64,000 nucleotides of DNA from Sabellastarte sp. h YS-2021. Its lineage: Eukaryota; Annelida; Polychaeta; Sabellida; Sabellidae. Position 1 is the stretch's first letter. Each line of letters opens with the position of its first letter. The stretch lies in assembly GCA_964017235.1 (NCBI GenBank), contig OZ024931.1, forward strand, positions 121,345,530 to 121,409,529. Reading direction: 5' to 3'. The position numbers and the translations under genes were made by a program. The notes beneath the pieces are model-generated. The model made no database searches and was not told the DNA's origin. It saw only the letters and a list, made by a program, of their open reading frames with translations. Shown piece by piece: positions 1 to 64,000 of the stretch.

Positions 1-173
1 CAGATTGACACATATGAGAAGATCTATGAAGAAGTGGCTCAATTTGAGGGGATCAAAATGTTTGAGACTTGGTTCCGAGTGGATGCCAAGCCTTTCAAAC
101 AGGCCCTATTGAACATCATCAAGAAGTGGAGCTACATGTTCAAACAACATCTCATCGATCATGTCACTAACAG
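1..173 (+). CDS. Dynein exon 1 of window (tail), 5' end truncated by window
   Basis: Reads [20 protein letters not shown] and onward in frame 1 and ends with two bases of a serine codon at AG|gtaatt. This is part of the N-terminal tail that binds intermediate chains and neighbouring heavy chains. The 441-bp intron that follows shows nothing recognisable. Confidence 0.93.
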
Positions 174-3100
174 GTAATTGCCAAGATTGTATTTGTGTTG
201 ATATAATATACAGACACATCTGTCTTGCTTTTTTTTCTTTGTGATAAATATGTTTTGATCAGTGTAAAAACTCGCTAAGGAACAGTGCTCTTTATCAATT
301 ATATAATTTACAGTGACATGTCTGAAACTATTCCAAAACCAATCCACAATTTTCCTTATATTGGCCCAAGTGATATTGTAAGTACTAGCAGACTTGGTAT
401 TATGTTGAACCTGGTACCTATTCCAAATATAGAAGTAATCATAAATATTAGAGTCACATTACACTTCACCAGATGTATTTTTGAATCAGGCATGAATTCA
501 GACTTGGGTATTATTTCAAGAGTTTACTCTGAGACTTATTTTGGGAATCTGTTTTGATAGTATAGCTTACCTGAACATTATGAATCTTTCCCTGATACGT
601 ATTTGTATTTCTAGTCTCAAAGATCTGGCGGAATTCATCAAGGTGTCAGACAAAGGCCTGCAGGAGCCTGTAGAAGAGGGAGACTATAATGGCCTGGTGG
701 AGTGTATGGGTCACCTGATTGCAGTCAAAGACAGGCAGGCCACCACTGACGAGATGTTTGAGCCGCTCAAACATACCATAGAATTACTGAGACAGTATGG
801 ACAGGAATTGCCAGAAGAAGTGCACCAGCAATTGCAGGTAAATGGCGTGTGTGAAGGAGCTGCAGCAAGAGTTTGTTTTATTGTATACATACTTTTACAG
901 GGCTTATTTTCCATGATATTATGTATTCTAAAGTACAAAGAACAACAACCTACCCATGGTTCATAAGTCTGTGAATAGTCGCGAGTTTTTAACATGTATC
1001 ATACTATGGACAGAGCCGAATTATGGTGGATATGCATCGTGAAAGGGTGTGTCTTTAGCAGTCCAGTGGCTTGTCTGAAACTAGTTTAAATACCTGGCAA
1101 ATGAGATAAAAACATAATGCAGAGGCTGAATTTTTCACAAGACATAAATTGTAGCTTTTTCAGCTAATGAGCTTAGAAAGTGAAAAGTAATTCCAACAGA
1201 AATTAGAAATTTGTATTTATGTTTCAAGTAGAAACTGATTAGAAACTGAAACCAGATTTTCAAGAAACCATATTTTGTGGTGATGGGTTCAAATCTGGCT
1301 AAGCCAACAAATCACGAGGGAAATAAGTTTAAATGGTAAAATAATATAAAATATAGCAAAGATCTTTTGCTTGTTTCAGAAATTTTGGGCCAATAATCTT
1401 GTTTAGCTTTAGTATAAACTTATACTTAATATATTTCAGGAGCTGCCTGAGCAGTGGAATAATACCAAAAAGATCGCCATCACAGTGAAGCAGCAGGTGG
1501 CACCACTGCAAGCCAACGAGGTCTCCAATATCCGCAAAAAGTCAGCATCCTTTGATGTCAGCCAGCACACCTTCAGGGAAGAATTCCGCAAGATCCCGCC
1601 ATTCTGGTACAACTGTGAGAATCCATATGAACATCTGGACACTGTGAGTTGGAAAGAAATTTTAAACATACTTTTACAGGGGAAAATGCATCTTGAAAGA
1701 TTATAAAGCACATAATTCTAAAATAGGGCTTGTTTCTTTAAATCTCCATTGTTTATTGTTTAAGTACTTGAGGATATTTAATTTATTTAGTGCATCGATA
1801 AATGGGTTATTTAAAACAAAACTTGTCACTACACTGTAAATTTGTGGTGAAACTTGGCAAATTGTTTATAAAATGTCTGTGAATTTATTTTCAATGTAGA
1901 CAACAACTAGAACTATACTTTCTGCTGGTTTATATGTAAAATTATCAAAATTCAATTGAGTTTTTTTAGATGTTAATGAGACTTCAGAATTTGCTTATTA
2001 CATGATTTTATGTACTGTTTACAGTATCCCAATCTTTAACATGGGGAATTTTTTATTAATTGTATACGGGGTATCGTATGCTTTTTGCAGTACCACAGTA
2101 TATGGATGCAGGGGATTCTAATTAATTTAATTCCTGGTAACATATTCTGTTTACAGTACCATGTCAAGATCATGGGTATGGAGAAGGAGATGGCAAGTCT
2201 ACTCGAGTCGGCCAGTCTTTTTGAGGTCAACATTCCTGACTACAAGCAACTGAAACAATGTCGTAAGGAGATTGTCCTCCTTAAGATGCTGTGGGATTAC
2301 GTGTACATAGTTCAGACTAGCATCGAGGACTGGAAAACAACTCCCTGGAAAGAGATCAATGTGGAACAGATGGAGATGGACTGCAAGAAGTTTGCTAAGG
2401 ACATTAGGGCTCTGGACAAGGAGATGAGGGCCTGGGATACGTACACTGGAGTGGAAGGTGTAGTAAAGAACATGCTCACCTCACTGAGAGCTGTGTCTGA
2501 ACTACAGAACCCAGCAATCAGAGACAGACATTGGCAACAACTCATGCAGGCAACTGGGGTAGGTGTTTAATTAGTGAAGTGCATAGGTTTATTTGAGTGT
2601 TTACCTCTGTGCAATAAGCAGCTGTATAGAGTAGCATACTAATCTGATCTAATTATCTGCATAGCAGGCAAAATATCTACCATACAATGGGGATATAGCA
2701 TGCTAAACTAACAAAAGAATGGGCAGAAGTTCTAGTAGAAGGACATGCTAAGTATCAAATAAACTAACACTATTAAAGTCAGACTGATATAGGCAGCAAC
2801 TCATGCAGCCACTCCATTGGGTAAGGTCTATATGTGAAGATATATATTGTCATTAATTTGTATAATTTATTTGCATAGACAGATAGTAAGACTTCAGATG
2901 TTGGCAGAAAGTGATGCAAACAACTGGATTAAGGTTTAAAGTGTTAAAATGTATGTGTGGTTTTAACATTTATCATTCAAAGAGACAGGTATTTGTAACA
3001 TGCCTAACAGATCATTGATTTAATGAAATTAAGATTGAATATTCAGTAATTCTGACTTCATATGACTTCTGACTATGATGACAATTGTATTTTCCAGTAC

Positions 3101-6100
3101 ATTTTCCAACGTATTTTACATTATAGTTTTAACATGTTCCAAACATATTCATTATATATATTAATTGCTAATCAAATATTGTAGCCCTTAGATTATGTTC
3201 TTAGCCTAATACTATTTGTCTCAGGCCTAACCTATTAATATTACAAGATGTTCTAACATTTATTGTTTATATATCTTAATTATATACATCCCAAAGTAGA
3301 ATCCGACTTTTAACCAGAGTTAGCTTTTAACTTGACCTGCTTTTGTACATTACTGATGAGCAGGCACCTAGTAGTGTAAGTATATGCAGTGACACAACAC
3401 CGGTTACTGCATGCTTTTAGATCTTAGTTCACCCCACACATATTGCACTTGCTGAGTAGTGACACCTGGCTGTTGTTGTTTTGTCAAGATAATTGATACT
3501 AAAGATAATTAAACTTATTTTATAGAGTAAAAAATGTGACATTTGCCTCAGTATGTGAAGGTGGAACCTAGTGATGGTATTGTTTATCGATATTGAACTA
3601 TTTATCAATTCATGCTAAATATGCTGATATCGATAATGTACTGTACAATATCAGTATTGGAACATATTACTTAATATATGCACCTCTGCTGTCTTCCATT
3701 AAAATAAAGTGCAAAATTTGAAGATTACATGTCTTTTCATATCTACTCCGAACTGCCAAATTTGTTTACCTTTTGTGATACTACTAAAATTTGCAAAGAG
3801 TTTGGAAGGTCTCCCCAGGAAAACATTTCATGCCTCAATATTTCAATATCGATCGATATTGAAGGTAAAAATATGGTTTGATATCGACATACATATTTTT
3901 ATTTGATACCAACACTAGTGGAACCCTTTATTAGATGAAATAATCAACATTTGTGCTAAGAGGAGATCAGAGGTACAATGTTACAAAAATCACACACAAG
4001 TGATGAATTTGAAACATGTCAATGATATGGAAGAGGGTTTACTCACTGGTAAATTTTACACACAGTGACAAAGTTTACATACTGGGCGAATTTTACATTT
4101 ATTACTGTGTATTTTTAGTTGCTGGTTCTCATTAAAATAAACTGGGTATCACATAGACACATGTTTCAGTCCACCTCCCTATTCATGCTAAAAGTATAAA
4201 TCCTGAGAAAAGTAGTTTGACTGTATAATTTTCTTTTATAAATGTGCAGAAAGTGATTGTGTCTGAAATTTTGCATTGTTATTTGTAGTTTTAATTTATA
4301 ATTAAATATTAAAAATATTATTAAACTTTGTTATGTGTTCTTTATGTTTCATAAACAATATTTTATTGAAGCAATTAGGCAAAATAAAAAAAAAAGATTA
4401 TAATAAGCCTTCTCGCAAGTTCTTTATGTTGTCTTCAGTGTTTTCTTGTCCCATGCTCTTATGTTATGGCACAGACACTCACAGTTTACACTGAAATCAC
4501 ACCAGGTTTACTTAGTTTGCACACTGATTTGTTTCACCAAAATCTCTTCTTAAAGCCTTATTAAAAGGTACTACATGTTGGTATGTTTGTAGCCATTGTG
4601 GGAAGATTAAAAATAATCTAGAATAAGTTTTAATTGTCTTTTATTCCATGTTTTTATTTCACACAAAGGTTCACATCCTATCACACACAACACAAGTGAT
4701 GGAACACGTTTTTACCCTCTTTATAAGGTGCCGTTAGTTTTAGTACTTGATTTACCATCTACCTAATAGTCTGCAAATATTGCGAGAATAAGTACGACGT
4801 TTCCGTTTAACTCAACACGCCCCCTTAAACGAATAAGTTGTCTAATCTCTTGCGTGTGATTGGTTTTGTAAACATATCTGCAAGATTTTGTTCAGATGGA
4901 ATATACTTCAGTAATATATAGCCCTTTTGAACTTCTACACGGATAAAGTGATATTTAATGTCTATGTGTTTTGTCCTTTGGTGAAGCACAGGATTTTTGG
5001 CTAGGGCTATAGCGCTCTGATTATCAACAAAAATGTCAACAGTGTTAACCTTGTCCCCTGAAAATTCTTCATAGAGACACCTCAGAAACTTTGCTTCTTG
5101 AACGCATGAAACTAAGGCCACATACTCAGCCTCACAAGTGGATAGGGCAACACATGTTTGTTTTCTGCTCTTCCAGCAAACCATGTCACTATTTGTGTTC
5201 ATAATAAAACAGTAACCACTAACACTTTTTCTATCTTCTAGATTTCCCCAATCAGAATCACTAAAGCCTTGTAGTTTCACGCCTGTTGATTTTCTGAAAT
5301 TTAGACTTTGAGATTTTGTTCCCTTGAGATACCTAAGGACATGCTTTGCCCATTCCAGATGTGCTTTTGTTGGATGTTCTAGAAACTGAGATAGCATACT
5401 GACGCTATAACATATATCCGGCCTTGTACATGTCATCAGATATATTAGGCTTCCTACAATTTGCCTATACAGACATGAATCTTCTAGTGGCTTTGAGTCA
5501 CTTGATCTTAACTTGTTCACATTCATTTCACAAGGAGCAGCCTTTGGCTTACAGTCATTCATCCTAAACTTATCAAGCATCTGTTCTATATATTTACTTT
5601 GATGCATTGTAACACAATCACCTTCAAAGTCAAACTGAATGTTCAAGAACAGAGATAATTGACCAAGGTCTTTCATTTTGAACCGTTTGCTCAGTGTTTG
5701 CTTTTCATTTTGCAATACATCTTCACTATTTGCTGCTATTATGATATCGTCTACCCACACGAGTAAAATAACATAGCAGTCATGAGTTTGCTTTGTGTAC
5801 ACACACATGTCAGTCAAAGATTGCTTGAAACCTTGTTCAATGAGATAGTCATGCAACAGTAAGTTCCATATTCTCCCACTTTGTTTCAGGCCATACAAAG
5901 ATTTGTTAAGCTTGCAAACAAGCTTTTCACCCTTTGTTCCCATCTTTTCAAATCCCTTTGGTTGTTCAACATAAAGTTCACAATCTATTGGCCCATTCAG
6001 AAATGCAGTTTTGACATCCATTTGATGAACCTTTAGGTTTTGTTGCATGGCTATCTGTAACAACATGCGAATGGACGTAATACGGGCAGTTGGACAGAAT

Positions 6101-9100
6101 GTGTCTTTGTAATCAATATTTGGGATCTGGGAATACCCTTTTGCAACATATCTAGCCTTGTATCTTTCCTCACCATCTGAATCTCTTTTGACAGTATAGA
6201 CCCATTTTCCACCAATCAAATTTGCTCCGGCAGGTAGTTTGGTGTACTCAAAAGTTTCATTTTCATCAAGTGCACTAATTTCATCTTTCATTGCCTGATG
6301 CCATTTCATAGAGTTTTCACTCTGAATTGCTTCTTCAAAAGTTTTGGGAGTTTCAAAATCACCCATTTGATATAGAAAGTCAATGTTTTGATCAGTGGGG
6401 GCATCAACCATTGTGACATAGTCTTTTAAATAGACTGGTTTAGCAAGCTTTCTGACTGACTTTCTACAAGTGCTATTCGCATCATCAATGGATAGGTTTG
6501 GGTCTACACTGTTTTGGTCGTTACCTTGAGCTTGTTCAACAAGAGTATTCTCAGGTATGTAAGGTTTAATAATGTTTTGTTCTACATTTTGAACTGGTTC
6601 AATGGCACAAGCTTCAGTTTTCTGAACTACATTGTCACAGAATTTCACACATCTTACTCTCTTGACTTGATTTTTACTCTTGAAATACACAAGATATGCG
6701 GGACTTGACTTATCATAACCAATAAACACCCCCTTTTCACAACGTGGTTCTAGCTTTGACTGATTTTGTATGTATGCAAAACAACTCGTACCAAAAATTT
6801 GCATCTTACTGAGGTTTGGTTTCTTCCCAGTAACTGCTTCAAATGGGGTTATCCCCAGTCTCCGATTGAGACAGCGGTTTCTGATATACACTGATGTATA
6901 TACTGCATAAGTCCAAAGAGACTTTGGCAAATTTGCTTCAATTAACATGCATCTTGCCATGTCGAACACTGTCCTCCACCCTCGTTCAACAGTACCATTT
7001 TGGTGGGGGCTGTACGGGGCACTAAACTCGTGCCTAACCTTGTTTTGAACCAACAACGACTCAAATCCGCTACATGTGAATTCCGTTCCATTATCCGATC
7101 TTAAGGTTTTGATTTGCCCAAAAGGGGCAATATCTGCCAAAAACTTCTTAGTAGCTTCACATGTGTCAGATTTGGCTTTCAGGAAATACACCATATATAC
7201 ACCCGAGTAATCATCCACAAACATCAGACAATACTTGAAACCTTCACGGGCAGTAGGCTCAATTGGGCCTGCTAGATCACAGTGGACCAACTCAAATAAC
7301 TTACTGGCTTTTCTGTCAGGATCTCGATTTCGGTATTGAGGCATCTTCCCCAAAGTACAAGTGTCACAGTTAAATTCTGACTTATCTGAGACTTTCATAC
7401 CGTCAACGACGTTTTCTAATGCTAGGATGTCTTGTACATTGCAATGACCCATAGTTTGGTGCCAATTTTTGCTACTACGGGATACTTTTTCGGAACCTTT
7501 CACAGAGTTCAAATAGTACAACCGACCTGATTGATTGATATCAAAAGCAGTGCCATCTGGGGCAATTAGTTGAGCATCGTTTGGACCAAAATTGACATTT
7601 GCACCCCTTCTAACAGCAGCTTGTACAGATAAAATGTTTTGCTTGTAGGATGGTATATACAAAGCATTTTCAAGTACAATATCATGTTTAACACCATTGC
7701 TGTCATGCACTGAAATTGATGCATTACCCTTACCAAGGACTACATTATCTGATCTACTACCATCTGCTAGTTCAATGACGTGTTTTTCAGTACTCAAATC
7801 TTGCATTGAAAGAAAACTTTCTTTACTAGTAATAATATGTGCAGTAGCACCACAATCAACCAAAATAGAGTTACAAACATCAGTCAAAACAGTGTCAGTA
7901 TTTTGTACATAGTCTGCTTTAAACACGAATGAGTGATCATCAGCATCCTCTTGGACGGTCTTCACAGTATCACTGCTTGGTTTCTTCTTGTTTTTGCGAC
8001 ACTCACCAGTTGTATGTGTTGAGCTTTTACAGTTATTACACCACTTACGGTTGCTCTGGTTGCCGTTGTTTTGTCCCTTGTTGACGTGACACTGGTAGGA
8101 CTTATGATTGGGTTCTCCACAGGTGTAGCATGTTATATTTCTTCTTGGGTTGCTTGTTCTTGGATTTAGTTGCATAATGGTATCTTTTTCACACGCAGTC
8201 CTGTGGCGATACCTTTCATTCTCTTCGAACGACTTCAGTGCTATTTTATAGTCCAAGAAACTACAATCTTCATCTTTCTGAGTCATAACTGTACAGAAGG
8301 TGTTGAACCTGTCAGGTAGCCCCTTCATGGTAATTGCCATCAGCAAGCTGTCACTAATGTTTTCTCCAGCAGTTTTCAGAGAATTGCAGATAGTTTCTGC
8401 TCTAATTAAGTAGTCAGTTACATTTTCGTCTTCACCCATCTGTAGTGATGTGAGCTGAGTGTACAGGTAAATAATACGAGGTTTACCTTTTCCCATGTAA
8501 TGTTCATTCAAAATCTTCAATGCTTTCGGACCATCATTTGGAGCATCACGCATAATCAGACTCAGGCTTCTGTCATCCAAGTACTGAATTAGCTGTGCAA
8601 ATGCTAGTGCCTTATTTGCTTGACTTGGTTCATCAGCTCCATGAAATATTCCATACATTTTCTGAAGTCTCATGTGTCCCAAAAATTTCATTTCCCACAG
8701 TTCATATTTATCCTGATCTCCATCAAAGTGGAGTCTGGGCCCATAACCTGTTGGTATGTTTGTAGCCATTGTGGGAAGATTAAAAATAATCTAGAATAAG
8801 TTTTAATTGTCTTTTATTCCATGTTTTTATTTCACACAAAGGTTCACATCCTATCACACACAACACAAGTGATGGAACACGTTTTTACCCTCTTTATAAG
8901 GTGCCGTTAGTTTTAGTACTTGATTTACCATCTACCTAATAGTCTGCAAATATTGCGAGAATAAGTACGACGTTTCCGTTTAACTCAACACTACAGATTC
9001 AAAGCAGATGGACAAAAATGCACTAAATGTTTGTGGCTATTGCTTATAGTGAAATCAACTTATGATAAAGAAATCTATTGGAATTTGGCTTTATTTAGTT

Positions 9101-12100
9101 TTATCTGTCTATTTTTTTTTTGTAATGTTTGAAAAAAAGATATTCATGCCTTTCGATATTTTGATTAAAATAACCAAATATGTCCATCATCCATGTTCTA
9201 TTTATTTATACATAACCTTTGTATCATGTTGTGTTAAGTAGTTACATTAATTTGTTTCTTATAAAATTTTCCAAAAAAGTTTAATTTCTGAAAGACAAGA
9301 CACTATCACACATATTACAGGCTATATATAACATTATTTAACTAATATTGCCATGTATCATGGATACTGCTGACAAAATAGTGTAGATTGAACTATTAAA
9401 TTTCTCATTTCAAATCTGAGCTGCTTCTCATGTCAGAGCTGTACTACAAGGCTGTCTTTTCTTACAGTCTTGTTTTCATTCAGATGAAATGTTACAGCTA
9501 AAATGCCTCCCTGTGCATTTTTTTCAAATTAAGATGTCTTTTTTTTTTTCACAGGTGCATCTCACTACTGGTGACAAAACACAAAAGGAGATCTATATTC
9601 TATAACTACACCTAAGTTTGAGGAATAAGTGATGGCCAGGTTTTTTTCAAATGTCTTTTTTTTTCTGTGTTGTTCTCTACAGATTTTGTAACAGCTGTTT
9701 GTAGGTGTATTTCATTGTGGATGAAATGAGGCTGATTAACATTATTTGTAACTTTATTTACCCATTTTATCAAGCCAAGCTTTGGTTCCATTTTACAGGT
9801 GCGTTTCACTATGGATGATAATACCACACTGGCAGACCTGCTATCACTCAACCTGCACAACTTTGAGGATGAAGTTTTGGGCATTGTAGACAAGGCCGTG
9901 AAAGAAATGAGTATGGAAAAGGTCCTCAAAGAACTGGACACGACCTGGGCAACCATGGAGTTTGAGCATGACAAACATGCTAGAACTGGCATCACCATGC
10001 TGAAAGCCAGTGAAGAAGTCATTGAGACACTGGAAGACAATCAGGTATAGGTTTGAATGTCTGGCAGTACTTGTAATAGAGTGGATAGTGGATAATTGGA
10101 TTTGTATGTACATTTTGCACACTAATGTATATTGGCAGCATCATAACAACAAGTATTGGAGGAAATATGAGAAATTGTATCCCCAGACGAAAGTCGGGGA
10201 CACTTAGGATTCAGTACGGTCATGCCACCGCTGCTGCCGCCGCAAAGATTTCCTTTCGGACGCGATAAAAATATTTTAGTTAGACATTTCAAATTTGGTA
10301 TGTGGGTATATATGAGCAGACCGCCAAAGTACCTCATTGAGCCCATTTTGGGCCTGTGTGTAGAGACATTTCAGTGTTACCGCTCTAACAAAAAAAATGT
10401 TATAGCTAGCCTTCTCAAATTTGCAAGATATATTCATAACCATAACCATTCTTGCCTGGGAATATTTTTGGCGTCATTTTGAAAAATAAGATGGCCGCCA
10501 TGGGCAGTTTTTTTTACTTTCAACAAGGACTTTTTTGGCCCTCTAGAGCAAAGGATATTATAGGTAGAGATCTAAAATATGCAGGATATGTTCCTCATTA
10601 CAAAATATTTTTGGCCTCATTTTGAAAAACAAGATGGCTGCCACAGGTTTTTTTTTGTCAATCATGAAAAGTGCCTATATCTCCCTTATTATTGGTCCTA
10701 CAGGTTTTGGATGGTAAACCAACCGAATCTTTTGGTGGGGTCATTATCATCAGAACCCCTCATTCGAGCTAACATTTTGGATTGTACAATATTCGTATTT
10801 ATATCCCTGTGGCTTAAAATAACCTTTTTTGAGCATTATAATATATTGAGTAATTTTAGAGTAAAATACACATCTTATAATTGGAATACACTTTTATTTA
10901 GATTAGAGAAAGGCTAATATTTATCCTTTTATCTATTTTTTTTCAATCTCCTGAGATTGACTTGATTGGCTGTAGCTGGATTTTGTTTAGTAGCTTGTCC
11001 TTTTCTCCTAACCATAAGCCAGAAGTATTATGTTGATGAATTTTGTACACATGTATATAATTTAGCATGTTGGGTAAAATATTTTACTGCATTTGTTTTA
11101 TCAATTGCCTATATTCTTCCATGGAATAGAACCAACTGAAATCCTCGAGTGTTTCAGGTGATAGATACAGTAATAAAGATAATATAATCAAATAGAGCTA
11201 TCTCCTCAAAAATGTGTCCTTTGTCATGAACTGATATAGACTAGAGCATTCCTGGCTATATTTGCTACTGTGTTTCAGGTCCAACTGCAGAACATGCTGA
11301 CATCCAAGTGGATTGCCCACTTCCTGGAAGAGGTGTCCAGTTGGCAAAAAAAGCTGTCCACCGCTGACCAGGTGATCTCCATCTGGTTTGAGGTGCAGAG
11401 GACCTGGTCTCATCTCGAGTCTATTTTCATTGGCTCAGAGGACATCAGAAGTCAGCTGCCAGAGGATTCCAAGAGGTTTGATGGAATCGATACAGACTTC
11501 AAAGAACTCGTCAGTGAAGTAGAACAGACCAAGAATGTCGTGGAGGCGACAAATAGGCCAAAACTTTATGAAAGACTAGAATCCCTGCAAGGCCAGCTGA
11601 CTCTCTGTGAGAAAGCCCTGGCAGAATACCTGGAGACCAAGAGGTTGGCTTTCCCAAGGTTCTACTTTGTGTCCTCTGCTGATCTGCTGGACATCCTGTC
11701 TAATGGAAACAACCCTACGTTGGTGATGCGGCACTTGACCAAGCTGTTTGACAGCATGGCAAAGCTCAAGTTTATTCAGGATGACAAGGAGAATGATACC
11801 AAGACAGCCGTGGCCATGTGGTCAAAGGATGGAGAATTTGTGGACTTTCCAAATGAATGTGACTGCAGCGGTCAAGTAGAAGTCTGGCTTAACCGCCTGC
11901 TGGACACCCAGTGTGCCACAGTACTGCATGTCATGGGAGAAGCAGTGACTAGCTATGAAGAGAAGCCCAGAGATCAGTGGGTGTTTGACTTCCCAGCACA
12001 GGTGGCGTTGTGTGGTACTCAGATCTGGTGGACTACCGAGGTCAACATTGCCTTTGGAAGGTTAGAAGAAGGCTACGAGAATGCCCTAAAAGACTATAAC

Positions 12101-15100
12101 AAGAAGCAAGTTAGTCAGCTGAACAATCTCATCATGATGCTGCTCGGGAAACTGACTAAAGGAGACAGGCAGAAGATCATGACTATCTGTACCATTGATG
12201 TGCATGCTCGTGATGTGGTGTCCAAGCTTATAGCACAAAAAGTGGACAATGCCCAGGCCTTCACCTGGCTGTGCCAGCTCAGGCACAGGTGGGACGAGGG
12301 CAAGAAGGACTGCTTTGCTAACATCTGTGATGCTCAGTTCAAATATTCTCATGAGTACCTTGGTAACACGCCACGTCTTGTCATTACCCCACTGACTGAC
12401 CGCTGTTACATCACCCTCACACAGTCCCTCCACTTGACCATGAGTGGAGCACCTGCTGGACCAGCTGGAACAGGAAAAACAGAGACAACTAAAGATCTGG
12501 GACGTGCCTTAGGTATCATGGTGTATGTGTTCAACTGCTCTGAACAGATGGACTACAAATCCATTGGCAACATCTACAAAGGACTGGCTCAGTCTGGTGC
12601 CTGGGGATGCTTTGATGAGTTCAACCGTATTGCTGTGGAGGTGCTGTCTGTGGTGGCTGTACAGGTGAAATGCATCCAGGATGCCATCAAGGCAGAAAAG
12701 AAGGAATTCAACTTCCAGGGTGAAGTCATCAAACTCAAGACCACCGTTGGATTGTTTATTACCATGAACCCTGGTTATGCTGGAAGAACAGAACTGCCAG
12801 AGAACCTGAAGGCTCTCTTCAGGTAAGTTAAAAGTAATAGTGTTACAAAATGATAGACATTAACAGTGGACAGAGTAAGTAAAAACAAATAATGTTAAAG
12901 TAAAAAATATATAATAGCAGTTGTACAACAATTGCGATCAGGTCCACAGTTATAGAGTTTTTATAACTCATTGTCAAAAAGTACAAAAGATTATTTAGAG
13001 TGTTTATAAATTTTAAAATATACCCTCTTCCAATGCCAGGAATGGTGATGCTATTTTGTTTTAGAATACACCATGTAACCTTCAATTATTAGTACCTACA
13101 GAGAGCTTTCTGTACATTTTAGGCCATGTGCTATGGTGGTGCCTGACTTTGAGCTTATTGCTGAGATCATGATGGTTGCCGAGGGATTCATTGAGGCACG
13201 TCTGTTGGCGCGTAAGTTCATTACACTCTACTCCCTGTGCCGAGAGCTGCTGTCCAAGCAGGACCACTACGATTGGGGTCTGAGAGCCATCAAGTCCGTA
13301 CTTGTGGTGGCTGGATCGCTGAAGAGAGGTGATCCTGACAGGCCAGAGGATCAGGTGAGCAATGTATATTGAATGGTTACCTGTCATACATAATACTAGT
13401 GCTGCGACTTGGTCCGCAAAAACCACTCGATTATCGCCCACATGGGATCGATGCATCATTCGATGCCTCAGCAGACATTAAAATCATACAAAACTTACAG
13501 AGTAAATAACTAATCCACACTTTCATATAATATTTTTGTACATTTCAACAATTCTAAGGTGATATTTTGGGACAAAAACTGCTCCATATTTATTTTACGG
13601 AAAATCACTTCCTCTTTCGTTTGATTCGACTGGAAACATACTAGACCTCAACCCTTTTTTGGCTTTCCGAATTTTTTTTTTTTTTTATCAATGCATCGAA
13701 AGTGATGCGGTCATCGATCAATGCATCGAATGGACCACTAATCGGCGCAGCACTACATAATACAACTATTCAATTCAGTTTTCTGATTTGTATTGATGGG
13801 GATTGAGGGATATTAAGTGTTTGCTGGTGGTGGCAAAATAATTAAATAGAAGAAGGCAGTTTGTTTCTGTTTTGAGGGCCTGCCAAGACTCAAGTCTGGT
13901 GAACTTTTCTGCACAGTAAGCTTAATTTATTAAACAGTTTATAAATGAATTTCTTACTTCATGAAAGTTATAACCAGAGCACTGGCGAAATGGGATTCTA
14001 TCTTGTTAAGGGAGAATGGTATGCTGTACTATAAAGTAACAAACTCTGTGTAAATCAAGGACAAACCATATCTCCTGAAATGATTTTGTTTGCGGAATAT
14101 TGAATCCTTTATTTGTGTATATTTTGCCAGGTATTGATGAGAGCTCTGCGTGATTTCAACATCCCAAAGATTGTGACAGATGACGTTCCTATCATCATGG
14201 GTCTGATTGGAGACTTGTTCCCTGCTCTAGATGTGCCGCGTAAGAGAGATTTGGACTTTGAAAGGGACATCAAACAGGCTGTCGTGGATCTCAAACTGCA
14301 GCCCGAGGACAGCTTTGTGCTTAAGGTAAATGGGTCATGGATTTTCTTTGATGGGAAACAGTGGTGTCATGGTAACACAATCACTAACCACCCCTGAAGC
14401 CTTGGATATAAATTTCAACCCATCTTAAATGTGATGTACAGCTATAAATTTAATTCAATTTTAATTTAATTAATTATTTTATTGCGTAAAATAGCCTTAC
14501 CTTATCCTCACAAGTGCTTGTTTGGTTTTGTAGAGCAAAACGTATCGACCGACAAGAATTTTTTAAGGAATATTCTTGTCACAAGAGGTGACCCCTTTGT
14601 CTGCGCATGTCCGCGCTTGCGCAGTAGTCATTGTCGACAGACGATTGTCGAGAGCTCTTCATTATATTTTTGGTCGATATGGGAGCAACACGTATTTTTC
14701 CTTATTATCGTCCATTCACGGATGAAAATCTATGAAGTTTTTGAAGCGTGCAAGCGTGCACCTACCTGTAGTTGTCCATTATTCGACTGGTACTACCACT
14801 AATTCTGCCTCCCTTGTCCTGAAAAGGGTCAGAATAAGATGTGCAAGAAGATGTTGCTGTAAAGTCTTCAGTGGAAGACGTGTATATCTTCCGCTGTACT
14901 CACCCATTATTCGACTGGAATTACCTCCTTGTCGATGAAGGGGATGCAAAGAAGATTTCATTGCGTTAATACATCTTACCTACCAGACGATAGCTATAGC
15001 CCGGCGCCAGCTGGTCCCGCCAAACGAAAGAAAAGACGTCCTGGGTTTCACCCCCGGCAGGACCGGTACATTACACTCCACTCGCCAGGTGGCCTAGTTC

Positions 15101-18100
15101 CTGCTTCACTCGCCAGAGGGACGTGACGTCATAGCATCTTTTTCGTTTGGCGCGATATTCAAAGTTTGAATTTTTGGAAACTCTTTTTATTTTGAGTAGT
15201 TCTTAATTTATACAGTGTGTTTTGTGTTACGATTTGTCAGTTAGTTGGATAAACTACCATGGCATCTCCAGGACAAAGGAAAGGAGCCTGCGGGCATATC
15301 ATGGCTAATTTTGACCCTCATTCTCGTTGTGCCAGATGCAGGGATAAAGGGTTGGGCCAAGACCCGTGTGTTTTAAAGTTGCAGTGTGAGTTTTGTGACA
15401 CTTTAACCCCTGAACAATTGCTCCAGCTTTCAACCCCTACGTACAAACTGCGGAAGGAGAAATCTAAATCCAAAGAAGCCCTTGTGGATCCGTCCACTGT
15501 CACTATCGTGTCTCAGGTGGAAGCTCAGGAAGTTGCTTCAACTTCTCCACCCCATGTTGCTGAACAAGATCTCTCTTTACCTCCACCTATGTTCCGCCAA
15601 GAGTTAAAAGACTTGGACGAAAAGTGGTCAGTACGTATGGCCCGTCTGGAAGCACTCATTACTTTGGGGCAGCGTCCTTCACCTCAACCTTCCTTCTCAC
15701 CGGTCAAGGCACCGGTACCGCACCAAGCTCCCGCGGGAGCTCTTTCTCAGGCACCTTTTCTCTTATCATCTGTCCCTTCCGGCCAAGCCGCCCCGGCTTT
15801 TGGCCCGGATAGGATAAAACCTAGTGCCACTGTCACTACCAGCTCAATATCTAGGACGTCTCCTCTAGAAGGCCTTTACTCTGAACAGGACCCGGAACCG
15901 GTATTCTCTCAACAGAGTTCTTCCGGCCCGGTGGCCTCTGCTTTGCCTCAACCTCCTCCGCAATCCAGCTTGTTCAAGTCAGCTCCGGAGCACTTTGAAG
16001 AAGGTGAGGTATCTGACCAAGAAGACGTCACTGACCATCCTGATCAAGAATCTCCAGATTTGGATAAGACATTGAGCGAAGATCAAAATTACAGAGAGAC
16101 TGTTAGGGGAGTACGTGCTTTCATGGGCTGGTCGCATATCCCAGATCTTGAGTATACTCCAAGTTCCAAGTCAGACAATCCCTGGATTGGCCACCGGGCA
16201 CAACCTGTAGGCAAGGTCTCTATCGACTTACCACCAGAGGACTGGCTTTGTAAGAAGCTTGAAAATTTAAATCTCGTCCTCATAGAAGGTTACCCGTCCA
16301 AGTCTACGGAACCGGGTGGACTTCATGTTGATCAGTATCTCCGCCCCCCCAAATCTCAGGCAAGGTGGTACGGTATTCATCCCGCTGAAAACAAAGACAT
16401 CACTAGGCCGGGAAAATATGTTACTACTTGGCCCAATGACGCGGCGAAGTTGAACAGTTCCTTTGCCCGAATTGGTAAACCTGCTCTTGCTTCATCCCAA
16501 CCCGCCTCCCGCCCTATTGCTCAGGATACGCTCCGGAAGTGGGAGAAAGCAGCAAAAGAGACCAGTTATATTTGTAACCAGTCCGCTGGTTTCAATAGGT
16601 GCATCACCAAGATACAGGACTCGTTTCAAGAACAGTTACAAATTCTTCAGACAGAGTTGGGAAAAGGAAAATCTTCCACAAAAGCTCAAGGTGCACTTGA
16701 TGAATTACATTTCCTGTCTGCATTCAACCAAAATGTGAGTTTTGCGGTTGGCAAATCCCTCCAACACCTCTCAGATTTCACTTTTATACAAATGGCTAAT
16801 TTAACTCTGGTCAGGAGGGATTCTTATCTTGAGCACCTAAAAGCTGGCGTCAAGCCAGATACCTTTTCCTCTCTCAGGAACTGTCCTCTGCAAACCAGGG
16901 CTTTGTTTCCGGACGACATTATCCGGAGGGCGGAAGATGAAATAGCAGCATTTGAGTCACATAAGCGTACCAACCAGCCCGGTCCGGGCCGTGGTGGGTT
17001 CGCCGGCACTCAGAAAAAGCAACACCGTTACCAGCCATATTCAACATGGAAACAGGACGATTCTGGAAACTCCGGGGCTCCCGGCAAAGAGATGCCTGCA
17101 TGGAAAACATTTGGCAATCGCGGGAGAGCCCGTGGCAGAGGCAGGGGTGGTCAACCCGGTCGCGGTTCGCGCCCTGCCAGAGATGCTAAGGCGTATAAAT
17201 GACAATCACTGCAAAGTTCCTCCGGAAGTAACATCCTGTCCGGAGTTTGGTGTTGTAAATGTAACAAAGACAAGTCTTCCTGTTCTTGTGAAAGACTCTG
17301 TAAATTGTCACAATGTTGTTCATCATGTACTTTCTGTAAAAAACATCAGGCAGCCACAAAAGAAAGGCATAAGTCCAATCTTAAACTCACAAAATACAAT
17401 AAAGTATGTGAAAAGTGCTTCTTTTGTAAATCACTGTGTCTTTGCCCCAAGTGTGTCAAATGTCCTCAGTGTTGCAAATGTCCAATCAGTAGGGGGACGC
17501 CTACAAAATTTTTGGAAAGTATGGGCTCTCAAGGGTGCAAACCCGAAGGTAGTATCCATTTTGAAAAAGGGCTATGTGCTTCCCTTCAAGGTCAGACCTC
17601 CCTTAATAAGGGAACCCCTGATAGTAAGCGGCTATGCAAACCCCACCAGAGACTCCCACTTACAAGAAGCAGTGCAAGCTCTGATCAAGAAAAAGGCAGT
17701 AGAGAGGGTCAGGGTTCGAACCTCACTAGCCTTTTTCAACAGATTGTTCATTGTCCCAAAGCCGAACCAAAAGTGGCGGCCAATTTTGGATCTCAGTACT
17801 CTAAATCAGTTTTTATGCGTAAAAACATTCAAAATGGAGACTCCAGAGACAATCCGGACCTCTCTACAACAAGGCGAGTGGGTGTCATCAATAGATTTCA
17901 GCGACGCCTACTTCCACATTCCAATCCACTTCACATCCCGAAAATTCCTCAGGTTCCACTTCCAGAACCAGTCGTACCAGTTTCGGGCTCTTCCCTTTGG
18001 CCTCTCAACAGCTCCCATGGAGTTCACTGCTGTGGTCAAAGAGGTCAAGTTAATGGCTCAGTCACGGGGTATAAGAATCCACCAGTACCTAGACGACTGG

Positions 18101-21100
18101 TTGATTCGAGCCCCTACCAAAGAATCTTGCCACCAGGGAACCCAGTCCCTCCTAGCCCTTTGCCAGGAGTTGGGCTGGATGGTAAACATGCAAAAATCAG
18201 AACTGGAACCCCAACAAGTCTTCGACTTTGTAGGCTACCAGTACGACCTGCTCAACGGACTGGTCAGACCGACTCAAAACCGTTGGGAAGCCCTTCAACA
18301 AAAAATAACAGGGCTATTGCAGAGGAGATCTTGCCAAGTGAGAACTTTCATGTCTCTTATAGGCCTTCTCACTGCGACAGAAAAACAGGTGACCCTAGGC
18401 AGACTGCACATGAGACCTATTCAGTGGCACCTCAAGAAGCACTGGAGAGTCCCGGAATCTCTGGAAAAAGAGATCCCAATTCCGAGGTCTCTCCATCAGC
18501 ACCTGCAGTGGTGGACCCAGGAGTCAAAGGTCCTAAAGGGTCAACCCTTACACCCCCTACAACACGCAATACAAATCTTTACAGACGCCTCAAAAGAAGG
18601 CTGGGGTGCTCACTTAGGCGACTTCACAGCAAGCGGGACTTGGTCAGTACCCGAAAGCAAATTACACATAAACTTCTTAGAGCTAAAGGCCGTGTTGTTA
18701 GCACTAAAAAGATTCCAACACTTAGTGCAAGGAAAGGTCGTCCTGATTGCCACAGACAACACCACAGTTGTGGCATACATCAACAAGGAGGGAGGTATGA
18801 GGTCAGGTTCACTGTGTGCCCTTCTTTGGCGGCTCCTATGTTGGTGCAATCTCAGACAAACAGTACTGAAGGCCAGACATATTCCGGGCCGTCTGAATGT
18901 AATTGCAGACAAGTTGTCTCGCCAGGGACAGGTCATTCAGACAGAGTGGTCCCTCCATCAGGAGATCTTCGACACCCTTTGCCGAACTTGGCATTATCCC
19001 CAAGTGGACATGTTTGCAACAAGGTACAACTGCAAACTAGTCCGGTTTGTGTCCCCAATTCCAGACCCGAAGGCCTGGTCAGTGGACGCTCTGACGCTGT
19101 CCTGGGAAAACCTGGACATGTACCTCTTTCCCCCAGTGTCTCTGATGGGGAAGGTGGTCAACAAGCTGTCAGACCATTGGTATCACAGAGCAATCCTGAT
19201 TGCTCCGGGATGGCCAAACATGCCTTGGTTTTGGGACCTAGTGGAGCTGTCGGCCATGGTTCCTCTTTGTCTTCCACACCATCCAGATCTAGTGACCCAA
19301 CCTTTCAACAAGGCACGTCACAGGGATCTGACAAGCTTAAACCTCCATGCCTGGCTCCTAGAGCCCAGACCATCAAGGAGCAAGGGTTTTCTAGCCCAGT
19401 GGCGGCAAGAATTGAGGCGCCTCAAAGACGTTCAACCAGAGCAGTCTACGAGGCAAAGTGGGCCCTTTTTGTTAGATGGTGCGAAACAAGTCAGGTGGAC
19501 TTCAGGAACCCATCTATAAAACAAATAGCAGATTTCCTCCTGCATCTTTTCCAGGAGAAGAATCTCCAGCCCAGCACTATAGATGGTTACAGGTCAGCCA
19601 TTTCAGACAAACTGGGAAATGCCTCGGTTAATGTTGGCAAGGATGACAATTTGACTAGACTGTTAGACAGTTTTCACAGAGATAGACCCAAAGGGCGCCG
19701 GGGGGTTCCTGCTTGGAACCTCTCCCTGGTTTTACACCAGCTTACAAAAGCGCCTTTTGAACCACTCAGAAAGGCTTCTCTGAAGCACCTTACTTTCAAA
19801 ACTGTGTTTCTCCTAGCCCTGGCTTCGGGAAAACGCAGGAGTGAGATTCATGCTTGGTTAAACAAAAATATCAGACACCAAGCTGATTGGTCCAAAGTTT
19901 CCCTCTACCCTTCACCAAGCTTCTTGGCGAAAAATCACTTGGCAAAAGAGGGACCAGAGTGCGTGGCCCCTGTGGTCATCCCGGCCTTAGCCCCCACTCT
20001 GGATAAGTCTTTAAAGGAAGACAGATCCCTTTGCCCCGTTCGGGCTCTTCGCTACTACCTGGACAAAACGCAGGACCTAAGAACGGGAAAGGAGTTAGTT
20101 TTTGTTTCATTCAAACAAGGTTTTAACAAGGACATCTCTCCTGCCACTATCTCATCCTGGATCAAACAAACAGTGGTGTTGTGTTATGATCTCTCTGACC
20201 AAGATTCCTTGACCTTACATCAGGTTAAGGCCCATGATGTTAGGGCCTTTGCGGCCTCCAAAGCCTTTCAAGGTGGCATATCTCTGGACCAGATTCTAGC
20301 AGCATGCCACTGGAAGTCCCACAACACCTTTACACAGTTTTACCTTAAGGATGTTGCCTGGGCAGATAGGGAGCTTTTTCACTTGGGTCCTGTGGTGGCT
20401 GCCCAGCAGATCCACCACTAGTCCCCTAAGCTTCTTTGTATATAATTTTATATAGTGTACATACTAGTTAGTTTTAGGTATAGGCTCACCTTTAGCCTTG
20501 ACCTTGGCTCCTCAAAGTCGTTTACTTCAGAATAATCCTCTGGGTATAGGACTTTCCCCACTCTTCCAGGTTAACCGTGGAATTTCTTTGCCTTGAACTC
20601 TTACTCTCTTCCTCCCCTCAGAGCAGTCAAAAGGGGGGGGGGGGGGGGGGGGAGCAGGTGGGTCTAGTTACCCTTGAGACTAACATGTCTCCGCAAAAGG
20701 GGCTAGAACCTCGCACCTAAGCACAATATAAGAGTTCTCTCTCTAATCCTCAGAAGGCTGCCCTCCTTCCACTGGGTAGTTATTCTAGCTATCGTCTGGT
20801 AGGTAAGATGTATTAACGCAATGAAATTGCAAATTTTAATTAGTAAATTAAATTTTTATTAGTTAATACCTTACCTACCAGACGGGAAATTCCCACCCAG
20901 CCTTCCCCGCTTTCAGCCTTACAATTCAACCTTAGGGACGAAAAAGATGCTATGACGTCACGTCCCTCTGGCGAGTGAAGCAGGAACTAGGCCACCTGGC
21001 GAGTGGAGTGTAATGTACCGGTCCTGCCGGGGGTGAAACCCAGGACGTCTTTTCTTTCGTTTGGCGGGACCGGCTGGCGCCGGGCTATAGCTATCGTCTG

Positions 21101-24100
21101 GTAGGTAAGGTATTAACTAATAAAAATTTAATTTACTAATTAAAATTTGCAATTTTGCTGTAAAGTTTTCAGTGGAAAACAAAGAAGAAAGAATGCAGTT
21201 GGCTTTGCAACGGAGGTCGTAGATTCTTTACTGTGGGTGGAGCGCCACCCTGGTACAGTAACAGGTCTCCCACCAAAAGAACGATTACAGAAGCATATCC
21301 ACGTATCCTTGCAGTTATTATTTTGTTTCCCAGCAGGTACAGTGAACTTCCTGTTTCTCAGACTTGAAGATATGGACAGATTACCTTCTTTTGCTGTAAT
21401 TTGGATGAAGATCCAACAGACATGGGGCAGTATGTGCACTGCTTGTCTGTTCAGCCCTGTTGAAGAATTGCGATAACTATCTACTAGATAATAAAATCTT
21501 CCTATGGCCATGTCTCCAATGGAAAGAATACTGTGACTTTTGAGTTAATTCTTCTGCAAACTCAACGAAGATCAAACTGGCTAGATGAGATATGGTGTTG
21601 AAGTCCTTGCTTCCAACTTTTACGAGTGTATTTTGCACAGTATATACAGGAATTTGTCCTACTAACCACAAAAGATCGTCGTACCACTCTGCCTAGTTTA
21701 CCAGGACAGAGGGATACAGAAGAACGTGGCTACATTAATGCAAGTCACCATGGAGGCTCTTCTTGCAGAAGTACTGGCAGTGATGGGAGATTTTCATTGC
21801 CATCCCAGAGTTATGCGAATCTTGAGACGGAGTTGTCGAATTACTCCCCAATCGAATTCGCCAATGCCTGTACTACCCACAATGCAAAGCGATGACGTCA
21901 GACAGGAAAACATGGCTACAATATAAATACCGCTAGAATTCTTCTGGCTAGCGCTTCAAAGAGCGATTCATCCACTCAACAATTGCAGAACTACAGGTTC
22001 CTATGGCAGTTTATTTCTTGTATAGAAACTCGGCTAATGACGACCTGTGATAGATCTCAGTGTCCTGAATTGATTTCTAACTACGACTTCAATGGTCATG
22101 GCCCACGAGTGAAGTTCGTTTACTATGTCAATAAATACCTGCTTGTCGCCTCATTTAAACTGGAGGCAGCAGAAATTATTAGAAATTCGGTTACAAAAGA
22201 TGCGTTCTTCTATGTACCGACTCCCAAGATTTTCAACATCTACTTCAGTTTAATGTACACGGTTAAACCAATCAGTTCAAAGCAATATGTAATTCGGGTT
22301 AGCGACCCCTCTACAGTATCATGCGAGTAGTAAAGAAGCAAAACTCTTTTAGGAGTTCACCATATACCTAAACCACTGGTTGTTTAGTGTACGTAAAAGA
22401 CACCAGTATTGGGTTCAAACCAAAGAACTCGTCCAATTTTTCTTCAACTGGGCTTCGTGATATCGATTTCCTAGGTTACCACTGCATTTTGGTATCAGGA
22501 AATTTCTTTCACCATATACCTAGACTACTGGTTGTTTAGTGTACGTAAAAGACACCAGTATTGGGTTCAAACCAAAGAACTCATCCAATTATTCATCAAC
22601 TGGGCTTCGTGATATCGATTTCCTAGGTTACCACTGCATTTGGTACCAGGAAATTTCTTTCTACCTCGAATAAATTAAATACCTGAGAATCTATTCAAGA
22701 CATGGCGATCTCATCACAATCAACCCCAAGGTTGCTTATATCCCAGGTAGGGATACTAACATCTTTGGAAAAGACTATACCAATGGGGCAGTTATGTATG
22801 TGTGCCTTTCAGTGGTCTCAAGAAAAAAACTGGCAATATCTCCAGTCACTAGTTGTGAGAATTCCTGTTTCAAATCCTTCTGAAAAAGCATTTTCAGTGG
22901 TGGAAAATGCCAAAAAAAAAAAAAAAAAAATGGGAAATAGGATGCCTTTTCCATACACAGGTGCACTATTCCCTTATTTTCGTAGATGCATTAAACCAGG
23001 GTTGATGATCCCATCTTAAAGCATCACAGTCAGTGGCTTTGGACAGTTTAAAAATGTATATATTACATTTCAATGTCATACAACTGAAGGCAGTGTCTTC
23101 AGCCCTTAAAAGCCTTCAAGACAATTCTACACAAAAGAATTCTGATAGCATCAGACAACACCACTGTGTTTGGTTATCTGAACAAACAGGGGGGGGGAGC
23201 GTATACCTCCTAGTTTGGCGCAGCTTGGCCTACTGCAATCCTTGAAATATACTCATAACAGACATATTCTTGGTTGCTTAAAGGTCATACTCAACATCAT
23301 CTCCAGAAGGGATAAAGGTTTGGCGCATCTTGGCCTACTACAATCCTTGAAATATACTCATAAGAGACAGAAATATTCTGGGGTTACTTAAATGTCATGC
23401 TCAATGATCTCTACAGAAGGGACAAAAGTAATATGTACAGAATGGTTCTTACTCCCTTTATGGTTCTAGACAACGTGCAAGTTTGGCACAAATCAACAAT
23501 AGGTGTTTTATGCAGGTATGCTGCATCTTGGCCTACTGCAATCCTGGAAATATTCTCATATGAGCCAGATATATTCAGGGTTGCCTTCATGTCATGACAG
23601 CCTCTCCACAAAGAACGAAATAATACAGACAGGAGAGTCTTCATCTTTAATATTCTATTTGATTTACATAGTTTGTCAAATACCAATGGTAGAGATGTTT
23701 GCTACCAATATGAGTCACAAACTTCCATTCTACGTTGCCAGTCCCGGATGCTAATGCTCTGAACATAGATGAATTAAACATCTTGTTGGAGGTTCTGGAC
23801 TGCTAGGCCTTGTGTCCTATACCACTTATTCCAAAAAGTCATTGAACAAGTGAACACCAGGTGCAAAAGGATTGTAGTGGCCCCTTGGTGGCCCATGAGG
23901 CATTGGCTTTGGGGTCTGGTGAGTCATTCAACCAAACCTCCATTACAGCTACTTCACTGGTCTCAGAAACAGCCATTCAGTCAGAAATACCATCTGAATC
24001 TGTTGCATTGGCACCTTCATGCTTGGCACCTTAACACCACTCAGAATCTCTTATATTATTCTCTGGGCAAGGGATAGAGAGAATTAGGGCATCTCGAGGA

Positions 24101-27100
24101 CCCTCATCTTGGAATGTATGAGTCATGATGGGCCATTTTGAGCTCTGGTACCCACAGAATAAGGTGGCCATCTCAGAGCCTACGGTCTCAAATATACCAG
24201 ATTTTTTGATCCATTTACTTGCAAAAATCTGAAACCTGTCACTATTGTTGGCTTTGCAGCAGCCATAGCTGATCATTTACTTTTTTTGTGCAGGAGTTGA
24301 GCAAAGCCTGGATCTTTATAGGCCTATTGCAAGTTTACCCACTGCTAACAGAGGTGCAGCATCAAGGGATTTGCCTTTGCTTCTGTTGGTTTTCACAAAA
24401 GGCTCCTTATTAACCTTTAAAGGAGGTCAGTCTAAAAAAGTTTGACTTGCAAGACTGTTGCAATGGCATTGGAAGTGTATTTTGGGACTTTGGTTCCTTC
24501 AGACACAAGCCTCATAGGAAGGAGTTTACAGTTCTCCCTCCTACCTACCTTTTCAGCAAGGACCTATTAGCCTCAATTGGTCTAGATTGGCTCCAGTGGT
24601 CACTTCAGCTCTAGATCATTCCTGAACTCAAATTGCCTGGACACATGATTCGTTGTCCTCCTACAGCACTTACATCCTTCTTGGACAGGATTACTGCTTG
24701 GAGAAAAGGGAAAGTCTCCTTCTCCTGCCTTTTAGCAAGAATCAGTTGGTTTCTGATGCCCCAGATGGCTCAAACCAGTGGTCATTCCAGCTCACAAACC
24801 TTTCTTGAGCTGACGTTGGACTGATGTTGTGACACTCTGCCCTCTTACAGTACTTAGTTACTATCAAGACAGTACAAGTACTTCAAGGAGGTGAAGAATC
24901 TCTTGCTCATATCTTTTAAGGAAGGCTTGATGGAGATATCTTGAGTTCTGCTATCTCTCCCTGGATCAATCTGGATGCATGATTAGATTGCAAGTCCTTT
25001 AATTCTGATTATCAGAATCCATACATTGAGACACATATTACATCCATGGCTGCCTCTTTACTTTTCAAGAGTGGGGTCTTGCCTCAGCAGATATCAAACT
25101 CTTGTTATTGGAAGACCCACAATTCCTTACTACATTCCACTCGAAGATGTAGCTTGGCAATCCCATGACCAGTCCATGAATAAATTGGGTCTTGTGGATT
25201 CACCTCAGCATGTAGTCAAATTTTTGTGTTTTTTATACATGTTATTCATATGACTCGCATACTTTGTTCTCTCCAGTTATACAAGTGTTGTGTCACTGAC
25301 ATATGTCTTTCTTAACTTACATGTGGCCCCATATCTGCAGTTTATGCAGTTCAGTTTGCCTGCTTGGAGATATTCTCATTGTCAGATGATGACATCTTGT
25401 TTGGGGAGACATGCAGTCATCTCCGGCCAATACCGGGTGATGATTGATAGCGCTATATCATTTGTTGTAAAATTGTCTACAACAGCAACAGTAGCAACAG
25501 TGATGATCACATCATGGATCTCTTGTTGAGGTTAGCAAATTACTTATCTGTGATGAAGAAGTAATATATAACCTAAGATGTGGTGTATGGAAGCTTATCT
25601 TATCCTCTTATCAAGTGCTTTATTTGGTGACCGCTTGTCTGACAATCATCTAACAGTGTGGCCAAAACAAATACCCTCCACCTGTTATGGTTGTATTCAA
25701 GCACTTGTGAGGATAAGGTAAGGCTATTTTACGCAATAAAATGTAACAAATTTTATTGTAATTTAACTTTTTACAAGTTAAATACTTACCTTATCCTCAC
25801 AAGGATAAACCCACCCTACCTCCCCGCATAATTTGTTTTCTGGGGACCAAAAATACAATGAAGAGCTCTCGACAATCGTCTGTCGACAACGACTACTGCG
25901 CAAGCGCGGACATGCGCAGACAAAGGGGTCACCTCTTGTGACAAGAATATTCCTTAAAAAATTCTTGTCGGTCGATACGTTTTGCTCCACAAAACCAAAC
26001 AAGCACTTGTGAGGATAAGGTAAGTATTTAACTTGTAAAAAGTTAAATTACAATAAAATTTGTTACAATTTATTTAATTTAAGATTTTTCATAAAGTAAT
26101 TGAGTCCCATCTCTAGACCCTGGCCTTTACAGTTACTTGTCAGTGTCAGTGTTGGTTTATGTACAGTGTAAAAGTGTGATCAATTAATATACATTGCTAT
26201 ACTCCATGCACTCAACTATATTTGCTCTAATATGACTTGCCAAATGTGTTATTCGACACAAAATCTTAATCAATTTAACTGGCCCTGAATGGGAAATAAG
26301 TCCTCCTTTATGGAGTGTCCTTTTTATCCGCAAGTGCTTCAAGGAGTAAGTGTTATATCAGTTGCTGTGTATTTGTGTTTGTCATGATTATGTAATACTA
26401 TTATATTTATATTTGTTTTTATATAATTATGTTAACCTGAATATTATTATTGTTTTAAAGTATGTAAATTGTATTGTTTTTTTTAACAAGCATAAATTTG
26501 ATACCAAATAAATGATTGTGAGTTTGCGTACTTTGTTACAGATAGTACAGCTACAGGAGCTGTTTGAGGTGCGTCACTCCGTGTTTATCGTGGGTAACGC
26601 AGGCACAGGAAAGAGTCAAGTGTGGAAGTCGCTTTTCAAGACCAACCAAAACCTGAAGAAGAAGCCCCAGGCCATCGATCTCAACCCCAAGGCGGTCACC
26701 AATAACGAGTTGTTTGGAATCATCAACCCGTCAACACGAGAATGGAAAGACGGTGAGTGGGGTTGACCTTCAGTTACAGTAATGCTGGACTGTGAATAAC
26801 TTGGTTGCACCTCTATCAGCACAGACCAATCAGCTATTTGTTTGTCTTGAACTGGTGGTGTGGAGCATGAGTGAGTTGAATTACAGACACTCTCTCAAAC
26901 TCTAGTACAATGGGGGAAACAGTTAAAATCTGTTGAATATTTGTATTTTATCAACATGCAGCTACCCTCCAGTGTTTTGTGTGTTCACTTTTGCAGCATG
27001 TTTAATTCACACAGTTATTTCCAAAGTTAAACAGATGGTTCAGGAAGATGCCTTTTGTCACAATCGCAATGCAGTAAGTCTTTGCTGTAAAATGTTGGGT

Positions 27101-30100
27101 TGGTGACACGTTTGTATCCGCCCTCTGTGGTCATTAGTCCAAATCTTTTCCATAACTTTAAGTGGGACAGTTGGCTGCTGACAATGTCTGATGGTTTACA
27201 GTATTGTATTTATTTCACCATGGACAGTGTGTTTTAACCCATATCTCTGAGTAAATTTAATAAACTGTACACTTACTTCATGGTATATTTAAGTATTGTT
27301 GTTTAATAGGTCTGCTGTCTGTGATCATGAGAGATCTCTCCAACATGACCAGTGATGGCCCCAAGTGGATTGTACTGGATGGAGACATTGATCCAATGTG
27401 GATTGAATCTCTCAACACTGTCATGGATGACAACAAGGTATGCATTGTTATATATTGAGTACAATTTGAATTGGAATATCCTATTAAATAGAAGCCCGTT
27501 TGAGAATACAAGAATGTCCAGTCTATGAGATTGTTTTCCTTGAAATTTACATTCGAATACAAAATATCCATAACCCAAAGGAATAGAATTCTCATAAATC
27601 AAAAAAAATAAAATAAAATAAATAAATAAAATTGTTTGATATAATTAATAGTATTATCAGGAAATGTTAGAATACAAGTAATTATTATTATTTGTACACA
27701 GGTGTTGACTTTGGCCTCCAATGAACGTATTCCACTGACTCCCAGTATGCGTCTGTTGTTTGAAATCTCTCACCTGAAGACTGCCACCCCAGCCACTGTA
27801 TCTAGAGCTGGTATTCTCTACATCAATCCCGCAGATCTGGGCTGGAACCCGTGAGTTGCCTTCATCTCTCTGTATATTTGTAATGTAGTGGCTCTGTTTT
27901 AACCAAGACTTTTGCAGCCTGATGGTTTTCAGTGAAGCATCTTAAACAACTTGTATGCATGCTTTTTATCCAACTATTTATTTTTACCCATTGTGATATG
28001 ACCTATACAATGTGTTAACCGCGATGTTTAACTTGAATGATTTAATTAAATGATTCTGTTCTAATTGCAAATCATTCATAAAATGGAGCTGTAAGGTACC
28101 TTATTTTGTACATAAAAACCCTGTTACATTTTATCTGAAGGGACCATAAATATGCTACTATTTAACTAGTTAAATCTGTTATGTTTACAGAAAAAGCCCT
28201 TTTAAGGACCTGATAATAACTCTACTTATTAATAAAGGGATTCCACTGTAAATAAAATCTATGGGACAATCTGATATTTTGTAACTTCAATTAAAAAAAT
28301 AGAAATACTAATCATCCAAATGTTTAAAATAAATTCAAAGAATGGTTATTATCTTATATGCTTCAACATGTAATTGTTCACTGCAAATATCATTAACTGA
28401 TCACAGTCAGTCTAATAAAGAGATGAACACATTTTCAAAGCCAATGTCACTCTTTGTTTCAGATATGTGAGCTCTTGGATTGACACTCGTGAAGTGCAGT
28501 CTGAGCGTGCTAACTTGACCATCCTGTTTGACAAGTATGTGCCGCCATTACTGGACACAATGAAGCTGCGTTTCAAGAAGATCACTCCCATCGCAGACAT
28601 CTCACACTTGCAGGCCCTGTGTTACTTACTGGAGTGCATGCTGACACCTGAGAACACGCCACCTGACTGCCCCAAGGAGCTCTATGAGCTCTACTTTGTC
28701 TTCTGCTGCGTCTGGGCCTTTGGTGGATGTCTCTTCCAAGATCAGGTCAGTGCTTGGTGTTTAGTATTAACATTTTTTTGACTAAAAATAAACACCAAGT
28801 CCTTGGATTGCCTACTTATTGCAAATTTACACTGTTGTCTAAAATTCTTATCAAGTAGAAGTATCTTTCTAGCACTTTGATTTTTAACTGACCAGGGTAC
28901 AGCTGTATATATTTGTATTTCTTTGGAGCCATATTCACCAAGAACGATCAAGCTGAGCCAAAAATCGGATTAAAGTTAGCAGAAAATGATTCAAATATTA
29001 ATCAGCTAACCTGATTGTTGAAGTATAGAAGATTCCACCATACATAATCCTAAATTTATTCTATTTTGATGGATCAAAGTTTGCACTAAAGTGGAGCAAA
29101 AAATACAAAATATCAGGCCAACTTGTCTGTTAATACCAGCTGTACTCCTAATCTGATTTTGTTTCAGCTTAAACTATTTTTTTTTCACTGATCTTTCACT
29201 AATCCGTTTTTGTGAATACAGTCCCCGTGTAATGAAGTGTAATTTAACCAGCATTGGTATGCTGAGATGGTATCAGCCAAAGCTCAGTGAAACATGGTTC
29301 AATTTTATTTAACTTTTTTTATTAAACTCTCTTCTGGCAGATTTTCAGGTGCAATAAATATAAATCATATCCAAGATAGTGTACCTGTTGTACAGCCATA
29401 AGAATCCTTAACTATGGATATGCTAAGCAGTCTAGTGGGTTAATGTGGAGAAGGTCCCATTGAGTGAACAGTACTGGACACATTTTATGAGTTACAGGAT
29501 TCATATTTTGACATAATTGTAAAATTTTACCAGGCTGTTTCAGTCAACTTTATTGAGTATAAATTGGTTTGTCTTGTCGAATTGTGCAGCAGTCTTGGAT
29601 AACTGTTCATCGATTTGTTACCTTTTAGTAATAAGTTATTCATGAAGTAGTGACTCGCACAGTTCAATGGTGTTGAGTTTGTGTTGATTAATTTGTCAGT
29701 TGATTTGTTACCTTTCAGTTGGTGGACCATCGCGTGGAATTCACCAAGTGGTGGATCACTGAGTTCAAGACCATCAAGTTCCCAGGAGGTGGCACTGTAT
29801 TTGACTACTTCATTGACCCCGAAACCAAGAAGTTTGAACCTTGGAACAAACTCACCAAAAAGTTTGAACTGGATACTGATCTGCCACTACAGGTGACTAT
29901 TAAATTGATTTTTTTACTGATCAAAGTCTCAGCCTGATTCATACTTGTCAGTTGTTGACATGTTAATTACAAATATTTATTTTAACCTAGTTTATAACAT
30001 TGTTCACCAATACTACCACATTTACTCAATCCTATCAATACAAACATTCCATGTAGATGCATGACTCTAACAAACAAGCAAAGTGAAATGATTAGTGGTT

Positions 30101-33100
30101 TCTGCCGTTGTTGTAATGAGTGTGACTAAATTGAAACTCCTTATGTTTAGTATGTTGGACACAACTGTAATGTGGCTGTTATTAAGTTTGCTATTGAATA
30201 ATAACTGAACCTAGTGGTGTATTATGTTTTGTGGTATTTGTAAATCTCATGAAGGGCTACTGTGGGTAGTAAGTAGGTCTGTTATATAATCTCTGTATCT
30301 CCCTCCACCTTGGATCTTTATATAATGACTATTACTGCACTTTACTTTCTCTTACTCCAGGAAGGCCTTATCGTCTGAAACACATTGGACATTTAAGCCC
30401 TTAGTTCTCATTTCTTTTGTAATGGCTTGGAGTCCACTTTTTGCTAAAATGAGAGAAACACTGACAGTCTGTTCTGATATGGCCTTAAACCATTGAATGA
30501 GATGTAAACATCCAACTTTACCCTTTGTTTTTAATTCCAGGCTGCATTGGTGCCGACCGCTGAGACTACACGTGTGCGATTCTTCCTGGACATGTTCATA
30601 GAGCGGCGCCGTCCCATCATGCTCGTGGGTAATGCAGGTACAGGAAAGACTGTACTGATGGGTGACAAGCTGGAGAGTCTGGGAGAGGACTGGATCATTG
30701 CCAATGTGCCCTTCAACTTCTACACCACCTCACAGATGTTGCAAGGGATCCTAGAAAAACCATTAGAGAAGAAGGCTGGAAGGAACTTTGGACCACCTGG
30801 AACAAAGAGGCTTATCTACTTCCTGGATGATATGAACATGCCAGAGGTAAGGAAGCTGGAGATGGGTTGAAGAAAACAATATATACCACTTTTTGCATGA
30901 ACTAAGAACTTATGAAATTTACAACTGGGGACACACCTCTTCATGTTGCAAATAAAGGAGCAAATGTAAGGATATTCTGCATTTGTTAATCACAAAATTA
31001 CCAATCTAATAGCAAGTTTCCATCATGAAAAACAAACTAAGGGAACATCGTCATCTGCAAATTTTGGATACTATGATTAAATTCATATATCTTAGTAATA
31101 CTGCATGTTGTGTACATATTCTGATTAAAAGTCATCGTACATGGCAGAATAAGATGGTTGTTTATTATTTCTGTACAAAATTTACATATATTTAGACATA
31201 AGTGCTAATAAAGTAAAACTCGCAATACGCTATCAATAAATAAGGCCATTTGCTTGTATGATTATTGTTTGTTAAAACAATTTGTCTCACTCTTAAAATT
31301 ATAACCAAAATGTTCTGCCATTGATGCAAATCTATTCATATACTCCATTTTGGCAGAAATCGGCTTAATGGAAGGTTTATGTTTGTGTACTTGTAGGTAG
31401 ATAAGTACTTCACAGTACAGCCTCACACCCTGATCAGGCAGCACTTGGACTACAGCCATTGGTATGACAGGACTAAACTAGCCCTGAAGGAGATCCACAA
31501 CACGCAGTACGTGTCCTGCATGAACCCAACAGCAGGCTCATTCACCATCAACTCCAGACTGCAGAGACACTTCACTGTGTTTGCCATCAGTTTCCCAGGT
31601 AACCATGGTTTTTTTTTCAGGTTTAAATATGAGATAGTAAAAGATTTGTACTACAAGTAAATGCAGTTTCAAAAAAAAGTTTTGTAAATTTTCATTGTGG
31701 TGGGATATACAAAATATTAAATGCAGATACACCAGATTGCTAGAAATTCACTTGGGCAGTTATTGCCTTAGTGTAATGGGACTAGAAAAATCTTAAAACT
31801 TGTGGAAAAAATTGTCGGGGAGAAACTCGAGCAATAATTATGAATAATAACCATAGAATGAGAAAGCCAAGGAGATATTACCAATATTTTACAAAACAAT
31901 TGTTTAATACAACAATTGACAAAGTAAATAACTTATGGCACCAGACACAGTTTCATGTAATATTTTACCTTTTATAAAATAGTTACTACTACAAGTTGAC
32001 TAGGTAACAACTGATTGTACCTACATTTTCTGTATAGCCTGATATAATATTTTGCCCGTTGTTTTCTGCCTTCTGGTCGCCATCTACCTGCTGTTTCAAT
32101 GATCAACCCCTCATACTTGTAAATTAGCAACATCAGGTTGTCATAATGTTTTCTCATCTTACAAATCTGAGGATGTGCCAGCATGGAGATTAAAGTGCTA
32201 ATTACTCTGAATTATTCTCTTATACAGGAATGGATGCCTTGTCAACCATCTACACCAGCATTCTCACTCAGCATCTGCAACAGGGTGGGTTTGTGAGCTC
32301 ACTCCAGAAGTTTACTCCTTCCCTGGTGGCAGGAGCCCTGTCCACTCACACTAAGATCAATTCCACCTTCCTGCCCACAGCCATCAAATTCCACTACATC
32401 TTCAACCTCAGAGACCTGTCCAACATCTTCCAGGTATGAACAGTTCCTCATTTAGTCATGACAAGTCATTGTAGAGTAAGAAATCTAAAATTCGCCAGGA
32501 ATCTAAAATTCACCACCGCTAAAACCTTAGTTAATTTTATGAACTTCAAGAAAATGATGTTTTTTGTCTAAAAATTGGTATTTTTCAGTTCAAAAAGGCC
32601 TTAATTTACTATACAGTCAACAAATCTCACCATAATTCATTTATTTTATTAGTATTTTCACATGTGGCGAATTTCAGATATGTGGCGAATTTTAGATTTC
32701 TTACTCTATATTATATCTTAAACCTTAGAGCCATGAAAGATGAGCAAGGTAGCAATTTCAAAGTATATCTTCAAGGTGTGTAGCTTAAAAGCTATTTTTT
32801 TAAAAATATAAAGGTGCAGGTACCACTGCATCCAAACCTTCAAGATTTCGGGAACATCTACTAGCCTAAGGTTAGGACCCCATACCCCTGTAACAAAAGG
32901 TATGAAATGCAGGAATTTTGATTTTTAATTGTGTTTAATGCAGTTTATTGAAACTAAAGTACCATAGGTTTACCACAAATGAATCAGGCCTTCTACCGTA
33001 TTTTTCCAAAATATGGCCCGGGCGTTAATTAGTTTCAAATGGCATCAGACCAGGCGTTCTTTTGAAATACAAAAACAGTGTTATAAATTGTAAACAGTGT

Positions 33101-36100
33101 GCTTGGTACTAGGCGTTAATTTGAACCAGGCGTTTATTTGAACCTGGGCGTTATTTTGGAAATTTACGGTATATGTTTGTTTATAAATCCACATTATGTA
33201 TGTCATTAATCGCTTCTTCAAAGCTTTTAGGGGTCTCAGTACACAGTGTTTCTCAGGTTTGGCAAATGATGACTCGACTCTCACATCGGTGGTCAAGGAT
33301 TCCAATCCAGTTTATAACAAGAAGCAGTGAAATGGTTTTAACTTTCCCTTATATAAGTCTGGCTGTTAAAAGGTATGTGAAAAACCTGACGTTGTCTTTA
33401 CAGCTTCATACCGTTTGTTTTGCAGGGTATTCTGTTCTCCACACAAGAAGCTGTGAAGAACCCCACAGATTTGTTAAGACTGTGGATCCATGAAGCCAAC
33501 AGAGTGTACAGAGACAAACTTGTGGACAACAAGGACATTGAGGCCTTTGACAAGCTCATGAAAGACAGTATCAAAAAGAACTTTGAGGTGATTTTACCCT
33601 TAAAATTAAACTAAAAAAATTTAATATATATGTATCACAATTTAAATTGCAAAGAAAGTTGAAACAGTAAAGTAATAATTTAAAACTGTTAAATTCAAAT
33701 ACAATTAATGGCATTGCTTACCATTTTAGCTGTAGAGACAACAGAATGAACGAATATATGATCGCATATCCATATATCCAAAATTTTGAGTTATTCTGGT
33801 TTTTCTCCTTGACACAGCTGGTTTTTCTACACCCCTAGTTTAATATGTTGATTTTTTTTGTTTCAGGATTTGGAAGAAACTGCCATATTTGCTGAACCCA
33901 ACCTGTACTGCCACTTTGCCACAGGTATTGGTGACCCCAAATACCTACCAGTAACATCCTTTGCAGATCTCAATAAAATCTTGGTGGAAGCTTTGGATGG
34001 CTATAATGAAATCAATGCTGTGATGAACTTGGTTCTCTTTGAGGATGCCATCTTCCATATTCTGAGAATCAACCGTATCCTGGAATCTCCAAGAGGCAAT
34101 GCCTTGCTGGTTGGCGTCGGTGGATCTGGAAAGCAAAGTTTATCACGCCTGGCCGCATATATCAGCAGCTTGGATGTCTTCCAGATTACACTGAGAAAGG
34201 GCTACAGCATCCCTGACTTGAAACTGGACTTGGGACAATTGTACGTCAAGGCAGGTGTAAAGAATGCAGGTGTGGTGTTCTTGATGACCGACTCCCAAGT
34301 GGCAGACGAGAAATTCTTGGTGTTGGTCAATGACTTGCTAGCTTCAGGGGAAATCCCTGACCTCTTCCCTGATGACGAGGTAGAGAACATTATCAATGGT
34401 GTGCGTAACGAGGTCAAGGGCATGGGAATCATGGACACTAGAGAAAACTGCTGGAAGTTTTTCATTGATAGAGTGAGAAGGCTTCTCAAGGTTGTCCTGT
34501 GCTTCTCTCCAGTGGGCAGCACCCTCAGGGTCAGAGGAAGGAAGTTCCCAGCTGTCACCAACTGCACCAGTATCGACTGGTTCCACGAATGGCCAGAAGA
34601 GGCCCTCATTTCTGTGTCAAGGAGATTCCTGGAGGAGGTTGAACTACTGCCGGTAAGAAGACTGTTGATTACAATGAACTTATTACAGCAAAACCTTGTA
34701 TGTTGAATAAAGGCAGAAATTAAATCACCTTTGAAGTTTCAACATCAGAAAATGCAGTATTTTTATTGCTATAAGTTGAGGTTATGCAGAAATAGAACAA
34801 AATATTTGAGTTAAAGGAGGCTGTCAATATACTCACAACTAATGCATTAATTCCATCTCTAATGTAAATATTATTCAAAATATTACCACCACATTGCGAA
34901 TATAGCAAATGTGTACTGTTTCTTACTGTAGAAGTTAAGTCCGAGGGTGAGTATTTTAAAACCTCAATAAAGGACAGTACTTCTGGCAGATGACAGACGA
35001 GCGCAGTAGCAGGGTTTTCCGTTGACTGTGCACTTCCAGACTTTGTAATGTTTTGTCATAATAAGACACCTTTACTTCATGAACCCTGCAGTACAATCAT
35101 AGTGCTACTTTAAAATTTGTAGCTTTTCTTAAATTAAGGTATATGAGGTAATCTAAAACAAAAGTTTACAAACTTGTAATATTTCTTATCCTTTTTCCCC
35201 CGATGAACAGGCAGAAACCCAGGAATCGGTTGCCCTGTTCCTTGCCAACAGCCACAAGACTGTGAATGAAATGAGCGTTCAGTACTTGGCCAATGAGAAG
35301 CGTTACAACTACACAACACCTAAAAGCTTCTTGGAACAGATCACTCTGTATAAAACACTGCTCTCCACCAAACATACAGAACTCATCCAAAAGATGTCTC
35401 GTCTGGAGAATGGGTTGGAGAAACTCAAGAGTACTGCACAGCAGGTACATGATCCATGCTTTTTTTTGACTAAATTGTTTTTCTTGTTCATGGCAGGCGG
35501 GAAAAAAGTTTTTCAGGGTTGTATCTCAGAAACTGTAAAGTGTAGGAAGTTGATACTCAATAGTAGGGGCATTGGTTAGGGGTTGTAGGTGTGCAACATC
35601 ATGGTGTGACTTTGATTTGACCTTGCCGTAGTGACCTTGAGTTGGAAAATCTTGTCTGGGCTATACCTCGGAAACCGTAAGGTGTAGGAAGTTGATACTT
35701 GGCAGGGACATTGGTTAGGGGTTGTAGGTGTGCAATGTCATGGTGTGACCTTGATTTGACCTTTGACGTTGGAGTAGGGACCTTGACCTATACAATCTTA
35801 TCGGGCTATATCTCGGAAACCATAAGGTGTAGGAAGTTGATACTTACTAGAGACATTGGTTGGGGGTTTTAAGTGTGCAACATCATAGTGTGGCCTTGAT
35901 TTGACCTTTTTGACCTTGCCGTAGTGACCTCGACCTATAAAATCTTGTCCAAGCTATATCTTGCAAACTGTGAGGTATAGGAAGTTGATACTTACTAGGG
36001 ACATTGGTTGGGGGTGTAGGTGTGCAACATCATAGTGTGGCCCTGATTTGACCTTGCCGTAATGATTAGAGCTGAAAGGGATATTCGCATTATTCGTTCT

Positions 36101-39100
36101 CCGGTCCGCATTTTCCGGATTTGACTTTCATCATAAGCAAACAAAGGTTCGGTATGGATATGGAAATTAGGCTTGGTATATGTAAATATTGCAAATAACA
36201 CTCTTTTGTTTAATGTTTTACTAAATAATAGAGCAAAAAGTGAACTTACTTGTTTTTCTTCCTGTTGTTGACTGAAAACCTAAATGTCCGTGATTTTACC
36301 TAAATTTTGGAACACACTAAAACTATAAAACGAATTTCCGGAAAATATCGGAAAAAACGAATATTTGACCACAATTTTGATCTCCTCTTTCAGCTCTAGT
36401 AGTGATCTTGACCTATAAAATCTGGTCCAAGCTATATCTTGGAAACTGTAAGGTGTAGGAAGTTGATACTTACTAGGGACATTGGTTGGGGGTGTAGGTG
36501 TGCAACATCATAGTGTGGCCATGATTTGACCTTTGACCTTGCCGTAGTGATCTTGACCTATAAAATCTTGTCCGGGCTATATCTTGGAAACCATAAGGTG
36601 TAGGAACTGGATACCTGGTAGGGTTGGAGGTTGTAGGTGTGCAACATCATGGGGTGACCTTGATTTGACCTTTGACCCTGTTGTAGTGAGTTTTAAAATA
36701 TTGCAACATCATGGTGTGACCTTGATTTGACCTTGGACCCTGTTGTAGTGAGTTTTAAAATATTGTACAGGCTATTTCTTGGAGTCCATAAGATGTAGAA
36801 GGTTGACACTTTTTAGTAACATTGTTTAGGGATGTGATGTGACTTTTGACTTTGGCTCTGACAAAGTGTGTTCACCTGTCATATTTGAGACATGTTTCTC
36901 TTATGACAAAGATATATGGATTGTTGCAACTGATTATTTTATGTACTTTTACAAAATTGTGCTATTTCCATTGACAGCCATTATCCAATTAATAAATTTT
37001 ACAGCTTCATAATTTTGAGTTTACTGATTAATGCGGTCATCTTGCTGTTGAATTGTCTTGTTTTAATACTTTATCTTTACATACATTTTCTCTACTTGAA
37101 CGTTATTTTAACCTTTCTATAACTGACACTGCAATGAAAATATCCCAATCTTTATACTGTTTCGCTACTTCTACATTTTGTGGTGATGAAAACTATTTCC
37201 CCAGGCTGTGGGGTACGGGCATCTCAGGCTATTTTCTCATTTATTATACTGCAGAAACTTAAGCAAAGACAGTGAGTGGGAATAAAATACAGTGATAATA
37301 ATAAGATAATTACAAACATTTGTATTTGATTTGACTAAGGCTTACATAATGTATGCTGTATTTTAGGATATGTAGAAAAAAACAACACTTTTTCACCCCC
37401 TTAAAAGTAAGACAAAATAAGCAAACGGGGTGTCAATATGACATCTGAGGGGATTACAAGTTTAATGCAGTCACAAAAATCACAAATGTTTAAGGAATTT
37501 CCACAAGTCATGGAAATAAAATGTGGTGTTTTCATATTAAATAATGTGACAACTTGCACATTCCTACTCTGTCTAAATTACTACAGTGACAAGAGTAAAT
37601 ATGTCTTTTGTCTACATTCAAACAGGTGGATGATTTGAAGGCCAAGTTGGCTGCTCAGGAGAAGGAACTAGCCATCAAGAATGAAGAGGCAAATAAGCTT
37701 ATCCATGTGGTTGGCGCTGAGACAGAGAAAGTGTCCAAAGAGAAAGCTATTGCTGATGAAGAGGAGAAAAAAGTGCAGGTCATCAATGAGGACGTATCCA
37801 AAAAGCAAAGAGACTGTGAGGCTGACTTGGCCAAGGCTGAGCCTGCACTAATCGCGGCTAAAGAGGCTTTGGATACCTTGAACAAGAACAACTTGACAGA
37901 ACTGAAGTCTTTTGGCTCCCCGCCAAATGCTGTTGTCAATGTGACTGCAGCTGTGATGGTGCTACTGTCCAACAAAGCTGGAAAAGTACCAAAGGACAGA
38001 AGCTGGAAGGCAGCTAAAATCATGATGGGTAAAGTAGACGACTTTCTCAGTAATCTTGTCAACTATGACAAAGAGAACATCCCAGACTATTGTATGAAGG
38101 CCATCAAGCCATACCTAGAAAATCCGGAGTTTGATCCAGAAAAGGTTTTGAGTAAATCTTTGGCTGCTTCTGGACTTTGTGCCTGGGTAATCAACATTGT
38201 CACTTTCTTTGAGATCTTCTGTGATGTGGAACCCAAAAGAATTGCTCTGGAAAATGCCAATCAACAGCTGGCTTCTGCCCAGGAGAAACTCAAGGTAATC
38301 CAGAATAAGATTTCAAACCTGGAAGAGGCTCTGGCTAAACTCACAGCAGAGTTTGAAAAAGCTACTGCGGAAAAACTCAAGTGTCAACAGGAGGCAGAAC
38401 TTACTAACAAGACCATTGAGCTGGCCAACAGGTTGGTTGGAGGCTTGGCTTCTGAGAATGTGCGGTGGGCAGAATCTGTGGAACAGTTTAAAATCCAAGA
38501 AAAGACCCTACCTGGAGACACATTGTTTATCACAGCCTTTGTGTCTTACCTGGGTTGCTTCACCAAGTCCTACAGAACAGATCTGATGGACAATCACTGG
38601 CTGCCTTTCCTGAAAGGACTGAAACACCCTGTTCCAATAACAGAAGGATTAGATCCCCTGACGATGTTAACTGATGATGCCACCATAGCTGCCTGGAACA
38701 ATGAAGGTCTTCCCAGTGATAGAATGTCCACAGAAAATGCCACTATTTTGACGAGTTGTGAGCGATGGCCACTGATGATTGATCCACAGCTTCAAGGTGT
38801 GAAATGGATCAAGCAGAAGTATGGAGAGAGCCTTACAGTTGTGCGTCTTGGTCAAAGAGGTTATCTAGATACCATTGAGAGAGCTGTGAGCACCGGAGAA
38901 GTGGTCCTGTTGGAAAACATTGAGGAATCTGTAGATCCAGTATTAGATCCATTGCTGGGAAGGAACACCATCAAGAAGGGAAGAGCTATCAAGCTTGGAG
39001 ACAAAGAGGTAGAATACAGCCCTGCATTTAAGCTCATTTTGCACACAAAACTGGCAAATCCACATTACAAGCCAGAAATGCAAGCCCAGACCACACTGAT

Positions 39101-42100
39101 AAACTTCACTGTGACCAGGGATGGTTTGGAAGACCAGTTGCTGGCTGCTGTGGTCGGAAAAGAACGAAAGGACTTAGAAGAGATGAAGTTGGCCCTCACC
39201 AAGCAGCAGAATGAGTTCAAGATTACCCTAAAACAGCTGGAGGACAACCTCCTGGCCAGGCTGTCTGCAGCTGAAGGAAACTTCTTGGGTGACTACGAGC
39301 TGGTAGAGAACTTGGAAACTACCAAGAGAACAGCCACTGAGATTGAAGAGAAGGTGAAGGAAGCCAAAGTGACTGAAGTGCAGATCAATGAAACCCGTGA
39401 GGTGTACAGACCTGCAGCTGCTAGGGCGTCTCTCCTCTACTTCATCATGAATGACCTGCATAAGATCCATCCTATGTACCAGTTCTCACTTAAAGCCTTC
39501 AGTGTGGTCTTCAATGTGGCCATTGACAGGGCAGAAAAAGCTGATGATGTCAAAGTGAGAGTAAAAAACCTAATTGATTGCATCACCTACTCTGTGTCTG
39601 TGTACACCACCAGAGGCCTGTTTGAAAGAGACAAGCTCATCTTCACTGCTCAAATGACCTTCCTGGTACAGTTGATCAATAAACAACTCGACCCAGTGGA
39701 GCTTGACTTCCTGTTGCGTTTCCCTGCTGATCCAAATGCGACTTCTCCAGTTGACTTCCTCAACAACCAGGGCTGGGGCGGCATCAAGTCTCTCTCAGGT
39801 ATGGAAGAATTCCGTAATCTGGACAGAGATATCGAAGGCTCAGCAAAGAGGTGGAAGAAGTTTGTGGAGAGTGAGTGTCCTGAGAAAGAAAAATTCCCTC
39901 AAGAATGGAAGAACAAGACATCTCTTCAAAAGCTCTGTATGATGCGTGCACTGCGTCCAGACAGAATGACCTATGCCATCACCAACTTTGTGGAGGAACA
40001 GATGGGACCAAAATATGTAGAAGGCAGAGCCATTGACTTCTCAGTCTCCTATGAGGAGTCTGGTCCTGGCACACCCATCTTCTTCATCCTGTCCCCAGGA
40101 GTGGATCCATTAAAGGATGTGGAAGCCTTGGGCAAGAAACTGGGCTTCTCTGGAGATAACAAGAATTTCCACAACATCTCGCTGGGTCAAGGTCAGGAGG
40201 TGGTTGCTGAGAAAGCAATGGATGTGGCAGCTGTAGAAGGACACTGGGTCGTCTTGCAGGTTAGTAGGAGGATTGATTGATTCTGATTTGGGTTAAACAG
40301 TGTTTGCAGCAGACTCTATAGAACATATCAAAACAGGTAGTTGATGGTCAGAGGAAAACCAATGTATACTACATTAACAAGAATTTTTGCTGGATCAGAA
40401 CCAATTATCTTTCGAGGTCCAGGGCAAGTGTGTTTCACACTACACCAACTTGGTGAGGGAAGAAGTAACTGCTATAAATCTTTCCAAAAGTATATGAATA
40501 ATTTACATAATTACCCAAGCATTGTTTTTTTTTTAATATCTTGATTTTATTATTTTGTTTTTGTATTTAGATCAAACATTTAAATAAACATTGATTTGTC
40601 AGTCTCACAATAACTACAAAAGAGCAAGTTTATTGATTACATCCCTTTACAATATGTTAATGCTGTACACAGTGTACAGTTAAATATGTAAATGGTCAGT
40701 GAAGTGATATCTAATTTAAAAAGAAAATGGTTTGTATTTGAAATAAGCCAAAAAGTGACCCATATGTATAAAATCTACTTCAGTACAAAACTAATATGTT
40801 TAAGAAACACAGTGTATATGGTCACCCAGGAAAAATAGTCATGTGTGTATACAAGTTGTGTATAGAGTAGAACCAGTTTTGAGATCACAACATCAAAATG
40901 TGCTGTGTTATTTGAGGAAATTAACAATAGTTAGCAGCAAGTTCTTTATAGAGATTTTAGGTATTCAGAGTTTAGTCCAATACAATATTATCGACATAAT
41001 GTACATGTTCACAGAATGTGCATCTGGTCGCCAAGTGGTTAAGCAGCCTGGAGAAGAAGCTGGAGCAGTACAGTACGGATGGACATGAGAACTATAGAGT
41101 GTTTGTCAGTGCAGAGCCTGCAGCCACCAGAGAAAGTCACATCATTCCTCAGGGCATCCTAGAGTCCGCCATCAAGATCACCAACGAGCCCCCAACAGGC
41201 ATGTTTGCCAACCTCCACAAGGCCCTGGATAACTTCAACCAAGTAGGTTAATTCATCCACAGCCTATCTATAGTCAAATATCCTTATGTAGAACTCGCTT
41301 AAATAGAAATGTATGTCAGGTCTTCAGATTGCATTTTCCATTAAAATTTTATAAATTAGGTGGATATCCTGGTTAAGTAGAAGTATTTTTGTGGTTCCAA
41401 AAAATTACACCATTATATTATAATAACGTTCTCAGTTATAATTATAAAAAACATAAAAAAATCTGATAAACATTGTATACAGGAAGTAATTGATATTGTG
41501 AAAGCACCCCAGTTTGCTAAGACTCTTGTGTGTGGTCTGCTCAGGATATTGTGTTTTCTCCCCACTATTTTGGTCTTTTCAGAAAAATGACCAAAATTAC
41601 ATAAATTTACTGAGATTATATGACTGATCAAGAGTAGCTTTGTAATTTTGTTTGGTCATTTGTGAGTAAATATGCCATCATTTACATTAAGTAGCCAATC
41701 CTAAGTGGCCAAAAAGTCTGATCAGGATAGAGTATGAGTAATGGTGCTGGTATCACATACACATACTACTTCCATATTTTGTTTTACCTAGGACACTATG
41801 GAGATGTGTGCACGCGAGGCTGAGTTTAAGAGCATCCTGTTCTCGCTGTGCTACTTCCATGCTGTGGTGAGTGAACGTAGGAAATTTGGACCTCAGGGCT
41901 GGAACAGGGTCTACCCCTTCAACACTGGAGATTTGACCATCAGCTGCAATGTGCTCTACAACTACCTAGAGGCAAATGCAAAGGTCTGTGACACTTTTAC
42001 TGTCAGAATCTTCATATAGGACATTGTCCAGTAGAATGTTTGTGCTGCAGACCAATAATACTGGTTAGCATCAGGATACAATGCACATTATGTAAGACAA

Positions 42101-45100
42101 TCTATACATAGATATATGTAGATGGAGACATTGTGGTCCAGTACATTAGAGTCCCATCACAGCTGCTTTGTAATCAGTTCATTACTGTATCTAAGCTGCA
42201 CTTAGAGATAAATTAGTTTTTAAGTTCTGTGGTATTTTGCAGGTGCCCTGGGAGGACTTGCGTTATCTATTTGGAGAGATCATGTACGGAGGTCATATCA
42301 CCGATGACTGGGACAGGAGACTGTGTCGTACTTACCTGGAGGAATACATGAACCCAGACATGTTAGAGGGAGAGCTCTACCTGGCCCCTGGGTTCCCCAT
42401 CCCTCCAAATACCGACTACAAAGGCTACCACTCCTACATAGACGAAGCCCTACCACCTGAGAGCCCTTACCTGTATGGTCTGCATCCTAATGCTGAGATT
42501 GACTTCTTGACCACCACCTCAGAGAACCTGTTCCGTACCGTGCTGGAGATGCAGCCCAGAGACACTGGGGCAGGAGCAGCAGGTGGAGTCAGCAGAGAGG
42601 AGAAGGTGGGTGAAAATAGGGGATGTGGGTGACAGTGGGGAAAATTGTGTCGGCAAAGAAGAGGTGGTTAAAAATATGGGTGTATTGGTGGGTGAAAAAG
42701 AGCAATTAAGAATTACTAAATAGAAAGATACATTAAAAATAGGGAAATTGGGAGACGTAGAGGGGAAGAAGGGTAAAAATAGGAGTCAACAGAGAGATAG
42801 TGGGTAAATGTAGAAGAAATGGCTGTTTTTGCAGAACCTTTCATTAGAAGAAGATATTCCTTAGACATGACGAAGGTTAGTATTGAAATCATCTGGCGGG
42901 AGGCCTCCTAAAGACATTAGTATGAATTATGTTACTCTGTGATTAAAAAAATTGCATGTATGAGCTTCAGATTTAGGTTACAGAAGTCTAAGTAACCTCC
43001 TATCTTCCATAGATGCGGTAATAAATCAGATTCTAGGCATTTGCATCTGCCAACATTATTGATTCCGGGGTAGTTTTACTTTACCGGTATGGGATCCACC
43101 ATATTTGATAATTACAGGAAATTGTCGGGGAAATATGAAATTATTATGTCCACCCCACTGGGGGGTAGACATATTATTTTTGCTTTTTCCGCCGTCCGGC
43201 ATCCCACTTGGTTTCCAGACATTTTAGGCAACAGTTCTTATCCTATCTTTACCAAATTTGGCATGCAGGTTTATTGGGTTAATAGCTTGTATGGGATTGC
43301 TTTTGGTGATGATAGCTCTACAGCTAACTTGAGTAATAGCTACTTTGCTACTTTTGAGTAGCTCTTTGGTTTCCAGCCATTTTAAGGAATGCTATTAAGC
43401 CTAGCTTTCTGAAATTTGGTATGGAGGTTCATTGGGTTAATAGCTTGTATGGGATTGCTTTTGGGGGGAATTGCTTCATAGATGAGTGAGTAATTAATTA
43501 AATAAATGAGTAATTAGCTATTTTGAATACTGAAAAAGGCAAATGTGCTCATATCTCCTAAACCGTGCGAGATAGAGCGATTTCGTCGAAATTTTCGACC
43601 CACAGGGTATCTAAGGAATGTACTCTTTGCAATTTTCAAAAAATTTTCCCCTCCCCAAAAATGGCGGCCATTTTGAATTTTCGAATTTTTGCCAAAAATG
43701 GCAAAACACAAATTTGCTTCTATCTCCTTAACCCTGCGAGATAAAGCGATTTTGTCGAAATTTTCGACCCACAGGGTATCTAAGGACTGTCCTCTTTGCA
43801 ATTTTCAAAAAATTTTCCCCTCCCCAAAAATGGCGGCCATTTTGAATTTTCGAATTTTTGCCCAAAATGGCAAAACACAAATTTGCTTCTATCTCCTTAA
43901 CCGTGCGAGATAGAGCGATTTCGTCAAAATTTTCGCTCAAAGGGTATCTGAGCATTGTAGTCTTGGCAATTTTCAAAAAATTTTCCCCTCCCCAAAAATG
44001 GCGGCCATTTTGAATTTTCGAATTTTTGCCAAAAATGGCAAAACACAAATTTGCTTCTATCTCCTTAATCGTGCGAGATAGAGCGATTTCGTCGAAATTT
44101 TCGACCCACAGGGTATCTAAGAAATGTACTCTTGCCAATTTTCAAAATATTTTCCTTTTCCCAAAAATGGCGGCCATTTTGAATTTTCAAATTTTTGCCA
44201 AAAATAGAAAAACAGGAATTTGCTTCTATCTACTTAACCGTGCAAGATAGAGTGATTTCGTCAAAATTTTCAACCCAACCAATGCAAAAAGGCATGAAGC
44301 TGAAATAATTTACATCTACACTAATAAATATTTAAGCATCATTGATATATTTTACAAATGAAACAGGGTCTTGTAAGACTACTGTACAATTTGGGCAAGG
44401 TTCAAGGGGTGGACATTACACATGATAATGTGTGTTCTTCTATGCTATCCTGTTTCTATTCGCATCTACTATCAACAGGGCGTCCTATTTCTAGTATTAA
44501 CAGTTATAAATGGGGGCAAGCCCCCAACCCCCATAAATAATATTACTAAAGGATGGAATATTGCTAAAAATGTTTAATTATATTATTGCCCAAATCTCGA
44601 ACCGGTAAAGTGAAAACTAGCCTTGACTCCCTATATCTTTTGTAAGACATTGTAATATTTGGATTGTTTTAGTGGCTTGTCATGTTTATTTGAACAGATC
44701 AAGTCTCTGCTGGATGACATCAGTGAGAAGTTACCAGATGAGTTTAGCATGCATGAACTGCAGGGCAAGGTTCCTCCAGATGAGCGTACACCATATACCA
44801 TTGTGGCCTTCCAGGAATGCGAGCGTATGAATACACTCACTAATGAAATGAAGCGCTCACTCAAAGAGCTTGATCTGGGTCTAAAGGTAAGGCCAGTTGG
44901 TTTTGTAAATATAAATTCTATAGTGAAATATCCCAACAACAGTTGCCCATTGAGTTTTTCCTGTGGTATGTCTTGAAAAGAGGATGCATTTTTCATTCAA
45001 GAATAGTATCATTATTTAGCAAAAATTGTGTTCCTGCACAATATCTATAAATTCTGTGTGTAAAATTGTATTTTTTATTTCATAAAAATGTAATATACCC

Positions 45101-46388
45101 TACCATATGAAAACACTTGGGTTAAGCTTGGCTTGGTGTCCGGTAACCGCCACGTATACCGTACATAGAATTTAAAATATAAGGGGAGACCCTCTTTAAA
45201 CCTATGTACTTGCTACCCTTTGACCCCTGGTGACCTAATTCACTCTGCCATGCGCAAATGTTTTGTTATTTTCACCAACAGGGAGAGCTGACCATCACCT
45301 CTGATATGGAGGACCTGAGTAATGCTCTGTTCCTGGATGTTGTGCCTGAGAGCTGGTCTAAGCGTGCCTACCCATCTCTCTATGGGCTGTCCATCTGGTT
45401 TGCCGACTTACAGCAGCGTATCAAAGACCTGGAGAGCTGGTCCTCTGACTTTGCCCTGCCTCAGGTAGTATGGCTGGCTGGCCTCTTCAACCCACAGTCC
45501 TTCCTCACGGCCATCATGCAACAGATGGCAAGGAAGAACGAGTGGCCTCTGGACAGGATGGTGCTGCAGTGTGATGTGACCAAGAAGTCCAAGGATGACA
45601 TAGGAGGAGCACCAAGAGAGGGAGCATACGTACACGGCATGTACATGGAGGGAGCCAGGTGGGACATGCAGACTGGCATGATACAGGAAGCCAGGCTGAA
45701 GGAACTCAACCCCGCCATGCCAGTCATCTTTATCAAGGCCATCCCAGTGGACAGACAGGTAAGGATATATATATATCTGAACAGTTTTATCATTGACAAA
45801 ATTCCTGCTTGAATATTGAAGTCATGAAAACTGAGAATTGCCAACAGCTCAAAGGCAAACATATTAGACAGGTGTGGGGCCATATAGAATACCTTTTATT
45901 CACTTTGTTTTCATTTACTTTGTGTTTGAGTAACCAGTTCAACAACCATAGTCTTGTTGCAAAGACAGGAGAAACCAGGTCTATAAACTTAACTAACATA
46001 TATTCTTATGTTTGAGAATGTTGGTATTTATTTCATATTATTGTATTGGTATTCAAGTTTGACTCTACTGAGACTTTATTCTTTTATGGATGTCACTGTT
46101 TTTTAAATAGTTTTATAAATTATACTTTATTTTTCTTTTACAGCTGTACGTCTTACATCAATAAAAATCAATAATGATTACACAACCAAAACAAATGTTG
46201 TAAGCAATGGTAGACACAATATCGATAAATAATTATATGCATTTCAGGACACAAGGAACATCTACGAGTGCCCAGTCTACAAGACCAAGCAGAGAGGCCC
46301 AACCTTTGTATGGACCTTCAACCTGAAGAGCAAGGAGAAGGCGGCCAAGTGGATCCTAGGAGGCGTGGCTCTGCTACTACAGGTGTAA
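1..46388 (+). CDS. DNAH9/11/17: Outer-arm axonemal dynein beta heavy chain, 3' part (26 exons, 5' end outside window)
   Basis: ATP-driven minus-end microtubule motor of the outer dynein arm in cilia and flagella. Join of exons 1-173, 615-837, 1440-1643, 2157-2558, 9799-10044, 11279-12822, 13123-13354, 14131-14325, 26542-26752, 27310-27437, 27702-27850, 28463-28745, 29719-29892, 30541-30846, 31397-31598, 32228-32433, 33426-33587, 33867-34652, 35211-35444, 37626-40259, 41015-41242, 41792-41983, 42243-42605, 44698-44886, 45282-45758 and 46248-46388. Every internal border is AG/GT and the joined length (10,284 nt) is a multiple of three with no stop before the final TAA. Tail/linker, AAA1 [11 protein letters not shown]2 [11 protein letters not shown]3 [11 protein letters not shown]4 GVGGSGKQ, stalk, AAA5/6 and C-terminal domain appear in order. 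Tracts such as [20 protein letters not shown] and the C-terminus GVALLLQV fit the beta class of DNAH9, DNAH11 and DNAH17; which of these it is nearest to cannot be settled by eye. Family length is about 4,480 residues, so roughly 1,050 are missing upstream. Confidence 0.96.
615..837 (+). CDS. Dynein exon 2 of window (tail)
   Basis: Acceptor tttctag|TCTC completes the split serine, then [20 protein letters not shown] follows. It ends [10 protein letters not shown]|gtaaat in phase 0. The 602-bp intron that follows is AT-rich with no recognisable element. Confidence 0.95.
1440..1643 (+). CDS. Dynein exon 3 of window (tail/linker border)
   Basis: 68 codons, [20 protein letters not shown] to ENPYEHLDT|gtgagt, phase 0 on both sides. 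This matches the conserved segment just before the linker in beta heavy chains. The 513-bp intron that follows shows nothing recognisable. Confidence 0.95.
2157..2558 (+). CDS. Dynein exon 4 of window (linker, N-terminal part)
   Basis: 134 codons, [20 protein letters not shown] to [13 protein letters not shown]|gtaggt. Beginning of the linker, the mechanical element that swings over the AAA ring. Two degenerate copies of its last ~40 bases lie downstream in intron 4. Confidence 0.96.
2781..2945 (+). repeat. Two degenerate copies of the exon 4 3' edge plus donor site
   Basis: Around 2791-2835 and 2899-2945 the words GGCAGCAACTCATGCAG...GGGTAAGG and TTGGCAGAAAGTGATGCAAA...ATTAAGGTTTA align with the end of exon 4 and its donor (TTGGCAACAACTCATGCAGG...GGGGTAGGTGTTTA). 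They are diverged and do not form a usable exon. Inference: relics of local tandem duplication. Confidence 0.6.
3569..3917. mobile_element. hAT-type MITE, 349 bp
   Basis: Ends are imperfect inverted repeats (TAGTGATGGTAT at the left, TAGTGTTGGTAT read inward from the right). The element is flanked by an exact 8-bp target duplication GTGGAACC at 3561-3568 and 3918-3925. An 8-bp duplication with TAGTG ends is typical of hAT. The interior is AT-rich with TATCGATATTG words and no ORF, so it is non-autonomous. Confidence 0.82.
4576..4817 (-). repeat. 3' LTR of Copia element
   Basis: 242 bp, bounded by TGTTG and CAACA on the + strand and apparently identical to the copy at 8749-8990. Being downstream of pol on the - strand, it is the 3' LTR. 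Confidence 0.94.
4818..4828 (-). other. Polypurine tract of Copia element
   Basis: Read on the - strand, AAGGGGGCG lies immediately next to the 3' LTR, where plus-strand DNA synthesis is primed in LTR retrotransposons. Confidence 0.75.
4825..8769 (-). CDS. Copia gag-pol polyprotein
   Basis: 1,314-residue uninterrupted frame. Parts by rough residue: gag 1-270 with two CX2CX4HX4C zinc knuckles near 214 and 244; aspartic protease near 304; GAG-pre-integrase and integrase core about 435-640; reverse transcriptase about 850-1090 with a VDD active-site motif; RNase H about 1150-1290. Integrase before reverse transcriptase defines the Copia superfamily. The first in-frame ATG lies 21 bases inside the 5' LTR, so the reading frame crosses the primer-binding site. 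Looks whole. Confidence 0.95.
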   Translation of the reverse strand: MATNIPTGYGPRLHFDGDQDKYELWEMKFLGHMRLQKMYGIFHGADEPSQANKALAFAQLIQYLDDRSLSLIMRDAPNDGPKALKILNEHYMGKGKPRIIYLYTQLTSLQMGEDENVTDYLIRAETICNSLKTAGENISDSLLMAITMKGLPDRFNTFCTVMTQKDEDCSFLDYKIALKSFEENERYRHRTACEKDTIMQLNPRTSNPRRNITCYTCGEPNHKSYQCHVNKGQNNGNQSNRKWCNNCKSSTHTTGECRKNKKKPSSDTVKTVQEDADDHSFVFKADYVQNTDTVLTDVCNSILVDCGATAHIITSKESFLSMQDLSTEKHVIELADGSRSDNVVLGKGNASISVHDSNGVKHDIVLENALYIPSYKQNILSVQAAVRRGANVNFGPNDAQLIAPDGTAFDINQSGRLYYLNSVKGSEKVSRSSKNWHQTMGHCNVQDILALENVVDGMKVSDKSEFNCDTCTLGKMPQYRNRDPDRKASKLFELVHCDLAGPIEPTAREGFKYCLMFVDDYSGVYMVYFLKAKSDTCEATKKFLADIAPFGQIKTLRSDNGTEFTCSGFESLLVQNKVRHEFSAPYSPHQNGTVERGWRTVFDMARCMLIEANLPKSLWTYAVYTSVYIRNRCLNRRLGITPFEAVTGKKPNLSKMQIFGTSCFAYIQNQSKLEPRCEKGVFIGYDKSSPAYLVYFKSKNQVKRVRCVKFCDNVVQKTEACAIEPVQNVEQNIIKPYIPENTLVEQAQGNDQNSVDPNLSIDDANSTCRKSVRKLAKPVYLKDYVTMVDAPTDQNIDFLYQMGDFETPKTFEEAIQSENSMKWHQAMKDEISALDENETFEYTKLPAGANLIGGKWVYTVKRDSDGEERYKARYVAKGYSQIPNIDYKDTFCPTARITSIRMLLQIAMQQNLKVHQMDVKTAFLNGPIDCELYVEQPKGFEKMGTKGEKLVCKLNKSLYGLKQSGRIWNLLLHDYLIEQGFKQSLTDMCVYTKQTHDCYVILLVWVDDIIIAANSEDVLQNEKQTLSKRFKMKDLGQLSLFLNIQFDFEGDCVTMHQSKYIEQMLDKFRMNDCKPKAAPCEMNVNKLRSSDSKPLEDSCLYRQIVGSLIYLMTCTRPDICYSVSMLSQFLEHPTKAHLEWAKHVLRYLKGTKSQSLNFRKSTGVKLQGFSDSDWGNLEDRKSVSGYCFIMNTNSDMVCWKSRKQTCVALSTCEAEYVALVSCVQEAKFLRCLYEEFSGDKVNTVDIFVDNQSAIALAKNPVLHQRTKHIDIKYHFIRVEVQKGYILLKYIPSEQNLADMFTKPITRKRLDNLFV
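8735..8748 (-). other. Primer-binding site, complementary to the initiator-tRNA anticodon arm
   Basis: Directly after the 5' LTR the - strand reads GGTTATGGGCCCAG. This is complementary to the anticodon stem-loop CTGGGCCCATAACC of eukaryotic initiator tRNA-Met rather than to a tRNA 3' end. Drosophila copia is known to prime from a tRNA-iMet half-molecule with this type of site; use of the same primer here is inferred. Confidence 0.8.
8749..8990 (-). repeat. 5' LTR of Copia element
   Basis: 242 bp, same sequence as 4576-4817. It should carry the promoter and the transcription start, and it contains the gag ATG at 8767-8769. Confidence 0.94.
9530..9740 (+). repeat. Two degenerate copies of the exon 5 acceptor and 5' edge
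   Basis: At 9555 (tttcacag|GTGCATCTCACTACTGGTGA) and 9705 (tttgtag|GTGTATTTCATTGTGGATGA) the sequence resembles the true exon 5 start at 9799 (tttacag|GTGCGTTTCACTATGGATGA). The upstream T-rich tracts are also alike. Reading on soon meets stops. Inference: tandem duplication of about 150 bp covering the acceptor. Confidence 0.65.
9799..10044 (+). CDS. Dynein exon 5 of window (linker)
   Basis: 82 codons, [20 protein letters not shown] to [11 protein letters not shown]|gtatag. Conserved linker segment. It is separated from exon 4 by the 7.2-kb intron that received the Copia insertion. Confidence 0.96.
10180..10700 (+). repeat. Hairpin-led noncoding repeat 1 (intron 5)
   Basis: Begins with a hairpin at 10180-10200 (CCCCAGAC, GAAA loop, GTCGGGG). 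A CpG-rich stretch with CCGCTGCTGCCGCCGC follows, then modules including AAGATGGCCGCCAT (10489), AAGATGGCTGCCA (10631) and TATCTCCCTTATTATTGGTCC (10678). No ORF with family resemblance. Right end not resolved. The same layout recurs at 43148, 49563, 51794 and 53206. Confidence 0.55.
11279..12822 (+). CDS. Dynein exon 6 of window (rest of linker and most of AAA1)
   Basis: 1,544-bp exon, [20 protein letters not shown] to ENLKALF plus two bases of an arginine codon. It holds the linker core and the main catalytic site AAA1: Walker A GPAGTGKT at 12458-12481, Walker B CFDEFNR near 12610 and the sensor tract [18 protein letters not shown]. All ATPase residues expected here are present. The 300-bp intron that follows shows nothing recognisable. 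Confidence 0.97.
13123..13354 (+). CDS. Dynein exon 7 of window (AAA1 end)
   Basis: Completes the arginine, then [20 protein letters not shown] to DPDRPEDQ|gtgagc. Includes [13 protein letters not shown], typical of the AAA1 small domain. Confidence 0.96.
13397..13755. mobile_element. hAT-type MITE, 359 bp
   Basis: Perfect 10-bp terminal inverted repeats TAGTGCTGCG/CGCAGCACTA, flanked by an exact 8-bp target duplication CATAATAC (13389-13396 and 13756-13763). Inner subterminal words with ATGCATCGA are repeated. No coding capacity. The TIRs differ from those of the MITE at 3569, so it is a separate family with the same target-site habit. Confidence 0.88.
14131..14325 (+). CDS. Dynein exon 8 of window (between AAA1 and AAA2)
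   Basis: 65 codons, [20 protein letters not shown] to [12 protein letters not shown]|gtaaat. Includes the conserved [19 protein letters not shown] tract. It is followed by the 12.2-kb intron holding the nested DIRS elements. Confidence 0.96.
14476..14675 (+). repeat. Left inverted terminal repeat of old DIRS-like element
   Basis: Contains CTTACCTTATCCTCACAAG and matches the reverse complement of 25845-26018 along most of its length. The outermost bases differ between the two ends and are both represented in the internal complementary region. Confidence 0.85.
14975..15146 (+). repeat. Left inverted terminal repeat of younger DIRS element
   Basis: Starts CTTACCTACCAGACGATAGC and is the inverse of 20938-21109. 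It carries a cyclic-AMP-response-element palindrome TGACGTCA at 15124-15131. Confidence 0.9.
15259..17202 (+). CDS. DIRS ORF1, gag-like protein
   Basis: 647-residue frame starting [20 protein letters not shown]. Visible: an N-terminal Cys-rich stretch ([20 protein letters not shown]...CEFC), a long Pro/Ser-rich middle, an acidic segment around residues 245-275, and an Arg/Gly-rich C-terminus ([11 protein letters not shown]) suited to nucleic-acid binding. DIRS elements encode a gag-like protein at this place. Structural role inferred from position and composition. Confidence 0.8.
   Translation: MASPGQRKGACGHIMANFDPHSRCARCRDKGLGQDPCVLKLQCEFCDTLTPEQLLQLSTPTYKLRKEKSKSKEALVDPSTVTIVSQVEAQEVASTSPPHVAEQDLSLPPPMFRQELKDLDEKWSVRMARLEALITLGQRPSPQPSFSPVKAPVPHQAPAGALSQAPFLLSSVPSGQAAPAFGPDRIKPSATVTTSSISRTSPLEGLYSEQDPEPVFSQQSSSGPVASALPQPPPQSSLFKSAPEHFEEGEVSDQEDVTDHPDQESPDLDKTLSEDQNYRETVRGVRAFMGWSHIPDLEYTPSSKSDNPWIGHRAQPVGKVSIDLPPEDWLCKKLENLNLVLIEGYPSKSTEPGGLHVDQYLRPPKSQARWYGIHPAENKDITRPGKYVTTWPNDAAKLNSSFARIGKPALASSQPASRPIAQDTLRKWEKAAKETSYICNQSAGFNRCITKIQDSFQEQLQILQTELGKGKSSTKAQGALDELHFLSAFNQNVSFAVGKSLQHLSDFTFIQMANLTLVRRDSYLEHLKAGVKPDTFSSLRNCPLQTRALFPDDIIRRAEDEIAAFESHKRTNQPGPGRGGFAGTQKKQHRYQPYSTWKQDDSGNSGAPGKEMPAWKTFGNRGRARGRGRGGQPGRGSRPARDAKAYK
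16952..19519 (+). CDS. DIRS reverse transcriptase / RNase H frame
   Basis: The frame overlaps the 3' end of ORF1; homology begins near 17490 ([20 protein letters not shown]). Reverse transcriptase core with [14 protein letters not shown] and the YLDD active site about 17890-18120, then RNase H ([44 protein letters not shown]) about 18570-18900. The true start is unknown; the ATG at 16952 is simply the first in frame. Makes element cDNA and removes template RNA. Confidence 0.88.
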   Translation: MSHISVPTSPVRAVVGSPALRKSNTVTSHIQHGNRTILETPGLPAKRCLHGKHLAIAGEPVAEAGVVNPVAVRALPEMLRRINDNHCKVPPEVTSCPEFGVVNVTKTSLPVLVKDSVNCHNVVHHVLSVKNIRQPQKKGISPILNSQNTIKYVKSASFVNHCVFAPSVSNVLSVANVQSVGGRLQNFWKVWALKGANPKVVSILKKGYVLPFKVRPPLIREPLIVSGYANPTRDSHLQEAVQALIKKKAVERVRVRTSLAFFNRLFIVPKPNQKWRPILDLSTLNQFLCVKTFKMETPETIRTSLQQGEWVSSIDFSDAYFHIPIHFTSRKFLRFHFQNQSYQFRALPFGLSTAPMEFTAVVKEVKLMAQSRGIRIHQYLDDWLIRAPTKESCHQGTQSLLALCQELGWMVNMQKSELEPQQVFDFVGYQYDLLNGLVRPTQNRWEALQQKITGLLQRRSCQVRTFMSLIGLLTATEKQVTLGRLHMRPIQWHLKKHWRVPESLEKEIPIPRSLHQHLQWWTQESKVLKGQPLHPLQHAIQIFTDASKEGWGAHLGDFTASGTWSVPESKLHINFLELKAVLLALKRFQHLVQGKVVLIATDNTTVVAYINKEGGMRSGSLCALLWRLLCWCNLRQTVLKARHIPGRLNVIADKLSRQGQVIQTEWSLHQEIFDTLCRTWHYPQVDMFATRYNCKLVRFVSPIPDPKAWSVDALTLSWENLDMYLFPPVSLMGKVVNKLSDHWYHRAILIAPGWPNMPWFWDLVELSAMVPLCLPHHPDLVTQPFNKARHRDLTSLNLHAWLLEPRPSRSKGFLAQWRQELRRLKDVQPEQSTRQSGPFLLDGAKQVRWTSGTHL
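17305..20421 (+). CDS. DIRS tyrosine recombinase frame with Cys-rich leader
   Basis: Long frame overlapping the reverse transcriptase frame. The C-terminal part from about 19380 is a tyrosine recombinase: SAR-type core KRRSEIHAW (catalytic Arg), HDVRAFAAS (His-x-x-Arg), then [13 protein letters not shown] (Tyr nucleophile). Recombinase replaces an integrase in DIRS elements and inserts circular DNA. The first ~65 residues are strikingly Cys-rich ([24 protein letters not shown]), suggesting metal binding. The stretch between leader and recombinase may be open only because it lies over reverse transcriptase in another frame. Confidence 0.85.
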   Translation: MSQCCSSCTFCKKHQAATKERHKSNLKLTKYNKVCEKCFFCKSLCLCPKCVKCPQCCKCPISRGTPTKFLESMGSQGCKPEGSIHFEKGLCASLQGQTSLNKGTPDSKRLCKPHQRLPLTRSSASSDQEKGSREGQGSNLTSLFQQIVHCPKAEPKVAANFGSQYSKSVFMRKNIQNGDSRDNPDLSTTRRVGVINRFQRRLLPHSNPLHIPKIPQVPLPEPVVPVSGSSLWPLNSSHGVHCCGQRGQVNGSVTGYKNPPVPRRLVDSSPYQRILPPGNPVPPSPLPGVGLDGKHAKIRTGTPTSLRLCRLPVRPAQRTGQTDSKPLGSPSTKNNRAIAEEILPSENFHVSYRPSHCDRKTGDPRQTAHETYSVAPQEALESPGISGKRDPNSEVSPSAPAVVDPGVKGPKGSTLTPPTTRNTNLYRRLKRRLGCSLRRLHSKRDLVSTRKQITHKLLRAKGRVVSTKKIPTLSARKGRPDCHRQHHSCGIHQQGGRYEVRFTVCPSLAAPMLVQSQTNSTEGQTYSGPSECNCRQVVSPGTGHSDRVVPPSGDLRHPLPNLALSPSGHVCNKVQLQTSPVCVPNSRPEGLVSGRSDAVLGKPGHVPLSPSVSDGEGGQQAVRPLVSQSNPDCSGMAKHALVLGPSGAVGHGSSLSSTPSRSSDPTFQQGTSQGSDKLKPPCLAPRAQTIKEQGFSSPVAARIEAPQRRSTRAVYEAKWALFVRWCETSQVDFRNPSIKQIADFLLHLFQEKNLQPSTIDGYRSAISDKLGNASVNVGKDDNLTRLLDSFHRDRPKGRRGVPAWNLSLVLHQLTKAPFEPLRKASLKHLTFKTVFLLALASGKRRSEIHAWLNKNIRHQADWSKVSLYPSPSFLAKNHLAKEGPECVAPVVIPALAPTLDKSLKEDRSLCPVRALRYYLDKTQDLRTGKELVFVSFKQGFNKDISPATISSWIKQTVVLCYDLSDQDSLTLHQVKAHDVRAFAASKAFQGGISLDQILAACHWKSHNTFTQFYLKDVAWADRELFHLGPVVAAQQIHH
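20633..20652 (+). repeat. Run of 20 G residues
   Basis: Uninterrupted G20 just upstream of the internal complementary region of the younger DIRS element, in the 3' noncoding part. Length may be uncertain because of sequencing. Confidence 0.85.
20786..20884 (+). repeat. Internal complementary region of younger DIRS element
   Basis: TAGCTATCGTCTGGTAGGTA begins a copy of the reversed left end. It passes into a reversed copy of the right end (to CTTACCTACCAGACG), so it represents the two element tips joined. In DIRS replication this region templates the circular junction. Confidence 0.9.
20938..21109 (-). repeat. Right inverted terminal repeat of younger DIRS element
   Basis: Reverse complement of 14975-15146 with very few differences, including TGACGTCA at 20953-20960. 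Beyond it, about 45 bases of right-end-specific AT-rich tail are mirrored in the internal complementary region. Confidence 0.9.
21893..21932 (+). promoter_or_regulatory. Possible internal promoter relic in old DIRS-like element
   Basis: TGACGTCA at 21893-21900 is followed about 20 bp later by AATATAAATACC, a TATA-like box. The spacing resembles a CRE plus TATA promoter. No transcript evidence; chance is possible. Confidence 0.25.
22359..22660 (+). repeat. Two-copy 152-bp tandem repeat inside the old DIRS-like element
   Basis: Units starting ACCATATACCTA at 22359 and 22511 are nearly the same over about 150 bp. They fall in the decayed reverse transcriptase region. Confidence 0.85.
25699..25802 (+). 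repeat. Internal complementary region of old DIRS-like element
   Basis: AAGCACTTGTGAGGATAAGG starts a reversed copy of the left tip, joined at about 25742 to a reversed copy of the right tip ending CTTACCTTATCCTCACAAGG. Same design as in the inner element but unrelated sequence, so these are two different DIRS lineages. Confidence 0.85.
25845..26066 (-). repeat. Right inverted terminal repeat and tail of old DIRS-like element
   Basis: Reverse complement of the left repeat (GAGCTCTCGACAATCGTCTG, GACAAGAATATTCCTTAAAA), ending with the right-tip tail AACTTGTAAAAAGTTAAATT and on to about 26066. Bases 26067-26541 are ordinary AT-rich intron. Confidence 0.85.
26542..26752 (+). CDS. Dynein exon 9 of window (AAA2 P-loop)
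   Basis: [20 protein letters not shown] then [16 protein letters not shown] to STREWKDG. Carries the AAA2 Walker A GNAGTGKS. Acceptor ttgttacag at 26541; donor GACG|gtgagt in phase 1. The 557-bp intron that follows shows nothing recognisable. Confidence 0.96.
27310..27437 (+). CDS. Dynein exon 10 of window (AAA2 Walker B)
   Basis: [20 protein letters not shown] to NTVMDDNK|gtatgc. [20 protein letters not shown] is the AAA2 Walker B region. Confidence 0.96.
27702..27850 (+). CDS. Dynein exon 11 of window (AAA2)
   Basis: [20 protein letters not shown] to [10 protein letters not shown], ending in phase 2 at CCC|gtgagt. Contains the conserved [12 protein letters not shown]. The 612-bp intron that follows shows nothing recognisable. 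Confidence 0.96.
28463..28745 (+). CDS. Dynein exon 12 of window (AAA2 small domain)
   Basis: [20 protein letters not shown] to [12 protein letters not shown]|gtcagt, 94 codons plus the split proline. The 973-bp intron that follows is AT-rich with no recognised element. Confidence 0.96.
29719..29892 (+). CDS. Dynein exon 13 of window (AAA2/AAA3 link)
   Basis: 58 codons, [20 protein letters not shown] to ELDTDLPLQ|gtgact. The 648-bp intron that follows shows nothing recognisable. Confidence 0.95.
30541..30846 (+). CDS. Dynein exon 14 of window (AAA3)
   Basis: [20 protein letters not shown] to [12 protein letters not shown]|gtaagg. Walker A GNAGTGKT and Walker [10 protein letters not shown] of AAA3, the main regulatory nucleotide site, are intact. 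The 550-bp intron that follows shows nothing recognisable. Confidence 0.97.
31397..31598 (+). CDS. Dynein exon 15 of window (AAA3)
   Basis: [20 protein letters not shown] to [11 protein letters not shown] plus one base. Contains [20 protein letters not shown], the AAA3 sensor region. The 629-bp intron that follows shows nothing recognisable. Confidence 0.96.
32228..32433 (+). CDS. Dynein exon 16 of window (AAA3)
   Basis: [20 protein letters not shown] to [11 protein letters not shown]|gtatga. The conserved [15 protein letters not shown] closes the AAA3 large domain. Confidence 0.96.
32474..32706. mobile_element. TA-flanked MITE, 233 bp (Tc1/mariner-like)
   Basis: Near-perfect ~23-bp terminal inverted repeats beginning GAGTAAGAAATCTAAAATTC, flanked by TA on each side (32472-32473 and 32707-32708). 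Each end also carries an inner copy of the AATTTTAGAT/TGGCGAATTT words. No ORF. TA duplication fits the Tc1/mariner superfamily. Confidence 0.8.
32996..33169. mobile_element. TA-flanked MITE, 174 bp
   Basis: Inverted ends CCGTATTTTTCCAAAATA and CCGTAAATTTCCAAAATA flanked by TA. Subterminal GGCGTTAATT and AGGCGTT words are repeated. Too short to code. Tc1/mariner-like by its target site. Confidence 0.75.
33426..33587 (+). CDS. Dynein exon 17 of window (AAA3/AAA4 link)
   Basis: 54 codons, [20 protein letters not shown] to KDSIKKNFE|gtgatt. Confidence 0.95.
33867..34652 (+). CDS. Dynein exon 18 of window (AAA4)
   Basis: 262 codons, [20 protein letters not shown] to FLEEVELLP|gtaaga. Walker [15 protein letters not shown] and Walker B-like [10 protein letters not shown] of AAA4, then [18 protein letters not shown]. 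Acceptor tttcag at 33866. The 558-bp intron that follows shows nothing recognisable. Confidence 0.97.
35211..35444 (+). CDS. Dynein exon 19 of window (start of stalk)
   Basis: 78 codons, [20 protein letters not shown] to [11 protein letters not shown]|gtacat. Leads into the first helix of the antiparallel stalk coiled coil. Confidence 0.96.
35500..36880 (+). repeat. Intron 19 tandem array, ~145-bp units, rich in AGGTCA half-sites
   Basis: About seven diverged units. Markers GGGCTATATCTCGGAAACC, GTAGGAAGTTGATACTT, GTGTGCAACATCATGGTGTG and TTGACCTTGCCGTAGTGACC recur near 35517, 35659, 35803, 35950, 36427, 36571 and 36770. TGACCTTGA and TGACCTTTGACCT words recur, matching monomeric ERR/NR5A-type sites and a DR1 element in reverse. 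A hAT-type MITE interrupts one unit. Noncoding. Confidence 0.8.
36067..36398. mobile_element. hAT-type MITE, 332 bp, inside the intron 19 array
   Basis: Perfect 12-bp inverted ends TAGAGCTGAAAG/CTTTCAGCTCTA and an 8-bp target duplication with one mismatch (GTAATGAT at 36059-36066, GTAGTGAT at 36399-36406). Internal CGAATAT/ATATTCG words near both ends. No ORF. Confidence 0.85.
37626..40259 (+). CDS. Dynein exon 20 of window: stalk, microtubule-binding domain, AAA5 and AAA6 (2,634 bp)
   Basis: 878 codons in one exon, [20 protein letters not shown] to [11 protein letters not shown]|gttagt. Order: first stalk helix (to about 37900), microtubule-binding tip with [20 protein letters not shown] to FCDVEPKR, return helix with heptads ([20 protein letters not shown]), then AAA5 ([20 protein letters not shown]) and AAA6 ([40 protein letters not shown]). 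It is far longer than the gene's median exon of about 200 bp. The 755-bp intron that follows shows nothing recognisable. Confidence 0.97.
41015..41242 (+). CDS. Dynein exon 21 of window (C-terminal region)
   Basis: 76 codons, [20 protein letters not shown] to [11 protein letters not shown]|gtaggt. [20 protein letters not shown] is the usual sequence after AAA6. The 549-bp intron that follows shows nothing recognisable. Confidence 0.96.
41792..41983 (+). CDS. Dynein exon 22 of window (C-terminal region)
   Basis: 64 codons, [20 protein letters not shown] to [10 protein letters not shown]|gtctgt. Contains [20 protein letters not shown]. Confidence 0.97.
42243..42605 (+). CDS. Dynein exon 23 of window (C-terminal region)
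   Basis: 121 codons, [20 protein letters not shown] to GGVSREEK|gtgggt. Includes [20 protein letters not shown] and [17 protein letters not shown], both highly conserved. Confidence 0.97.
43073..44616. mobile_element. TIR-bounded 1.54-kb noncoding element carrying a hairpin and a 168-bp satellite
   Basis: Ends GTTTTACTTTACCGGT (left) and ACCGGTAAAGTGAAAAC (right) are inverted repeats, apart from one inserted base, and are flanked by TA (43071-43072 and 44617-44618), suggesting a Tc1/mariner-type vehicle. Inside: hairpin at 43148-43170 (GTCCACCCC/GGGGGGTAGAC), two ~162-bp modules from 43209, about 4.4 units of a 168-bp satellite (43550-44275), and a second hairpin at 44506-44540 (TATAAATGGGGG...CCCCCATAAATA). 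No protein of its own. Confidence 0.65.
43550..44275 (+). repeat. 168-bp tandem array with AAAATGGCGGCCATTTT core
   Basis: Units start with ATATCTCCTAAACCGTGCGA-like words near 43550, 43720, 43888, 44057 and 44227. Each of the first four carries AAAAATGGCGGCCATTTTGAA (cut here by one base: AAAATGGCGGCCATTTTGAA). The period is a multiple of three, which keeps spurious frames open on both strands. Confidence 0.85.
44698..44886 (+). CDS. Dynein exon 24 of window (C-terminal region)
   Basis: 63 codons, [20 protein letters not shown] to LKELDLGLK|gtaagg. [20 protein letters not shown] is well conserved. The 395-bp intron that follows holds no recognised element. Confidence 0.96.
45282..45758 (+). 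CDS. Dynein exon 25 of window (C-terminal domain)
   Basis: 159 codons, [20 protein letters not shown] to [10 protein letters not shown]|gtaagg. Contains [20 protein letters not shown] and [15 protein letters not shown], diagnostic of dynein C-termini. The 489-bp intron that follows shows nothing recognisable. Confidence 0.97.
46248..46388 (+). CDS. Dynein last exon, coding part
   Basis: [20 protein letters not shown] then [20 protein letters not shown] and ALLLQV, stop TAA at 46386-46388. The ending VALLLQ(x) is the standard C-terminus of the beta class. Confidence 0.97.
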
Positions 46389-48620
46389 GCTGTACAGTGG
46401 GTTAAAGGTGTATGGACTGAAACAATATCATTATGAAAAGACACTGCATTAACAGACTCAGTAAGACAAATATAAGTGTGTACAAAAAGGCAGGACTTTA
46501 ACAGAGAAACTAAAGTAATGTAAGGTTTTCAAGTAAGTATACAGACATTGAATTGACTGTTATATACAAATGTACAATCAAATGTGTAAAAACCAAAGAC
46601 AAAGTAAGTAGCAGTGTACAGAAGCATACATACTCTCATAATACAGAAAAGAAATTAAGTTATGATCAGTATTGGAATGGGGTGTAAGATGGCAACCGAA
46701 ATATGAAGACTTTTGAAAGATGTTGCGAAACTGTGATATTATTTTATATCTGTGTTAAAAACAAGTCTAGATAATACTTTAGAACAGCATTATTATAATT
46801 CTTTGGTGTATGAGACACAAATGTTCATAGTACTTCAGTTATAGGTAGTAATTTTTAATTATTCTCCACAAATGTGAAATGTTAGCCTGACTTGCTGATA
46901 TTGCCTGCAGTGACTTTAAATATAACAAATCAGTGTATTGTTTTACAGTGTAAAAACATTGTGAATCTATGTTGTAATGTCCATCTGTTTCAAGTAATAA
47001 AATAATCAGTAACGTGATTAGTAACATGTATCGTATACTGAGCAGACAGTGCTATTGTATGCTTTGATAGTCATGAGGACTTATTTGTTTTTGCTTTGTT
47101 AGGACTTTGTTGTTACTTTTTTTGTATATCTTTGTTAAATTATTTGGATTTGTTGAATTTTTTTTTGCTGTATTTATATTGACGTCCTGTTTTTATTTGT
47201 GTGTATAGGTTTGCTTTCAGTTGAGATAAACTATTCTAAATCCCAAATGTTATCTGAAAAGTTTTTTTGTTTGAATTTAATAATTATGTTAACATTGTGT
47301 AGAACAAATTTATACAAACTTTATGGGGTCAGTCTCATCTTTTAATTTCTTCATACCTTGTTTTCTGCTTTGAATACTTTTCTCTACAGATTTTCTTCTC
47401 GGACTCACTAATATATACTGTATGTTTACAACTTTTTCCACGAATACTTTTGTTTTTACATTTGAACTTTGTTAAGTTGACCAGAAAACTACTTCTTGAA
47501 AACCACAAATTTAAGATGAGTGGAAAAATTTCACTGGAGAAGGTTCAGATGTTTTTTGTCTAGTTAATAGAGAATCCAACTTAACAAGGTTTGACTTTGT
47601 AAGCAAAGCTAATTCACTCGGTCTGTTTTGTTGATCTTTTGTGTCCTTCAAGGTCATAATATTCAGTGGAGACATGTGATCATTTATTGATGTTGTAGAG
47701 TGCCAGTAATCCTGTAGATTGGGATGTCTTTTATTGATATTGTAAAGCACAGTGTGAGTATTATGTTCTCGGACATGATTGACCTTGTCACCAAGGAGTC
47801 ATGGATAATTGATCTGCCTGTATCAGAATTGAGGGGAGTCATAATTCTAATTGGACTATAGTTATGTCAATTTTAATGCGATAAATAAGCTCAGATAACT
47901 TTATGATCTTGATAGTTATATATGTGAAGCAGTCATGAACATAAGAAAATATATATATATATTAGAAAAAATAATTCAACATCAACACAAGTACTGCAAG
48001 TTAATGAGATTTTGTTTTGTCTATTTTAGAAAAGAAATTTATGATCAGTACATCAGAATTTGTAGAATTTTTTAGCAGATAAAAATTTATTGGTCACTTA
48101 GTGTCCTTATTGACATGTTTTACAGAAATATTTATGTGATCAAACTTAAATAAAGCTTTAAAATAGAGAAAAGCAGTATTTTTCTGACAGATCAGTTATA
48201 CATGATTCTCCATGATTGTATCACATATTAAGCACCTTCTTTGTTTTCAGAAAATAAGGTACAGTGCCAGAACAGTGCATTTAAATTGTACATGGAGCTT
48301 TTTTTCACCTTTGTAATCCCAAGCTACCTGTGTCCCTTAAATTTTGTATAGAATTTTTTACACAAAACTTAAAAATCTAAATAAAAAAAAAATTGCAAAA
48401 ATTTTTAAAACAAGATTATTAATTTGAGAAAAGCATCTTGATTTTTTGTTTTTTTTTGTTTTATCTTTTCTTTATAACATGATATTTTTTATGAAAGTTG
48501 TTAAAAATTAGTGATCTTTGTTATGAAACAGTATAAGTTAGAGATTATGCAAGAACACGCATGTATTATGATGAAGTATGTATGGAAAAAAGAACAAAAA
48601 TGAAGATTAAAATAAAATAA
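46389..48620 (+). other. Presumed 3' UTR and downstream AT-rich flank
   Basis: No second gene on either strand. Candidate poly(A) signals AATAAA lie at 46996-47001, 48149-48154 and 48380-48385; which is used cannot be told. Bases 47100-48620 are AT-rich with T runs. Confidence 0.5.
46996..47001 (+). terminator. First AATAAA after the dynein stop codon
   Basis: Nearest perfect poly(A) signal, 608 bp beyond the TAA. The downstream sequence is only weakly GT-rich, so use is uncertain. Confidence 0.35.
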
Positions 48621-49562
48621 TAACATCATTTGTTTTCGTTTCTCTCCGATTTTTATCAAACTGTGAATATTTTATGTCCCTGAGATATAATTTATTTGCA
48701 CATCAATGGAAGCTCTATGGCTGTGTAAAATGTATTTAGAACTGTGCAAACAGAAAAGTACTGCAGACCCTTGTTGGACTTACAGACTTCATTTATAACA
48801 GTTACAGTATCTGTTCTGTCATTATATGTTTATTATTGTGAATATTCATATTTTTGGCAGACTGTTGGGTTACCTGGCATCCAAAATATTGAACACCATC
48901 ATTCAATGGCACTTACACTTTAAAATAGACTATAGGAATAACCCCTGACCAAACCATGGTATACGCAGTGTTTTGTCATGGTTTGAGGTTATAAACTGTA
49001 AAGGTGAATCATATTCTAACATAACAAGTCTTTAATAATTATAAATATCATTTTTAAATTATTATTTGTATTTTTGTGACAAAATTGGATCAATTGCCGA
49101 GACAGCATTAATGAGCGATAATAAGACGCCACAGGTTATGCTGATTTTACCAATGAAGTATTTTGTCATTTAGCCAATCAAATTCACGGACACATCCGTG
49201 TCATGTTAGAATTACATGTAATAAACATGGTAAAACATTAATGCAACAGTTGACAGTTCACAAAATTCTGTTAGATATTTCATCAGCATGTACCAGCAAT
49301 ATAACCTCAACTAGAGATGAATACTGCTGCATAGATTTTTCCCATTGCAGTAAATCAAAACATTACAATATTTAAAGTGTCCCCAGTATGTAATCTGTAA
49401 AAAGAAATATATTAATATTAGCTTCACAACATACTACATTATAACTATACATATAATCCCGGCAGGAAAGTTATTACATGCTAACAATAATTCAACATTG
49501 TATTCAAAGAGCATAAACAGCCTGATAAACAGGGTTTTTATACTCAAATATTGCCGATAATT
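48621..49562. other. Intergenic, nothing recognised
   Basis: AT-rich sequence without a plausible ORF, family motif or clear repeat. Confidence 0.5.
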
Positions 49563-50475
49563 ATCTCCCACCAGCGACCAAAGGCCGTGGCTGGGACATT
49601 ATAAAACCCCTCCATATGTGTGTGCATGCATGCGTCTGTCACATTTTTACATCAAAATTTATGTATTAACTTTTTATTAACAAAGATATTTTCACCAAAT
49701 TTGCAGGAAATGTTTATGGCTATGAAGACATGTCTGCCATAGTCGATTGTTTTAAAATCATTAAGATACTCTAAAACTTGAAATATTGCAGCTAGCTTCA
49801 TCAAAATTTGTGCAAAAGCTATATGGCTAGGAAAGCTAGCCTGATACTAATTTGGCCAAGTTTTGAAACTTTAAGCAAAGTAGCTGTCATGTCAACAGGT
49901 TTAATGTCAAGTTGGGTTTTCCTATTAAAATTGTCTTATATCTCCCCTATCATTGCTCCTATTGGGGTTCTGGATTGTAAAAACACGTCATAGAAAGTTA
50001 TGGCCTGGGAATATTTTCCAAGTGTTGAATTTAACCTTTGACCCCTGCTTCAAGGTTAGATTTGGTCACCATTCTAAAACACCCTTATATCTTCCTTATT
50101 ATTGGCGCTATGTCTTCATGATGTGAAAACAGCTCATGGGAAGTCCGGGCCTGCAAATGTTTTGCCTGTGAAAAATTTTGGCCTCATTTTTAAAAACAAA
50201 ATGGCCAGCATATCTGATTTTTAAAAATCATTAGGATGCGCTAAATCTTGAAATATTATGGTTAGCTTCATCAAATTTGCACAAAAGATCTATGGATAAG
50301 AAAGCAAGCATGATAGTAATTTTAGCCTTGTTTTGAAAACAAAACAGTCGCCATATCACATGTTTAACGTTAAATGGGTTATCTTTTTAAGAAAGCCTTA
50401 TCCCCTCTTCAGGTTCAGAATGTGAAAATAGCTTACATGAAATCATGGCCTGAGACTGTTTTTCCAAATGTTGAA
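49563..50475 (+). repeat. Hairpin-led noncoding repeat 3
   Basis: Starts with an imperfect hairpin at 49563-49595 (ATCTCCCACCAGCGACC, AAA, GGCCGTGGCTGGGA). A GTGTGTGCATGCATGCGTCTG stretch follows (first 20 bases GTGTGTGCATGCATGCGTCT), then GTCACATTTTTACAT and ATTTTCACCAAATTTGCAGG. Modules with AAACAAAATGGCCAGCAT and TATCTCCCCTATCATTGCTCC recur. It is cut at its right side by a LINE fragment. Confidence 0.55.
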
Positions 50476-51715
50476 TTTGACCTTTGTTAGTAGTTGGTTG
50501 GATTACTGTAACTCACTTTTCAGGAGTCTCTTTAAGTTCAATCTTTGTTAATTACAGTGCATCCAAAAAAGTGCAGCTAGAATCTTATTAAATACCAATA
50601 GATACACTAGTATAACTCCTGTGCTTGAGAAATTGCATTGGCTTCCTGCTAAACATCGCTCAGTCTTTAAAACAGCCACCCTTATTTACAAGTTTCTTCA
50701 CACTGGTTTTCCCCAAGTATTTTGCTCCATATATATCTTCCTACAGCAGTTACCACAGTACCAGGCTCAGAGTGGTGGAAATTTCCTTGTCATTCCAAAG
50801 TTCCAACCCTCTATTCATAAATCTGTCAAGCAGTTTGGTTATAGTTATGCTTTTGATGCCCCCACTGTTTGGAATGCTCTTCCTGATGAGATTTGTGTGT
50901 TCCCCTCCCTAGCCTCTTTCAGAAAGCAGCTCAAAACCTACCTGTACACCAAGGCATACCCACCTTGGCCTTACTCAAGCCCAGGGGCTGGTTTCATGAA
51001 AAGTCTCAAACTGAGCCAGACTCAAGGCTGAGTCAGGGTCTCAAATCTGAGACTTTTGTCTCGGCTGAGTTTTTGGCTCAAATGGATTTCACAAAGGGTG
51101 GATCAGCTGAGATTAGTCTCAAGTTATGGTCTCAACTTTTTAATCTCATTTCATATATTTAGTGGGCTTATTTTTAGTTTAAAAAGTTATATTTCATGAT
51201 TATTATCATTTTAAATATCTTTAATACTCATAATACAAAGAAATTATATGATAATATATTATTCTAAGTGATCCATAAGATTGAGACTCAACTGAGGTTG
51301 AGTCTGGCTTTGAGTCCACCCTTGAGGCCTGTGACTTGATAATAGCCTATAAAGCATGTATCGCTTTATGTATGTGTTTTTTGGCATCAAAGCTTGGACT
51401 CAAATTTGAGACACCTCCTTCATGGGCTCAAATTTGAGCCTGTGACTGAGCCAGGTCTCAAGTTGAGCTTGTTTGTGAAATGCATTGAGTCTGAGTTCAC
51501 AGACTCCGCAAAATATTTCCAAAATTTGAGACAAGTCTCAACTTTTGAGTCTGACTCAAGGCTTAAGTCTGTTCATGAAACCGGCTCTGGTGTTCTCTGT
51601 GGTGCTTGGCCTTATTTCTGTCCCTGGATACTGAAATTGGTTTTGGTTCTGTTGTGCCTTGGAGTCCTCTTTGAATAGGGGAGATAAGCGCTATAAAAGT
51701 CCAATTAGAATTAGA
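50476..51715 (+). mobile_element. LINE 3' end (non-LTR retrotransposon), 5'-truncated and interrupted
   Basis: Translates as SWLDYCNSLFRSLFKFNLC, one stop, then QCIQKSAARILLNTNRYTSI and LEKLHWLPAKHRSVFKTATL to FRKQLKTYLYTKAYPPWP, the usual C-terminal region after reverse transcriptase in many animal LINEs. The 3' end AAGCGCTATAAAAGTCCAATTAGAATTAGAAT (within 51678-51713) is a GCGCTATA-type tail with a short ATTAGA repeat. A foldback element (50986-51586) sits inside it. Clade not resolved. Confidence 0.8.
50986..51586. mobile_element. Foldback MITE, ~600 bp, inserted in the LINE
   Basis: Inverted ends GGCTGGTTTCATGAA and TTCATGAAACCGGCT. The interior is made of many GAGTCT/AGACTC and TTTGAGACT words in both orientations, with GGATTTCACAAAGGGTGGA. 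No clear target duplication. It shares its design with the element at 61304. The open frame read through it is accidental. Confidence 0.75.
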
Positions 51716-51793
51716 ATACCATAAAGTGACAACATCCCATGGTTTATAATTATCAAGTACTAGGTATAGTATGAAAAGTGGTAAAAACAGCTC

Positions 51794-52340
51794 ATCTCCC
51801 ACCAGTTGAAGGCTGGGATCAGAAGATTATCAGTGCCTTCCATACTGTGTCTGTCTACCCGTTAGTCACGTTTTTACATAAATCATTATATTTCATTCAT
51901 TTATGAAGATGTCTTTACCAAATTTACACAGAATGTTTTTAGCTATGAAAACATTTCTATCAAAAATTTTGGCCTCATTTTAACAAACAAAATGGCGGTC
52001 ATAGCCCATTGTTCTAAAATCATTAACATGTTCTAAAACTTACAAACTTGCAGTTACCTTTATCAGATTTACACAAAATGTATATGGCTAGTAAAGCTTA
52101 CCTGAGAGTACTTTTGGTCTGGTTTTGAAAACAAAATGGCTGCCATGTCATATGTTTAAAGCAAAATAGGGCTTAGCATAATCTCTCCCTTATCATTGGT
52201 CCTGGGGGTTCGGAATGTGAAAAAGAAGTTAATGGATATCATGGCCTGTGAATCTTTTGCAAGTGACAAATTTGAACTTTGACCCTGCTTCAAGGTCAAG
52301 TGGGGTCATCACATGAAAAACTCATATCCCCCTTATTGGT
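51794..52340 (+). repeat. Hairpin-led noncoding repeat 4
   Basis: Begins ATCTCCCACCAGTTGAAGG then CTGGGA (weak stem), followed by TGTGTCTGTCTACCCGTTAG, GTCACGTTTTTACAT and CTTTACCAAATTTACACAG. Modules with AACAAAATGGCGGTCAT (51986), AACAAAATGGCTGCCAT (52131) and ATCTCTCCCTTATCATTGGTCC-like words. A diverged relative of repeat 3. No coding potential. Confidence 0.55.
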
Positions 52341-53202
52341 AGGGTTTTTTATGTGGTTGCCAAGAAAAGTGGTGTTTTTATGGTGGGAATTTTTTGAGTA
52401 GATCAAATTTTTCTACCCCTCCGTTTAGCTGATGGAAAATTTTCCTGATGGGAATTATTTATGGGAAAATTTCCTGTTGGGAAGTTTTTCAGATGGGAAA
52501 TTTTTCAGGGATTCAGCCACTGTATGTGGTTTTTTAATAAGAATTCATCCAATGTCAAAAATGCAACAAAACATTTATCTTTCTTAATGAAATCCCCAAA
52601 ATTATAAAGACATGAAACATTTTGTGAAACTCCAAAACATGCATGTAATTTCATAAATAATTTCATACTGTATTACATGTAATTTCATCTCTTATTATTG
52701 CTCCTTGGGCTTTGAAGCCTGTTTCATGGTCAAACTACCACCACTTTTTCTAAATACTTGTGGGGATAAACACTATAGCAGTGATATTGTTGTTCATAGT
52801 TTTGATTAAATTATCTCACATAAACTGCAATAAGGCCAATGTCTATGTTGCATTGTTTAAAGATTAAAGATTAAATCAATACATATCATCATGTTTTTAG
52901 TCATATAGTTTTTGCAACCCTGTCCTTTCACTGAAAACTAAACTTTTTGGTATTAATTTATCACCTGCCCTGATAATTCCCACGGCCCACTTTTAATCTC
53001 ATTGTTTTTTTTACTCTAATTTTTGCACCAAACTTTCACTATTCTCACCAGTTTTGTTTTGTTCTTATGAACAATCACAAACTATGTATAAACTTGTCGG
53101 TTCTGTTGAGGAACCAGAAAAGGATACACATTGTTCAGTCCAGAGCCTTATCAACAAGACATTATCCTTGTGATGCTACCATGCCAGATACCTCTTCTGT
53201 TT
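52341..53202. other. Intergenic, short degenerate GATGGGAAATTTT repeats then unique sequence
   Basis: Bases 52430-52505 hold four or five degenerate copies of GATGGGAAATTTTTC. The rest shows nothing recognisable. Confidence 0.5.
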
Positions 53203-53399
53203 TTTATCTCCCGCCGGGCTTTAGCCCGGGAGGGAGATTATGAAATGATGCCTGTGTGTGCGTGCGTGCGTGCGTTAGTTAGTCACGCAGATTCCTCCAA
53301 AACTACTACAGCTACAGATTTTTTGTAAATTAATTGTCCCAATGAATTTTCACGCCCTCGAAAATTTTTTTGGTTTTATGGACTTAGGCCTAACGATAA

Positions 53400-55450
53400 C
53401 TGAGTAATAGCTATCTTAGCTACTTGGAGTAAAGGGCTCATGACTCAAAAACTATTGCAGAAACAACTTTTTCTTCAAATATGTTGTTCAGCTACTTTGT
53501 CCTTAGCTATAAGAGGGTACATAGTTTGGGGTCCCATTGCATGCCATAAGTGAGTAATAGCTATTTTCTCATTTGTAGCTAAATAACAAAAGGAGTAAAT
53601 GTCAAATATCTTCCAAAGTATTAGAGTTACAGAAATCTTTTCAAATATGTTGTTCATCTACTTTTTGGTAAGCTATCACATAGTAAAGTTTCAGACCTGT
53701 TGCACCTTGGATAGCTGAGCAATAGCTACTTTGAAATTCTGATTGTTGAGTAAAGCCATTGTAACTCCAAAACCATTGCAGTTAGAGTGTTTCCCTAAAA
53801 TATGTTGTTCAGCTACTTTTTCCTTAGCTATAAGATGGTACATAGTTTGGGGTTCTGTTGCATGCCATTAGTGATTAATAGCTATTTTCTCATTTGTAGC
53901 TAAATAACAGAAGAAGTAAATGTCAAATATCTTCAAAAGTATTAAAGTTAGGGAAATCTTTTCAAATATGTTGTTCATCTACTTTTTGGTAAGCTATCAC
54001 ATAGTAAAGTTTCAGACCTGTTGCACCTTGGATAGCTGAGTAATAGCTACTTTGAAATTCTGATTGTTGAGTAAAGCCATTGTAACTCCAAAACCATTGC
54101 AGTTAGAGTGTTTCCCTAAAATATGTTGTTCAGCTACTTTGTCCTTAGCTATAAGATGGTACATAGTTTGGGGTTCTATTGCATGCCATAAGTGAGTAAT
54201 AGCTATTTTCTCATTTGTAGCTAAATAACAGAAGAAGTAAATGTCAAATATCTTCAAAAGTATTAAAGTTAGGGAAATCTTTTCATATATGTTATTCATC
54301 TACTTTTTGGTAAGCTATCACATAGTAAAGTTTCAGACCTGTTGCACCTTGGATAGCTGAGTAATAGCTACTTTGAAATTCTGACTGTTGAGTAAAGCCA
54401 TTGTAACTCCAAAATTATTGCAGTTAGACTGTTTTCCTAAAATATGTTGTTCAGCTACTTTGTCCTTAGCTATAAGATGGTATATAGTTTAGGGTTCTAT
54501 TGCATGCCATAAGTGAGTAATAGCTATTTTCTCATTTGTAGCTAAATAACAAAAGGAGTAAATGTCAAATATCTTCAAAAGTATTAAAGTTAGGGAAATC
54601 TTTTCATATATGTTATCCATCTACTTTTTGGTAAGCTATCACATGGTAAAGTTTCAGACCTGTTGCACCTTGGATAGCTGAGTAATAGCTACTTTGAAAT
54701 TCTGACTGTTGAGTAAAGCCATTGTAACTCCAAAACTATTGCAGTTAGAGTGTTTTCCTAAAATATGTTGTTCAGCTACTTTGTCCTTAGCTGTAAGATG
54801 GTACATAGTTTAGGGTTCTATTGCATGCCATAAGTGAGTAATAGCTATTTTCTCATTTGTATCTAAATAACAGGAGGAGTAAATGTCAAATATCTTTAAA
54901 AGTATTAGAGTTACAGAAATCTTTTCTATATGTTATCCATCTACTTTTTGGTAAGCTATCACATAGTAAAGTTTCAGACCTGTTGCACCTTGGATAGCTG
55001 AGTAATAGCTACTTTGAAATTCTGACTGTTGAGTAAAGCCATTGTAACTCCAAAATTATTGCAGTTACAGTGTTTTCCTAAAATATGTTGTTCAGCTACT
55101 TTGTCCTTAGCTATAAGATGGTCCATAGTTTGGGGTTCTGGTGCATGCCATAAGTGAGTAATAGCTATTTTCTCATTTGTAGCTTGAGTAAAGCCATTGT
55201 AACTCCAAAATTATTGCAGTTAGAGTGTTTTCCTAAAATATGTTGTTCAGCTACTTTGTCCTTAGCTATAAGATGGTCCATAGTTTGGGGTTCTGTTGCA
55301 TGCCTTAAGTGAGTAATTACTATTTTCTCATTTGTAGCTAAATAACAGAAGAAGTAAATGTCAAATATCTTCAAAAGTATTAAAGTTAGGGAAATCTTTT
55401 CAAATATGTTGTCCATCTACTTTTTGGTAAGCTATCACATAGTAAAGTTT
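53400..55450 (+). repeat. Satellite array A, ~320-bp units
   Basis: TACTTTGTCCTTAGCTATAA marks units near 53493, 53814, 54135, 54453, 54773 and 55094, with a short extra copy at 55251 (157 bp later). Each unit contains AAAGTTTCAGACCTGTTGCA and GAGTAATAGCTACTTTGAAA. The similar - strand frames of 60-95 residues are products of the repeat. Confidence 0.85.
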
Positions 55451-55479
55451 CAAATTTCAAAGTTTACAACTTTTGGTGG

Positions 55480-56815
55480 CCATCTTGAATTTTTGCGGAA
55501 AATGAAAAATGGCAAATATCTCTGAAACTGTCAGAGCGATTTCGAGCAAGTTTTGGACCCACAGTGTAGTAGAAGGGTTTCTGTTGAAACATGAAATTTT
55601 CAATTTCACATGGTAAAGTTTCAGACCCATAGCTAATTACTCACCTACTCAAAATGAGTTAATGCGAATTATCTCTAAAAGTACTGCAGATAGCCAATTT
55701 TTCTCAACTAACTCATTCACCTACTTTTGGGAGAGCTTTCACTTGGTGAAGTTTCAGACCTGTAGCTAAGTACTCACCTAATCAAAATGAGTTAATGCTA
55801 ATTATCTGTAAAAGTATTGCACATAGCCAATTTTTCTCAAATAACTCATTCACCTACTTTGGGAAGAGCTTTCACTTGGTGAAGTTTTAGACCCACAGCT
55901 AATTACTCACCTACTCAAAATGAGTAAATATGAATTATCTCTAAAGGTACTGCAGATAGCCAATTTTTCTCAAATAACTCATTCACCAACTTTTGGAAGA
56001 GCTTTCACATGGTGAAGTTTCACACCCATAGCTAATTATTCACCTCAAAATGAGTAAATGCGAATTATCTCTAAAAGTACTGCAGATAGCCAATTTTTCT
56101 CAAATAACTCATTCACCTACTTTTGGAAGAGCTTTCACTTGGTGAAGTTTCAGACCCATAGCTAATTACTCACCTACTCAAAATGAGTTAATGCGAATTA
56201 TCTCTAAAAGTACTGCAGATAGCCAATTTTTCTCAACTAACTCATTCACCTACTTTTGGGAGAGCTTTCACTTGGTGAAGTTTCAGACCTGTAGCTAAGT
56301 ACTCACCTAATCAAAATGAGTTAATGCTAATTATCTGTAAAAGTATTGCACATAGCCAATTTTTCTCAAATAACTTTGGGAAGAGCTTTCACTTGGTGAA
56401 GTTTTAGACCCACAGCTAATTACTCACCTACTCAAAATGAGTAAATATGAATTATCTCTAAAGGTACTGCAGATAGCCAATTTTTCTCAAATAACTCATT
56501 CACCAACTTTTGGAAGAGCTTTCACATGGTGAAGTTTCAGACCCATAGCTAATTACTCACCTACTCAAAATGAGTTAATGCGAATTATCTCTAAAAGTAC
56601 TGCAGATAGCCAATTTTTCTCAACTAACTCATTCACCTTCCTTTGGGAGAGCTTTCGCTTGAAGTTTCAGACCCATAGTTAATTACTCACCTACTCAAAA
56701 TGAGTACATGCTAATTATGTCTAAAAGTATTGCAGATAGCCAGTATTTCTCAAATAACTCATTCACCTACATTTTGGAGAGCTTTCACATGCTAAAGTTT
56801 TTTTATGACTTTTTA
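55480..56815 (+). repeat. Satellite array B, ~132-bp monomers in a 529-bp higher-order unit
   Basis: AAAATGAGT monomer starts lie near 55651, 55783, 55917, 56047, 56180 and onward. The stretch from 55651 recurs from 56180 almost unchanged apart from a ~15-bp deletion, giving a four-monomer higher-order repeat. The first part (55480-55600) carries GAGCGATTTCGAGCAAGTTT and GGACCCACAG, words also found in the 168-bp satellite at 43550-44275. Confidence 0.85.
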
Positions 56816-57640
56816 AAATAATTTTTTATTCATTAAAAGTAATGAAATCATGCCCTAAATCAATTATAACTTGAAAAGTATTGCATTTAGAGCACTTTGT
56901 TAAAATATGTTATTCAGCTACTTTTTCCATAGCTACAGCATGGTGAGTAACTTGGGTGTCTATCTCAATAGCTAAGTGAGTAATAGCTACTTTTGGATTT
57001 TTCACTAACTTCCATCATGAGTAAAATCACTTGTAACTTGAAAACTGTTGTATTTACAGAATTTTATGCAAATATGTTATTCATCTACTTTTGGGTCAGC
57101 TATAACATAGTAAAATTTCAGACCTGTAGCTCATTGCATAGCTGAGTAATAGCTACTTTTAGGTTATCACTGTTGGGTAAATCACTTATAACTTGAATAC
57201 TCTTGCATTTACATTATTTAGTTGCAATATGTTATTCACCTATTTTGAAGCAGCTATAACATAGTTAAGTTCCAGACCTGTGGCTCATAGCATAGCTGAG
57301 TAATAGCTACTTTGAAGTTCTTACTCAACACTACATCATTTATAACTTGAAAAGTATTGCATTTAGAGGATTTTGTTAAAATATGATATTCACCTACTTT
57401 TTCAATAGCAACAACATGGTGAGTAACTTGGGTGTCTATCTCAATAGCTAAGTGAGTAATAGCTACTTTTGGACTTTTTACTAACTTCCATCATGAGTAA
57501 AATCAATTGTAACGTGAAAACTATTGGATTTAGAGAATTTTGTGCAAATATATTATTCACCTACTTTTGGGTCAGCTATAACATAATAAAAATTTCAGAC
57601 TTCTAGCTCATGCTATGGCTGGGTAATAGCTACTTTTGCC
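56815..57640 (+). repeat. Satellite array C, ~150-bp subunits alternating in two types
   Basis: TATAACTTGAAAAGTATTGC and GTAACTTGAAAACTGTTG alternate, each followed by ATATGTTATTCA(G/C)CTACTTT and a CTAAGTGAGTAATAGCTACT-like end. The alternation makes a dimer of about 500 bp. It is a relative of arrays A and B. Confidence 0.7.
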
Positions 57641-57689
57641 TTTGCCGGTGGATACATTTTGCATCTGGCCACAGAAGCGTCATTGGTCT

Positions 57690-58240
57690 AGTTCTAATAA
57701 GTCATTCACATACTTTTGGGTGATCTACCACATACTGAAGTTGCAGAACTGTAGCTCTTTGGATAGCTGAGTAATAGCTACTAAAATGAGTAAATGTCTT
57801 TTATCTCTAAAAGTATTACAGGTAGGCAATTCCTTCTAAATAAGTCATTCATCTACTTGTGGGTGATCTACCACATAGTGAAGTTGCAGAACTGTAGCTC
57901 TTTGGATAGCTGAGTAATAGCTACTAAAATGAGTACATGTCTTTTATCTCTAAAAGTATTACAGGTAGGCAATTCCTTCTAAATAAGTCATTTACCTACT
58001 TTTGGGTGATCTACCACATAGTGAAGTTGCAGAACTGTAGCTCTTTGGATAGCTGAGTAATAGCTACTAAAATGAGTAAATGTCTTTTATCTGTAAAAGT
58101 ATTACAGGTAGGCAATTTCTTCTAAATAAGTCATTCACCTACTTTTGGGTGATCTACTGCATATTAAAGTTGTAGAACTGTAGCTCTTTGGATGGCAGAG
58201 TAATAGCTACTAAAATGAATCAATGCCTTTTGTCTTTAAA
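57690..58240 (+). repeat. Satellite array D, 143-bp monomers
   Basis: Monomers at 57783, 57926, 58069 and 58212 (AAAATGAGTAAATGTCTTTT, AAGTATTACAGGTAGGCAAT, GGTGATCTACCACATAGTGA). Four copies with few differences, so the youngest looking array in the element. Confidence 0.85.
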
Positions 58241-58469
58241 AGTATTGCAATCAAACATTAAACTTGTCACTTCTACATGTGCCTCCATCTCACAAGAAAA
58301 TTTATATTCCACTATCTTTAGTACATCTTATTTATACGGCGGGAGATAAATGCATGCGTCAGAATGCTTGTTTCTTTTGAACTGACCTGTTAACCATTCA
58401 ATGGGAGCTGACACAGGGACTTGCCAAATGTGAAAGTACACGGTTGACTCCTAGAGCCACTGCTATCCA

Positions 58470-58860
58470 TTGACAGAGTTTCTGTGACCAGGTGGCAAGC
58501 AAGAACCGGAGGCACCTCAAAGAAGCTCACCCAGAGTTGTTTACAAGGCAAAGTGGGCTATTATGTCAGATGGTATTAGTCAAAGATTAAGTGCTGTAAA
58601 AGTCTAGATTAGATTAGATTCCCACCCTACCATCCCTATAGTTCACCCTACTGAGAGTCTCCCATTGGTGAGATAGGGAAAAAGAGGAAGCTTTCTGGCT
58701 ATCTGGCGATTAATTGGGAATTTGGGATACTATCAGTCTGGCTGGAGCATACCTCGGGACATCTTTTTCTGATATTTGATCAGGCTGGTTTGCTCTGGAC
58801 TAAGGCATAGGTCTGTTAGTTAACATATTATGGTAACTTATGAAAATTTAGTTCATAATT
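58470..58860 (+). mobile_element. DIRS-like recombinase scrap, broken
   Basis: GGAGGCACCTCAAAGAAGCT followed by CACCCAGAGTTGTTTACAAG and GCAAAGTGGGCTATTATGTC resembles the start of the recombinase domain of the whole DIRS element (about 19414-19485), but only a short piece remains and the rest is not recognisable. Broken relic. Confidence 0.6.
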
Positions 58861-61298
58861 CAAAGTTTCTGTTTTGACGAAAAAATGGTTTTATTAAGCT
58901 TATTATAACTGGGAAGTATATGTTTTAAAGCTATAAAACACACTCATCAGAACCTAACATTCCAGTTATTTGTTTTAGATAAAAGGATTTTTTTTTCAGT
59001 TGAATGCACATAGGGCGGATATGCTATACAATTCTCAGCATTATTGTATTTTCATCTCAGAGAGCAAACTGAATTCATTTAGCTTTTTGTATCAGTTCCA
59101 ACAGCTTAGTTTACACCTCCTACACAATTTCCTGATAAGTAGCATAATAAAAAGTCTTGCACACAGTGTCGCATCATTTCATAAAATGTATGATTAGTTT
59201 ACCTGTGGATCCTTCACAAAAGTTGGCCTGGATACATTAGGCAAGAGACATGATTGGTTTTGATCCAATTTAGGCTTCTGTTACTCCTATGGTATTCTCC
59301 CTTGTTACATTCAAACATGTTAGAATTCCATATTGATCTCCATTTCTTTTATGAATAAATGAATCTCCATATCTTTTGTGAAGTTTAAAATAAGAAATAT
59401 ATAGGTATGTCCATCTAATTCAAGTTCATGCACTTTCTTGCATTTTTTGGTTTTGCCCAATTTAAACAAAAATTATCTAAAATCAATCGTTCATCCAAAG
59501 AAGTCTGAACTTACCATTACTTTAATCATGATGGTGATAGATGCAGTAGGGAAACAGTTCTTTTATACTACAAATCACAGAATTAGTCAAAGACCTGTGA
59601 GTTTGATATAAACACTTTTGATCACGAAGTATTTGTGACACTACATCAAAAATACAAATCAAAGGATGACAAGAATTACCAAAGGTGACAAATGAGTAAA
59701 ACAACAAATGAACAGAGTTCTAGTGTATTGGACAACAAATTGACTGGTAAAAGGTGAAAAGCCAGAGGTATTGATGAGTTAATCAACTGAATGTGAGTGT
59801 GCCCCAGTACTTAATTCATATTGTGAGAATATTTGCTTTAGTCCAAATTATATTCAGTTGTTATTTCATACAATATTACAGTAAAAGTTTTTGGTGGAAA
59901 AATCTTATTTTGTGTACATTCCTTTGTCATTAAATACCATCAAAACCGATAATCAGTGTTATATCCACTATTGTTTACTTGGTATCTGTTTGTAGAAAAA
60001 CTTATAGACCAGCGTTTATTGTAGATTTGCTCCAGATGACATAGATAAAATAAAGAACAATGTATAATTCATATAGCAATGACTTATGTGGAGGGTATGT
60101 GCAGATATTAATGCCATAAGTGCCTTGTCTGAAAAAAATAAATTTATTTCTCAAACAAATAAATAAAAACACATGACTAAGTCGATAATAACCCATATAA
60201 TACTTTAAAAAAACATTATGAAACTGCTTAATGGTTAAACTTGTTTTATGACATCAATATATTTTGTAAAGCAAATAATGCTTCTATTGAATGACTATTT
60301 TTAGGTACTTTTGCCCTCATTGCAAATATCATTTCCTGCATCAGTAATTTTGCTTTGGAGAAGTACTTGTCTCCAACAGGAGTTTGTGTTTTGGGATGTG
60401 TTTGTTTCATTCTGTTTGTCTGTGTTGGCAATAACTCCAAAAGTCATGAACAGATCTCTCTAGAATCTTTGTCTGGGTAGGGCTTGACCAAAGGAAGAAG
60501 TGATTAAATTCAGATCATAATTCTGGATATTAGAAAAAAATCCCTCTGGGTGGTGGTCTGCACCCTATGAGTGCTTTCTAGTTGTGATTTATATCTGCAA
60601 GACAAATATAATAATAGAAAAATTCCTGGCTTTACTCAATATAATTCTCCTTTTAAAGTCATGGTGTGCATTTCAAATTGGTTCAAGTAGTGCCTCAGAA
60701 TATATGTATGATAAACTTGTTGAGCTGAGTAATGGTAAATTAGCTGCTGACAAGTAGGGTTTATCAATATCCAGGCAATGATTTCAACTTCCTGGCATAA
60801 CGTATTACAACATACAACAGAAATGGGTTAAACTAATGGGAAATATGCAATTGTCAATCATTAAAGCCACTGACCTTGCAAATTTGAAACGATCACAAAG
60901 AACACAACATGAACATTTATTTTTACTGGAAGGTGATTACCACTAATAATCTTGTGTCAAAATATTCGCAGCAAATATACTTGCCATTTCAAAAAGATCA
61001 AAAGATGAGGTTCTTGTCATTAACCAAAAACAAGAGATATTGAATATACAAAACAATAACAGATATTATATGATGACAATTGTTATGACAATACTAATAC
61101 AATTAATAATCTGTATTTTCATTTCAGTGGATAGTTATCATTGTGGATAACAGTGCAGTAATGCCAGACATCACACTATCAATTCAATGATATTACGGTA
61201 ACTCCCTACAGTTTGCGTAGATTGTTAATTTCCATAAGATTATCTGTTTTTAATTGAAACTATTTTAAGCAATATTTTCAGGAAATTTTGATTAGACA
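58861..61298. other. Intergenic, nothing recognised
   Basis: About 2.4 kb of AT-rich sequence without convincing ORFs, repeats or RNA genes. Short frames near 59000, 59522, 60002 and 60246 have no recognisable motif. Confidence 0.5.
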
Positions 61299-61303
61299 CC
61301 TGG

Positions 61304-61834
61304 GGTCGATTTCACAAAAGGACTTAGCCCAGACTTAGACTTAAATTGAAGACTTTTGTCTTAAAATGAGGCTAAGTCTGTGATCTTAGACTTGGAGGAT
61401 TTCACAAAGCTGCTAAGTCTAGGCTTTGGCTAAGTCTACCCAAGAGTGGGCTTAACTTTTGTAAACAAAGGCTTAAATATGGCCGCCATATATTTTTCTC
61501 ACTTCAAAATTTGAAATGCTTGAAAATAAAGAATAAATATATAGAACACCTCCCTAAATTATTCTTTGGACATGTCTGTGTGATTATAAGGTTTCCCATT
61601 TAAAAATACAGCATTTTTTCAAAGATAAAATGAGCTAAACAAGGGATATATGTTACCACTAAAATATTTTGAGTAGAAATAAAGGGTCACATGACCTAGA
61701 AAACCACCATGGTTATATGACAAGCTAAGTCACCCTTTGTGAAATCCATTTAAGTCCAGGACTTGGCAAAGACAAAAGACTCAGATTTAAGTTCCTGACT
61801 TACCCTAAGTCTGAGACCCTTTGTGAAACCGGCC
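61304..61834. mobile_element. Foldback MITE, 531 bp, with 5-bp target duplication
   Basis: Inverted ends GGTCGATTTCAC and GTGAAACCGGCC (10 of 12 positions paired), flanked by CCTGG at 61299-61303 and 61835-61839. Both arms hold repeated TTTCACAAA, CTTAGAC and AAGTCT words in opposite orientation. Same design as the foldback at 50986-51586 but clearly diverged. No coding potential. Confidence 0.8.
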
Positions 61835-61839
61835 CCTGG

Positions 61840-62480
61840 TTCAAAATGATGCCTTTTATAAGAGCTGTCAAAATTATTAATGCCTAGGCCACACTTTGGA
61901 TAAAGACACTGTAAATGAAAAATGTCTTGTTTATGGACCTTCAGATTATCACAGCAATTATCTTTCATCACAAAATGTGTCAAACACAGAGAAGGATAAC
62001 CCTATCAATGGTGTGTCAGGTTGGTGTTCAGATAGGAAGTACCTGCTGGGAACTTCTTTGTTTATGGATTCTACTGTGTTGTCATGTGCTAAGATGACTG
62101 ACACAGTACATTTTTGAAGGACTTTGAGACAGCAAGCATCTATTCAGAGCTGTGTTTTTGAATATGGAGCTGATAGTGGAGGCTAAATTGTGTATAGTTT
62201 TTCATCCAGAACAGGAAAGAAGATGTCAAAATACTACATCACTAATAAGAAAGTTGTTGGCAACAGCTTTATCTGATACCACTGTATCATTGGTGGTTGT
62301 GGATCTGATTACTGACAGAATAAGGAAGATAACTAAATGTCTGTGCACTGACATACAAGGCTTCCTTATTTTTCATTATTTCATATGGTGTATGGTGTCT
62401 GACTTTGGTTACTACCAGTATTCTGGTTTACAATTATCACTACTCTGATTAACTCAATTCAACTTGTGCACTGGCTAATA
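61840..62480. other. Intergenic, nothing recognised
   Basis: A 98-codon open frame at 62152-62448 has no family resemblance, no coding-like composition and no neighbour that suggests a gene. Confidence 0.4.
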
Positions 62481-62481
62481 A

Positions 62482-64000
62482 AATAGAATAGAATAGAAAC
62501 ATTTATATAGCGCAAAACTGATGTAACATCCTCTAATGCGCTTGAGGTCAAAAAGGAAAGTCCAGGGATGTATCAGGTCGAGATCCAAAAATTAGCGCTC
62601 GCCAGGGAGATACACTACGGTGGAGGATATGCTAGTCTAAACAAATAGGTCTTTAGCTGGCTACGGAAACCTGTTATTGTTTGTCCAATTCTGTGGGGGA
62701 AGCCATTTCAAAACCTCACCTACCAATGGCCTTTTTGTGAGAGACTGAGGAAAGAGAAAGACGATTACCACGCATTAAACAATTGGTTTTGATCAAGGAT
62801 GATACATATATGGGTTGAGAAAATTTGATAGCCTTGAAAGTAATTAGATTGTACTTAAACAAGATGTGGTATGTGATAGGCAGCCAGTGTAGTTTTTGAA
62901 GAAAGGGGGTGACATGGCTAGTTCTATCAAGTCTAAACACAATTCTACAAAGGGCATTTTGAATCTTTTGGAGTTTAGCTACATTGTATTTACTTACACC
63001 ATAAAGTAGGGAATCGCAGTAGTAAAGTTGACTGCTGATCATTGAGTTTGCAAGCAAAGCTGCAGTATGCACACTGAGGAATTTACGGATGCGTCTTAGG
63101 TCCTTAAGGTGGTAGTAACAGGCGCGACACATATTGGTTATGTGGCTAGTAAAGGTGTTACCGGAGTCAAAAGTAACACCTAGGTTCTTGACTGTATCGG
63201 TAGGGGAGATAGAATTTCCAAGAAGTTGAGTAGGGAATTTGTTGATGAGGGACTCTCTGGCTTGTCTATCACCAATGATAATAAATTAAGTTTTCTTGCG
63301 GTTGAGTTTAAGTTTCACACCAGCCATCCAGTTTTGGACACATGTGAGACACTCAGTAAGCTCAGCAAAACTGGAATCAAAGTTCCTATGGTCCAATGCT
63401 AGATATATTTGGGTGTCATCGGCATATAGATGGTGGGTGACATTGAAATTGAAAATGATATTACTGAGAGGGGTAGTATAGAGGGTAAAAAGAAGGGGGC
63501 CCAGGACAGAGCCCCGGGGCACACCATATGGGAGTTACAAAGCATCTGAAAAGCTATTACCTAGTTTAACCTTCTGTTTGCGGTTTGAAAGATAGGATTT
63601 GATCCACCTCAACACAGTGACATCAACCCCAAACCAATCCCTGAGGGAATTAAAAAGAATGTCATGGTTGATAGTGTCGAATGCCGCTGAGAGGTCCAGA
63701 AATGTGAGTCCAACAGCCTTACCAGAGTCCATCGAAGCAGCAATGTCATTCTGGATTTTCAGGAGTGCTGATTCTGTGGAAAGGAGTCTCCTGTAGGCGG
63801 ATTGGTTGACATTGGAGAGCCCCTCACTATCGATATAATTATTTAACTGTTTAGCCACTACTTTTTCAATCAGTTTGGATATAAAACTGAGGTTGGATAC
63901 CGGTCTGTAATTTTTGAGGAGATTTCTGTCTAAATTAGGTTTCTTGAGAAAGGGGGTGACATATGCGGTTTTGAAACAGTTTGGGAAGCTCCCTTCTCTG
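62482..64000 (-). mobile_element. LINE reverse transcriptase and 3' tail, cut by window edge
   Basis: On the - strand one frame runs from the window edge with reverse transcriptase motifs: [57 protein letters not shown], then LHWLPITYHILFK near the C-terminus. Two in-frame stops interrupt it, at 63532-63534 (after NSFSDAL) and 63283-63285 (after LNRKKT), each explicable by one base change, so the copy is dead but fairly young. The 3' end GCGCTATATAAATGTTTC runs into a TATTC-type tail (62484-62500). It is of the jockey/CR1/L2-like kind; exact clade not settled. Confidence 0.88.

Follow-up and report, generated by a model that had tools for sequence, protein, structure and literature searches.

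Hairpin-led noncoding repeats of a sabellid annelid are very probably non-autonomous Helitron-superfamily transposons with two types of ends

Results

Hairpins stand at the head of five noncoding repeats in a 64,000-nucleotide stretch of the Sabellastarte sp. h YS-2021 genome (contig OZ024931.1; hereafter the window), and they raise the question of what kind of element keeps its layout while its stem changes from family to family. An earlier note, made from the letters of the window, had placed a GC-rich hairpin at 10180, 43148, 49563, 51794 and 53206 (here E1, E2, E3, E4 and E5), each followed by a CpG/TpG-rich stretch and modules. A palindromic head was found at all five positions, weak at 51794, and a GTGC-, GTCY- or CCGTCC-type stretch with modules lies behind each of them. 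The loci were also said to encode no protein, which agrees with a longest frame of at most 137 aa among the stop-to-stop frames of at least 110 aa in the five spans, a criterion of length alone.

Taken together, the evidence makes it very probable that each of the five loci is a non-autonomous, rolling-circle member of the Helitron superfamily, with E3 and E5, and less surely E4, being HINEs (non-autonomous Helentrons), and E1 and E2 being relatives with Helitron-like CTAG ends (proto-Helentron or Hel-2 type). These elements follow a common layout (Table 1). It opens with a 5' hairpin, the first arm of which forms a subterminal inverted repeat; behind the hairpin come a GTCY/GTGC-type stretch and satellite-like modules, and towards the 3' end the repeat recurs, followed by a 3' hairpin. 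The five loci are nevertheless not one set, since they have two types of ends: E3, E4 and E5 are of the TTGTT-ended HINE type, and E1 and E2 start with TT and end in CTAG.

Table 1 Coordinates of the elements and their parts in the window
Feature	Position	Strand	Details
E1, CTAG-type family member	10175..10770	+	5' hairpin head, CCG-rich stretch, modules
E1 5' hairpin head	about 10175..10204	+	TTGTATCCCC...GGGGACAC
E2, complete CTAG-type element	43144..44494	+	host A, TTATGTCC...TTTCTAG, host T
E2 5' hairpin	43144..43173	+	repeat ATGTCCACCCC and complement
E2 satellite-like array	43540..44277	+	period 169, 4.4 copies
E2 3' subterminal repeat GGGGTGGACAT, then palindrome ACACATGATAATGTGTGT	44406..44435	+	11-base match to complement of own 5' arm
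E3, HINE-type element	49561..50486	+	3' side cut off where other (LINE-like) sequence starts
E3 hairpin head	49561..49604	+	head of HINE-type E3
E3 microsatellite	about 49618..49641	+	
E4, degenerate HINE-type element	51792..52791	+	head 51792..51827
E4 short tandem array	52429..52504	+	period 16
E4 3' end GGGGATAA + CACTATAGCAGTG + ATATTGTT	52762..52791	+	assigned by layout only
E5, complete HINE-type element, about 5.17 kb	53205..58372	+	copy boundaries at both ends
E5 5' hairpin ATCTCCC...GGGAGAT	53205..53241	+	
E5 GTGC-type microsatellite	53253..53281	+	
E5 satellite-like arrays	53443..58246	+	periods 321, 155, 133, 154, 143
E5 3' subterminal repeat GGCGGGAGATAA, palindrome GCAT...ATGC, terminal TTGTT	58338..58372	+	13-base match to complement of own head

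The near-complete difference between stems was overstated in the earlier note, as ATCTCCC(A/G)CC is common to 49563, 51794 and 53206. Three module words had also been presented as shared by all five loci; this failed, and the words were rejected as a defining feature, because 53206 holds none of them. All three exact matches of TATCTCCYTA lie in 43148, AAnATGGCnGCCAT matches 11 times over both strands (expectation 0.0), with 10 of these matches in 10180, 43148 and 51794, and four of the five matches of CCAAATTTG (expectation 1.8) lie in 10180, 43148 and 49563.

The hairpin is the 5' end of the element in four of the five loci, as the boundaries of genome copies reveal; at 51794 this is not cleanly so. 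In DNA searches whose scores cover the best 40 of 1,423–4,330 candidates each, 39 of 39 main rows for 43148 (non-self, with one 48-base reverse-strand row set aside) start at query position 52–64, that is, at the head, and for E5 all 39 non-self matches start there too (query position 51–55) and the 3' boundary is also shared. The E1 head is present in five of seven non-self loci, with starts at 10173–10182, and 25 of 48 non-self rows for E3 start at query position 53–64, the head, and none earlier. At 51794, five of 39 non-self matches begin 9–11 bases upstream of the head, and in five of the 12 copies read (L077, L078, L079, L081, L087) the head is preceded by an internal module from an element of this kind.

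Folding energy separates the heads. When each was ranked against all 44-nt windows of the + strand at a step of 4, the fraction at least as stable was 0.0002 for 53206 and 0.006 for 43148, which stand out, and 0.024, 0.039 and 0.104 for 10180, 49563 and 51794, which are unexceptional. For these three, hairpin energy alone was rejected as evidence, and support comes from the genome copies. Their ordinary stability is what would be expected if the hairpins were chance palindromes in dispersed satellite arrays, spread by recombination and not by transposition; arrays are indeed common, and a head-to-tail run of units of E1b, a sister family of E1, spaced 4,114–4,115 bases apart, may reflect recombination or else rolling-circle read-through. 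We consider this explanation very unlikely, as many copies have their boundary at the head, filled and empty sites differ by a single step (see below), and exact heads are abundant where reversed controls give none: in exact form, the 39-base E5 head occurs 1,760 times in the genome and the E1b head 6,988 times, against 0 in either control.

Insertion sites are clearest for the CTAG type. Copies of E2 have 3' ends that align to CTAG|T, and are preceded by A in 31 of 32 cases and followed by T in 18 of 18. Comparison of the window copy with the empty site L059, over 16 bases each, gives GAAATTA|TATTAACAG and GAAATTAAATTAACAG with one mismatch, which falls at the target T, L059 having A directly after the insertion point. 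An E2 element also lies inside the E1 copy L006, as read by eye. The 3' end of E1 itself was not found within the window, where the element is probably truncated; its relatives L007, L008 and L114 end in GGGGATAY, a palindrome and CTAG|T. A second filled site is provided by a 4.05-kb E1-type element (E1b) within the Helentron-like copy L114, whose sister copies L109 and L110 are uninterrupted at CATTGTTTA|TTTTGGATAG. Filled and empty sites, which the earlier note had proposed seeking in related genomes, were found within this genome for the CTAG type, without target duplication. The TTGTT type yielded no clean pair: T-rich bases make the comparison of L059 with the window ambiguous, and for the E5 copy L072 the opposite side was sought and not found.

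Together with the flank counts, these two pairs give E1 and E2 proto-Helentron-like ends, namely 5' TT, 3' CTAG and duplication-free insertion between A and T. An alternative reading of these bases places T...CTAGT between T and T. Compared with canonical Helitron1, which has a 3' CTRR with a palindrome upstream, CTAG is present in E2 and in E1 relatives (the window E1 being without its 3' end), and E1 relatives show the palindrome clearly, whereas in E2 it is weak directly before CTAG. The 5' TC of Helitron1 is absent from E1 and E2, which start with TTGTATCC, TTATATCC or TTATGTCC. The 3' ends of E1b are 99–100% identical over about 340 bases, and the family probably has an extended target, TWA|TTTTG, as judged from a sample with ranking bias. 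Inverted repeats near both ends could recall miniature inverted-repeat elements moved by a cut-and-paste transposase, with the hairpin as one terminal inverted repeat. The duplication-free CTAG-type pairs speak against this, as does the position of the 3' repeat, about 23–78 bases inside the end and followed by a palindrome, and such an origin is most improbable.

The TTGTT-type elements display the features of HINEs and Helentrons to different degrees. All 20 copies of E5 read end at TTGTT, and the next base is T in 18 of these 20; T also precedes TATCTCCC in eight of eight cases, a base that may belong to the element itself. A 5' subterminal repeat with a complementary inner repeat is present in E3 and E5 and degenerate in E4, and a complementary subterminal repeat at the 3' side, with a palindrome behind it, is found in E5 and, through the relative L059, in E3. 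Microsatellites are accompanied by tandem arrays in E5 and a short one in E4, and none was called in the window E3. Nine E3 relatives have both ends (506–1061 bp), and the E3-type 3' pattern (34 bases, 4 free positions) has 427 mismatch-free matches in the genome and 0 in the reversed control. In E4 the arm and the 3' repeat share 5 complementary bases, fewer than the 8 by which the E1b arm matches the E4 3' end.

In five of the six elements compared, the 5' arm matches the element's own 3' repeat over 11–13 bases (13 for the E3 type, measured in L059, as the window E3 is without its 3' end), and matches to the 3' repeats of other families reach at most 8 bases; longer ones occur only between 49563 and 53206, which are related types. 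The two repeats therefore change in concert between families, which points to recognition by sequence plus structure. The compensatory changes that the earlier note proposed looking for were not borne out: among 31 heads of the E3/E4 kind, the covariation score was 0.120 against a shuffled mean of 0.119, with 215 of 500 shuffles as high, and thus lends no support to compensatory change within this family. In these heads 87.1% of cells were paired (slid partners, 30–51%), with 151 of 500 shuffles as high. The set derives from 57 raw matches, after removal of 20 that were the same heads on the other strand, five rows of differing length (L056, L077, L085, L087 and one of L068) and L086, a near-copy of L083.

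The same genome contains an autonomous Helentron-like element of 12,267 bp, with Rep, PIF1 helicase and an endonuclease-like domain, which has the same layout with another stem. In L109 and L110 the 5' part consists of TAGG(C/T)GGGTTGCGTGTAACCAACCCGCCTA, a GTCY-type microsatellite and tandem repeats, and the 3' end of this type consists of CGCAACCCGCCT, a palindrome and CTCTTG. The L109 product carries Helitron_like_N, PIF1 and a weak endonuclease match (21.5 bits, below the Pfam cut-off of 24.5), and in L113 Exo_endo_phos_2 lies above its cut-off (29.3 against 27.4 bits). No autonomous element with the stem of any of the five loci was found among 4 of the 24 Helitron_like_N places, three of which are one family. 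Judged by eye, every match listed to the E3-type 3' pattern, in a list that covers C1 and part of C2, is about 90 kb or more away from the closest RepHel place.

Discussion

The earlier note had attributed the conserved layout to recognition of structure by a trans-acting mover. A trans-acting Rep/helicase is indeed the likely mover; structure alone is unsupported, with covariation across the 31 heads no higher than in shuffles. Its stronger form would be a new, non-Helitron class read purely by hairpin structure, for instance moved as a single strand like IS200/IS605. Recognition of hairpins in single strands is generally plausible, and pairing is kept here while the stem sequence differs between families. 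Such a class would nonetheless have to account for CTAG|T or TTGTT 3' ends, for 3' subterminal repeats and palindromes, for the duplication-free insertion of the CTAG type and for the presence of an autonomous RepHel element built alike, in addition to the covariation null, and we regard it as highly improbable.

Within the Helitron superfamily, we start from what was observed directly, namely the element ends, the duplication-free CTAG-type insertion, the matching layout of a resident autonomous RepHel element and the high identity of copies. From these we infer how the reaction proceeds step by step, what the 5' hairpin does and the pairing of an autonomous element with each family. A RepHel protein encoded elsewhere in the genome would act in trans on elements of the E1 to E5 types, recognising the family-specific 5' repeat, which would be displayed as a hairpin once that strand is single-stranded. 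The protein would then nick the boundary between host and element, unwind across the microsatellite and satellite modules, halt at the 3' repeat and 3' hairpin, and nick at CTAG or TTGTT, and the copy would integrate at A|T or T|T, leaving the target unduplicated.

E1 to E5 are fresh members of kinds already known, mostly ordinary, with some families recently spread. More tentatively, E1, E1b and E2 could be living animal members of the Helitron-Helentron intermediate described from an oomycete; they would combine CTAG ends of the Helitron type with a 5' hairpin and paired 3' repeat of the Helentron type, would still be spreading, and would use TWA|TTTTG instead of plain A|T. We consider this possible rather than probable. 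In the part of the literature covered, no description was found of an animal element uniting 5' TT, a 5' hairpin and CTAG. Several families with one layout and different stems, some with thousands of exact heads, form a system to test whether RepHel reads arm sequence, hairpin or both, and the same families suit testing whether elements that pair CTAG with a Helentron-type 5' end represent a functional intermediate.

The design for which the earlier note knew no named family is that of Helentrons and HINEs (PMC4067079) and of the oyster Cg_HINE elements (PMC7492417). A single genome here supplies element ends, insertion sites and an autonomous element that shares this layout. Likenesses to HINEs and DINE-1 include palindromic 5' subterminal repeats (mite HINEs) or a repeat with an inner inverted repeat (DINE-1), a microsatellite, central repeats, a 3' repeat with a palindrome, a TT or T-rich target, and partners with Rep, helicase and endonuclease (PMC4067079). 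The present elements differ in having stems of their own and, in E1 and E2, CTAG ends, and no identical-ended partner was found among the RepHel places compared. By description, Cg_HINE of Crassostrea gigas and Pearl, the latter re-categorised as a non-autonomous Helentron, share an 11–12-base repeat with a complementary inner repeat 1–12 bases off, a GTCY-type microsatellite in several, a satellite-like array, a 3' repeat with a palindrome, and modules combined differently by family; Cg_HINE elements likewise could not be related to autonomous ones (PMC7492417).

For E1 and E2, the proto-Helentron of Phytophthora infestans offers the same 5' TT, 3' CTAG and A/T insertion without duplication; it is autonomous and about 14 kb long, with no 5' hairpin mentioned in the section describing it, whereas E1 and E2 encode nothing recognisable (PMC4067079). 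Hel-2 Helitrons of Lepidoptera are also non-autonomous and combine a 5' inverted repeat, subterminal inverted repeats, a tetranucleotide microsatellite, a 3' hairpin, CTAG and A/T flanks, but start with TC where E1 and E2 have TT (PMC4344730). Helitron2 elements of Fusarium (FoHeli) have asymmetric inverted repeats and in some cases hairpins at both ends, and differ in being fungal, starting with TCAG or TGCCT and ending in ATTTT or CTCCTGT (PMC5148889).

Hairpin-led elements and their ends

The window, 64 kb of a 1.79-Gb genome, lies within a dynein heavy chain gene, with Pfam matches to DHC_N2, AAA_6, AAA_8, MT, AAA_9 and Dynein_heavy in its frames. All five hairpin-led noncoding loci (E1-E5) begin with a palindrome, the head; next come a short stretch of GTGC, GTCY or CCGTCC type and then AT-rich modules. 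Only E5 and E2 are remarkable as bare hairpins, the share of equally or more stable 44-nt windows being 0.0002 and 0.006, against 0.024, 0.039 and 0.104 for E1, E3 and E4.

Coordinates of elements and neighbouring features
Sequence	Feature	Position	Strand	Remarks
Window	E1 head	10180		element without its own 3' end
Window	E2 head	43148		
Window	E3 head	49563		element without its own 3' end
Window	E4 head	51794		
Window	E5 head	53206		
Window	copia-type retrotransposon	4825-8790	-	1321-aa frame without stops
Window	second retroelement	16946-19519	+	RVT_1 and RNase H-like matches
Window	tandem array	35522-36765		~145-base units; recurs within a few kb of L113, a RepHel locus
Window	E2 repeat and palindrome, TGTT and CTAG end	44406-44494		CTAG end only ~55 bases beyond TGTT
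Window	LINE-like 3' part (presumed from resemblance)	50487-51720		starts where E3 stops
Window	open frame in LINE-like part	50552-51031		no Pfam match
Window	stretch with inverted ends GGTTTCATG...CATGAAACC (by eye)	~50985-51585		inside LINE-like part
L113	degenerate E5-like head	~7050-7130	that of the frame	~0.4 kb downstream of the helicase/endonuclease frame end
L114	E1b, sister family of E1	1862-5917		351-base tandem repeats; no frame >132 aa
C3	E1b 3' ends (L116-L118)	105645932, 105650047, 105654161		4,114-4,115 bases apart

Searches of the same genome, in which the best 40 candidates were scored each time, place the hairpin at the 5' end of E1, E2, E3 and E5, as the earlier note had proposed for all five. 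Matches begin at query positions 52-64 for E2 (39/39 main non-self rows), 51-55 for E5 (39/39) and 53-64 for E3 (25 of 48 rows, none before), while the E1 head is present in 5 of 7 non-self loci, with matches beginning at 10173-10182. The proposal does not hold cleanly for E4, as no clean end coincides with its head: 5 of 39 matches among the best 40 candidates begin 9-11 bases farther upstream, and in 5 of the 12 copies read the head is preceded by a module from the interior of an element of this kind. L077, L078, L079, L081 and L087 form a composite E4 lineage, with the head fused behind the internal module at a similar place.

The 3' ends are of two kinds, CTAG (E1 relatives and E2) and TTGTT (E3 relatives and E5). 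E2 copies terminate in CTAG, with T as the next base in 18 of 18, and three E1 relatives (L007, L008, L114) carry GGGGATAY, a palindrome and a terminal CTAG. E5 copies end in GGCGGGAGATAAATGCATGCGTCAGAATGCTTGTT (20/20), followed by T (18) or A (2). In nine relatives of E3 that retain both ends (506-1061 bp), the 3' terminus is built from a repeat resembling GGCGGGAGATAA, a palindrome resembling CCRCTGCGGCAGTGG and CCTTGTT or a close variant; a 34-base pattern of this unit with 4 free positions gave 427 mismatch-free genome matches, and its reversed control gave 0. The E4 3' end was assigned by layout only. In E2, the repeat, palindrome and TGTT upstream of the CTAG end are possibly a former 3' end that was skipped and superseded by the present one.

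Insertion sites and copy number

Comparison of filled and empty sites, which the earlier note had called for in related genomes, was made within this genome and revealed no target duplication in the CTAG type. At L114, a copy of an autonomous element is split by a 4.05-kb E1b, and its sister copies L109 and L110 are not interrupted: the empty site joins CATTGTTTA directly to TTTTGGATAG, and the filled site reads CATTGTTTA, TTATATCCCC...CCCAATCTAG, TTTTGGATAG. The repeat hosting window E2 has a diverged, uninterrupted copy at L059; over 16 bases each, GAAATTA|TATTAACAG differs from GAAATTAAATTAACAG of L059 solely in the T after the insertion point. The base preceding TTATG of E2 is A in 31 of 32 cases, and by eye E2 is nested in an E1 copy at L006. 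These CTAG-type bases fit two readings, A|T with TT...CTAG or T|T with T...CTAGT. No clean filled/empty pair was obtained for the TTGTT type.

The E1b target is probably TWA|TTTTG, with which its filled/empty pair agrees. Among the first 20 of 6,988 listed 5' flanks, T stands at -3 in 20, A/T at -2 in 18 and A at -1 in 17; TTTTG comes first in 20/20 3' flanks, a sample taken from the best-scoring places of a query containing TTTTG and so biased towards that motif, and all main places in the 3'-end match list extend to it. The 30-base E1b head has 6,988 exact genome copies and the 39-base E5 head 1,760 (reversed controls 0). Identity is 97-99% for E2 copies against window E2, 98-99% for E5, 70-92% for E3 and 77-84% for E4 (best 40 candidates each), and 99-100% for E1b 3' ends at the scored places. 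At L116-L118, another E1b head follows each of three successive 3' ends after an identical 52-base spacer, a run that may stem from rolling-circle read-through or tandem duplication.

Pairing between the two ends

In six elements, the first 22 bases, which include the arm (the first half of the head), were complemented and compared with every 3' end. Matches within an element reach 12 bases in E1b, 11 in E2, 13 in L059 (an E3 relative), 13 in E5, 12 in the Helentron L110 and 5 in E4. Between families they are at most 8 (E1b arm against the E4 3' end), except for E3 and E5, which share a ATCTCCCGCC arm and match over 12 bases in both directions. Therefore, in five elements, E4 excepted, the 5' arm and 3' repeat change together between families. 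The earlier note had suggested structure-based recognition; among 31 heads of the E3/E4 kind, 87.1% of cells are paired and covariation does not exceed shuffles, so recognition by structure alone gains no backing there. Such absence is as expected for decaying dead copies.

Relation to autonomous and published elements

The genome holds 24 places with Helitron_like_N, the Pfam domain of RepHel (Rep plus helicase) proteins; four of these loci were read, three belonging to one family. A single frame of L109 encodes Helitron_like_N and PIF1 and has an endonuclease/exonuclease/phosphatase match below the cut-off; L109 is 98-99% identical to L110. Their element, whose C3 copy measures 12,267 bp, starts, after TTTT, with TAGG(C/T)GGGTTGCGTGTAACCAACCCGCCTA, continues with a GTCCGTCTGTCCGTCT microsatellite and tandem repeats, and closes with CGCAACCCGCCT, a palindrome and CTCTTG. 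The layout matches that of E1-E5; the stem differs. L113 has Helitron_like_N and PIF1 in two frames and an Exo_endo_phos_2 match above cut-off; its E5-like head is either a chance nesting or the relic of an autonomous E5 relative.

Mobilization by RepHel in trans is the best-supported mechanism for E1-E5. It builds on the observed ends, the duplication-free insertion of the CTAG type and the layout held in common with a RepHel element, its enzymatic steps being inferred from family resemblance and Helraiser work, which shows a 3' hairpin acting as terminator and insertion at AT (PMC4778049). The protein would nick at the 5' hairpin end, unwind the element, halt on reaching the 3' repeat plus hairpin, and insert the copy into an A|T or T|T site.

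The earlier note knew of no named family with this layout, yet the same design is published for HINEs, the non-autonomous partners of Helentrons (PMC4067079), and for Cg_HINE (PMC7492417). HINEs carry palindromic subterminal repeats close to the 5' end, repeats in the centre and, on the 3' side, a repeat and a palindrome, their targets being T-rich, and the Helitron-Helentron intermediate, a proto-Helentron, has 5' TT, 3' CTAG and A|T insertion (PMC4067079); Cg_HINE comprises a repeat, a complementary inner repeat, a microsatellite (several GTCY-like), a satellite-like array, a 3' repeat and a palindrome, and Pearl is re-categorised as a non-autonomous Helentron (PMC7492417). Hel-2 is described as having an inverted repeat on the 5' side, subterminal repeats, a (CTGT)n tract, a 3' hairpin and CTAG (PMC4344730), and Helitron2 with hairpins at both termini (PMC5148889). 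From these descriptions, the layout of the window elements was therefore already known.
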